Shown piece by piece: positions 1 to 28,674 of a stretch of 28,674 bases of DNA. The first letter of the stretch is position 1, and every line of letters starts with the position of its first letter. The translations under genes and the position numbers were made by a program. The notes beneath the pieces were generated by a model. The model did not search any database. It was not told where the DNA came from and saw nothing but the letters and a program-made list of their open reading frames with translations. This DNA is from a virus. The stretch lies in the IMG/VR virus record IMGVR_UViG_3300022744_000082, positions 1-28,674 of that record; one strand, written 5' to 3'.

Positions 1-2692
1 CCTTCAGCATGCCGCGGCCGGACGGGCCCAGCACGTCCAGCAGACCGCCGCCGATTTCGTTGATCGTGCCGATGTTCCAGGTCGGCGACAGCAGCATCAG
101 CTGCGACGCCTGCTTCAGGTAGCGGTGCCAGAACAGGTTGTCCCAGGCCATCTCCCCGAAGCGGTTGTCGATCGAACGGTTGATCCCATAGGCGGCCGCG
201 TCGATGGCCTCCTGCGACGCGTTCGGGTGCGTGCGCAGCCAGTCTTCCATGGTCGACGCGAAGGCGCCCTGCTTGAGCCGCGGGATGGCGTACTCGAACA
301 TCGGCGCGGCCGTGCTCTGGATCAGGTTGGCGGCCAGGTCGACCGTGCCCTTGAAACGCTCCACCATCAGCCGGTCCCGGCCGTAGATGCGCTCCCCCGC
401 CGCCTTGAGCTCGCGGGCCCACTCGCCGTTCTTCAGCACGCGCATGAACTGCTGGGCGCTGGGCGCGTCGCGGTAGGTCGAGATGTCCTTGCCGATGGCG
501 TTGGCGAGCGAGCCTTCCTCGCGGGTCCGATACAGGCGGTCCATGCGAACCCGGCCACCGGAGCGGATGTAGGCGTCGTTGATCGCCGCCGACATGGCGT
601 CCTTGGGCATGTTCTTGCCCAGCAGTTCGTTCGTCATCCGCCGGCCGCGGATCAGGCGGGTGATCGGCGCCGCCGGCGCACCGGCCATGGCCTTGGCGCC
701 CGTCACCACGTCGCCCTTGGACAGTGCCTGGTAGCCGCGGGCGATCTCGCTGACGACGCCTTCGTTCGCCATGGTGGTGGCGTGGAACGCCGACAGGCCC
801 AGCTTCAGCATGGTCATGCCGTTGGCCGTCTTGCGCGCGAAGTTGAACAGCTTCGACGGGTCGCCGCGGTCGAAGCCGTTCGAGATCCAGTTGTTGTACA
901 CCCGGGCGGCGTCGGCCGGCGCGTACAGGTTCTGGGTGGGATGCATGGCGACCGTCTCGCCGTCCTGCACGATCACCCGGCCCGGCTTCTCGGTGCGGAT
1001 GCCGTTCAGCTTCACCCAGCCTTCCGGCGCCTGCCCCGGCCCGAACCAGCCCGACAGGCCCAGGTCGGCCATCTCGCGCTGGGCATCGACCGTCGCGAGA
1101 TACTTCGACATGTTGTCGGCGTACATCATGGTCGCCTCGACGGGGTTGTCCGTCAGCGGCGTGAGCCCGGCGTCAATCCCCTCTTGCAAGGTGGGGATCG
1201 AGCGGGCCTTCAGGTTGCGGCCAGAGCCCTGCCGACCTGCGAGGATGCGCCCCTCGACGACCTGCGGCGCGTCCTTCCACATGTGGGTGTAGTAGTCGCG
1301 GATGAACGACGGCCCCTCGCCTTCGTCCATGACCTCTTCGATCCGCTGGCGGTAGCTCTCGTTGACCTTGGCGATGTCGTCGGCGACGCCCTGCAGCCCC
1401 GGGTCGGGGATCTTCGCGCCGCTGGATCGGTTCTCGATGTAGTTGACCAGCGCCCGCTGCTGCTCGACGGGCATCTCCGCGGTCAATTGGGCGTAGCGCT
1501 GCAGGCGCGCGGCGGACTGCGCCGACTGCAGGTCGCCCTGCGCGGCGGCGCGGCGGATGATCCGCGCGCTGTCCTGACCCAGGCCCTTCGTGGCCGGAGC
1601 GGCGATGGCCTGAATCGATGCGGCCAAGTCTTTGGCACCCTCGACGATCCCCTGCTTCGGCGGTGTGGCCGCCGGGGTTTCCGGCAGCGAGATGGTGCCG
1701 GGCTTCCGCTGGCGCGGCGCGTACAGCACATCGTCCAGCGGATCCTGCGCGTCGGCGTTCATCACCTTGGCGCGCTTGCCACGCTCCACCGCGCCGGCCG
1801 TGGAGTTCAGGAACTCATCAGCGCTGACCGCCGCGGCCGGCGCCGGCCGGATAGGGGCGGCAGCGGCCGGCGGTTCGACGACACGCGCCTCGCCGGGAAT
1901 GGCTTCGGCCAGGTCGGCCAGGTCGGCCGGCGTAGCCTTGAAGGTGTGCGGAACCTTCGGGCCCTTGGGCGCCGGACCCGCGAAGCCCGCCAGGATGTCC
2001 GTGACGTCGCCCAACTGACTGCGGTCGAGCACCTTGCCGGTGGCGCGGCCAAGGGCTTCCCACGCCGGGCCGCCAGCCTCGGTGGCATAGGCGCTCACCG
2101 GAGCGGCCACAGATTCTATGGCGCCGCCCATCATCTTCAGCGGCCCCGTCACCAGCCCGGCGTCGGTCAACCCGAAGCCGCCGAGGAATTCGTTGGCGCC
2201 TTCGTTCATGGCCGTCACGCCGGCGCGGCCGCGCTTGCCTACGGTGTCCAGATATCGCGTGCCGAAGTCCTTCGTCGCGCCCAGGAACGCGTCGGCCGTC
2301 TGCTGTACAGCCCCGCGGGTCTTCAACTGGCCCCGCATCTTCGGGCCCCAGCCGATGTGGACGTGGTCGCCCTCGTCGAGGATCTGGTCATACGGGATGC
2401 CCGCGGCGGCCAGGGCCTTGGCGGCACGCGCCGTGTCACGATCCTTCGGCACGAAGTCGAAGGCATCGCCTGTCAGGTGGGAGCTCGTCGGCGACCCACC
2501 CACCGCGGCGTTGCGGCTGGCGCTGCGCTTCGCGCTGGTGATCGTGCCCGGCCCTGCATGCTGCTGGATCAGGTCTAGAGACCACGCCGGAGCCTTGGCC
2601 GGTGCCGGCGCAGGCGCAGCGGGTGATCCCAGGAACTGGTCAGCAGTCGGCGCGCCCAGGAACGCGTCGGCGTTCTGAGGCCCGCCCGGCAT
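1..2692 (-). CDS. Large ejection-type virion protein with N-terminal M15 peptidase domain (partial, runs off left edge)
   Basis: Open from an ATG at 2692 to the window edge with no stop, so 897 residues are visible and the C-terminus is missing. Residues about 38-116 carry the zinc-peptidase M15_3 signature: SSHLTGDAFDF gives His72 and Asp79, and DHVHIGW gives His112. These are the expected ligands of a D,D/L,D-carboxypeptidase-like peptidoglycan hydrolase. The rest is long, Ala-rich and helical, with no recognised catalytic motif. A short D/N-x-FLG motif recurs (DAFLGA at 9, DQFLGS at 18, later DAFLGA, NEFLGG, DEFLNS). It begins directly after the stop of the 395-aa gene, as third in a row of large virion-type proteins. 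This fits an internal protein ejected with the DNA that opens the cell wall. The ejection role is inferred from position and size; the peptidase domain is well supported. Confidence 0.75.
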   Translation of the reverse strand, partial: MPGGPQNADAFLGAPTADQFLGSPAAPAPAPAKAPAWSLDLIQQHAGPGTITSAKRSASRNAAVGGSPTSSHLTGDAFDFVPKDRDTARAAKALAAAGIPYDQILDEGDHVHIGWGPKMRGQLKTRGAVQQTADAFLGATKDFGTRYLDTVGKRGRAGVTAMNEGANEFLGGFGLTDAGLVTGPLKMMGGAIESVAAPVSAYATEAGGPAWEALGRATGKVLDRSQLGDVTDILAGFAGPAPKGPKVPHTFKATPADLADLAEAIPGEARVVEPPAAAAPIRPAPAAAVSADEFLNSTAGAVERGKRAKVMNADAQDPLDDVLYAPRQRKPGTISLPETPAATPPKQGIVEGAKDLAASIQAIAAPATKGLGQDSARIIRRAAAQGDLQSAQSAARLQRYAQLTAEMPVEQQRALVNYIENRSSGAKIPDPGLQGVADDIAKVNESYRQRIEEVMDEGEGPSFIRDYYTHMWKDAPQVVEGRILAGRQGSGRNLKARSIPTLQEGIDAGLTPLTDNPVEATMMYADNMSKYLATVDAQREMADLGLSGWFGPGQAPEGWVKLNGIRTEKPGRVIVQDGETVAMHPTQNLYAPADAARVYNNWISNGFDRGDPSKLFNFARKTANGMTMLKLGLSAFHATTMANEGVVSEIARGYQALSKGDVVTGAKAMAGAPAAPITRLIRGRRMTNELLGKNMPKDAMSAAINDAYIRSGGRVRMDRLYRTREEGSLANAIGKDISTYRDAPSAQQFMRVLKNGEWARELKAAGERIYGRDRLMVERFKGTVDLAANLIQSTAAPMFEYAIPRLKQGAFASTMEDWLRTHPNASQEAIDAAAYGINRSIDNRFGEMAWDNLFWHRYLKQASQLMLLSPTWNIGTINEIGGGLLDVLGPSGRGMLK

Positions 2693-3880
2693 CTACTTCA
2701 TCCCGAATTGGGTCCGCAGGATCTGCGTGGCGGATTCGCGGCTGATCTTGCCGGCCTGATAGGCCGCCTTCACATCGTCGGCCGACTTGTAGCGGGTGGC
2801 GGCCGGCGCCGCCGGAGCCCGTGCAGGGGCGGCGGGAGCGCCACTAGGTGTCGGCGCAGGAGTACCCGTGCGAGGCGCAGGAGTCGCGGGTGGCGGACCT
2901 GCAATGGGCGTCACACCCATCTGAAGGGCAGCGGCGTTCACTCGGGCGCGATACGCCTGCTTCGACGCATACATTTTCGCGTCGGCGCCCGTGGCGGCGA
3001 TGACCTCGCGACTGTTGGCGGCGATCTCGGCGACGGCGATACGGTTGTCCGCCAGCATGCCGGCCACGGCTTCGCGGCTGTGCGCGTTGATCCCGGCGAC
3101 GTTCTCCCGGCTGTTGCCTGTGATGTTGGCGACGTCACGGGCGGCGTCACCGCGGATCGTGGCCGCATCAACCCGCCCGCCGGCGTTGATCCCGGCGACG
3201 TTCTCCTGCCCTTCGACCCGCATCTGGGTCTGCTGCAGGCGGGTCTGGGCCTTCAGGACTTCGACCTGCGCGGTCATGTAGTCCTTCACGTCGTTGCGGA
3301 CGCCCTTCATCTGCTCGATGTGCAGGTTCACGGCGTCGAACATCTGTTCCGCCGTGATGTCGGGGTTCGCAGCCTTCAACTGGCGGGCGATGTTCAGGAT
3401 CGTCGACTCGGCGTCATGCTGGACATTGCCCGTCCCGGCCGCCGCGCCGGACAGGGGATCGCCGCCGGCGCCGGTCGGCTGCGGCGGCATCTGCGGTGTC
3501 GACGCCGGCGCGGGCAACATGGGCGCGCTGTCGAACGAACCCATCTCCGTGGGGTCCATCCCCGCGGCCAGGTCCATGGACGACTCGGGCAGCTGGCCCG
3601 GCATCATCTGGGGCGCAGCGCCGGGCAGAGGCGGCGCACCGTCACGCGGAAGCGACGCCACACCCGGCATCGGAGGCTGGGGCATGTCGCCGCCACCCAT
3701 GCCGTCGTCCATCCCGCCCGGCATGGCGCCTGACGGCACCGCTCCGGCCAGCAGCATCTGGCCGACTGCCGACGAGGCGCGACGCTGGTTCTGGGCCTGA
3801 CGCAGGGCCGCGATCTTGGCCTGCATCGACAGGCCCTCGTTCATCCCTGTGGTGAAGGATCCGAGACCTGACAGGTTCAT
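2693..3880 (-). CDS. Putative internal virion/ejection protein with hendecad repeats
   Basis: 395 aa. The N-terminal third is low-complexity Met/Pro/Gly/Ala sequence, followed by a helical part and a tract near residues 225-300 built from 11-residue repeats of the form SRE-x-VAG-xxAx. Examples are SRENVAGINAH, SREAVAGMLAD and NRIAVAEIAAN. Such hendecads form long right-handed coiled coils. A Pro/Ala linker leads to a short C-terminal helical motif. Its ATG overlaps the stop of the 531-aa gene by 4 nt (ATGA), and its own stop abuts the start of the M15-bearing protein, so the three are translationally linked. No enzyme motif was seen. Composition and position fit a podovirus ejection protein; this is inference, not a family match. 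Confidence 0.6.
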   Translation of the reverse strand: MNLSGLGSFTTGMNEGLSMQAKIAALRQAQNQRRASSAVGQMLLAGAVPSGAMPGGMDDGMGGGDMPQPPMPGVASLPRDGAPPLPGAAPQMMPGQLPESSMDLAAGMDPTEMGSFDSAPMLPAPASTPQMPPQPTGAGGDPLSGAAAGTGNVQHDAESTILNIARQLKAANPDITAEQMFDAVNLHIEQMKGVRNDVKDYMTAQVEVLKAQTRLQQTQMRVEGQENVAGINAGGRVDAATIRGDAARDVANITGNSRENVAGINAHSREAVAGMLADNRIAVAEIAANSREVIAATGADAKMYASKQAYRARVNAAALQMGVTPIAGPPPATPAPRTGTPAPTPSGAPAAPARAPAAPAATRYKSADDVKAAYQAGKISRESATQILRTQFGMK

Positions 3881-5472
3881 GCGGCCAGCTTCCCGTAGTC
3901 AACGGCCAGGTAGCCGTTCGGCATCCGCGACACGACGTCAGGCCGGGTCTTGCGAATCTCCTGCGCGATGACCCCGATGCGCTGTTCGTCCTCGCCCTTG
4001 TAGCGGTACGAGTAGACGCCGGCGCCGTCCGGCCGACGGTGCAGCAGCACCAGACCTTCCTTGGCGCGGCGGTCGGACACGACGGGGCCCATGGACGCGG
4101 TGAGCGCCGCGGCCGCCTCGGGCGACATCCCCACCAGCGGCCCGATGATCGAGCCGAGCATGTCCATGAAACCGCCGCCACTGCCGCCAGCCAGCGAGTT
4201 GAACATGCCCGACTGGCCGACGAGGCTTCCCAGCCCCTGCATGAAGCCGGCCTGGTTCTGCGACTTGATCTGGGACGCCTGCTGGTTCAGCGCCGTCGCC
4301 CCCTGGCCGAGACGCATGTAGTTCGACAGCAGCGCGGCGATGTCCGACGTCGGGCCCAGCGCGGTGTTGCCGCCGGCGGCCAGCGCCTGCAGCGCGGCGA
4401 TCTGGGCCTGCTGGTTGTTCAGGTACGTCTGCGACGGCAGCTGGGTGGACGTGTAGAGCGTGTTCAGGCCATCAGCCGCATGGTTGCTCGCGGCGCCCAT
4501 CAGGTCCGTCGCGCCGCGGTTGGCGCCGTTCACGATGTCGAAGCCGGTGGCGTAGCCCTGGCGCTGATTGTCCACGCCCTGGTTCATCATCGCCGACGAC
4601 GAGTTCATCAAGGTGTTGGCGCGACCCGTCCCGCTGTTCATCAGGTCGTTGTACTGGCCGGTCGCGGCGTTGCTCAGGCCGGTGTAGCCCTGCGCGCCCG
4701 TGCCCAGCAGGCTGGTCAGGTTGCCGGTGACGCCGGACTGGTAGTTGCCGAAGCCCTGCAGCGCCGACAGCTGACGCCCAAGCTGGTTGTTCTGCCAGTC
4801 GATGTTGAAGTTGCGCGCCTGATCGCCCGCCACGCCCGCGCCGTAGGGCGAGCTCGACACGCCGTACATGGCGTTGATGGCGTTCTGCTGATCCTGCATC
4901 TTCTGGAATTCACGATCGTACAGGGCGCCCTGCGGATCGAAGCCGTTGTCCAGCATCTGATGCGCGCGATCCATCCCGCCCGTCAGGCCGGGGATCGCCA
5001 TCTGGGTTTCGTTCCAGAGCTTGTTGGCCTTGTTCATCCCCGAGGCGTAGTTGACCGGGGCCATCTGGAAGGCGTCACCCAGCGCCGGCATGATCATGTC
5101 GGCGGCGCGGTCGGACAGGACGGAGCCGCGGCCATAGGCGGCGTTGGCGCCGGAGAAGACCGGATCCGAGTAAAGGCCGCCCGACGCCATCATGTCCCGG
5201 CCACGGTTGTTCAGCATCTGGGCGTTGTCGAACATCGCCGGCGCGACCGACCCGGAGGCCATCGCCGACACGTCGTTCGCCCCGCTCTGGGCGCCGGGGT
5301 AGTAGGGATTGTTGGCGACGTTCTGGGCCGCGTTGTTCAGGCCGGGGATGACCTGGCCAGGCAGCGCCGTGGCCCACGGCAGCGCGTTCTGGACAAGACC
5401 CTGGTAGCTCTGGTCCGCACCGGCCTGCCACGTCGGGGTGTATGCCTTCGGGACGTTGCCGGTCTTGCTCAT
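3877..5472 (-). CDS. Virion protein with C-terminal S74-like intramolecular chaperone segment
   Basis: 531 aa, rich in Asn, Gln, Gly, Ala and Met across a long central region, as is typical of internal virion or fibre-like proteins. The last about 65 residues read SDRRAKEGLVLL, then VYSYRYKG, RIGVIAQEI and LAVDYGKL. This resembles the S74-type auto-chaperone/tail-fibre C-terminal domain (SDxRxK, YxYxYKG, GxxAQxV, VDYxKL) that assists trimerisation and may self-cleave. It follows the GNAT gene by 7 nt and overlaps the 395-aa gene by 4 nt. It could be an ejection protein or a fibre/appendage; the neighbourhood favours the former. Confidence 0.6.
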   Translation of the reverse strand: MSKTGNVPKAYTPTWQAGADQSYQGLVQNALPWATALPGQVIPGLNNAAQNVANNPYYPGAQSGANDVSAMASGSVAPAMFDNAQMLNNRGRDMMASGGLYSDPVFSGANAAYGRGSVLSDRAADMIMPALGDAFQMAPVNYASGMNKANKLWNETQMAIPGLTGGMDRAHQMLDNGFDPQGALYDREFQKMQDQQNAINAMYGVSSSPYGAGVAGDQARNFNIDWQNNQLGRQLSALQGFGNYQSGVTGNLTSLLGTGAQGYTGLSNAATGQYNDLMNSGTGRANTLMNSSSAMMNQGVDNQRQGYATGFDIVNGANRGATDLMGAASNHAADGLNTLYTSTQLPSQTYLNNQQAQIAALQALAAGGNTALGPTSDIAALLSNYMRLGQGATALNQQASQIKSQNQAGFMQGLGSLVGQSGMFNSLAGGSGGGFMDMLGSIIGPLVGMSPEAAAALTASMGPVVSDRRAKEGLVLLHRRPDGAGVYSYRYKGEDEQRIGVIAQEIRKTRPDVVSRMPNGYLAVDYGKLAA

Positions 5473-5479
5473 GGACCCC

Positions 5480-5965
5480 TCACAACACCTTCGACCACGA
5501 ACGGTCGAACGTCTGGTAGCCCAGCCGGGCTAGCAGCCTGCCAGCATTACCACGTTGGCGTTTGCCAGCAAAATCGTCCTTGACCGAGTACAGGATGATG
5601 CGGACGCCAAGTTCCTTCAGGGCATCCTCCGTCTCGGTGATCAGCCTCTTTCCGGTGTCGCCCCTGCGGTGGGCTGGGTCGAGGAAGATGCCGTCGTTCA
5701 CCGCCCAAAGGGTGCTGGCGTGGTGCAGCGTGGCGTGAACGAAGAAGGCGTTGTAGCCGATCAGGTCATCGCCGCAGAGCGCGCCGCGGAGCTTCAGGAA
5801 ACCCGAGGCGGCCAACTGGTGATACTGTCGCCAGTCCACGTCCAGCGGCGCCACATCCTGGTGGTCCTCGATCTCTTCCCAATGCGCCTGCATCAGGTCT
5901 TCAAGGCCACGGTCGAGCGCCCAATTCAGGGCGACCCACTCGAACCTGACGTCAGGGTTCCGCAT
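5480..5965 (-). CDS. GNAT-family N-acetyltransferase
   Basis: 161 aa, the usual length for a single GNAT domain. Motif A is visible as DGIFLDPAHRRGDTGKRLI, with the acetyl-CoA pyrophosphate-binding loop RRGDTGK at about residues 100-106 preceded by a beta strand. The C-terminal part (GVRIILYSVKDD, then LLARLGYQTFDRSWSKVL) matches the later GNAT strands. Its start overlaps the end of the oxygenase-like gene by 14 nt, so the two are co-translated. The substrate is unknown. Its position among virion genes suggests it modifies a phage or host protein late in infection, but that is inference. Confidence 0.75.
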   Translation of the reverse strand: MRNPDVRFEWVALNWALDRGLEDLMQAHWEEIEDHQDVAPLDVDWRQYHQLAASGFLKLRGALCGDDLIGYNAFFVHATLHHASTLWAVNDGIFLDPAHRRGDTGKRLITETEDALKELGVRIILYSVKDDFAGKRQRGNAGRLLARLGYQTFDRSWSKVL

Positions 5966-6449
5966 CCACCGGGATCTTGAAGTCGACGATCAGATGGACA
6001 CGCCGGCTGTCGCCGTGGTTGACCTCACTGCAGAGGGCTTTGTGGTCGACGGTGTGAACGACACCAACTGGTAGGACCGCGGAAATGGTTCCAGCGAAAC
6101 TGATTGCCGCAGGACTCGGAACGAGACAGGTCCGCGTGCGGATGTGTCCGTCAGCGTAGTCGCCAGCGTCTGCGACCCAGGGGGTTCCGAAGCCGGGCGG
6201 CAGGACTTCCACCCAGGCGCGGCCAAGATCAGGTGCAGCGCCGTTGAAGTACGCAGCGCCGCGGGCGCGCATCTTGGTGAGAAGAGCACGGGCGCTGTTC
6301 CACTCCTTCAGGATCGGCAGATCGGCCGCGTCGGCGTCCTTGATCTCCCGCAGGGGCAGCACGCCGTCGTTGGCCTTGTCCAGGTACTTCAATAGGAACC
6401 TGGCCGTGAACATGGACGTGTCGACGAAGCCCAAAGCCTGGATCGTCAT
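5952..6449 (-). CDS. 2-oxoglutarate oxygenase-like protein (aspartyl/asparaginyl hydroxylase type), possibly altered active site
   Basis: 165 aa from the ATG at 6449, which overlaps the previous stop by 4 nt. A longer upstream reading has no better start. The C-terminus (LPVGVVHTVDHKALCSEVN, then HGDSRRVHLIVDFKIP) resembles the aspartyl/asparaginyl beta-hydroxylase core, where the family normally has a His before S-x-x-N and a second His in R-x-HL. Here the second His is present, but the first position is Cys (ALCSEVN). An upstream RLH-type motif reads HIRTRTCLV. Either the metal site is rearranged or activity is lost. It is followed in overlap by the GNAT gene, suggesting a paired protein-modification module. 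Family assignment is from motif memory and is moderate. Confidence 0.55.
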   Translation of the reverse strand: MTIQALGFVDTSMFTARFLLKYLDKANDGVLPLREIKDADAADLPILKEWNSARALLTKMRARGAAYFNGAAPDLGRAWVEVLPPGFGTPWVADAGDYADGHIRTRTCLVPSPAAISFAGTISAVLPVGVVHTVDHKALCSEVNHGDSRRVHLIVDFKIPVDAEP

Positions 6450-6766
6450 CCGCCGGCCCCCACGTTCCAGACGTCGCGTTCGGCGCGGCCACGGAGGCCC
6501 AGCGTCGCCATCAGCCTGGGCGGCTTGGCGAAGTTCCCCGCCTCCACCCACGCCACCCAATGACCGGCCTTGAACGCCGTCTCACCTGCCCAGATGTACT
6601 GGTCGACCAGCGCCGCGAATTGACCCTGCGTGAGCTCCACGGAGTCGTCGATCAGCGCGTCCACCGCCTGCGCTGCGGCGGCGATGGTCTGCTGGGGCGA
6701 GACGTTGTCGCGGTCGAACGCCTTGAGCAGCGCCAGGCAGGGCGCCATCGGGACGGGACGGCTCAT
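6446..6766 (-). CDS. Hypothetical phage protein, 106 aa
   Basis: 106 aa, coupled by ATGA overlaps at both ends: with the L,D-transpeptidase-like gene upstream and the oxygenase-like gene downstream. This strongly supports its reality and both chosen starts. It has a helical N-terminal half (LALLKAFDRD, QQTIAAAAQAVDALIDD) and an aromatic-rich middle (QYIWAGETAFKAGHWVAWVEAG). No signal peptide or transmembrane span was seen. No family was recognised and no function is proposed. Confidence 0.7.
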   Translation of the reverse strand: MSRPVPMAPCLALLKAFDRDNVSPQQTIAAAAQAVDALIDDSVELTQGQFAALVDQYIWAGETAFKAGHWVAWVEAGNFAKPPRLMATLGLRGRAERDVWNVGAGG

Positions 6767-7125
6767 TCAACCACCTGAAGGTCGCGGTCCCCCGAAGACC
6801 AGATCTGCTGGCGCACGGCGCGCGGCAGGATGATGCAGCCATGGCTGGCTGTGCCGGGATTGGCGATGCTGTCGCCGTGGATCCGGAAGCTGTTTCGGCC
6901 CAGCGTGTCGGTGCCGTTCATGGGCGCCAGGGCCAGGGTGTAGGGTCCGGTGTTCGGGCTGGTGTACGGAGCGCCGATCAACCACATGCCGCGGGGGATC
7001 GGCCCTACGCCGACCGCCGCCTGCATGGACGGGTTGTTTTTGCCGCGCCCGTTGCCGGAGTAGCCGCGGGAGACGACCTTGCCGTCTCGCCGCAGTTCCC
7101 CGGCCGACTGGTCCCAGACCCACAT
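6763..7125 (-). CDS. L,D-transpeptidase-fold (Tlde1/DUF2778-like) peptidoglycan enzyme, possible endolysin
   Basis: 120 aa. The core motif RIHGDSIANPGTASHGCI places His83 and Cys97 in the HG-(x)n-SHGC arrangement of L,D-transpeptidase-fold enzymes. The compact size and the opening motif (WVWDQSAGELRRDG, then GYSGNGRGKNNP) resemble the Tlde1/DUF2778 group. Known members act on the mDAP-D-Ala bond of stem peptides as carboxypeptidases or exchange enzymes. There is no signal peptide, so a holin or other route would be needed for access. It starts 3 nt after the stop of the 46-aa gene and overlaps the 106-aa gene by 4 nt. It could be the phage endolysin or a virion-associated wall enzyme; the fold call is good, the role inferred. 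Confidence 0.7.
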   Translation of the reverse strand: MWVWDQSAGELRRDGKVVSRGYSGNGRGKNNPSMQAAVGVGPIPRGMWLIGAPYTSPNTGPYTLALAPMNGTDTLGRNSFRIHGDSIANPGTASHGCIILPRAVRQQIWSSGDRDLQVVE

Positions 7126-7128
7126 GGT

Positions 7129-7269
7129 CTAGGCCGTGCGCGGCCCAAGCGTCTTGGATGCCTTGGCCGTCGCACTGCGGACGGCGTCGTCGTTCACGCT
7201 GCCCTTGGGCGGGGTGTGCGAGGCGTCCTTGGCCTTCGCGGCGTCGTTGGTCAGACCCTTGTGGAGCAT
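7129..7269 (-). CDS. Small hypothetical protein, 46 aa
   Basis: 46 aa (MLHKGLTNDAAKAKDA..., ending GPRTA), Lys/Ala rich and soluble. The ATG at 7269 is preceded by a strong ribosome binding site, AGGAGG, 5 nt upstream. The gap upstream to the 109-aa gene holds the palindrome at 7284-7300. It ends 3 nt before the L,D-transpeptidase-like gene and so heads this translational run. The function is not recognised; it is supported by its RBS, tight packing and G+C-rich codon use. Confidence 0.65.
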   Translation of the reverse strand: MLHKGLTNDAAKAKDASHTPPKGSVNDDAVRSATAKASKTLGPRTA

Positions 7270-7283
7270 CTCGGCCTCCTGCT

Positions 7284-7300
7284 AGCTGGCAATGCCAGCT
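7284..7300. promoter_or_regulatory. Perfect 17-bp palindrome (dispersed operator-like dyad, copy A)
   Basis: AGCTGGCA-A-TGCCAGCT is a perfect 8-bp inverted repeat around one base. It fills the 30-nt gap between the 109-aa gene stop (7300-7302) and the RBS of the 46-aa gene, with an extra GCTAGC at 7281-7286. Copies of the half-site TGCYAGC recur in the other major intergenic gaps. It is likely a regulator-binding site or part of a promoter for the leftward run that follows. Confidence 0.6.
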
Positions 7301-7629
7301 TACAGGCGTTCGATGAGCCGGTCCAGCTTCGCCATGACGTCCTTGTTCTGAGCGTCCATCCGGTCTGTCAGGGCCTTGTGCTGCGCTTCCATGCGCGCGA
7401 AGCCGTCCTTCACGTCATCCCGACGTGCGTAGACGTTGGGCATGTCACCCAAGGTTGAGTTGACCCGCCCGCTGATCCCCTGAACCTGTTGGTCGATGTA
7501 CTCGCGCAACTCGTCATGGTCGTTGCGAAGCGCCACCTGATCCCCCCGAAGCGCCTTTATGACGCCGCCGGCCAAGGCCAGGAGAGCAGCGAGTATGCCA
7601 TCAACCGCGATCTGCGGTACGTCGGCCAC
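7300..7629 (-). CDS. Membrane-anchored coiled-coil protein, 109 aa
   Basis: 109 aa from a GTG at 7629 with GGAG about 7 nt upstream. An N-terminal hydrophobic segment (GILAALLALAGGVIKAL, residues about 11-27) is followed by a long charged helical part suited to coiled coil (LRNDHDELREYIDQQV, then DRMDAQNKDVMAKLDRLIERL). This layout resembles small phage inner-membrane accessory or i-spanin-like proteins. It lies two genes upstream of the L,D-transpeptidase-like enzyme, so a lysis link is possible. No family name is assigned. Confidence 0.65.
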   Translation of the reverse strand: MADVPQIAVDGILAALLALAGGVIKALRGDQVALRNDHDELREYIDQQVQGISGRVNSTLGDMPNVYARRDDVKDGFARMEAQHKALTDRMDAQNKDVMAKLDRLIERL

Positions 7630-7654
7630 CCGCTACTCCCACCTGTTCGATGTC

Positions 7655-8311
7655 CTAGTTCAGGACGGTGAAGCCGATCTGGACCGTGCCGTTCAGGGCG
7701 TTGACCGAGTGGATGTTGGTGATGTTCACCGTGATGGTGCCCGAGCCGGGAACGCAGGTCATGGCGACCGGCAGACCGTTCGTCACCAGGGTGCCCGAGT
7801 ACGCCTGCAGGGTGCAGGCGATCAGGGACGTGGACGTCACCGACGAGTTGTTGATGACGTAGGCGGCGTTGGTGACGGCCGCGGTCGTCAGGGTGCCGGT
7901 GGTGACGATCCCGCGCTGGCCGTTGCAGGTCTGCGGGGTCGCGCCGGTCACGGTGCAGATGGTCTGCCCGAGGCGGACGATGCCGGTGCCGTTGCCGGCC
8001 ACGGAGAGGCCAACGTTGGTGTCAGCGCTGGCGCCGCCTGCGGAGATCGACGGCGCGGTGCCCGTGGCGGCCGGCGTGATCTTGATCTGGTTCACCGCGC
8101 TGGTGACGGACGGGATGTCGATGGCCGCGGCCACGGTGCCCGCGCCGGTCGGCGCCAGGTTGGTGTTGACGTTCGTGATGGCCGAGTTGACGAGCTCCTG
8201 AGGAGTCGACATCGGCGAGTTCACGTAGGACGCCGGTGCGGCGAAAGCCGGAGCAGACAGCGTCAGGGCCAGGATGGCCGCGGAGAACGTCGAGAGGATC
8301 TTGCGCATCAT
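7655..8311 (-). CDS. Secreted phage protein with signal peptide, 218 aa
   Basis: 218 aa from ATG 8311, or 217 from the adjacent ATG 8308; a farther upstream start would cross the promoter element. The N-terminus MMRKILSTFSAAILALTL is followed by SAPAFA-APAS, a textbook Sec signal peptide cleaved near residue 24. The mature part is Thr/Ser/Ala/Val rich with repeating beta-strand pattern. It ends in a segment (VINNSSVTSTSLIACTL, then VNITNIHSVNALNGTVQIG) typical of beta-sandwich phage appendage proteins. It contains several Cys. It is the last of four consecutive signal-peptide proteins. It is probably a surface/appendage-type protein, with function unknown. Confidence 0.7.
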   Translation of the reverse strand: MMRKILSTFSAAILALTLSAPAFAAPASYVNSPMSTPQELVNSAITNVNTNLAPTGAGTVAAAIDIPSVTSAVNQIKITPAATGTAPSISAGGASADTNVGLSVAGNGTGIVRLGQTICTVTGATPQTCNGQRGIVTTGTLTTAAVTNAAYVINNSSVTSTSLIACTLQAYSGTLVTNGLPVAMTCVPGSGTITVNITNIHSVNALNGTVQIGFTVLN

Positions 8312-8334
8312 AGGCCCCAACCGGATTGGCGAAT

Positions 8335-8375
8335 TGCTAGCTGGCACCGTAACCACAAAACGAGGCTCCGGTCAA
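8335..8375 (-). promoter_or_regulatory. Putative promoter with overlapping half-sites, upstream of the 218-aa gene
   Basis: On the minus strand TTGACC (8375-8370) lies 18 nt before TACGGT (8351-8346). The -10 abuts TGCCAGCTAGCA (8346-8335), two overlapping copies of the TGCYAGC/GCTRGCA half-site. The spacing and hexamers match the element at 10672-10701. It serves the 218-aa gene starting at 8311. Confidence 0.5.
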
Positions 8376-8385
8376 AACGGAGACC

Positions 8386-10200
8386 CTAGTTGTGTTTCAG
8401 CAGGATGCTGATCGCCTCGTAGCTGTCGGCGGCAGAGTTGGTCCAGCAGAGTCCGGCAATCGTTCCGGTGCCTAGAGGCGTCCCTTCGGTGATCGCGTTC
8501 TTGTCCACCATCGCCAACTGGCCCGGCGTCGCTGTGCTGCTGATCCGCAGGCGGGTCATGCCCGTCGCCGGCGGCGTCAGCAGATGGCTGGTCACGTTGG
8601 CGTTGAAGTTCGAGGAAATCGCGACGAGCGTGTCGCCGGTCGCCGTGGCGGTCGTCGCCGGCGCGCACTGACTCACTGTGGTCGCGTTGCTGACGATCGT
8701 CTGGATATCGTCGACACCACTGACGTTCTTGTAGGTCGCCAATGCGATGGCACGATACCGGCTACCCAGAGCGCCCGACTGCCAGGTGAGCGAATACTGG
8801 CCGCCTAGATCATTGGCCGCGAGAAACCCCGTACAAGCAAAGGCCATCTCCTTGTGGCCGATGCCGGACTGAAACACCGTCGTCAGGGTCCACACTGTTG
8901 ATCCCGGCGACGAGCAGGCGAAGGTCTGACCGGACGTGAAGAACGACGTGGCGTCGTCGATGGTGCCGAACACGATGGCGAAATCGCCCGTGCTAAGCTG
9001 CGCAGCAATGTTGGACGCGTCGATGGTGAAGGTGCAGGGCGTGGCGGCGCACGCCGTCTGGGTGTTGTTCGCCTGAAACTGGTGGTTCACTGCAACACCG
9101 CCAGGAACCCCAGAAGGTCCGAAAGGCGGCGTCCAGACCGATCCGCCGGTCTTCAGGGCCTGAACGCTGAAAGCCGTAGCAGCCGAGCCGGTCTGGCTGT
9201 CGGCGGTTCCGTGGTTGGTCGCGAACGCCGAATTATCTCCATAGACGCAGATGATCGGAACGGACGTTCCGTTGCTGACGTCGGAGCAATTGGCCGCATG
9301 CTGGACGGGGCCGCCTGTTCCCGCCCAGCCGCCGGTCGGATTGTACGACTTGTTCCGGATCTCGACAGGAATCACCGACGCCTGCGGGCAGGTCACGGCC
9401 ATGCCGTACATCGTGGCCGGCGTGTTCACGCCAGTGCAGAGCGGCGCCGGGCCGATATCAACGAACACGTCGGCCAGGTAGCCCCAGCTATTGTTCGTGG
9501 GGTTTCCGTTGATGAACCCGATACCCTTCGGATCTCCGACCGTGGCCAGGCGGTTGTCGTTGTTCCAGTCAACAGTCGTGGTCGCCATCGTGGTGGTGAA
9601 GTCGCCGGTCGATCCGCTGCAGCTGTTGCACCCCGCCAGCGTTCCGTTGCGGTAGATGGCCCAGCGGCTCGATGTGCCGTTCGACGCGTCGTAGGCGAGC
9701 TCGAAAAACTCCCACTTGCCGTCTGTCTGGGACGGTTGGCCAGGCGTGCCGGTGATGTCGAACCCGTGCCCCGCCCCTCCGGTGGAGTCGTAGAAGTTCA
9801 ACTGCATCTTGTTCGTGGTGTTGTCGTTCGCCATGCAAACCGACTTGCCGAGTTCGCAGCCCACATTCTGGAGCGTGCGGATCGGATCGAACGGGTTCGA
9901 CGACGACAGGGTGTTTGCCGTGGCCGGCTGGGCACGGGCGATGAACTGCCACCAGCCGATATGGGCCGTCTGGCTGGTGCCGCCATTCAGCGAGCAGTTA
10001 TAGGCGCCCAGCGCGCACCCGGCCTGCGGGCCGGCAATGGTTACGGCGCCATCGAAAGCGACGCCGAGGGGCTGATAGGACGGCGCCGTGATGCCGCTTG
10101 CGCTACCGGACCCAAAGCCGCGCATCAGCAGTTGTGCCGAAGCCGGGACCGACAGAAGCGCGACGCAGAGCGCCGCGATGAGCGCTATGGCGCGACGCAT
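8386..10200 (-). CDS. Large secreted phage protein with signal peptide, 604 aa
   Basis: 604 aa from ATG 10200, chosen because it gives MRRAIALIAALCVALLSV-PASA-Q, a clear Sec signal peptide cleaved near residue 22. The open frame continues upstream, but only as a shadow of the 146-aa gene. The mature part is Gly/Ser/Thr/Asn rich with many Cys (for example CALGAYNCSL and CNSCSG), consistent with disulfides outside the cytoplasm. Residues about 80-200 (WWQFIARAQ, WEFFELAYDAS, SRWAIYRNGTLAG) have the strand pattern of a LamG/concanavalin-like sandwich. It starts 5 nt after the 146-aa gene ends. Likely an adhesin or receptor-binding type; no firm family. Confidence 0.7.
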   Translation of the reverse strand: MRRAIALIAALCVALLSVPASAQLLMRGFGSGSASGITAPSYQPLGVAFDGAVTIAGPQAGCALGAYNCSLNGGTSQTAHIGWWQFIARAQPATANTLSSSNPFDPIRTLQNVGCELGKSVCMANDNTTNKMQLNFYDSTGGAGHGFDITGTPGQPSQTDGKWEFFELAYDASNGTSSRWAIYRNGTLAGCNSCSGSTGDFTTTMATTTVDWNNDNRLATVGDPKGIGFINGNPTNNSWGYLADVFVDIGPAPLCTGVNTPATMYGMAVTCPQASVIPVEIRNKSYNPTGGWAGTGGPVQHAANCSDVSNGTSVPIICVYGDNSAFATNHGTADSQTGSAATAFSVQALKTGGSVWTPPFGPSGVPGGVAVNHQFQANNTQTACAATPCTFTIDASNIAAQLSTGDFAIVFGTIDDATSFFTSGQTFACSSPGSTVWTLTTVFQSGIGHKEMAFACTGFLAANDLGGQYSLTWQSGALGSRYRAIALATYKNVSGVDDIQTIVSNATTVSQCAPATTATATGDTLVAISSNFNANVTSHLLTPPATGMTRLRISSTATPGQLAMVDKNAITEGTPLGTGTIAGLCWTNSAADSYEAISILLKHN

Positions 10201-10205
10201 GTGAC

Positions 10206-10646
10206 CTACCGGGTGTAGAGGTTGACGATGTAGGTGTTGGCCGCCGGCGCTGTCGTGCCGCTGTCGGCGTAGTCGGTCGTGACGGCCACGGACAGGCCGC
10301 CCGGGTAGTATACACCGCCGGCGCTGTCGGTGCGGCCCGGCAGTGGGATCACCGCTCCGGCGCCGCCGGTCGTGGCCGCTGGGATCATCACCCGATCCGT
10401 CACCACGGTCGTGCCAGTCGTCACCGAGGCGGCCGGCGTGCCGTACAGCTTCACATAGGCGATGGTCGACGAGTTGTTGAAGACCGTGATGCCGGTGAGC
10501 GTGCAGGGACCGTTGCACACCGCGACGGGGGTGGTGTTGTTGGCGACCTGAATGCTCTTGATGCCACCCTGGACCTGCGCGGCCACGGGCCCGGCCATCG
10601 CCAGGAACAGTGCGGCCCACGCCGCCAGGACCAAACGAAGCTTCAT
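10206..10646 (-). CDS. Secreted phage protein with signal peptide, 146 aa
   Basis: 146 aa from ATG 10646, preceded by AAGGGG 7 nt upstream. The N-terminus MKLRLVLAAWAALFLAMAG-PVAA-Q is a clear signal peptide cleaved near residue 23. The mature domain is a short beta-rich unit (CNGPCTLTGITVFNNSS, then AYVKLYGTPAA, then NTYIVNLYTR) with a Cys pair, like small phage head/tail decoration or fibre-tip sandwiches. It is first in a two-gene run with the 604-aa protein, just downstream of a promoter/operator element. The function is inferred only as an extracytoplasmic or surface protein. Confidence 0.7.
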   Translation of the reverse strand: MKLRLVLAAWAALFLAMAGPVAAQVQGGIKSIQVANNTTPVAVCNGPCTLTGITVFNNSSTIAYVKLYGTPAASVTTGTTVVTDRVMIPAATTGGAGAVIPLPGRTDSAGGVYYPGGLSVAVTTDYADSGTTAPAANTYIVNLYTR

Positions 10647-10671
10647 GCCGGACCCCTTTGCTAGGGTCGGC

Positions 10672-10701
10672 ACCATACAGCTAGCAGATGCCAGCGGTCA
10701 A
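10672..10701 (-). promoter_or_regulatory. Putative promoter with embedded operator dyad (copy B)
   Basis: Minus strand: TTGACC (10701-10696), an 18-nt spacer, then TATGGT (10677-10672). The spacer contains the dyad GCTAGCA-GA-TGCCAGC (plus-strand 10680-10695), so a bound regulator would block the promoter. A further GCTAGC overlaps the TAG stop of the upstream fibre gene (10706-10708). The promoter would drive the 146- and 604-aa secreted proteins. Confidence 0.55.
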
Positions 10702-10705
10702 AGTG

Positions 10706-11644
10706 CTAGCCGATCTTGCGGATGTAGACGTCGGTGTAGATTTCCGCGCTGCCATCCCCGATGGCCGAACAGTTCGTGCTGCCGATGGACGTCGAATAGG
10801 TGTCGAGCCGGACATCCTTGGATCCCGTCAGGGTGAACTGCCCGATCAGCGGACCATAGGTGCTTGCCGGCTGGGCTCCGTCGCCGCCAGCGGTCGAATA
10901 CGCCTGACCCAGCACCAACGTCGCCGCGTCCGTCACGTTGTAGAGCCGGTTCTTGTAGTGGTTCACCGCCGAGAAGCAGACGTTCGTGAAGACCTGCGCC
11001 TCGTAGGTTCCGGCCGGCAGGGTGATCTTGTTCGACGCCAGCGAAGCGCCGGAGATCGTGTTGGTCACGACCGTCTCAAGGGTGCGGGTGTTCCACGACG
11101 ACGATCCGAAAGATGACTCGTTGTTGTCCAGCCCCGTGGTGCGCTGATGCCGGACGTGGACAACACCCGGTTCGTTCAACAGCACCGCGGCGCCGCCCAC
11201 CTGCGCGAAGACGCCCGTGCTGGTCGCCCAGATGTCCCCGTTGCTCGGCGAGCTCGGCGCGACGCCGGCCGGCAGGTTGATGGACGCGATCGACGTGGTG
11301 GGCGTCGCGAAGGTCTGGGTCGTCGCCCAGGTGTTGGCCGTCGAGAAGATCGACGTCGCCTGCCCCGTGCCGCCCTGCGACGCCGACAGGGGCGTGCTCA
11401 GACCCGACAGGGACGTGATGTCGCTGTTCGCGCCATTGTGGGCCAGGTTCCCGTTGGCGCAGGTCAGGATGTTGTTGAAGTTCGCCATGACCTGCGTGGC
11501 GTCGGCCACCTGACCGTTCGTCAGCGTGTACGGGTAGGACGAACAGTTGGCGGCCTTTGCCGGCGGCGCGGCCAGCATGAAGGCAAGCAGCACCAGCGTG
11601 CTGGCGAAGAGAACCGCCATGATGCGGTCGGACAGCTTGGTCAT
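10706..11644 (-). CDS. Tail-fibre-like protein with signal peptide, 312 aa
   Basis: 312 aa. The ATG at 11644 overlaps the tail-hub stop by 4 nt. The first 31 residues (MTKLSDRIMAVLFASTLVLL, then AFMLAAPPAKA) form a signal peptide. The following YPYTLTNGQVADATQVMANF and LSTPLSASQGGTGQ segments resemble the start of phage/prophage tail-fibre-like proteins. The C-terminal half (NKITLPAGTYEAQVFTN, then RLYNVTDAATLVLGQAYS) looks like a fibre-tip sandwich as seen in C1q/collar-like fibre domains. Translational coupling to the hub supports a tail role, yet a Sec signal on a virion protein is unusual. Confidence 0.65.
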   Translation of the reverse strand: MTKLSDRIMAVLFASTLVLLAFMLAAPPAKAANCSSYPYTLTNGQVADATQVMANFNNILTCANGNLAHNGANSDITSLSGLSTPLSASQGGTGQATSIFSTANTWATTQTFATPTTSIASINLPAGVAPSSPSNGDIWATSTGVFAQVGGAAVLLNEPGVVHVRHQRTTGLDNNESSFGSSSWNTRTLETVVTNTISGASLASNKITLPAGTYEAQVFTNVCFSAVNHYKNRLYNVTDAATLVLGQAYSTAGGDGAQPASTYGPLIGQFTLTGSKDVRLDTYSTSIGSTNCSAIGDGSAEIYTDVYIRKIG

Positions 11645-13488
11645 GGATGACCCCCTTGGAAGCCGGTCGCCTGCACCTTGGCGATGAGGTTACCGATGAC
11701 GAGCCCGTCGTTCGAGTTGCCGTAGGCCGTGATCGACATCTGCTTGAAATCCAACGCGTTATTCCACGGCATCGTCCACTGCTGGAAGGCCGAAACCGCG
11801 CCTCCCCAGACGCCCGTTCCCCACACGAAAGAGTTCCAGATCGCGTCGCCGGAGCCCAGACCGTTGATCGTGATCGCGTCCAGCTGGTTGTCCGACTCGT
11901 CCAGGGCTTGGACCGTGAAAGTCTGCTCATTCGGCAACTTCAGGCCCCACGTGCTTTCGACGACGTGGTTGCTATTGCCGGTCGAATTCTCGGGCAGCAG
12001 CGACGTCGTCCACATCCACGTCATCACCGCGGAGTTCTCGGTGTAGGTGGACCCGGCCGAGGGCGTGACGGTGTGCTCCCACAACTTCGCGTCGATGCCG
12101 CTGGCGAACAGGATGAAGTCTGTTTCCGTCGTGAAACAGGGCGCGATGACCGAGGCCGGGAAGTCGTGAGGGCCGGTGAAGCTCTGCAGCGCGAAGTGGT
12201 ACCAGAACTCGACGGTCGGCTGGCTGTCCTGCGACCCGTCCTGAACGCTGACGCGGTAGATGTTCTTGTTGAACGCCGCGCACATCCGGCTGGGGTTGAC
12301 GGCCAGGATGAAGGGCTCGGCGACCCCCTGCCCGAACGCGCCGATGGGCTCGCTGCAGATCGCCGATGCAGGGTCGATCAGGCGCAGGCCATCGGGCGAT
12401 ATGTAGGCGATGCCCTTGGACGTCGCCTGCACGGTCAACGGGGCCAGCGTGCCCACCGTGCCAGCCACCTGGTCAACCCGCAGGTCGGAGGTCGCCGGAT
12501 CTCCGGTGATCTGCCAGTACGGTTCGACGCCCTTGAAGACGATCAGACACTGGATGACGCCGCCCGAGACCTGCGTGGTAAGCGGCATGCCGCCGATGCA
12601 GGTCGCGGCCACCTTGTCGCCCAGCGTCAGCGCCTGGGTCGACGCGGTGCGCTCCCACGGCTTGAGGCTGTCGGTGTAGGCCACCCCGTTGTTGACGCAG
12701 AAGTAGGCGCGGCCGTTGAACTGCGCGACCCACACCGGCCGGGCGACCAGGTTGCTGGTATTGGTGTCGCCGGCGCCGTAGATCGGCGCGGCCGGCGTGC
12801 CCGACGTCACCGTCAGCGCGACGCCGGCGGCGCCCGCGGTGCAGTTCTGGTTGAGCGTGACCGTGGTGGCGGTCATCGACACGATGTAGCTGCTGGCCGG
12901 GATGCCCGCGCCGCTGATCGCATCACCCACGGCCCAGCCAGCCGTCAGCGGGCTGGCCGACAGGGCATTGATGGTCGGGCTCCCCAGCACGGTCGTGCCC
13001 GTGATCGTGTTGCTGGTGAACGACCGCATGTCGATCCAGCCGAACTTCGTCGCGCCGCCGGGATAGCCGGGATGGGTGATCAGGATCCGGTTGCCGACCT
13101 GACACATCGACGGCGGCTCCCACTCGCCGGACGTCGCCGGGCTGGTGGGGCTGTTGGCGTTCGTGACGTTGCCGATGGTGATGAACGCCGCGGCGTCCAG
13201 GTCGTAGCAGAAGGGTTCGTCCTTGCCGGCGTTTCGCGCCGACGCGATCATCCCGAAGGCCAGGTTTCCGATGACGATCAGGGCGTTGCCCTTGGCCGGC
13301 GTGCTGAAGCCGCCGAAGGCCGAGACCTGCACGCTGGCCGGCCGCGGCACGTACTGCTGCACGTTCCGCGGGTTCGGGATCAGGTTCTTCAGCGACGCCA
13401 TCGCGCCCGGGGGCGCGTTGGACCCGTCGATGGCGTCGCAGACGCCCAGCGAGCGGAACGTGATCGGGGTCGCGCCGCGCAGCGGCAT
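11641..13488 (-). CDS. Putative tail hub / packaged-DNA stabilisation protein (P22 gp10-like)
   Basis: 615 aa. The N-terminus (VCDAIDGSNAPPGAMASLKN, then LIPNPRNVQQYVPRP) and the run of short beta repeats with sequences such as ISPDGLRLIDP and FWYHFALQSFTG resemble the beta-propeller-type hub/stabilisation proteins that plug podovirus portals. Residues about 159-228 (NTITGTTVLGSPTI, WAVGDAISGAGIP, TATTVTLNQN) look like an inserted copy of the small VGxxVSGxGIP module common in phage structural proteins. It starts 1 nt after the adaptor gene and overlaps the fibre gene by 4 nt. The assignment is by position and general resemblance. Confidence 0.5.
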   Translation of the reverse strand: MPLRGATPITFRSLGVCDAIDGSNAPPGAMASLKNLIPNPRNVQQYVPRPASVQVSAFGGFSTPAKGNALIVIGNLAFGMIASARNAGKDEPFCYDLDAAAFITIGNVTNANSPTSPATSGEWEPPSMCQVGNRILITHPGYPGGATKFGWIDMRSFTSNTITGTTVLGSPTINALSASPLTAGWAVGDAISGAGIPASSYIVSMTATTVTLNQNCTAGAAGVALTVTSGTPAAPIYGAGDTNTSNLVARPVWVAQFNGRAYFCVNNGVAYTDSLKPWERTASTQALTLGDKVAATCIGGMPLTTQVSGGVIQCLIVFKGVEPYWQITGDPATSDLRVDQVAGTVGTLAPLTVQATSKGIAYISPDGLRLIDPASAICSEPIGAFGQGVAEPFILAVNPSRMCAAFNKNIYRVSVQDGSQDSQPTVEFWYHFALQSFTGPHDFPASVIAPCFTTETDFILFASGIDAKLWEHTVTPSAGSTYTENSAVMTWMWTTSLLPENSTGNSNHVVESTWGLKLPNEQTFTVQALDESDNQLDAITINGLGSGDAIWNSFVWGTGVWGGAVSAFQQWTMPWNNALDFKQMSITAYGNSNDGLVIGNLIAKVQATGFQGGHP

Positions 13489-13489
13489 C

Positions 13490-14272
13490 TCACCACCCCA
13501 GCGTCTTGGTGTTGGGCAAGTTCTGGAAGCTGGCGCCGCCGAACTGGCGCTGGTCCAGCCGCACGCGCTTGGCTCGGTTCGACTGGTTGTCCTTGTTCTT
13601 CAGGTAGCGGTTCAGGATGCCCTGCGCCCCTTCGGGCCCGTCGCCCAGGAACGTCCGCCAGCGGTCGTCGTCCGTCTCCTTCATCAACTCGCCGGCCAAG
13701 CGGGTGATCAGGTACGTCGAGTTGGGGAACCACGGCTGCACGGCGGACGTGGCCGGATCCTCGATCTGGTTGGCGGCCGGGTAGTAGCGGAACTGCGCCG
13801 CGAACGACCCGCTCGGGGGCGGCCAGACGTACGCCTGCGGGCACGGTTCGCTGGCGCCCTGCTGCGACGAATCGGACAGGGACAGGTCGATGGCGAGGAT
13901 CCGGGGATACGACTGGTTCCCGGCCTGCTGCACCAGCTGGTCGAACTCGGTTATGTCGCAGGGGATCAGTTCGCGCGGAACGCCGTCGCCGATGGAGTAC
14001 GTGGCCGAAAGGGCGTCCTTCATCCGAAGGAAGTCGGTCGGCAGGTCCATGGGGCCGGAGCCGTAGACGCTCAAGCCGAACAGCGCCGTCGCGCCCGGGT
14101 TCATGGTGAACCAGTGGGTCTTCGCGGCCAGTTCCAGATCGTAGTCCTGCGCCAGTTCCTCAAGGATGGCGTTCAGGTACTGGCCGGCCTGGGTCGTGAA
14201 GCCGGGCGCCTTGGCGATGGCGCAGGCGCGCGCGACGATCTGCGCATAGGTCAGGGTCGCGCGCGTCACCAT
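13490..14272 (-). CDS. Putative head-to-tail adaptor (connector) protein
   Basis: 260 aa. The N-terminal helical stretch (RATLTYAQIVARACAIAKAP, then YLNAILEELAQDYDLELA) followed by LPTDFLRM and a mixed C-terminal domain has the general layout of podovirus neck/adaptor proteins (tail-tubular-A or P22 gp4-like), which attach below the portal. The ATG at 14272 abuts the stop of the 188-aa gene (14273). It is directly followed by the tail-hub gene, the order expected for portal-proximal tail assembly. This is structural inference only, since no exact motif exists. Confidence 0.5.
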   Translation of the reverse strand: MVTRATLTYAQIVARACAIAKAPGFTTQAGQYLNAILEELAQDYDLELAAKTHWFTMNPGATALFGLSVYGSGPMDLPTDFLRMKDALSATYSIGDGVPRELIPCDITEFDQLVQQAGNQSYPRILAIDLSLSDSSQQGASEPCPQAYVWPPPSGSFAAQFRYYPAANQIEDPATSAVQPWFPNSTYLITRLAGELMKETDDDRWRTFLGDGPEGAQGILNRYLKNKDNQSNRAKRVRLDQRQFGGASFQNLPNTKTLGW

Positions 14273-14839
14273 CTAGGTCTGGGCCTCGCGTTCGGCGATC
14301 TTGTCGCGCAGGCGCTTCTCCTGAAGCTCCCAGGTCTTCTTCGTGATCTCGTAGTTCGAGACCGCGGCGTCGCGCTCGGCGGCGTTCTTGGCCTTGTCGT
14401 CGAGCACAGCCTTGATGCCAGTGCGGAAGCGCTCGATGTTGGCCTTGGCCGATCCGGTCGGCGTGTAGGCGCCGCGCCGGCCATTGGCCTCCCACTGGAC
14501 CTGAGCCGCCTTCTCGGCGTTCGCGATCTGCTCGTTCAGGTTTTCGACCTGAACGTCGAGGCTGGCCTGGGACTTCTCGAAATCGAGATCAAGGCGCGCC
14601 TTGTCCTCGATCATCTGGTTGTAGCCGGCCATGTGCTTCTCAAGCTCTTCGCGAAGCTGGGGAAGCTCGGCGCGGGCCTTGAGCCGGTCGGCGAAGCCGG
14701 ACATGCGGTCCAGCTTGGCGTTGACGCTCTCGTCGCTCTCGTCTTCCGCGACGAAGCACTGGAAGACGATCTGGCGGTCGCCGCCCAGGTTGCAGGTCAG
14801 GCTGTAGCCGATGGCGGGTGCGGTCTTGGGCTCGCTCAT
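14273..14839 (-). CDS. Hypothetical coiled-coil structural-region protein, 188 aa
   Basis: 188 aa from ATG 14839 (MSEPKTAPAIGYSLTCNLGG). It has a short N-terminal beta-type segment, then a long charged helical region (residues about 45-188) rich in Lys/Glu/Ala with heptad-like spacing, for example LREELEKHMAGYNQMIEDKA and LQEKRLRDKIAEREAQT. It starts 2 nt after the 192-aa gene ends and its stop abuts the adaptor start. It may be a head-tail accessory or assembly factor; the family is not recognised. Confidence 0.65.
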   Translation of the reverse strand: MSEPKTAPAIGYSLTCNLGGDRQIVFQCFVAEDESDESVNAKLDRMSGFADRLKARAELPQLREELEKHMAGYNQMIEDKARLDLDFEKSQASLDVQVENLNEQIANAEKAAQVQWEANGRRGAYTPTGSAKANIERFRTGIKAVLDDKAKNAAERDAAVSNYEITKKTWELQEKRLRDKIAEREAQT

Positions 14840-14841
14840 GG

Positions 14842-15420
14842 TCAAGCCGCCATCGGGCCGTTGATGACGGCGCCGCTCTTCGCGTTGAAGATCGTGTTCC
14901 GGGGCAGGCGGCCGCGGTCGGCGATGCCCTTGCCGTTGATCTCGTTGTCGTGCAGCCACGCCCTCCACTGGATGTCGCGCAGGCTGTCGGCGATGTGCCG
15001 CGGCACCGTGTACGTCTTGGTGTGGAAGTACACGAAGCCGTTGATGGTGATCCGGTCGGTGAACTCCGGCAGGTCCATCGTGATCTCGACGAGCTCATCC
15101 TTCTGGGGATCGCCCGTACGGATGCCGCGCTTGCCCCGCATCTCGTCGTAAGCCTGGGCTTCGACGTGCTTGAGGGCCTCCTTCTTCGCGTCTTCCTCGA
15201 CGCGCTTCTTGGCCCGCTCGATGGCGGCGCGGTACTCGTCGTTGGTCAGGATCGGGTGAAGACGCGGCTCTTCCTTGGCGGTGACGGCTTCGCCGACCTC
15301 GGCTTCGATCGCCGCTTCCAGGACGGCGTCGGTTTCAGGCGCGGCCACTGGCGCCGCCGGCGCTTCACCTAGCAGATCCGCGCGCGACAGCGCTTCCTTG
15401 TCCGATTCCTTGGCAGGCAT
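14842..15420 (-). CDS. Hypothetical head-region phage protein, 192 aa
   Basis: 192 aa, first gene after the promoter-like element at 15448-15477. The N-terminal 50 residues are acidic, Ala/Glu-rich and probably disordered, followed by a Lys/Glu helix (RAAIERAKKRVEEDAKKEAL). The C-terminal domain is more conserved-looking (DRITINGFVYFHTKTYTVPR, then LRDIQWRAWLHDNEINGKG). No catalytic motif is evident. It forms a tight run with the 188-aa, adaptor, hub and fibre genes, so a head-completion or tail role is plausible. Confidence 0.65.
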   Translation of the reverse strand: MPAKESDKEALSRADLLGEAPAAPVAAPETDAVLEAAIEAEVGEAVTAKEEPRLHPILTNDEYRAAIERAKKRVEEDAKKEALKHVEAQAYDEMRGKRGIRTGDPQKDELVEITMDLPEFTDRITINGFVYFHTKTYTVPRHIADSLRDIQWRAWLHDNEINGKGIADRGRLPRNTIFNAKSGAVINGPMAA

Positions 15421-15447
15421 GGCCCCTCACCGTGTTGTTGGCACGGC

Positions 15448-15477
15448 AACGTACCACTAGCACCGTGCCAGCGTCTA
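15448..15477 (-). promoter_or_regulatory. Putative promoter with embedded operator dyad (copy C)
   Basis: Minus strand: TAGACG (15477-15472), an 18-nt spacer, then TACGTT (15453-15448), the same geometry as the element at 10672-10701. The spacer holds ACTAGCA-CCG-TGCCAGC (plus-strand 15456-15472). The -35-like hexamer includes the TAG stop of the 99-aa gene. The hexamers are weak; the dyad is the stronger evidence. It would drive the 192-aa gene and the four genes after it. Confidence 0.5.
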
Positions 15478-15774
15478 GCTGTGCGGCCAGGTCGAGTTGG
15501 CGATGCTGTACGCGGAGATCAGAATGGGCCACCCCGCACTGTCCACTCCGACGTAGTCGCCGGGCAGCACGCGCAGGAAGCCGCGGTTCGGAATGAACAG
15601 CTGGCCTTCCGGCGAGAACGCACCGGGCCAACGGGCATGCGCGTTGCCAAGGTCATCCTTGATCAGGTTGTTCAGCGTCGCGACGTCGGCCGCGGTCATT
15701 GAGCCGATGCCCGGCTTGTAGAGCATCGCCGAGAGGCTGTTGTTGGCAGTGGTGCCCAGCGTCAGAACGGCCAT
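15475..15774 (-). CDS. Hypothetical head-associated protein, 99 aa
   Basis: 99 aa. The ATG at 15774 has AAGGTGAAAG upstream as a plausible RBS. Sequence features are a short Ser/Ala N-terminus, a helical segment (MTAADVATLNNLIKDDLGNA) and a C-terminal beta part (LFIPNRGFLRVLPGDYVGVD, then GWPILISAYSIANST). It sits alone between the capsid-gene terminator and the next promoter-like element, so it probably depends on read-through of that terminator. A decoration or head-completion role is possible given its place after the capsid gene. Confidence 0.65.
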   Translation of the reverse strand: MAVLTLGTTANNSLSAMLYKPGIGSMTAADVATLNNLIKDDLGNAHARWPGAFSPEGQLFIPNRGFLRVLPGDYVGVDSAGWPILISAYSIANSTWPHS

Positions 15775-15793
15775 TGGTCTTTCACCTTCCTAG

Positions 15794-15824
15794 AAAAACG
15801 CCCCGGCCCGTGAAGGCCGGGGCG
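15794..15824 (-). terminator. Rho-independent terminator after the capsid gene
   Basis: On the minus strand a perfect 10-bp G+C stem (CGCCCCGGCC / GGCCGGGGCG, plus-strand 15799-15808 and 15815-15824) with a 6-nt loop is followed directly by five U (15798-15794). It lies 30 nt past the capsid stop and just ahead of the 99-aa gene, so it limits or partly passes late transcription. Confidence 0.9.
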
Positions 15825-15853
15825 CAGTTACCACCCACGCGAGAGACCGGGCG

Positions 15854-17197
15854 TTAGCCGAAGGTCGTGCTCATGGCCGACGTCGACTCGATGCGGGCCA
15901 TGAAGGAGTTGTTCTCGATCAGCGTGCCGTAGAAGCACTTCCAGCCGATCACCCGAAGCTGGTTCAGCGGGTCCGACTTGTCGCTGTCCTTGAGGTAGCT
16001 GAACTTCACGTCGTCCAGCATCACCTGGCCGTAGGCGCCGCGACCGAAGATGAAGGTCGGGTAGACCGTCACGCCAGTGGCCGGGGCGGCCGGAGGCGTC
16101 TGGGCCGTGCCGGTGCCGGTGATGATCACCGTGGTGTTCGCGGTCAGCTGGGTCGCCTGCCCGGCCATGGGGCCTTGGGTCGGACCAGAGGCACAGGTGC
16201 CCAGGTTCGTCGGCGACGTGGTGGTGCCCACGTACACGTTGAAGGTGAAGCCGCTGATATTCGGCAGGGTCACGGAGATCGAGCCGGTCGGGCCCGTCAC
16301 CGAGATGCCGGCCGACACCTGATAGATGCGGCTCTCGTACTGGTTCTGCGTGTCCGACCCGGTCACGATGATGTAGTACGTGTTGGTCGCCAGCGAGCCG
16401 GCGGTGCCCGCCGTGCCGTTGACCTGCGCCACGCCCACCCAGGACGGGATCATGTTGGAGGCGCAGAAGCGCATCCCGGCCCACTCGCCGACCTCGTAGT
16501 TGTAGAGGCGGTTCAGGTCCGAGTAGGTCCACGCCTGCACGACCGAAGAGTTCTGGCGGAAATCGCCGACCACCAGCGGGTGGATCAGGGCGACGTAGTG
16601 CGGCATTCCCCGGGGATCCGACGAAGCCTTGGCGCCGCCGGCGTCGGCTTCCAGCTTCGTGTCGGTCATCTCGTCGCCGTTGTACCGCGGCGCGCCCAGC
16701 GTGGTGAGCGCGGCCGTGGTGCGGATCACGGTCGTGGAGTCGAGCACGTCGCCGGCGACCAGCGCGGCGCGGGAGCCGCGGCTGTTCACGTAGTTGACCT
16801 GCGTGCCGGCCATCAGCGAGTTGAAGGTGTTCCGTTCCAGGGTCTCGGAGACTTGCAGGGCGGTCAGGTCGATCGCCTTCTGGAACAGCGGATGCTTGAT
16901 GGTCATCTCGGCCACGTCGGTGATCGTGACCTTGTCACCCCACTGCTGGGCCGTGGCCGACACCATGGTGACGGTCATGGTCTGGCCGACCGGCGGAACG
17001 CCTTCGGACAGGGTCGCGAACGGCAGAGGCAGGCGGTTGTAGCGGGCGGCCTGGTAGACCACGCCGCGCCCCTTGGGCAGTTCGAGCGGATCGCCGAACT
17101 GGTAGGCCACCAGCTGCTTGCGGGCGAGCGGCAGGGTCTCGTCGGCGATATACGCCTCGACGTCCGACGAGAACTGAGATGCGGTATTGGTCGGCAT
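15854..17197 (-). CDS. Major capsid protein, N4-gp56-like, with inserted Ig-like domain
   Basis: 447 aa. N-terminal segments TLPLARKQLVAYQFGDPLEL and RYNRLPLPFATLSEGVPPVG and the C-terminal GQVMLDDVKFSYLKDSDKSD, LNQLRVIGWKCFYGTLIENN match what I recall of N4-gp56 family major capsid proteins. Residues about 256-377 are different in character: Thr/Gly/Ser-rich beta strands (NTYYIIVTGSDTQNQYESRI, then FTFNVYVGTTTSPTNLG). They look like an Ig/FN3-type domain inserted near the C-terminus, which would project from the capsid. Gene order scaffold-capsid-terminator fits. The RBS is weak (an AAGG close to the ATG). Confidence 0.8.
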   Translation of the reverse strand: MPTNTASQFSSDVEAYIADETLPLARKQLVAYQFGDPLELPKGRGVVYQAARYNRLPLPFATLSEGVPPVGQTMTVTMVSATAQQWGDKVTITDVAEMTIKHPLFQKAIDLTALQVSETLERNTFNSLMAGTQVNYVNSRGSRAALVAGDVLDSTTVIRTTAALTTLGAPRYNGDEMTDTKLEADAGGAKASSDPRGMPHYVALIHPLVVGDFRQNSSVVQAWTYSDLNRLYNYEVGEWAGMRFCASNMIPSWVGVAQVNGTAGTAGSLATNTYYIIVTGSDTQNQYESRIYQVSAGISVTGPTGSISVTLPNISGFTFNVYVGTTTSPTNLGTCASGPTQGPMAGQATQLTANTTVIITGTGTAQTPPAAPATGVTVYPTFIFGRGAYGQVMLDDVKFSYLKDSDKSDPLNQLRVIGWKCFYGTLIENNSFMARIESTSAMSTTFG

Positions 17198-17236
17198 CCT
17201 TGGAGCCCCCTACTGCGGGGCCAGGATGGCGCCCGC

Positions 17237-18052
17237 TTAGATGATCTGACCTTCAAGGCGCTTGCGGCGCGCCTCTCGGTCGTTGGTCCGTCCCTGAGCT
17301 CCGCGGGAAACATCCCCGCGGCCGTTCGGTGGACGGGAAACTTGGTGCCGTTCCCGGCCTTCCCGTTCGCGCTCGCGTCCCTGGCGTCCAGCGCGACCGG
17401 CGCGCTCAAGAGCCATTTCGCCCAGCACGTACTTCGCGACCGTCTCGCGGGCTGCGTTGTTGCCGGAGGCGCGCAGTTCCTGCAGGCGCTTCTCGACACG
17501 GTTCGCGACCTTCGCGATGGCGGGGTTCCGGCCACATAGGGCCGAGAACGCCGCCTGGTCGTTGGCTTCCCAGGTCTGGAAGCGGGTCTCGTTGATCTGC
17601 TGCTGGATGCGCTGTTCGCTCTCCCGCATCAGGAACGTGACCCGCTCTTCCGCCGTCATTTGCGCCAGCCGGCGCTCACGTTCGGCGGCCACTTCCTCTG
17701 GCGGGCGCTGCGGGGCGGCAGGGGTGGAGCGGCGAGCCGCATCCAGTTCCGCCTGAAGCCGATCCGCCCGTTCCTTCTCGGCCTTGGCCCTGTCGTTCAG
17801 CCGCTGGATGCGGTTCTGACCTCGGGAGTCCTGGCGTTGTTGGTGCTGGGGCGGTTCGTCCGCGTCGTCGCCATCGTCGGCGTCGTCCTGGTCGTCCGCG
17901 AGATCGGGGTCGTCATCGTCGCCGTAGTCGTCTTCGTCGCCCTGATCGTCGTAGCCGTCATCGGCCGGAGGATCTTCGTAGGCGCCACCCCCGTCGTCAT
18001 TCTCCGGGGCGAAAGCGATTGCGCTGCCAAGCAGCAGACGGCGGATGAGCAT
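17237..18052 (-). CDS. Putative capsid scaffolding protein
   Basis: 271 aa from ATG 18052, preceded by GGAGG. A short N-terminal segment leads to a strongly acidic Asp-rich tract (residues about 18-66), then a long charged helical coiled-coil region (RIQRLNDRAKAEKERADRLQ), and a basic Arg-rich C-terminus (residues about 235-271). Acidic helical proteins with a basic C-terminal capsid-binding tail placed just before the capsid gene are typical scaffolds. There is no protease motif. It is preceded by a promoter-like element, so it begins the head-shell unit. Confidence 0.7.
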   Translation of the reverse strand: MLIRRLLLGSAIAFAPENDDGGGAYEDPPADDGYDDQGDEDDYGDDDDPDLADDQDDADDGDDADEPPQHQQRQDSRGQNRIQRLNDRAKAEKERADRLQAELDAARRSTPAAPQRPPEEVAAERERRLAQMTAEERVTFLMRESEQRIQQQINETRFQTWEANDQAAFSALCGRNPAIAKVANRVEKRLQELRASGNNAARETVAKYVLGEMALERAGRAGRQGREREREGRERHQVSRPPNGRGDVSRGAQGRTNDREARRKRLEGQII

Positions 18053-18120
18053 CCAACCTCCATAGTCCCTTCCGGGGACAAGTCGAAATATGTGCGGTGA
18101 CTTCCGGCCACCAGTCGTGC

Positions 18121-18163
18121 GCTGGCAAAATGCTACGGACTGCGCCTGCTGTCAAATGCCAGC
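18121..18163 (-). promoter_or_regulatory. Putative promoter/operator upstream of the scaffold gene (copy D)
   Basis: Plus-strand dyad GCTGGCA-AAA-TGCTACG (18121-18137) and a further TGCCAGC (18157-18163) flank a minus-strand TTGACA (18155-18150). A minus-strand TAGCAT lies 14 nt downstream of TTGACA; at normal 16-18 nt spacing no good -10 is seen, so the operator reading is firmer than the promoter reading. The gap is about 120 nt long, between portal stop and scaffold start. Confidence 0.5.
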
Positions 18164-18170
18164 AGACGGA

Positions 18171-20291
18171 TCACATGTTCCGTGGCATCTCGACGGCGCC
18201 GGCCGCCGGCATCTCATCCGGGTGGATCATGCCGGGCGGGCCCTTCGTGCGCGGGTTGCCGGGCTGGGCGCCGGACGGCGTTCCGGCCGCGCCAGGCATG
18301 CCCATCGCACCCGGCGATCCGGGGGTTCCGCCAGGGGGCTGCAGCGCCGCGGTCTGCGCCTGCATCTTCATCTGCATCTGCTGCTGGTGCTTGGCGACGT
18401 GGTCCTTGAACGTCCCATGGGGGTCGATGCCACCCATGCTGCGCATCATCTGCATGTGCTCCATCAGATGCGCCTCGTCATCGTCGGCCGGGTGAACGTC
18501 CACGATGAAGCCGTTTTCCAGCATCTCGTTTTCGATCACCGGATCGACGGTGACTTCGACGATGCGCTCGAACACCAGCGGCGCCAGCCGCGGCCCGAAC
18601 ATGTTCAGGGCCATGACCTCGATGGCCGGCTTCAGGTTCAGCCGGTAGCCGGGATACATCTGGGGCGGGATGCCCTTCAGGACGTTCATGCCGGCGATCT
18701 GCTGCTGAAGCTGGGCGGCGTTGCGCGCCTGCTCAACGCCCAGCCAGACGAACTCGAACCGCTTGTTCAGCTGGATGGGCTCGACCTCTTCCATCACCGC
18801 GCGCTGGCCCATCGGCCCGTAAACGGACACGGCCACGCGGTCTTCGCGGAACTGGTGGTCATACTCGACGAAGCGCTGGATCAGCGGGGTCAGGATCCCC
18901 TCTTCCAGCACGCCCACGGCTTCGGCGGTGGTCAGCAGGTCGACCTGCTGCTCGTTGGCGATCTCGGCCTGATTTCGCTTGTTATCGCCGCCCGTCGACT
19001 GCGGGATCATCGCCGGGTTCACTCCCAGCGACTGGAAGATCTGGCCCTGGCAGGCCAGGGCCCGGTTCATGGCGTTCTGCCAGAGCTCGGGGAACTCAAG
19101 GATCTGGGTGTCGTTGGGCGACGTCTCCCACAGCGCCGCCAGCCCCAGCACCATGGTGGCCGTCTTGGGGTTCTTTTCCGGGTCCGACATCACGATCGGC
19201 ATGGCCGAGAAGTGCGCCGTGTCGGCGCCCTCGTTGATGGTGTCGTTCGCCAGAATCTGCAGGTCGCGCACGGCATCCACGGGCGGCTTGCCCTTGAACA
19301 CCCCGGTCTGCTTCTCGACCGGAACCGAGATGACCGGCGGCAGGTCACACCAGTACGGGCACCGTTTGCAGCCCAGGATCAGGTCGTCGCCGCCGTAGTA
19401 GGACACGCACAGCAGCCAGCGGCCGTCGAGCTTCACCTTCGACCACGTCTCGTAGATGACGGCGAACTTGCCGTCGTCCTTGATCCCCGCGGCGTCGGCC
19501 AGGCGCGACGACGCCGACCGCCAGCGGCCCAGCTGGGCGCGGGTCATGGTCTTCAGCAGGGTGTCGCCCTGCGCCTCGTCGATGTCCCCATCGGCCATGG
19601 CCTTGCGGATGCGGCCCTTCGTCCAGCGCCGCAGGATCGTCACCGATCCGCCCGCGTCGATGGCTTCCTCGACGCTGTCGGCCGACGTCGGCAGCACCAG
19701 CAGGTCCGAGTCGTGGATCGCCTCGACGACGGGCCGGCCAAGGGTCTCGGTCTCTTCCTCGAACTCGCTGTGAGTGCCGAGTTCGGGGAACTCGACGTCC
19801 TCGATCTCGACGTTCGAGCGGGTGGTGCGCCGGGTCTGCCGGCGCGTCTCTGTCGTCCACGACACGTAGACGGTATACTGGCCTTCAACGTCGCCGTTCT
19901 TGCACACCGCCGGCAGCACCTGGGTCTTCAGGCGGGACCGGCGGACATAGCTTTCCAGCAGCGAGATCGTGGCGTCGGGCATGTGCTCGTCGCCCGTGAT
20001 GACGTCCACATAGCGGCCGGACTGCGGGAATATCTGGTTGCAGAACCGGGTCTTGCGGGCGTTCACCGCGTCGCGGACGTAGGGCAGGAAGATGCGCGAC
20101 TGGCCGTGGTAGAACTGCTTGTCCGTCAGCTTGCAGTCGTACAGGTCCCAATTGTCCATGAGCGTGTTGGTGCGCTCATTCTGGTCGGTGAAGCCCTCCT
20201 GGACCTCGGCGAACAGATCGACCAACTGCTTGCTGACCTGGGGGCGCCCCGACAGGTCCGCGTCACGTTTCGGCGGCTTGCGCGGCGCCAT
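18171..20291 (-). CDS. Portal protein
   Basis: 706 aa, within the usual size of podovirus portals. It lies directly after the large terminase (5-nt gap) and before scaffold and capsid, the standard order. The N-terminal part (FTDQNERTNTLMDNWDLYDC, then SRIFLPYVRDAVNARKTRF) and the central KPPVDAVRDLQILANDTINE are of the portal type, with the long helical crown region after it. There is a Cys cluster, LGCKRCPYWCDLP, of unknown meaning. The C-terminus is a Met/Gln then Gly/Pro-rich tail (last about 70 residues). It forms the dodecameric DNA channel at the capsid vertex. Confidence 0.8.
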   Translation of the reverse strand: MAPRKPPKRDADLSGRPQVSKQLVDLFAEVQEGFTDQNERTNTLMDNWDLYDCKLTDKQFYHGQSRIFLPYVRDAVNARKTRFCNQIFPQSGRYVDVITGDEHMPDATISLLESYVRRSRLKTQVLPAVCKNGDVEGQYTVYVSWTTETRRQTRRTTRSNVEIEDVEFPELGTHSEFEEETETLGRPVVEAIHDSDLLVLPTSADSVEEAIDAGGSVTILRRWTKGRIRKAMADGDIDEAQGDTLLKTMTRAQLGRWRSASSRLADAAGIKDDGKFAVIYETWSKVKLDGRWLLCVSYYGGDDLILGCKRCPYWCDLPPVISVPVEKQTGVFKGKPPVDAVRDLQILANDTINEGADTAHFSAMPIVMSDPEKNPKTATMVLGLAALWETSPNDTQILEFPELWQNAMNRALACQGQIFQSLGVNPAMIPQSTGGDNKRNQAEIANEQQVDLLTTAEAVGVLEEGILTPLIQRFVEYDHQFREDRVAVSVYGPMGQRAVMEEVEPIQLNKRFEFVWLGVEQARNAAQLQQQIAGMNVLKGIPPQMYPGYRLNLKPAIEVMALNMFGPRLAPLVFERIVEVTVDPVIENEMLENGFIVDVHPADDDEAHLMEHMQMMRSMGGIDPHGTFKDHVAKHQQQMQMKMQAQTAALQPPGGTPGSPGAMGMPGAAGTPSGAQPGNPRTKGPPGMIHPDEMPAAGAVEMPRNM

Positions 20292-20296
20292 CGGCG

Positions 20297-22324
20297 TCAG
20301 TTCCTCAACATGGAGCGGTAGCGTTTGCCACCTGGCGTGATGGCGTTCATGCTAGCTTCGTCTTCGTCATCTGTCGAACGGCCGAGTTCCAGCAGGCCGG
20401 CGAAGCTCTCCAACCCCTCCATCAGGATCCGGTAGACGTTGTCCTCGGCGTACTCGGCCAGGCTTCCGTTCTTCGCCATCTGCCGGGCGTAGCCGCCTGC
20501 CAGCGCGTTCAGCGTCCACCGGGCCCGGCTGTCCACCATGAGCATGGGCATGCCGTAGCGCTCGCTGCGAAGCTGGCGCCGGATGTAGTCGCGGGCCCGC
20601 TCCGGCAGCACGCCGGTCTTGATCTCCATCGGGATCTTCCGCACCGCCTGGGCCAGGCCGACGTTGGCGTAGGTGTCGAAGTGGCCGGGCCCCATCGTGA
20701 CCTTCACCTTCCCGCCCGCCTCGACCTGGGCCATGCGGATGGTGTCGCTGACCAGCAGCGACGGCTCGCCCTCACGCACGCTGTCCCACAGAACCCGGAT
20801 CCCGCCGCCGTCCGTCAGCTGCACAAGCTGGCTGGTGACGGTGTTCTTCGACGCGTTCAGGCACAGCCAGGTGGGCTGGCCCATGAGGGGCGCGAGATCC
20901 TCGGCGATGTGGCGGCCGGCGAAGTCGTCGTACATCGGCGCCCCGGGCCGCATCCGCAGCGCGTAGGCCAGGGCGTTCGGGATGTCGATCAGGCCGGTCG
21001 GGAAGCCCAGAAGCTGGGACTTCAGGTCGGGCAGATCCTTGGCGAAGACGACCTCGTTGGCGCGGAAGAACGGCTGCAGGCCGCGGATGAAGTCGATCTT
21101 GCTGATGGGCGCCTTCACCGGCCGGACGGGCAGCGTTACCCCGCGGGCGACCTGCTGCTGGCGGATCGGCTGCATCAGGAACTCGTTCAGGCCGTCTTCC
21201 TCGACCCCCATCCACGTCGGCTGGTACTGCTCCCACGTCGAGAACTGAGCCTCAACGATCTCGTCGGGCAGGATGTGCCGGCCCCACGCGTCCCAGATCA
21301 CCAGCCGGGCGCCGATCCACGACCAGACGACGTGGCCGGTGGTGGCCGACCCCTTGTTCACCGTCCGCGCCGGGTCGGTCATGGAGTAGACGGCCTGCCA
21401 GGTCCGGACGGTCGGCTCGACCCTGATCATGTCGGGCTTGAAGGGCTTCAATTCCGGGGCCTCCGACTGGCACATGAATTCCTGGGTGTAGCCCTGCCAC
21501 TGGCCGCGGGCCCGATACGTCACCTCCTGGCCGCGGATGAAGTCCATCGGGAAGCGCTCCGGCCAGGAGGCGATGCGCTTCGGCTTCCCATACTCGTCGG
21601 GGTACATGGGACGGCCGGTCTCGGGGTCGATCCGGTCCTCGATCTCGTCGGGCGAGTAGTACCACCAGGGGAAGCGGTGTGTGATCACGCCCGGCGCCTT
21701 GGCCTCCATCTCGGGCAGGCTCTCGGGATGCAGGGGCGTGGCGGCGATCCGCCAGCGTCCGGTGGGGTCCATGGCCGGCATCAGGTCGAACGACCACCAG
21801 TCGCTGACCTTGGCGCGCATCTCCGGCGTGCGGACGTCGTCGCGGTTCTCAAGGTCGTCGCCGAACACGAAGTCGGGGCGCTGGTCGTAGTGCTTGATCC
21901 CGCGCAGGGACTGCCCTTTGCCGAGACACTGGATGCACGTCCCGTTCGCCAGCACCAGCCGGTCCTCGCCCCACGTCGGCCCGCGCAGGTTCCTGAACGC
22001 CCGGGCCAGCATGTCGTTGGTGTCGAATTCGCGCCGGATCGCCGCCAGGCGGCTGGCCGCCCGGTCGTAGTTCTCGCCCACGATCAGGCAGTTCCCGAAC
22101 TCGCGGAAGCCGGCCATCAGGGTGATGGCTTCCTCGGCGGTGGTGCTCTTCGCGCCGCCCCGGAACACGAAGTCGACCACGCCTTTGGCCGGGCCGTGGA
22201 AGTCGAGGATCATGGTGTTGTGGAAGGGCGGCGACGCCTGTGGATGCCGGTGCTTGAACAGCACCCGATGGGCCAGGGGGCGGTCCCTGTACAGGCGGGC
22301 CAGGAGCTCGCGGCGCTCGGTCAC
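20297..22324 (-). CDS. Terminase large subunit with C-terminal extension
   Basis: 675 aa from a GTG at 22324 that overlaps the KTSC stop (GTGA). The ATPase shows Walker A FRGGAKST (residues 54-61), Walker B DFVFGDDLEN (151-160) and a coupling motif WRIAATPLHP. The RNase H-like nuclease has candidate acidic residues Asp317 (SMTDPAR), Glu375/376 (MGVEEDG) and Asp447 (LIDIPNALAYAL). About 215 residues follow the nuclease, including VLWDSVREGEPSLLVSDTIR and FDTYANVGLAQAVRK. This is longer than most large terminases and unrecognised. The protein packages DNA through the portal. No small terminase was recognised in the window. Confidence 0.88.
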   Translation of the reverse strand: MTERRELLARLYRDRPLAHRVLFKHRHPQASPPFHNTMILDFHGPAKGVVDFVFRGGAKSTTAEEAITLMAGFREFGNCLIVGENYDRAASRLAAIRREFDTNDMLARAFRNLRGPTWGEDRLVLANGTCIQCLGKGQSLRGIKHYDQRPDFVFGDDLENRDDVRTPEMRAKVSDWWSFDLMPAMDPTGRWRIAATPLHPESLPEMEAKAPGVITHRFPWWYYSPDEIEDRIDPETGRPMYPDEYGKPKRIASWPERFPMDFIRGQEVTYRARGQWQGYTQEFMCQSEAPELKPFKPDMIRVEPTVRTWQAVYSMTDPARTVNKGSATTGHVVWSWIGARLVIWDAWGRHILPDEIVEAQFSTWEQYQPTWMGVEEDGLNEFLMQPIRQQQVARGVTLPVRPVKAPISKIDFIRGLQPFFRANEVVFAKDLPDLKSQLLGFPTGLIDIPNALAYALRMRPGAPMYDDFAGRHIAEDLAPLMGQPTWLCLNASKNTVTSQLVQLTDGGGIRVLWDSVREGEPSLLVSDTIRMAQVEAGGKVKVTMGPGHFDTYANVGLAQAVRKIPMEIKTGVLPERARDYIRRQLRSERYGMPMLMVDSRARWTLNALAGGYARQMAKNGSLAEYAEDNVYRILMEGLESFAGLLELGRSTDDEDEASMNAITPGGKRYRSMLRN

Positions 22325-22536
22325 TGCTCTTCTTCGGCGTAGCGTCCGCGGATGTGCCGGTGGAAGAACTGGCCGGCGGACCCCGCGGCCTGGAACTGGC
22401 GGGCCACCTGGGCCGGCACGTTCAGGTAATCGTAGGTCCGGCCATCGGTGAATTCGATGGTCAGGGTGTCGGTCGACTCGTCGAAGTCGACCTGCCCGAT
22501 ATGGGACGACGCGGGGCGCCAGGCTAGGCTAGCCAT
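22321..22536 (-). CDS. KTSC-domain protein
   Basis: 71 aa. The sequence follows the KTSC pattern closely: SSHIGQVDFDESTDTLTIEF, then GRTYDYLNVPAQVARQF, then AGQFFHRHIRGRY. This is a small beta-rich domain found in phage and bacterial proteins whose biochemical role is unclear. It ends in an EEEQ tail. Its start overlaps the preceding 35-aa gene by 8 nt and its stop overlaps the terminase GTG, so it is co-translated with terminase. The position would also suit a small packaging partner, but no DNA-binding motif is visible. Confidence 0.8.
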   Translation of the reverse strand: MASLAWRPASSHIGQVDFDESTDTLTIEFTDGRTYDYLNVPAQVARQFQAAGSAGQFFHRHIRGRYAEEEQ

Positions 22537-22636
22537 CGCAGTTGCATCCCTTGTCGGTGGACAGAACCTGAAGGATCCAGAACGCCAGGAACCCGACGCC
22601 CACCCCGGTCAGGACCATCTCGATCGTGTGAACCAT
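22529..22636 (-). CDS. Small single-span membrane peptide, 35 aa
   Basis: 35 aa (MVHTIEMVLTGVGVGFLAFW, then ILQVLSTDKGCNCDG). One hydrophobic helix covers about residues 7-25, with a short Cys-containing tail. It begins 1 nt after the lipoprotein stop and overlaps the KTSC gene, so it belongs to the lysis-terminase run. It could be an antiholin/holin-like accessory; too short to classify. Confidence 0.5.
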   Translation of the reverse strand: MVHTIEMVLTGVGVGFLAFWILQVLSTDKGCNCDG

Positions 22637-22637
22637 G

Positions 22638-22835
22638 TCAGTCTCCGCAGGCGGCCTTCCACGCCGCGTTGTGGGCCCTGACGGCCATCTGGGTTTCCAG
22701 GGTGTCGTTCCTCGACCAGCTTATGGGAGGGAACGCGGTGCAGGCCGCCTTCGCCACGGCCGGCGACGCCTCAATCGCGGCGGAACCCGTCGTCTGGCAG
22801 GCCGCCACCGTCATCGCGAGGGCCAGCCAGGTCAT
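22638..22835 (-). CDS. Lipoprotein, probable outer-membrane spanin (Rz1-like)
   Basis: 65 aa from ATG 22835, chosen because it gives MTWLALAMTVAAC, a short lipoprotein signal with lipobox VAAC and Cys13. The mature part is about 53 residues (QTTGSAAIEASPAVAKAACT, then ISWSRNDTLETQMAVRAHNA) with two more Cys, as in small phage o-spanins. It starts inside the 80-aa membrane-type ORF in another frame and extends past its end, the classic overlapping Rz/Rz1 layout, and it lies next to a holin-like gene. It would span from the outer membrane to an i-spanin during lysis. Confidence 0.6.
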   Translation of the reverse strand: MTWLALAMTVAACQTTGSAAIEASPAVAKAACTAFPPISWSRNDTLETQMAVRAHNAAWKAACGD

Positions 22836-23013
22836 GGTAGGCGCGATAGCGTGCCCGATCAGCGACGGCGACAAGATCGACGGCCGCCTCGGCGTCTGCC
22901 GCCCGCTGCCGTGCGGAGCCCCGATCCCCTGCCTCATCAGTCGCGGACCTGTTCTTCGGCGCGAAAGCGTCGACCAGGACCCTGGCGAGGAAGTCGAGGA
23001 TCGCGGCCCACAC
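22771..23013 (-). CDS. Possible inner-membrane spanin partner, overlapping the lipoprotein gene
   Basis: 80 aa from a GTG at 23013, 9 nt past the holin-like stop. The N-terminus MWAAILDFLARVLVDAFAP is hydrophobic/amphipathic, followed by a charged helical stretch (ARQRAADAEAAVDLVAVADR). The last 65 nt overlap the lipoprotein gene in a different frame. There is no strong RBS, so translation may be coupled to the holin gene. The arrangement argues for an i-spanin; the weak transmembrane helix and short length keep confidence low. Confidence 0.45.
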   Translation of the reverse strand: MWAAILDFLARVLVDAFAPKNRSATDEAGDRGSARQRAADAEAAVDLVAVADRARYRAYHDLAGPRDDGGGLPDDGFRRD

Positions 23014-23021
23014 GGCACGGG

Positions 23022-23261
23022 CTACCGGCCAAGAACCTTGTGGACGTCCCGCTTCTGGATCGCGGACCAGACGAAGGCGACCAGGGCCACGGCGGCGGCG
23101 CCGCCGAACTGGATCAGCTGGGTCTGGAAGTCGGACGTCGCCAGGCCCTTCGCGGCCAGAACCCCGGCCAGCAGGGTCATCGCGTGACGCCCGGCCGACG
23201 CGGCCAGCTGGGTCACGAAGGCGGGAAGTTCGGGGCCGGGGGCCGGATCAAGCTGGGTCAT
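23022..23261 (-). CDS. Putative holin, 79 aa
   Basis: 79 aa from ATG 23261 with AGGAG 7 nt upstream. Two hydrophobic segments are visible: RHAMTLLAGVLAAKG (about residues 25-39) and LIQFGGAAAVALVAFVWSAI (about 49-68). A charged C-terminal tail follows (QKRDVHKVLGR). Size, two-span topology and the pattern 'H-x-L-T..GG..A..G' resemble small phage holins of the Pam3-gp28 type. It is followed directly by the spanin-like pair. It would permeabilise the inner membrane at lysis time. Confidence 0.6.
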   Translation of the reverse strand: MTQLDPAPGPELPAFVTQLAASAGRHAMTLLAGVLAAKGLATSDFQTQLIQFGGAAAVALVAFVWSAIQKRDVHKVLGR

Positions 23262-23328
23262 GTCGAGCTCCTGTCGGGAAGGGGCCGCCGCGCCGGAACC
23301 CGCGCAGCGGCCCATCTCCACCCAGCGC

Positions 23329-23344
23329 CGCTTCCCCCGAAGCG
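23329..23344 (-). other. Short perfect hairpin in the leader before the holin gene
   Basis: CGCTTC-CCCC-GAAGCG is a 6-bp stem with 4-nt loop in the 95-nt gap between the 56-aa gene and the holin-like gene. No U tract follows on the minus strand, so it is not a good terminator. It could stabilise or space the transcript. Confidence 0.3.
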
Positions 23345-23356
23345 CCGCCGAATCGC

Positions 23357-23527
23357 TTACTCGGGCTTCGCCGCCCGAAGGGCCACGGCTTCCTCGGTCA
23401 GAAGCCCCGTGGCCGGGTCGATGCTGTCATGCCGCTCGTCGCGGCCGACGCCGGTGACGGCCGGATCCTTCGGGTCCAGCCCGTGATCCGCCGCTTCGGC
23501 CACCGCGTCTTCGGTCTTCCTGCTCAT
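23357..23527 (-). CDS. Small hypothetical protein, 56 aa, first leftward gene
   Basis: 56 aa from ATG 23527 (MSRKTEDAVAEAADHGLDPK...), with a G-rich stretch GGGGGCCGGG just upstream; longer upstream readings would cross the promoter element. It is acidic, hydrophilic, with no transmembrane span or Cys. It opens the leftward late region, ahead of holin, spanins, terminase and portal. The function is not recognised. Confidence 0.55.
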   Translation of the reverse strand: MSRKTEDAVAEAADHGLDPKDPAVTGVGRDERHDSIDPATGLLTEEAVALRAAKPE

Positions 23528-23553
23528 CCCGGCCCCCGGTCGCTGGTTCTTCG

Positions 23554-23590
23554 TGCCAGCCAGCATCGTGCCAGCGCAAACCGCTGTCAA
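23554..23590 (-). promoter_or_regulatory. Putative promoter/operator for the leftward late region (copy E)
   Basis: Minus-strand TTGACA (23590-23585), with GATGCT 17 nt downstream as a weak -10. The plus strand holds GCCAGCA-TCG-TGCCAGC (23559-23575) and an extra TGCCAGC (23554-23560), covering the spacer and -10. It is placed 27 nt before the first leftward start codon. Confidence 0.5.
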
Positions 23591-23883
23591 GGCCCCAAGG
23601 GCCCCCACCCTGGCAGGCCGCGGTGTTGTCCTTGGGAGACGGATGCGGCCATTGGGCGTCGGATGGGGGCCCCGCACGGCTCGTCGTGCGTTCGCCGGTC
23701 CAGTTCGGGGAAGCTGGGAGGCCATGTCGGTCTGGATCGACTGCCAGCAGGGTGGATCACTTCGCTTTGCTGGTCAAGCGGGTCGCATGGTCGCCGTTTC
23801 GGAGGGCTGAACCCTTGGCGGCGGTGGCGGATGTGACGGCGTTGGGGCCGTATCGGTGGCAAGGCTGCTATGGATTGTCAAAA

Positions 23884-23914
23884 TTGGCGCGGTTTTTGTG
23901 TGAGGGGTGATAAT
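23884..23914 (+). promoter_or_regulatory. Possible rightward promoter 1
   Basis: TTGGCG (23884-23889), a 19-nt spacer, then GATAAT (23909-23914) in an A+T-richer patch. The sequence around the -10 (GGTGATAAT) recurs at 24042-24050. It points towards the rightward genes. Confidence 0.4.
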
Positions 23915-23986
23915 TTTCGCCGAAACGGGGGTCCGGGGCGTTTTTCCCGAACCGCCGCCAAGCCCTTGCCGGCCGCCACGGCGTTT

Positions 23987-24004
23987 CGCTGGCGTTTGCC
24001 AGCG
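23987..24004. promoter_or_regulatory. Operator-like dyad (copy F)
   Basis: CGCTGGC-GTTT-GCCAGCG is a perfect 7-bp inverted repeat. It lies between the two rightward promoter-like sequences and uses the same half-site as the other gaps. Confidence 0.5.
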
Positions 24005-24020
24005 TTGAGCCGCTACGTCA

Positions 24021-24050
24021 TTGAGTTTGTTACGGTGTTTCGGTGATAAT
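24021..24050 (+). promoter_or_regulatory. Possible rightward promoter 2
   Basis: TTGAGT (24021-24026), an 18-nt spacer and GATAAT (24045-24050, 5 of 6 to TATAAT). This is the best sigma-70-like pair in the control region. It lies 17 nt downstream of the dyad at 23987-24004. Confidence 0.45.
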
Positions 24051-24104
24051 ATGTGAAATCGTGGGGCGATTGGTGGGTTTATGGGACTGCCAAGGCGCCG
24101 GGTA

Positions 24105-24124
24105 TGCGGTACGTGGATACCGCA
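24105..24124. repeat. Perfect 7-bp inverted repeat
   Basis: TGCGGTA-CGTGGA-TACCGCA; an overlapping GGTAT...ATACC pair (24101-24121) allows an alternative alignment. It has a different sequence from the dispersed dyad, so it may bind another regulator or an initiator. Confidence 0.4.
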
Positions 24125-24134
24125 ACGCCGCCTC

Positions 24135-24171
24135 GCGTCACACCTGGCCCACGCGTAACGTGCGTCACACC
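24135..24171 (+). repeat. Direct repeat of a decamer, two copies
   Basis: GCGTCACACC occurs at 24135-24144 and 24162-24171, 27 bp apart. It may be an iteron-like or activator site in the control region, though two copies could be chance. Confidence 0.3.
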
Positions 24172-24279
24172 CACACACGATTGGACCTAACGAAACACTG
24201 TAAAGGGTTCACCATAAGACAGCACGCTAAGAGACACCCTTAGAACGCACCTTTAAGGATATGCTTGCGTAAATGCGCT

Positions 24280-24296
24280 ACTAGCATCATGCTAGC
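24280..24296. promoter_or_regulatory. Operator-like dyad (copy G)
   Basis: ACTAGCA-TCA-TGCTAGC (perfect CTAGCA/TGCTAG arms), preceded by a TTGCGT at 24265-24270. It is upstream of the leader hairpin and of the first rightward gene. Confidence 0.5.
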
Positions 24297-24326
24297 AGGC
24301 ATGGTGATCGGCACGGGAAGGGAGTT

Positions 24327-24371
24327 GTTATCCGGGCTAAGCCAAGCGCCGAACGAGGCTTGCCCGATAAC
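24327..24371 (+). other. Large leader hairpin before the first rightward gene
   Basis: Left arm 24327-24343 (GTTATCCGGGCTAAGCC) pairs with right arm 24357-24371 (GGCTTGCCCGATAAC) with small bulges, giving about 14-15 pairs and a 13-nt loop. There is no U tract, so not a simple terminator. It may be an attenuator, an mRNA-stabilising structure, or DNA-level symmetry. Confidence 0.45.
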
Positions 24372-24387
24372 ATACGCTCCCCCCTGC

Positions 24388-24406
24388 TGTCAACCTGCTA
24401 CGTGGC
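24388..24406. promoter_or_regulatory. Degenerate element before the first rightward gene (copy H)
   Basis: TGTCAA (24388-24393, a minus-strand TTGACA) followed by TGCTACG and TGGCA, the same parts as copy D in different order. It lies only 5 nt before the GGAG of the next gene. It is the weakest member of the set. Confidence 0.3.
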
Positions 24407-24422
24407 AAATGGAGCAAGCAAA

Positions 24423-24872
24423 ATGGGTAACAGTCTCAAGTTGGCGTTTGATGCGCCCCCGCCAGTCGGATTCGAATATGTGGACGCGGGATTCACTTAT
24501 CGGGTTATCGCGTCGCGCCCTCACACGAACATGAGAGGCGAGCAATCCGCCGTCATCACCTGGCAGGGATTGTGCGCAGAGGACGGGGCGCCCTTCACGT
24601 TCAAAACCGGAGCTCGCATCTACAGCTTCCGGCGCCGTTGCAAGGATCACAACGCGGGCTGGGTTCCGGCCGCGCCGTTCGGAACGGCGCCCAAGGATCC
24701 GCGTAGCGAAGGCGAGATCGTGAAGGCGTTCCTTGACCGCTGGGCGAAGGCCTTGGACGCAATGGAAAGGGACAGCCCCGCGGCGAAGCGCGGAAACATG
24801 GCCTGGGATGAGGCGACAAACCGTGCGGAGGAAGAATTTCCGCGCGCGTTCGCAGAGGACGCGGAGGGATAG
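24423..24872 (+). CDS. Hypothetical early-region protein, 149 aa
   Basis: 149 aa from ATG 24423, with GGAG 8 nt upstream; the longer reading from 24360 would run through the hairpin and operator-like element. The N-terminal half looks beta-rich (FEYVDAGFTYRVIASRP, then SAVITWQGLCAEDGAPF), with a basic patch YSFRRRCKDHNAG. The C-terminal half is helical and charged (EIVKAFLDRWAKALDAMERD). There is no catalytic motif. It forms a single-gene unit closed by the terminator at 24899-24925. Confidence 0.7.
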   Translation: MGNSLKLAFDAPPPVGFEYVDAGFTYRVIASRPHTNMRGEQSAVITWQGLCAEDGAPFTFKTGARIYSFRRRCKDHNAGWVPAAPFGTAPKDPRSEGEIVKAFLDRWAKALDAMERDSPAAKRGNMAWDEATNRAEEEFPRAFAEDAEG

Positions 24873-24898
24873 GCCCGCGCACATTGCCAGACACTCTC

Positions 24899-24925
24899 AA
24901 CCCCGCTCCGGCGGGGTTTTTCTTT
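24899..24925 (+). terminator. Rho-independent terminator
   Basis: AACCCCGC-TCCG-GCGGGGTT forms an 8-bp stem with a 4-nt loop (24899-24918), followed by a T-rich tract ending at 24925. It ends the 149-aa gene transcript. Confidence 0.9.
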
Positions 24926-24963
24926 GCCAGCTGGCATTGACAGTAATTGGCAGCGCTGCTAGC
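24925..24963 (+). promoter_or_regulatory. Putative promoter/operator for the second rightward unit (copy I)
   Basis: The perfect palindrome TGCCAGCTGGCA (24925-24936) is followed at once by TTGACA (24937-24942), then TTGGCA-GCGC-TGCTAGC (24947-24963). TAGCAG lies 17 nt after TTGACA as a weak -10. It is placed straight after a terminator and 30 nt before the next gene. Confidence 0.55.
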
Positions 24964-24986
24964 AGACAGGGGCTTAACCTTGGGAG

Positions 24987-25002
24987 GCTAGCAAATGCTG
25001 AC
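24987..25002. promoter_or_regulatory. Imperfect dyad overlapping a start codon
   Basis: GCTAGCA-AA-TGCTGAC covers the RBS-to-start region of the 82-aa gene (ATG at 24995). One half-site is perfect, the other has one mismatch. If bound, it could repress at the initiation region; it may also be chance. Confidence 0.3.
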
Positions 25003-25243
25003 ATGTCGAGACATTCGGGAAGCTGACGCTGTGGCGCATGCGCGTAACGTCGCGAAGCTTCAGACCATGGCCAATCCGCGGAGCGGCCGCATCGTGCGAG
25101 AGTCTGAGCTCGCGCGGTACATGGCGAGCAGGACCTACCGCCGCGCGCGGATCCGCGAAGCGCGCTCCAACCTGATCTGGGCTGTGGGTATCGCTGTGGC
25201 GATGTGGTGCGGCCTCGCGCTCCTGATCATGGCGGTGCTGTGA
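24995..25243 (+). CDS. Small membrane protein, 82 aa
   Basis: 82 aa; ATG 24995 has GGGAGG about 8 nt upstream. The N-terminal 58 residues are basic and hydrophilic (Arg-rich, RTYRRARIREARSN), followed by one C-terminal transmembrane helix (LIWAVGIAVAMWCGLALLIM). This is a tail-anchored layout with a basic cytoplasmic part. It heads a run of tightly packed small genes; its stop overlaps the next ATG (TGATG). The function is unknown; small tail-anchored early phage proteins often act on host membrane processes. Confidence 0.65.
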   Translation: MLTCRDIREADAVAHARNVAKLQTMANPRSGRIVRESELARYMASRTYRRARIREARSNLIWAVGIAVAMWCGLALLIMAVL

Positions 25244-25488
25244 TGGGTGTTTTCTGGAAACCCCACAAGGAACACCCGTGCGCCGATGGCGTCACGCGTA
25301 CCGTCTATATCCGCGGCGAAGTTGCACCGTTTGTCGGCTGGATTGCGACGCCAGACACCTATTTTTCGTGCGCCGCTTTCGTCCGCGTGCGGGGCGCCCG
25401 GGTCCGCGGATTCGTTGGGGAGTGCGGCGACGTATACGCGTTTCACCCGCTCGACTCTGACGCACACAAGATGGCGGTGCTGTGATGG
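25229..25488 (+). repeat. 18-bp direct repeat at two gene junctions
   Basis: ATGGCGGTGCTGTGATGG occurs at 25229-25246 and again at 25471-25488. Each copy spans the end of one gene (MAVL then stop) and the TGATG start of the next. The identity suggests local duplication or a recombination joint. Confidence 0.7.
25243..25485 (+). CDS. Hypothetical protein, 80 aa
   Basis: 80 aa from ATG 25243, coupled to the previous stop by TGATG. Beta-rich and basic (HPCADGVTRTVYIRGEVAPF, then CAAFVRVRGARVRGFVGECG), with three Cys. The 18-bp repeat sits at both ends, so the whole gene is bracketed by identical junctions. The family is not recognised. Confidence 0.6.
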   Translation: MGVFWKPHKEHPCADGVTRTVYIRGEVAPFVGWIATPDTYFSCAAFVRVRGARVRGFVGECGDVYAFHPLDSDAHKMAVL

Positions 25489-26087
25489 CCTATTTCGAGC
25501 CTGATCGGGGTGAAATGAAGCTATCGCCCCGCTTCGTAACCGACTTGGCCGATGCGCTAGGCGGCCGTGACGTGAACCACGAATATCAGTCTGGCGCCTT
25601 CACTGTGGGCGATCTCCGCGTGATCCTGCGGCAAGGCTGGGGCGCCAAGGCGCGCCGCGTCCGTGTGGTCTGCACGGCGGCCGACACGGAAGCTTGTCGC
25701 CGCGCCTATTCCCAGGGTGGAAGCTTCCCGTTTCCGGAAGCGACGATAGATCCGGAGCGGCCGCTAGACGCTGTGGTGAAGGATCTGCAGCGCCGCATCA
25801 TCGACAAGGCCGCGCCGGCCTTGGCGCGCGTCGCTGAAGCCTCCGCGAAGCAATCCGCGGAAGCGCTGCAGCTGCGGGAGCATGCCGAACGGATCAACGA
25901 TCGGTTTCCGGGCACGGTCACAGAGCACACGGACTCCAGCAAGCGCGAGGCGGGATTCTACTTCAACCAAGCCGGCTCGTATCTGAGTGGGCGCCTGTGC
26001 AGTGACGGCCGGCTGTACGTCGACCGTCTGGGCACGGTTCCGGCTCACAAGGTTGAGCGCTTGCTGGCGCTTCTCGCAGAAGCCTGA
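25485..26087 (+). CDS. Hypothetical protein with central helical region, 200 aa
   Basis: 200 aa from ATG 25485 in a TGATG junction; a GTG 3 nt earlier is possible. It has an N-terminal mixed domain (RFVTDLADALGGRDVNHEYQ, then VGDLRVILRQGWGAKARRVR), a helical Ala/Glu/Arg segment around residues 95-140 (LARVAEASAKQSAEALQLRE) and a small C-terminal beta domain (LYVDRLGTVPAHKVERLLAL). No catalytic residues are apparent. Two strong hairpins follow its stop. The function is unknown. Confidence 0.65.
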   Translation: MAYFEPDRGEMKLSPRFVTDLADALGGRDVNHEYQSGAFTVGDLRVILRQGWGAKARRVRVVCTAADTEACRRAYSQGGSFPFPEATIDPERPLDAVVKDLQRRIIDKAAPALARVAEASAKQSAEALQLREHAERINDRFPGTVTEHTDSSKREAGFYFNQAGSYLSGRLCSDGRLYVDRLGTVPAHKVERLLALLAEA

Positions 26088-26097
26088 AGGCTGACGT

Positions 26098-26162
26098 TTC
26101 GGACAGGCCGGGCGGATCCGCGAAAGGGTCCGCCCTAGCCTGTCCGAAGCGCCAACGCTTCG
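26098..26162 (+). other. Two adjacent, partly exclusive RNA hairpins
   Basis: Hairpin 1: perfect 11-bp outer stem TTCGGACAGGC / GCCTGTCCGAA (26098-26108, 26138-26148) stacked on a 7-bp inner stem GGGCGGA / TCCGCCC (26110-26116, 26129-26135). Hairpin 2: CGAAGCG-CCAA-CGCTTCG (26145-26162), which shares CGAA with hairpin 1. No U run follows. It lies between the 200-aa and 99-aa genes. Confidence 0.6.
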
Positions 26163-26182
26163 CATCAACAGGAACAACGGCC

Positions 26183-26482
26183 ATGGCCGAACGGCTTTAT
26201 TGGACCTGCGGCAGCGGAAAGCTGGACCTGCAGTTGACGTTGGAGGACGCCGAATCCGGGCATCACCAGGGCGAGTGTGAAGATGATGTGCGCGCCTTGC
26301 GCCGCCTCCCCTACGTCGCCGAACAACTCCGCGCTTGGGATCCTGAGCACGTCCGCGACGAATTGCGCGGCTATGGCGCGTGGGAAGAGGATGATCTGGC
26401 AGACGAGGACCTTAACGAGGTCCGGATGCTCTGGCTTGCCTGCGGCGACGTCGTCGAGAACGCGCGGGAGGCCGGCCAATGA
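26183..26482 (+). CDS. Acidic hypothetical protein, 99 aa
   Basis: 99 aa, ATG 26183 with AGGAA about 10 nt upstream. Highly acidic throughout (ECEDDVRALRRLPYVAEQ, then YGAWEEDDLADEDLNEVRM) and helical. Charge and size are like DNA-mimic or anti-host early phage proteins, but no family match is known to me. It is the first gene after the tandem hairpins and is coupled by ATGA to the next gene. Confidence 0.65.
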   Translation: MAERLYWTCGSGKLDLQLTLEDAESGHHQGECEDDVRALRRLPYVAEQLRAWDPEHVRDELRGYGAWEEDDLADEDLNEVRMLWLACGDVVENAREAGQ

Positions 26483-26865
26483 CCTGCGGCGAGCTTTTCG
26501 GCTTTCACCAGGCGGACATGGCAGAAAGCCCCCAGGACCGTGAGCACTGCCGGCTCGACCTGGATTCGGTGTCCAGCCCGGGCCAGGCGCTGCGCTTCAT
26601 AATGGCGTGGCGGCCTATGCTTCGCGAGCTCCTGATCAATCCTCCACAGGATCCGGCCGTTACGGCCGAGCTTGAGCAGGAACTGAAAGAGGCGACCGAC
26701 ACGGCCGATCGTCTCGCCAACGCCATGGCCGATGCGCGGATCCACATCAGCCGCGGCGCCGAGTTCCTTTACGAGGACACCCCCGATATCGGCGCCGCAG
26801 ATGCTGAGCTAACCCGGGCCGAGGATGAGCTTTTCAACGCGCTCAAGCGCGAAGAATACCTATGA
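26479..26865 (+). CDS. Acidic helical hypothetical protein, 128 aa
   Basis: 128 aa, start overlapping the previous stop (ATGA). Mostly helical, with a coiled-coil-like stretch (AELEQELKEATDTADRLANA) and an acidic C-terminus (AADAELTRAEDELFNALKRE). The N-terminal GELFGFHQADMAESPQDREH has His/Cys but no clear metal site. It is co-translated with the 99-aa protein, which suggests they work together. The function is not recognised. Confidence 0.65.
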   Translation: MTCGELFGFHQADMAESPQDREHCRLDLDSVSSPGQALRFIMAWRPMLRELLINPPQDPAVTAELEQELKEATDTADRLANAMADARIHISRGAEFLYEDTPDIGAADAELTRAEDELFNALKREEYL

Positions 26866-26872
26866 CACCCTG

Positions 26873-26904
26873 CCCCGCGTCCGGTCTCCCCAGCCGGCGC
26901 GGGG
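26873..26904 (+). terminator. Possible weak terminator or leader hairpin
   Basis: CCCCGC-GT-CCGG (26873-26884) pairs with CCGG-C-GCGGGG (26894-26904), followed by TTGCTCTTT. The stem is strong but the U tract is interrupted, so termination may be partial. If it is real, the ATGA start of the next frame at 26862 is not the true start. Confidence 0.4.
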
Positions 26905-26921
26905 TTGCTCTTTGGCAGGGG

Positions 26922-27266
26922 ATGGAACCAAAACCTATGTACATCAAAGGATTGGATGATCCCGGGCGCCAGCTTTTCGCTGGCCATGCGCTGGACTTTA
27001 GTGCTATCCGGCATTCCTCGTTTGGGAGACGGGATACACGCCAGATGGCTTTTTCGCTCATTGCTACATTCTACGACCTGACAGGCTGGACCGATTCGCG
27101 GATCGCCCAGATGCTGAATATGCCCAGGTCGACCGTCCAGGCGTTCCGGTCAGGCAAGCTGACTGAAAACCTGAACCCCGAGCAGCGCGATGCGCTGGTC
27201 AAGGCCGCGCAGCAATATCGGCTGTGGGTCTACAACACCGTGGCCGAAATGGAGCTCCGCAGCTAG
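26922..27266 (+). CDS. Helix-turn-helix DNA-binding protein, candidate regulator
   Basis: 114 aa from ATG 26922. Other possible starts are 26937 (better SD spacing) and 26862 (ATGA overlap with the previous gene); the extra residues from 26862 are Pro/Arg-rich and encoded by the hairpin, so that start is less likely. Residues about 57-78 read TDSRIAQMLNMPRSTVQAFR, a good helix-turn-helix of the Xre/sigma-like type. A helical region follows (PEQRDALVKAAQQYRLWVYN). It is probably a small transcription factor; it lies just upstream of operator copy J and is closed by its own terminator. It is a candidate to bind the dispersed dyad, but this is not shown. Confidence 0.65.
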   Translation: MEPKPMYIKGLDDPGRQLFAGHALDFSAIRHSSFGRRDTRQMAFSLIATFYDLTGWTDSRIAQMLNMPRSTVQAFRSGKLTENLNPEQRDALVKAAQQYRLWVYNTVAEMELRS

Positions 27267-27283
27267 GACGCTGCGGAGCTTTT
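27253..27283 (+). terminator. Rho-independent terminator with the stop codon in its loop
   Basis: AGCTCCGCAG (27253-27262) pairs perfectly with CTGCGGAGCT (27271-27280), with an 8-nt loop holding the TAG stop of the HTH gene (27264-27266), then TTTT. The last codons of the gene form the 5' arm. Confidence 0.85.
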
Positions 27284-27470
27284 CGGTGCATCCCGGTGCG
27301 TCTCGATGCGAGCGCCGGGCGCGGCCCCATTTTGGGTATCGCGGGCCGTAGACACAGCTGACGGCCTGCGTTCAGCATCACAACCATCCCGTGCTCAGTG
27401 TACGTTGGACCGTCTGGCGATATGAGCCAGGCGGCTTTGCGCGTGTCCCGCCCGCTCCCCTCTGAGGCGA

Positions 27471-27528
27471 ATTGGCACGACGCCAGCTAGCACTTGACAC
27501 CCCTGCCAGCGCGCTTCTAACTGTCAAG
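27471..27528 (+). promoter_or_regulatory. Putative promoter/operator for the right-end gene run (copy J)
   Basis: Dyad ATTGGCA-CGA-CGCCAGC (27471-27487), then GCTAGCA (27486-27492), TTGACA (27494-27499), TGCCAGC (27504-27510) and TCTAAC 16 nt after TTGACA. An inverted CTTGACA...TGTCAAG pair brackets the promoter (27493-27499, 27522-27528). The remaining gap 27284-27470 shows nothing else clear. Confidence 0.6.
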
Positions 27529-27558
27529 AAGCAACCAAGGGGAAACGGGGGTGTCGCA

Positions 27559-27726
27559 ATGGAACATGATCGTGGGCCTGAGGGCGCCGATGTGGATCCG
27601 CTGGAAGCCGCTTTCCGGGCCGGCTACGCGGCCGGCGCGGACGCGATGCAGCTTGAGGCAAGGGGACGGCCATGGCTGTCCGAGGATGAGGCGGTGGACG
27701 CCTGGCGCACTGGCAACGGAGTCTAG
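27559..27726 (+). CDS. Small hypothetical protein, 55 aa
   Basis: 55 aa from ATG 27559, with a G-rich RBS (GGGGGTG) about 7 nt upstream; the longer reading from 27472 would lie across the promoter. Acidic, with a short helix (LEAAFRAGYAAGADAMQLEA) and SEDEAVDAWRTGNGV. The 'AFRAGY..G' pattern occurs in many small uncharacterised phage proteins. First gene of the right-end run. Confidence 0.6.
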   Translation: MEHDRGPEGADVDPLEAAFRAGYAAGADAMQLEARGRPWLSEDEAVDAWRTGNGV

Positions 27727-27729
27727 CAG

Positions 27730-27927
27730 ATGACCACGATGACGCCCCAGCGGATCACCGACTACGCCAGGAGCATCGGCGTGGCGTCGCCCACCGCGGG
27801 CCAGCGGATCGAGATCGCCAAGATTCTCGCGCAGACGGATCGCCAGGACCGGATGATCCATCTGCAGGATCTGGCCGTGGCGGCTGCGTACAAGGGACAG
27901 CCGGTCTATCCGGACATCAAGCCATGA
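27730..27927 (+). CDS. Small hypothetical protein, 65 aa
   Basis: 65 aa, starting 3 nt after the previous stop and overlapping the next ATG by 4 nt. Helical (PQRITDYARSIGVASPTAGQ, then LQDLAVAAAYKGQPVYPDIK). No motif recognised. The tight coupling supports that it is translated. Confidence 0.6.
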   Translation: MTTMTPQRITDYARSIGVASPTAGQRIEIAKILAQTDRQDRMIHLQDLAVAAAYKGQPVYPDIKP

Positions 27928-28276
27928 CCACCCGCCAACAAAACACCGACCTGCTGGAGCGGGTGGAGGGGCTACGGCTGAGACGCGGCATCTGGTGCTG
28001 TGCGACGCAGTCGATCTGCTCGCGCCTGACGATCCAAACATCCGGCACTTTCGGGTGGTCGGCGCTTGGGAAAGCTTGGCCCTCGCCCTGCTGGGCCGCG
28101 TGCTGCCGGGGTGGTGCAAGTCGGTCGTTGATCTGTCGCCGGATGAGCCGTGCGAGGCCTACGTCTGGCAGCGCGGCTGGACCCACAACATCAAGGGAAC
28201 GGGCATCACGGGAGCCCTCGCCATCCTGTCCGCCATGCTGCGGGCGCTGATCGCGGAGATGAGCGATGAGGCTTAG
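27924..28276 (+). CDS. Phage ABA-sandwich-like protein with apparent -1 frameshift
   Basis: ATG 27924 (ATGA overlap) opens MTTRQQNTDLLERVEG, then that frame becomes nonsense-like. The frame at -1 continues ATAETRHLVLCDAVDLLAPD up to TAG 28274-28276. Joined at the GGGG run (27968-27971), the product is about 117 aa and resembles the small phage proteins that open LLERLEAATG.. and end with an ALxxxxALRA helix (here GALAILSAMLRALIAEM). Thus either a single G was lost, the base call is wrong, or -1 frameshifting occurs. A GTG at 27995 could alone start the 93-aa remainder. The family call is tentative. Confidence 0.55.
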
Positions 28277-28454
28277 CCGCTCCGTCCGCGTGGTCATTTC
28301 CGTCGTGGCCGTGTTCGCAGCCTTTTACGCCGCCTTCGCCTTCCTGGCTTGGGACTGGAACGCCGAACACTGGAGGGGCCTACGGTTCTTCTACCTGTGG
28401 ACTGCGGCCTGCGTCTCACTTTTCGCCGCCGTGTTCATGTGGAGTGACCGATGA
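28266..28454 (+). CDS. Small two-span membrane protein, 62 aa
   Basis: 62 aa. Two transmembrane helices: VRVVISVVAVFAAFYAAFAF (about residues 7-27) and FFYLWTAACVSLFAAVFMW (about 41-59), joined by a short charged loop. Overlaps the previous gene by 11 nt and the next by 4 nt. No family recognised; it could be a membrane-acting early protein. Confidence 0.65.
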   Translation: MRLSRSVRVVISVVAVFAAFYAAFAFLAWDWNAEHWRGLRFFYLWTAACVSLFAAVFMWSDR

Positions 28455-28674
28455 CCAATGACCTAGACGCCCTGGAAGCTGTTGCGAAGGCGGCGACGCA
28501 GGGGGAGTGGACTGTCATAATCTCGGGGCTGCTGGGCGATAGCTTCCTCGTCTGCGAGGACGTTCCGGGGCACCTGAAGCCGATCTGCGTCACGGAACAC
28601 CACGGCCCGAAAGCCGAGGAAGACGCCACCCACATCGCCACCTTCTCCCCTTCCCGCATCCTCGCCCTCGAGGC
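28451..28674 (+). CDS. Ead/Ea22-like protein (partial, runs off right edge)
   Basis: 74 residues visible from ATG 28451 (or 28457); no stop before the edge. The opening LDALEAVAKAATQGEWTV and the later DATHIATFSPSRILALEA follow the 'LxxLxxAAxxATPGPW ... DAxFIAxxxPxxVLALLD' layout of Ead/Ea22-like phage proteins, common in the early regions of temperate phages. The ATGA overlap couples it to the membrane protein. The function of the family is not established. Confidence 0.55.
   Translation, partial: MTNDLDALEAVAKAATQGEWTVIISGLLGDSFLVCEDVPGHLKPICVTEHHGPKAEEDATHIATFSPSRILALE

Follow-up and report, generated by a model that had tools for sequence, protein, structure and literature searches.

Introduction

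Operators dispersed over the genome are known from few phages. The C1 repressor of P1, a myovirus whose prophage is a plasmid, has many operators that are scattered over the genome and overlap sigma-70 promoters; they are asymmetric 17-mers. In the Streptomyces phage phiC31, the repressor binds the CIRs, 17-bp inverted repeats dispersed in the genome, some of them at promoters. L5 and the other Cluster A phages carry 20-30 repressor sites across the genome, some in promoters and many in short gaps, and the motif is phage-specific; in L5 each site is an asymmetric 13-mer that is bound by a monomer and points in the direction of transcription, and most sites lie away from promoters (PMC6550527, PMC9283540).

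Here we analyzed a recurrent dyad in IMG/VR virus record IMGVR_UViG_3300022744_000082, a contig of 28,674 bp classed by IMG/VR methods and referred to below as the window. Its putative operators were compared with these systems. Against the 20-30 sites of L5 and Cluster A phages stand 30 half-sites at about 13 places in a 28.7-kb fragment of an incomplete genome. In contrast to those of L5, the sites are symmetric dyads without preferred orientation and lie mostly on promoter-like hexamers. The original prediction had likened them to L5 stoperators; a genome-wide operator set is indeed the best reading, but the likeness to L5 is functional only. As in P1, the sites are scattered and overlap predicted sigma-70-type promoters; unlike those of P1, they are symmetric. 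The sequence layout of phiC31 CIRs and P1 C1 operators is present: one motif, mainly intergenic, overlaps predicted promoters of early and late units, here on both strands. The sequence, the host group and the phage type differ from those of phiC31.

The window is probably a genome fragment, and about one third of the phage genome, roughly 15 kb, is probably missing since longer related contigs measure about 43-47 kb. On the minus strand, a lysis block is followed by terminase, portal, scaffold, capsid and tail genes and finally by genes for ejection-type proteins and an M15-peptidase protein; plus-strand genes rightward of 24.4 kb appear to be early. Genes were called with a home-made caller, in which small ORFs are uncertain, and the scaffold gene was named from its position and its acidic homologues. 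A search of IMG/VR with the major capsid protein gave 80 kept loci at about 68-80% identity. Its GenBank relatives are distant (<30% identity), and a search of about 85,000 bacterial and archaeal genomes gave a single relative, on a 43-kb MAG contig. A ParA search for phage-plasmid genes gave one match, below threshold, and a tRNA scan gave none.

Results

A half-site word is concentrated in intergenic DNA

The original prediction listed ten places for a dyad of the form GCTRGCA-N1..3-TGCYAGC. All ten hold the sequence and the inverted half-sites are real, but the literal form is exact only at 5529-5545, 7285-7299 and 10680-10695, and a cluster at 5529-5569 had been missed. The dyads at 15456, 18121, 23559, 23988 and 24280 are 1-2 mismatches away from the literal form, those at 8335, 24925 and 27481 are the overlapping palindrome TGCYAGCTRGCA, and 24925-24963 and 27471-27510 are composite sites (Table 1). 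A loose dyad search allowing 3 mismatches returned 27 occurrences against 22.7 expected, which is not above chance. Because the literal dyad is exact at only three places and the loose dyad is not enriched, the half-site was taken as the unit; it is there that the signal resides.

The half-site GCTRGCA/TGCYAGC occurs 30 times in the window and 23 of these copies are in noncoding DNA, which makes up 8.6% of the window (gaps 7-9%), giving an odds ratio of 35 (p = 4e-19). The location mostly in gaps had been predicted, and equal frequency inside genes, named at the time as a possible refutation, is not what is observed. All 7-mers were also ranked, in an unbiased manner, by their preference for gaps; the top three words were GCTGGCA, GCTAGCA and CTGTCAA (equivalent to TTGACAG), with gap/coding counts of 14/4, 9/3 and 5/0, respectively. 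Among 1260 words of the same composition, no other reached the gap count of GCTRGCA (control mean 0.65), and none equalled its clustering, with 20 of the 30 half-sites no more than 30 bp from another (control mean 0.6). Four of the seven half-sites scored as coding fit the gap pattern, namely the 5529-5569 cluster and the copy at 10704 that abuts the 10680 dyad; with the 5529-5569 cluster counted, 27 of the 30 fall in 13 short regions that represent 7.5% of bases. The ranking, the odds ratio and the 1260-word control rule out a composition artefact. Chance or base composition, with which the lack of enrichment of the loose dyad would agree, is left with a negligible probability by the wide margin over all composition-matched words and by the p value.

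Half-sites are arranged as inverted pairs 1-4 nt apart, as the overlapping palindrome or as extra single copies; both orientations are found within one gap, and direct or widely spaced copies also occur. Inverted repeats near operon borders could be read as RNA hairpins serving as terminators, processing sites or antitermination sites. This is hardly credible here: a loop would have hardly any space in the overlapping palindromes and at N1 spacings, some half-sites are direct or widely spaced copies, no T-runs follow the dyads, and terminator-like hairpins are found separately at 15798-15825 and at 24899-24918, the latter beside the early rightward promoter.

Table 1. Putative control sites and associated features, with positions in the window unless a related locus is named
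Feature	Position	Strand	Details
Putative operator cluster	5529..5569		Exact dyad GCTAGCA-GCC-TGCCAGC and third half-site at 5563; inside the 3' end of the preceding ORF, ~60-95 bp ahead of gene 3877-5472
TGCTAGCTGGCA overlapping GCTGGCA-A-TGCCAGC	7280..7299		Fills a ~30-bp gap from stop codon to next ribosome site; possible roadblock, without a visible -35 box
Palindrome TGCTAGCTGGCA	8335..8346		Ahead of gene 7655-8311; just downstream of weak promoter-like TTGACC(8370, -)-17-TTACGG
Predicted promoter TTGACC(10696-10701)-18-TATGGT(10672-10677)	10672..10710	-	Dyad 10680-10695 forms the spacer; the -35 is directly preceded by half-site 10704-10710; the scan's only sigma-70-like match in 5.2-18.4 kb
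Dyad ACTAGCA-CCG-TGCCAGC	15456..15472		Gap ahead of gene 14842-15420
Predicted scaffold-capsid promoter	18121..18163	-	-35 TTGACA 18150-18155; half-site 18157-18163; dyad GCTGGCA-AAA-TGCTACG (18121-18137) over -10/start
Twin-hairpin RNA leader of scaffold-capsid mRNA (predicted)	18050..18116	-	CGAC-stem-CGGAA loop, twice; between promoter and scaffold start codon
Promoter-like TTGACA (23585-23590)	23554..23590	-	Head of lysis-terminase-portal run; dyad GCCAGCA-TCG-TGCCAGC and third half-site over spacer/-10
Dyad GCTGGCG-TT-TGCCAGC	23988..24003		Control gap
Dyad ACTAGCA-TCA-TGCTAGC(A)	24280..24297		Control gap
Degenerate dyad CGTAGCA-GGT-TGACAGC	24386..24402	-	Over leftward TTGACA (24388-24393)
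Predicted early rightward promoter	24925..24993	+	Palindrome TGCCAGCTGGCA; TTGACA 24937-24942; dyad TGGCA-GCGC-TGCTA (24948-24963) in spacer/-10; half-site GCTAGCA 24987-24993, ATG at 24995
109-aa HTH protein	26937..27266	+	Weak HTH_23/Terminase_5/Xre-like similarity
Predicted second rightward promoter	27473..27510	+	Dyad TTGGCA-CGA-CGCCAG overlapping CGCCAGCTAGCA; TTGACA 27494-27499; half-site 27504-27510 in spacer
Example leaders	L004 4801-4862; L010 1467-1528; L100 3734-3795		Scaffold leaders of related loci

Half-sites lie on promoter-like hexamers

The window has seven TTGACA hexamers, every one of them in a gap between genes. GCTRGCA stands 0-2 nt ahead of TTGACA/C at 10696 and 18150 on the minus strand and at 24937 and 27494 on the plus strand. 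This geometry, a hypothesis chosen after seeing the data, applies to 4 of 10 gap occurrences against 0.018 expected for each (P = 2e-5 with random gap positions); general proximity of TTGACA to half-sites within gaps is not above chance (P = 0.19). At several promoters the second half-site is TGACAGC/TGACMGC and shares bases with TTGAC(A/C), so that a dyad arm enters the -35, as in GCTGGCA-TT-TGACAGC at 18150. Further dyads take up the spacer (10680-10695), lie over the -10 or the start (18121) or come after the start (8335). By sequence, at least six sites overlap -35/-10 hexamers. The -10 boxes are poor, and at 5529, 7280, 23988 and 24280 the sites were not matched with any clear promoter belonging to them. 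The division of the late genes into runs by these sites was broadly right in the original prediction, except that the 23988 and 24280 sites share one control gap (23.5-24.4 kb) and that a further half-site, at 24987, sits between ribosome site and ATG.

Two other modes of action were weighed against these positions. The near-fixed placement upstream of TTGACA/C in four promoters, together with the weak -10 boxes, would suit activator sites or a phage-specific promoter class, the second option of the original prediction, in which a regulator beside the -35 would bring host RNA polymerase to weak promoters and give one signal for early and late genes. We consider this unlikely: other sites fall within the spacer, cover the -10, follow the start or separate a ribosome site from its ATG, positions at which an activator would block, the promoters resemble the sigma-70 type, and relatives keep and use the scaffold promoter without such a site. 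Overall, the positions of the sites fit steric blocking better than activation. T7-type promoters, which are unidirectional and about 23 bp long, differ from the sites of the window, which are symmetric, vary in arrangement and accompany TTGACA hexamers. A search for the phage RNA polymerase gene with PF00940 gave no match in 25 records, and control genomes were equally empty. That the sites might mainly stop elongation in the manner of L5 stoperators, instead of acting as operators, is suggested by three places without visible promoter, which lie between genes (7280), in a gene end (5529) and in a leader (24987). With the hexamers overlapped elsewhere, and with symmetric sites that allow no orientation preference, this reading is very improbable for the set.

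The predicted scaffold promoter and an RNA hairpin array are shared across the lineage

The leader directly downstream of the scaffold promoter contains an array of 1-3 tandem hairpins, a copy number that depends on our own unit criteria, each composed of CGACU, a stem and a CGNWA pentaloop. In an alignment of eight phages, 98.9% of cells pair and 24 two-sided changes are found against 7.5 in shuffles; this covariation signal collapses when the partners are slid by one column. With a covariance model and a limit of E < 0.001, 55 of the 80 capsid loci contain the element (counted manually from the table, the eight training sequences included), in nearly all of them at a single position some 0.85-0.95 kb upstream of capsid. 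Among 46 distinct single units, 101 two-sided changes were counted against 26 in shuffles; these units were chosen for the CGNWA loop and the stem, so that pairing is partly selected for, but the CGACU flank, which took no part in the choice, is conserved as well. Scanning 2.9 million contigs with a 22-letter pattern gave 26 matching contigs, 25 of them beyond the loci already studied. All carry homologues of proteins of this phage family. In those extending far enough downstream, either an acidic scaffold-like ORF comes next or its capsid neighbour can be recognised, and the truncated ones end just after the portal gene. Rfam gave no match to the element, and no description of it was found in a literature search.

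In 47 of 50 distinct leaders (window included), TTGAC is found at most 120 nt upstream of the first matched hairpin, compared with 10% of random 120-nt windows. The usual distance is about 38 nt, or about 64 nt where an extra hairpin intervenes, and TTGAC is kept in the portal-to-scaffold gap of nearly all relatives in which scaffold directly follows portal. The predicted scaffold promoter at 18150 is thus a phylogenetic footprint, which supports it independently of the dyads, and this conservation would place the putative operators at 18121 and 18157 on a lineage-wide promoter. In many relatives, about 8-12 nt separate the end of the best -10 match from the first matched hairpin, so that the array is probably situated at the 5' end of the scaffold-capsid mRNA or close to it. 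It represents a candidate new RNA family, for which a protein-binding translational operator and a 5' stabiliser are the two obvious options and may both be considered.

Relatives keep the promoter and lack the dispersed dyad

Dispersed GCTRGCA dyads were found in none of the relatives, and the word is absent from the same gaps even where terminase, portal and capsid are about 50-80% identical. Conservation in these gaps, the check proposed in the original prediction, is therefore not observed; this does not refute an operator set since operators are expected to diverge with their repressors. It does bear on whether the sites are those of a host protein, a regulator or a nucleoid protein, under whose control the phage happens to fall. 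No repressor was recognised in the window, which leaves room for such a protein, but 23-27 sites on the fragment's own promoters, without counterparts in relatives, suggest a phage-specific system, and a host origin is judged highly unlikely.

Distinct dyads on the scaffold promoters of relatives, a question also framed after seeing the data, show a modest excess, with 6 of 47 at p <= 0.05 against about 2.4 expected; these six include the window and the near-identical pair L051/L070 and thus amount to four distinct relatives, with L056 at 0.06. The relatives concerned are L051/L070, L036 (7191-7207), L059 (1978-1994), L019/L020 and, more weakly, L056; where checked, their dyads have no repeats elsewhere in their sequence. 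One of the dyads of L051, L070, L059 and L036, CTTGACAGTTTGTCAAG, contains the -35.

An HTH_3 match was obtained in 16 of 24 virus records (23 relatives and the window), 12 of them above the curated cut-off, and the window has none. Integrase was clearly matched in one of 27 related records and weakly in another; most relatives have no tyrosine integrase match. Five relatives (G005, G012, G014, G017 and G025) carry an HTH gene beside dense genome-specific repeats confined to one locus. These switch-like regions, like lambda-type clustered operators, occupy one locus, whereas the set of the window is dispersed. Dense palindromic repeats (TGCACA and TTACATGTAA-type words) lie beside HTH_3 genes at 1.87-2.4 kb in G005, 3.39-3.86 kb in G012 and 6.0-6.65 kb in G017; they are possibly switch operators or replication/partition sites. 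G014 (L100-L102) has the clear integrase and two HTH_3 genes. Seven copies of CTTTACA surround one of these genes (35907-36697), and the single other copy in the genome follows directly after the TTGACA of the scaffold promoter (3670-3682). We count this copy, likewise noticed after seeing the data, as an analogy within the family for the operator reading.

Among the remaining relatives examined, none spreads its own word over the genome. Candidates were rejected in G004 (ribosome-site contexts), G022 (repeats between early genes) and L020 (a probable tandem repeat, from word counts only), and the other high-ranking words form clusters at one locus. In G022 (L103), at least six near-identical intergenic units (CTGACGGCAGACACCCTGCAG...CTGCAGGAGCCTG) stand ahead of small early genes at about 0.57-3.0 kb and are reminiscent of start-associated sequences. 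In L020, words like CACAGGA/TCAGCCA occur in about 8 copies concentrated in noncoding DNA. When the same operator-promoter arrangement was sought in 2.9 million viral contigs, the two matches represented one chance match in a DNA-ligase-like gene of an unrelated phage type. As judged from sequence, the dispersed set appears so far peculiar to the phage of the window.

Discussion

Combined, these results make it rather probable that a single sequence-specific DNA-binding regulator uses the dyads as dispersed operators on sigma-70-type promoters; most likely it is a dimeric repressor that the phage itself encodes. The dimer would bind inverted GCTRGCA halves in an operator that straddles or abuts the -35, often with a further operator in the spacer, over the -10 or over the start. 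Bound regulator would exclude RNA polymerase simultaneously from the early rightward promoters (24937, 27494) and from the leftward late promoters at 23585, 18150 and 10696, and probably those at 15456 and 8370. Sites without visible promoter (5529, 7280, 24987) could act as elongation roadblocks.

The 109-aa HTH protein, encoded near the 27.5-kb operators and the only regulator-like protein noted, is a candidate for the regulator. Searches of the viral collection, the relatives and the PDB gave it no homologues, and its structure model is of low confidence. Several observations speak against the operator reading: neither a repressor nor an integrase was recognised in the fragment, the word is missing from the corresponding gaps of relatives, which apart from the window's phage do not disperse one, the -10 boxes are poor, TTGACA is in general no closer to half-sites within gaps than by chance, and the variable spacing of the dyads (overlapping, N1-N4) is unusual for a rigid dimer. 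Such a repressor might serve lysogeny or a delay of the lytic programme. A temperate lifestyle is doubtful because most relatives lack the integrase match and the family was met in only one of the bacterial and archaeal genomes searched.

It is conceivable, if somewhat doubtful, that the phage silences nearly every promoter through one dispersed dyad and keeps the capsid unit under a second layer of control, in which the lineage-wide hairpins bind a phage protein that sets translation or mRNA stability. If the operator reading is true, a single protein could switch off nearly the whole virus. Scaffold-capsid and other late promoters are among those covered by the set, and the podovirus-like lineage concerned has no close relatives in culture. 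As the examined relatives do not disperse theirs, the gain of dispersed control would be traceable inside one family, and the hairpin array offers a direct way into the question of how these phages may adjust their output of capsid and scaffold.

Follow-up and report, generated by a model that had tools for sequence, protein, structure and literature searches.

The virions of tailed phages are held to be built wholly in the cytoplasm. The known podoviral tail fibers and tailspikes, which sit on the tail nozzle (T7 gp17, P22 gp9, PhiM1 gp47 and the SU10 fiber), are made there without a leader, and in T4 and P22 fibers can be attached in vitro. Sec leaders are found on virion proteins of the filamentous phages, namely pIII and pVIII. 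PMC4823517 describes these phages as using the host secretion machinery for assembly. Among open PMC papers, we found none on Sec-exported tail fibers of tailed phages.

From the sequences analyzed here, the tail fibers of a poorly known group of uncultured phages appear to leave the cytoplasm through the host secretion system. The locus resembles those of podoviral fibers in the place of its genes after the nozzle gene, in the tail-fiber and Phage Tail Collar domains of the group, and in that a profile built from fibers with and without a leader matches the solved tail fibers of SU10 and PhiM1; it is unlike them in its Sec leaders. With the filamentous phages it would share Sec leaders on virion proteins, but those phages assemble in the membrane without lysis, and the major head, portal-like and nozzle genes of the present contig place it outside a class with a small membrane-inserted coat protein and neither head nor tail. 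PblA and PblB of Streptococcus phage SM1 are also phage tail proteins, which act at the bacterial surface, but they are not known to have a signal peptide, are released by lysis and come from a Gram-positive host. T5 Llp is likewise phage-encoded and exported, but it is a small exclusion lipoprotein with a lipobox, is not fiber-like and is not paired with a nozzle gene. Finally, Pantoea stewartii WceF, as described in PMC7949094, is exported by the host, carries a Tat signal and has a tailspike-like fold; unlike the proteins considered here, it is a bacterial biofilm enzyme and not the product of a phage with an adjoining nozzle gene.

Results

Four adjacent genes with Sec-type leaders follow the nozzle gene

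The window is the whole stretch of 28,674 nucleotides that was analyzed, a virus record of IMG/VR. Since it contains a major capsid protein gene, the contig belongs to a tailed phage. The relevant features are listed below, with a slash at each predicted cleavage site.

15854-17197, minus strand: major capsid protein (phrog_1357, 8e-40)
13490-14272, minus strand: structural protein, 260 aa, upstream of the nozzle gene, in the place of a tail gatekeeper (identity suggested by gene order only)
11641-13488, minus strand: tail nozzle/hub, 615 aa, no leader; beta-propeller, like P22 gp10 and T7 gp12
10706-11644, minus strand: P0001, tail fiber with Sec leader, 312 aa (phrog_24210 tail fiber, 1e-16; match to a Sulfitobacter phage tail fiber)
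11552-11644, minus strand: Sec leader of P0001, 31 aa, AKA/A (rule-based scorer; helix 3-24 in the model)
11459-11545, minus strand: N-terminal fiber domain of P0001 (NGQVADATQVMANFN), between Cys34 and Cys62 (helix 49-67, moderate confidence)
10206-10646, minus strand: P0002, 146 aa, Sec leader VAA/Q, Cys 44 and 48; no homologues found
8386-10200, minus strand: P0003, 604 aa, Sec leader ASA/Q, 16 mature Cys; no homologues found
7655-8311, minus strand: P0004, 218 aa, Sec leader AFA/A; four-Cys C-terminal domain common to other phages

The four-gene cluster, which lies directly after the nozzle gene, was found on the minus strand, at the place and with the four protein lengths given in an earlier note on this DNA. 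The nozzle gene and the start of P0001 overlap by 4 bases, and the order of the 260-aa protein and the nozzle is conserved in relatives. The nozzle model (mean pLDDT 56.9) aligns with P22 gp10 over 407 residues (Z 18.1, rmsd 4.2). For P0002, P0003 and P0004 the ORF lister returned longer frames with an upstream GTG or ATG; the starts used here are those that begin the leader, as implied by the lengths in the earlier note.

That note had also claimed a signal peptide on each of the four proteins, and this is borne out by a purpose-written rule-based scorer (not SignalP), which accepts all four genes and none of 20 other minus-strand genes tested. The leaders with their cleavage sites are MTKLSDRIMAVLFASTLVLLAFMLAAPPAKA/A (P0001), MKLRLVLAAWAALFLAMAGPVAA/Q (P0002), MRRAIALIAALCVALLSVPASA/Q (P0003) and MMRKILSTFSAAILALTLSAPAFA/A (P0004). 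By our own rule, each has the features of Sec export and signal peptidase I cleavage: a basic n-region, an uncharged hydrophobic h-region and a c-region of the AxA type. Reading by eye, we found no lipobox with Cys at +1 at the four sites and saw no outer-membrane anchor in the four proteins. In the leaders 19 to 23 of 25 codons have G or C in the third position, as in coding sequence here. The scorer passes 54 of 12,000 whole-protein residue shuffles (0.45%), 29 of 2185 codon-shuffled genes and 4 of 133 other ORFs of the window; one of these ORFs, at 28266-28454, is probably a real small membrane protein. Two proteins of relatives that presumably stay in the cytoplasm pass as well, a presumed scaffold (L042) and a capsid protein (L029), each with 0 Cys. 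The L029 leader was rejected, a GTG start (VINQAGG...) being likelier in this protein without Cys.

The mature proteins contain 4 (P0001, at positions 34, 62, 223 and 292), 2 (P0002), 16 (P0003) and 4 (P0004) Cys. The earlier note had described the two largest proteins as rich in Cys or in fiber-like sequence. Cys richness by itself is not unique to the cluster: the leaderless nozzle, with 10 Cys (1.63%), has a similar density, and we therefore dropped Cys density alone as an argument for the window. The P0001 model (mean pLDDT 46.7) is too uncertain for Cys distances to be judged.

By sequence P0001 is a tail fiber, and its homologues in Sulfitobacter phage, KBNP1711 and S-RIP1 have no leader. 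P0002 and P0003 showed no family, homologue or virion-family match, and a comparison of P0003 with solved structures gave no substantial match; that these two are fiber parts at all is something we infer. A nucleotide search of 7000-12500 against phages gave no match, nor did tblastn against phages with P0003, the portal-like protein, P0002, an L012 fiber, a leader-plus-domain peptide or two nozzles, while P0004 found two records and the second leader gene of L074 found one. Scans of IMG/VR with P0001, P0002 and P0003 yielded no relative, and when genome contigs were first scanned with the L012 fiber there was no match.

The same fiber domain occurs with and without a leader

A pattern scan for the fiber domain (DAxxVMANFN) returned 69 genes at 67 viral loci. 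In uncultured relatives this N-terminal domain directly follows either the initiating Met or a Sec leader, and the median distance to the domain Asp is 16 residues from the mature start in the presence of a leader and 17 from Met in its absence. Leader and cysteines go together: the domain is flanked by Cys in 18 of 24 members with a leader and in 0 of 34 leaderless ones (p 3e-10). Bacterial-chromosome homologues make up 13 of these 18 cases, and with viral sequences only the proportions are 5/11 and 0/34 (p 4e-4). These counts leave out L105, L109, L113 and L115, judged by eye to be chance pattern matches, one L106 gene truncated where its contig ends, and near-copies (85% over 44 residues); L114, which the rule missed, was set by hand to leader-bearing. 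Before these changes of rows the counts were 17/23 with and 2/38 without a leader. A second family, that of the P0004-type domain, behaves similarly by rule, with a Cys pair in 6/6 leader-bearing and 1/9 leaderless members (L121 and L123, judged by eye to fit the second pattern by chance, are left out). The one leaderless case, L053, has a hydrophobic leader below the threshold.

Of 40 non-redundant phage proteins that carry a leader and contain Cys, 35 have an even number of them, compared with 128 of 274 others (p 7e-7). In three of the five odd cases (two in L002, one in L003) the cut was, by eye, placed past a Cys; the test uses the uncorrected 35/40. Export in L003 is perhaps by Tat. Cys density is 1.44% in leader-bearing phage proteins and 0.76% in others.

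Leader sequences drift and yet remain leaders (pooled dN 0.12, dS 0.36), one pair differing by 9 synonymous changes and 0 others; judged by these substitutions, the leaders are under selection. The nozzle tree requires the leader to have been gained or lost at least 3-4 times. The fibers of leader-bearing relatives have Phage Tail Collar or tail-fiber domains, and their genes lie directly after the nozzle gene.

Discussion

The earlier note had offered three options for these proteins: a role as surface decoys or exclusion factors, addition to the virion once the cell has lysed, or some different function of the hydrophobic end. Fitting after export is the option that we favor, because the nozzle gene is adjacent, Tail Collar and tail-fiber domains are present, and the mature protein has the same N-terminus as leaderless fibers. 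The sequence statistics give good support to export and oxidation, and it is probable that the fibers leave the cytoplasm, acquire their fold and disulfides in the periplasm and are added to particles when the cell lyses. The four genes would then be the fiber cassette of an uncultured podovirus. The proteins they encode would be made with cleavable Sec leaders and cross the host inner membrane, where removal of the leader would expose the same N-terminal domain that begins the leaderless fibers of related phages. Folding and disulfide formation would take place in the oxidizing periplasm, and when the lysis proteins opened the envelope the finished fibers would meet, and attach to, heads and nozzles made in the cytoplasm. 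Against this stand the window nozzle, with 10 Cys and no leader, the scorer's acceptance of L042 and L029, the lack of homologues of P0002 and P0003, and the bacterial homologues and the L072 read-through described below. In addition, PMC13314943 describes a disulfide in AlgoCIS, which belongs to a class said to assemble in the cytoplasm; disulfides can thus form after release, which counts against the periplasmic reading of oxidation.

About a quarter of our expectation goes to proteins that are exported and oxidized without joining the virion. These would work in free form or on the surface of the host, where they might shield receptors from other phages, trap debris or loosen exopolysaccharide ahead of release. 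Such a role is less likely than attachment to the virion. In Bosea, Reyranella, Caulobacteraceae and others, homologues with a leader adjoin RHS/YD-repeat genes on bacterial chromosomes, and inspection by eye of the 5-8 kb retrieved showed no evident phage structural gene; the fiber domain can therefore serve without a virion. The host enzyme WceF, with its tailspike-like fold and Tat signal, also speaks for such a role, and P0002 and P0003 match no virion family. However, in L053, L063, L074 and L050 a leader-bearing Tail Collar fiber gene lies right after the nozzle gene and by eye no leaderless fiber gene is evident nearby; the mature N-terminus, moreover, is that of leaderless fibers, and the window proteins show neither lipobox nor outer-membrane anchor to the eye.

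The hydrophobic end might instead be no Sec leader at all, but a retained segment that packs into the particle or anchors the fiber in the membrane during assembly. Presumed scaffold proteins of this group also have hydrophobic N-termini, and in L072 the fiber and its leader are in frame with the nozzle with no stop between, so that the leader would be internal unless translation restarts at a GTG. This reading is nevertheless improbable: signal-peptidase-like c-regions recur among leader-bearing relatives, the leader sits exactly before the normal start of leaderless fibers, and the co-occurrence of leaders and paired Cys in two domain families argues for real export. Least credible is that chance or wrong start codons created the impression of leaders. 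The rule does accept some non-genes and codon-shuffled genes, but four adjacent genes pass it, against the low rate in residue shuffles, and the same arrangement recurs in many contigs with leaders that appear to be selected.

Periplasmic maturation with attachment at lysis has a wider version, to which we give an even chance: a tailed-phage lineage with a two-compartment virion, its head and nozzle cytoplasmic, its fibers exported by Sec (perhaps Tat in L003), folded and oxidized to disulfides on the periplasmic side and attached when the cell lyses, and its leader-bearing fibers forming one pool with the secreted fiber-like proteins of alphaproteobacterial chromosomes. If fibers do mature in the periplasm, they break the cytoplasm-only rule for tailed-phage virions, host export and Dsb oxidation become part of phage morphogenesis, and it is explained how environmental phages can use disulfide-stabilized fibers. 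Annotators would also be warned against taking a signal peptide on a viral contig as a sure sign of host DNA or of an auxiliary metabolic gene. Beyond what the earlier note described, the pattern recurs across a whole group of uncultured viruses and leaderless homologues exist, and the presence or absence of a leader on the same fiber domain provides natural pairs for experiments.

Four adjacent genes with leaders

The earlier note held that four consecutive proteins, P0001 to P0004, begin with Sec signal peptides (leaders), and this was confirmed: our rule-based scorer accepts all four and none of the 20 other minus-strand genes tested. In each of the four N-termini a basic n-region leads into a long hydrophobic stretch free of charges and then an AxA-type site. 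The scorer also accepts 4 of the 133 other ORFs of the window, a linear IMG/VR virus record of 28,674 bases, and 54 of 12000 whole-protein shuffles.

11641-13488, minus strand: 615-aa gene, probable nozzle/hub by model and Foldseek
10706-11644, minus strand: P0001, 312 aa, 4 Cys
10206-10646, minus strand: P0002, 146 aa, 2 Cys
8386-10200, minus strand: P0003, 604 aa, 16 Cys
7655-8311, minus strand: P0004, 218 aa, 4 Cys
Minus strand: major head protein (phrog_1357)
Minus strand: portal-like protein
Minus strand: terminase, assigned by gene order only

The 615-aa protein was modeled from an 8-row alignment (mean pLDDT 56.9), and the best eleven Foldseek matches are podovirus tail proteins, including those of PhiM1, Pa223, HRP29, P-SCSP1u, Kp7, SU10, VP1 and LME-1. 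In a second structure search many unrelated beta-propellers score equally high over about 280 residues; among the matches listed, coverage of about 400 residues is reached by P22 gp10 (Z 18.1), Pan3 and Sf6 gp8, which makes a tail nozzle/hub the most likely prediction. P0001-P0004 directly follow this gene, with an overlap of four bases between it and P0001.

P0001 matches tail-fibre families (phrog_24210, 1e-16), and its residues 137-311 match the tail fibre of Sulfitobacter phage pCB2047-A, which has no leader and, by eye, no Cys. The search matched 125 records, many through a short stretch only, and the N-termini of three of these proteins (L032, L033, L034) showed no leader. The C-terminal domain of P0004 is common to proteins of other phages. 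For P0002 and P0003 no relatives were found in family, phage, IMG/VR or (P0003) structure searches; what ties them to the fibres is their position, their leader and their even number of Cys.

Leaders near the nozzles of relatives

A scan with the window nozzle gave 25 viral loci. Of the 56 contigs that extend 1.5 kb or more downstream, 30 have leader genes within 6 kb on the 3' side of the nozzle; this count takes in near-copies together with a few likely spanins or lipoproteins, and some genes (e.g. the L064 fibre) escape it because of overlap. Among non-redundant genes, 30/158 have leaders 3' of the nozzle versus 10/144 on the 5' side (p 0.002). About six of these ten are again fibre-like by eye; one presumed scaffold and one capsid protein are presumably wrong acceptances by the rule. 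L002, another phage that carries a P0004-type domain, shows a row of four genes with leaders or leader-like N-termini; the rule accepts three of them, and one of the four has a Peptidase_S74 fibre chaperone at its end. At the limits used, neither this type of nozzle nor a leader-plus-domain peptide had a match in the phage collection. Another locus, L003, encodes at 5323-6480 a Tat-like leader (GRRALLTGLGALAAGGLL...ARA) followed by the motif NLLRNGGFEVWQRG, which we take to be phage-tail-like.

The same fibre domain with and without a leader

A DNA pattern for the fibre N-terminal domain (DAxxVMANFN) recovered 69 genes at 67 viral loci, plus 16 loci from bacterial genome contigs. What immediately precedes the domain is Met in some members (MSIIGSLPFTLTNGETADATQVMANFN) and the leader in others (...VSPVQA|QIIGTLPYTLTNGQVADANQVMANFN). 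With four chance loci and near-copies dropped and the bacterial locus L114 set by hand, the set comprises 24 members with a leader and 34 leaderless ones, in which the domain lies a median of 16 and 17 residues, respectively, from the mature start. Cysteines flank the domain helix on both sides in 18/24 members with a leader versus 0/34 without (p 3e-10), or 5/11 versus 0/34 in viral sequences alone (p 4e-4); before the hand changes the counts were 17/23 versus 2/38. In the second family, around P0004, the pair occurs in 6/6 with a leader versus 1/9 without by rule (p 0.0014), and these p-values, in both families, overstate independence because the sequences are related. The exception, L053, starts almost like the leader-bearing L075. 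On the nozzle tree the leader state is clustered, with at least 3-4 changes. In two leaderless fibres (L082, L092) the domain is preceded by a basic stretch of 10 residues, e.g. MFKRLSRYFHLGVIVGPLP, which may be what is left of a leader.

We compared 43 non-redundant leader-bearing phage proteins lacking a further membrane segment with 403 others. Cysteine is present in 40/43 and even in number in 35 of these 40, versus 274/403 and 128/274 without a leader. Even numbers and leader-linked pairs are typical of disulfide-bonded exported proteins. Pooled dN is 0.12 versus a dS of 0.36 in the leaders (pairs not all independent), which argues that the leaders are under selection.

Proposed export and attachment, and the bacterial homologues

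Short of experiment, export and oxidation of the leader-bearing fibres would follow from the leader and cysteine results. Their attachment to virions we infer from the nozzle neighbor, from hits of the fibre profile on the tail fibres of SU10 and PhiM1, and from Tail Collar domains, found on leader-bearing fibres (L053, 6e-14; L063, 4e-11) and likewise on the leaderless L028 fibre (9e-20). Because the window head and nozzle proteins lack leaders by the rule scorer, fibres and particles would meet when the envelope opens. In T4 and P22, fibres or tailspikes can join finished particles last.

Other observations, on bacterial homologues, L072 and an injection system, count against this. In the 5-8 kb fetched from contigs of Bosea, Reyranella, Mesorhizobium, Bradyrhizobium and Caulobacteraceae with leader-bearing homologues, no gene for a phage structural protein was seen by eye, and at L110, L112, L114, L118, L119 and L120 small or giant RHS/YD-repeat type genes (typed by Pfam at L112, L118, L119 and L120) lie adjacent or near. 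The fibre module can thus serve without a virion, and may have been exchanged between phages and hosts in either direction. At L072 (498-4508, minus strand) no stop separates nozzle from fibre; the single open frame of about 1337 aa has the leader mid-frame, with a GTG at its start. A functional disulfide is present in one extracellular injection system from a class assembled in the cytoplasm (PMC13314943). The six RHS-associated loci share a recurrent alphaproteobacterial arrangement, in which one or more leader-bearing fibre-like proteins are accompanied by a small protein of RHS/YD-repeat type and a large secreted one that is RHS or transglutaminase-like.

Searches of open PMC papers gave no account of tailed phages whose fibres are exported by Sec. 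Phage proteins targeted by diversity-generating retroelements are reported to have no detectable signal peptides (PMC6199706), and a Tat signal is carried by the tailspike-like bacterial enzyme WceF (PMC7949094).

Other genes of the window

A Tlde1/YkuD-type domain protein (6763-7125; PF10908, 9e-12) without a leader lies near the place of the lysis genes. The 531-aa protein at 3877-5472, with a Peptidase_S74 C-terminus and neither Cys nor leader, matches virion/ejection families. Presumed scaffold proteins of the group (17237-18052; L064 4497-5276; L042; L029 5841-6656) have a short hydrophobic start and then an acidic region, e.g. MLIRRLLLGSAIAFAPENDD. A GNAT acetyltransferase gene (5480-5965) sits within the tail region, and several relatives have, by eye, similar-looking genes at the same place.
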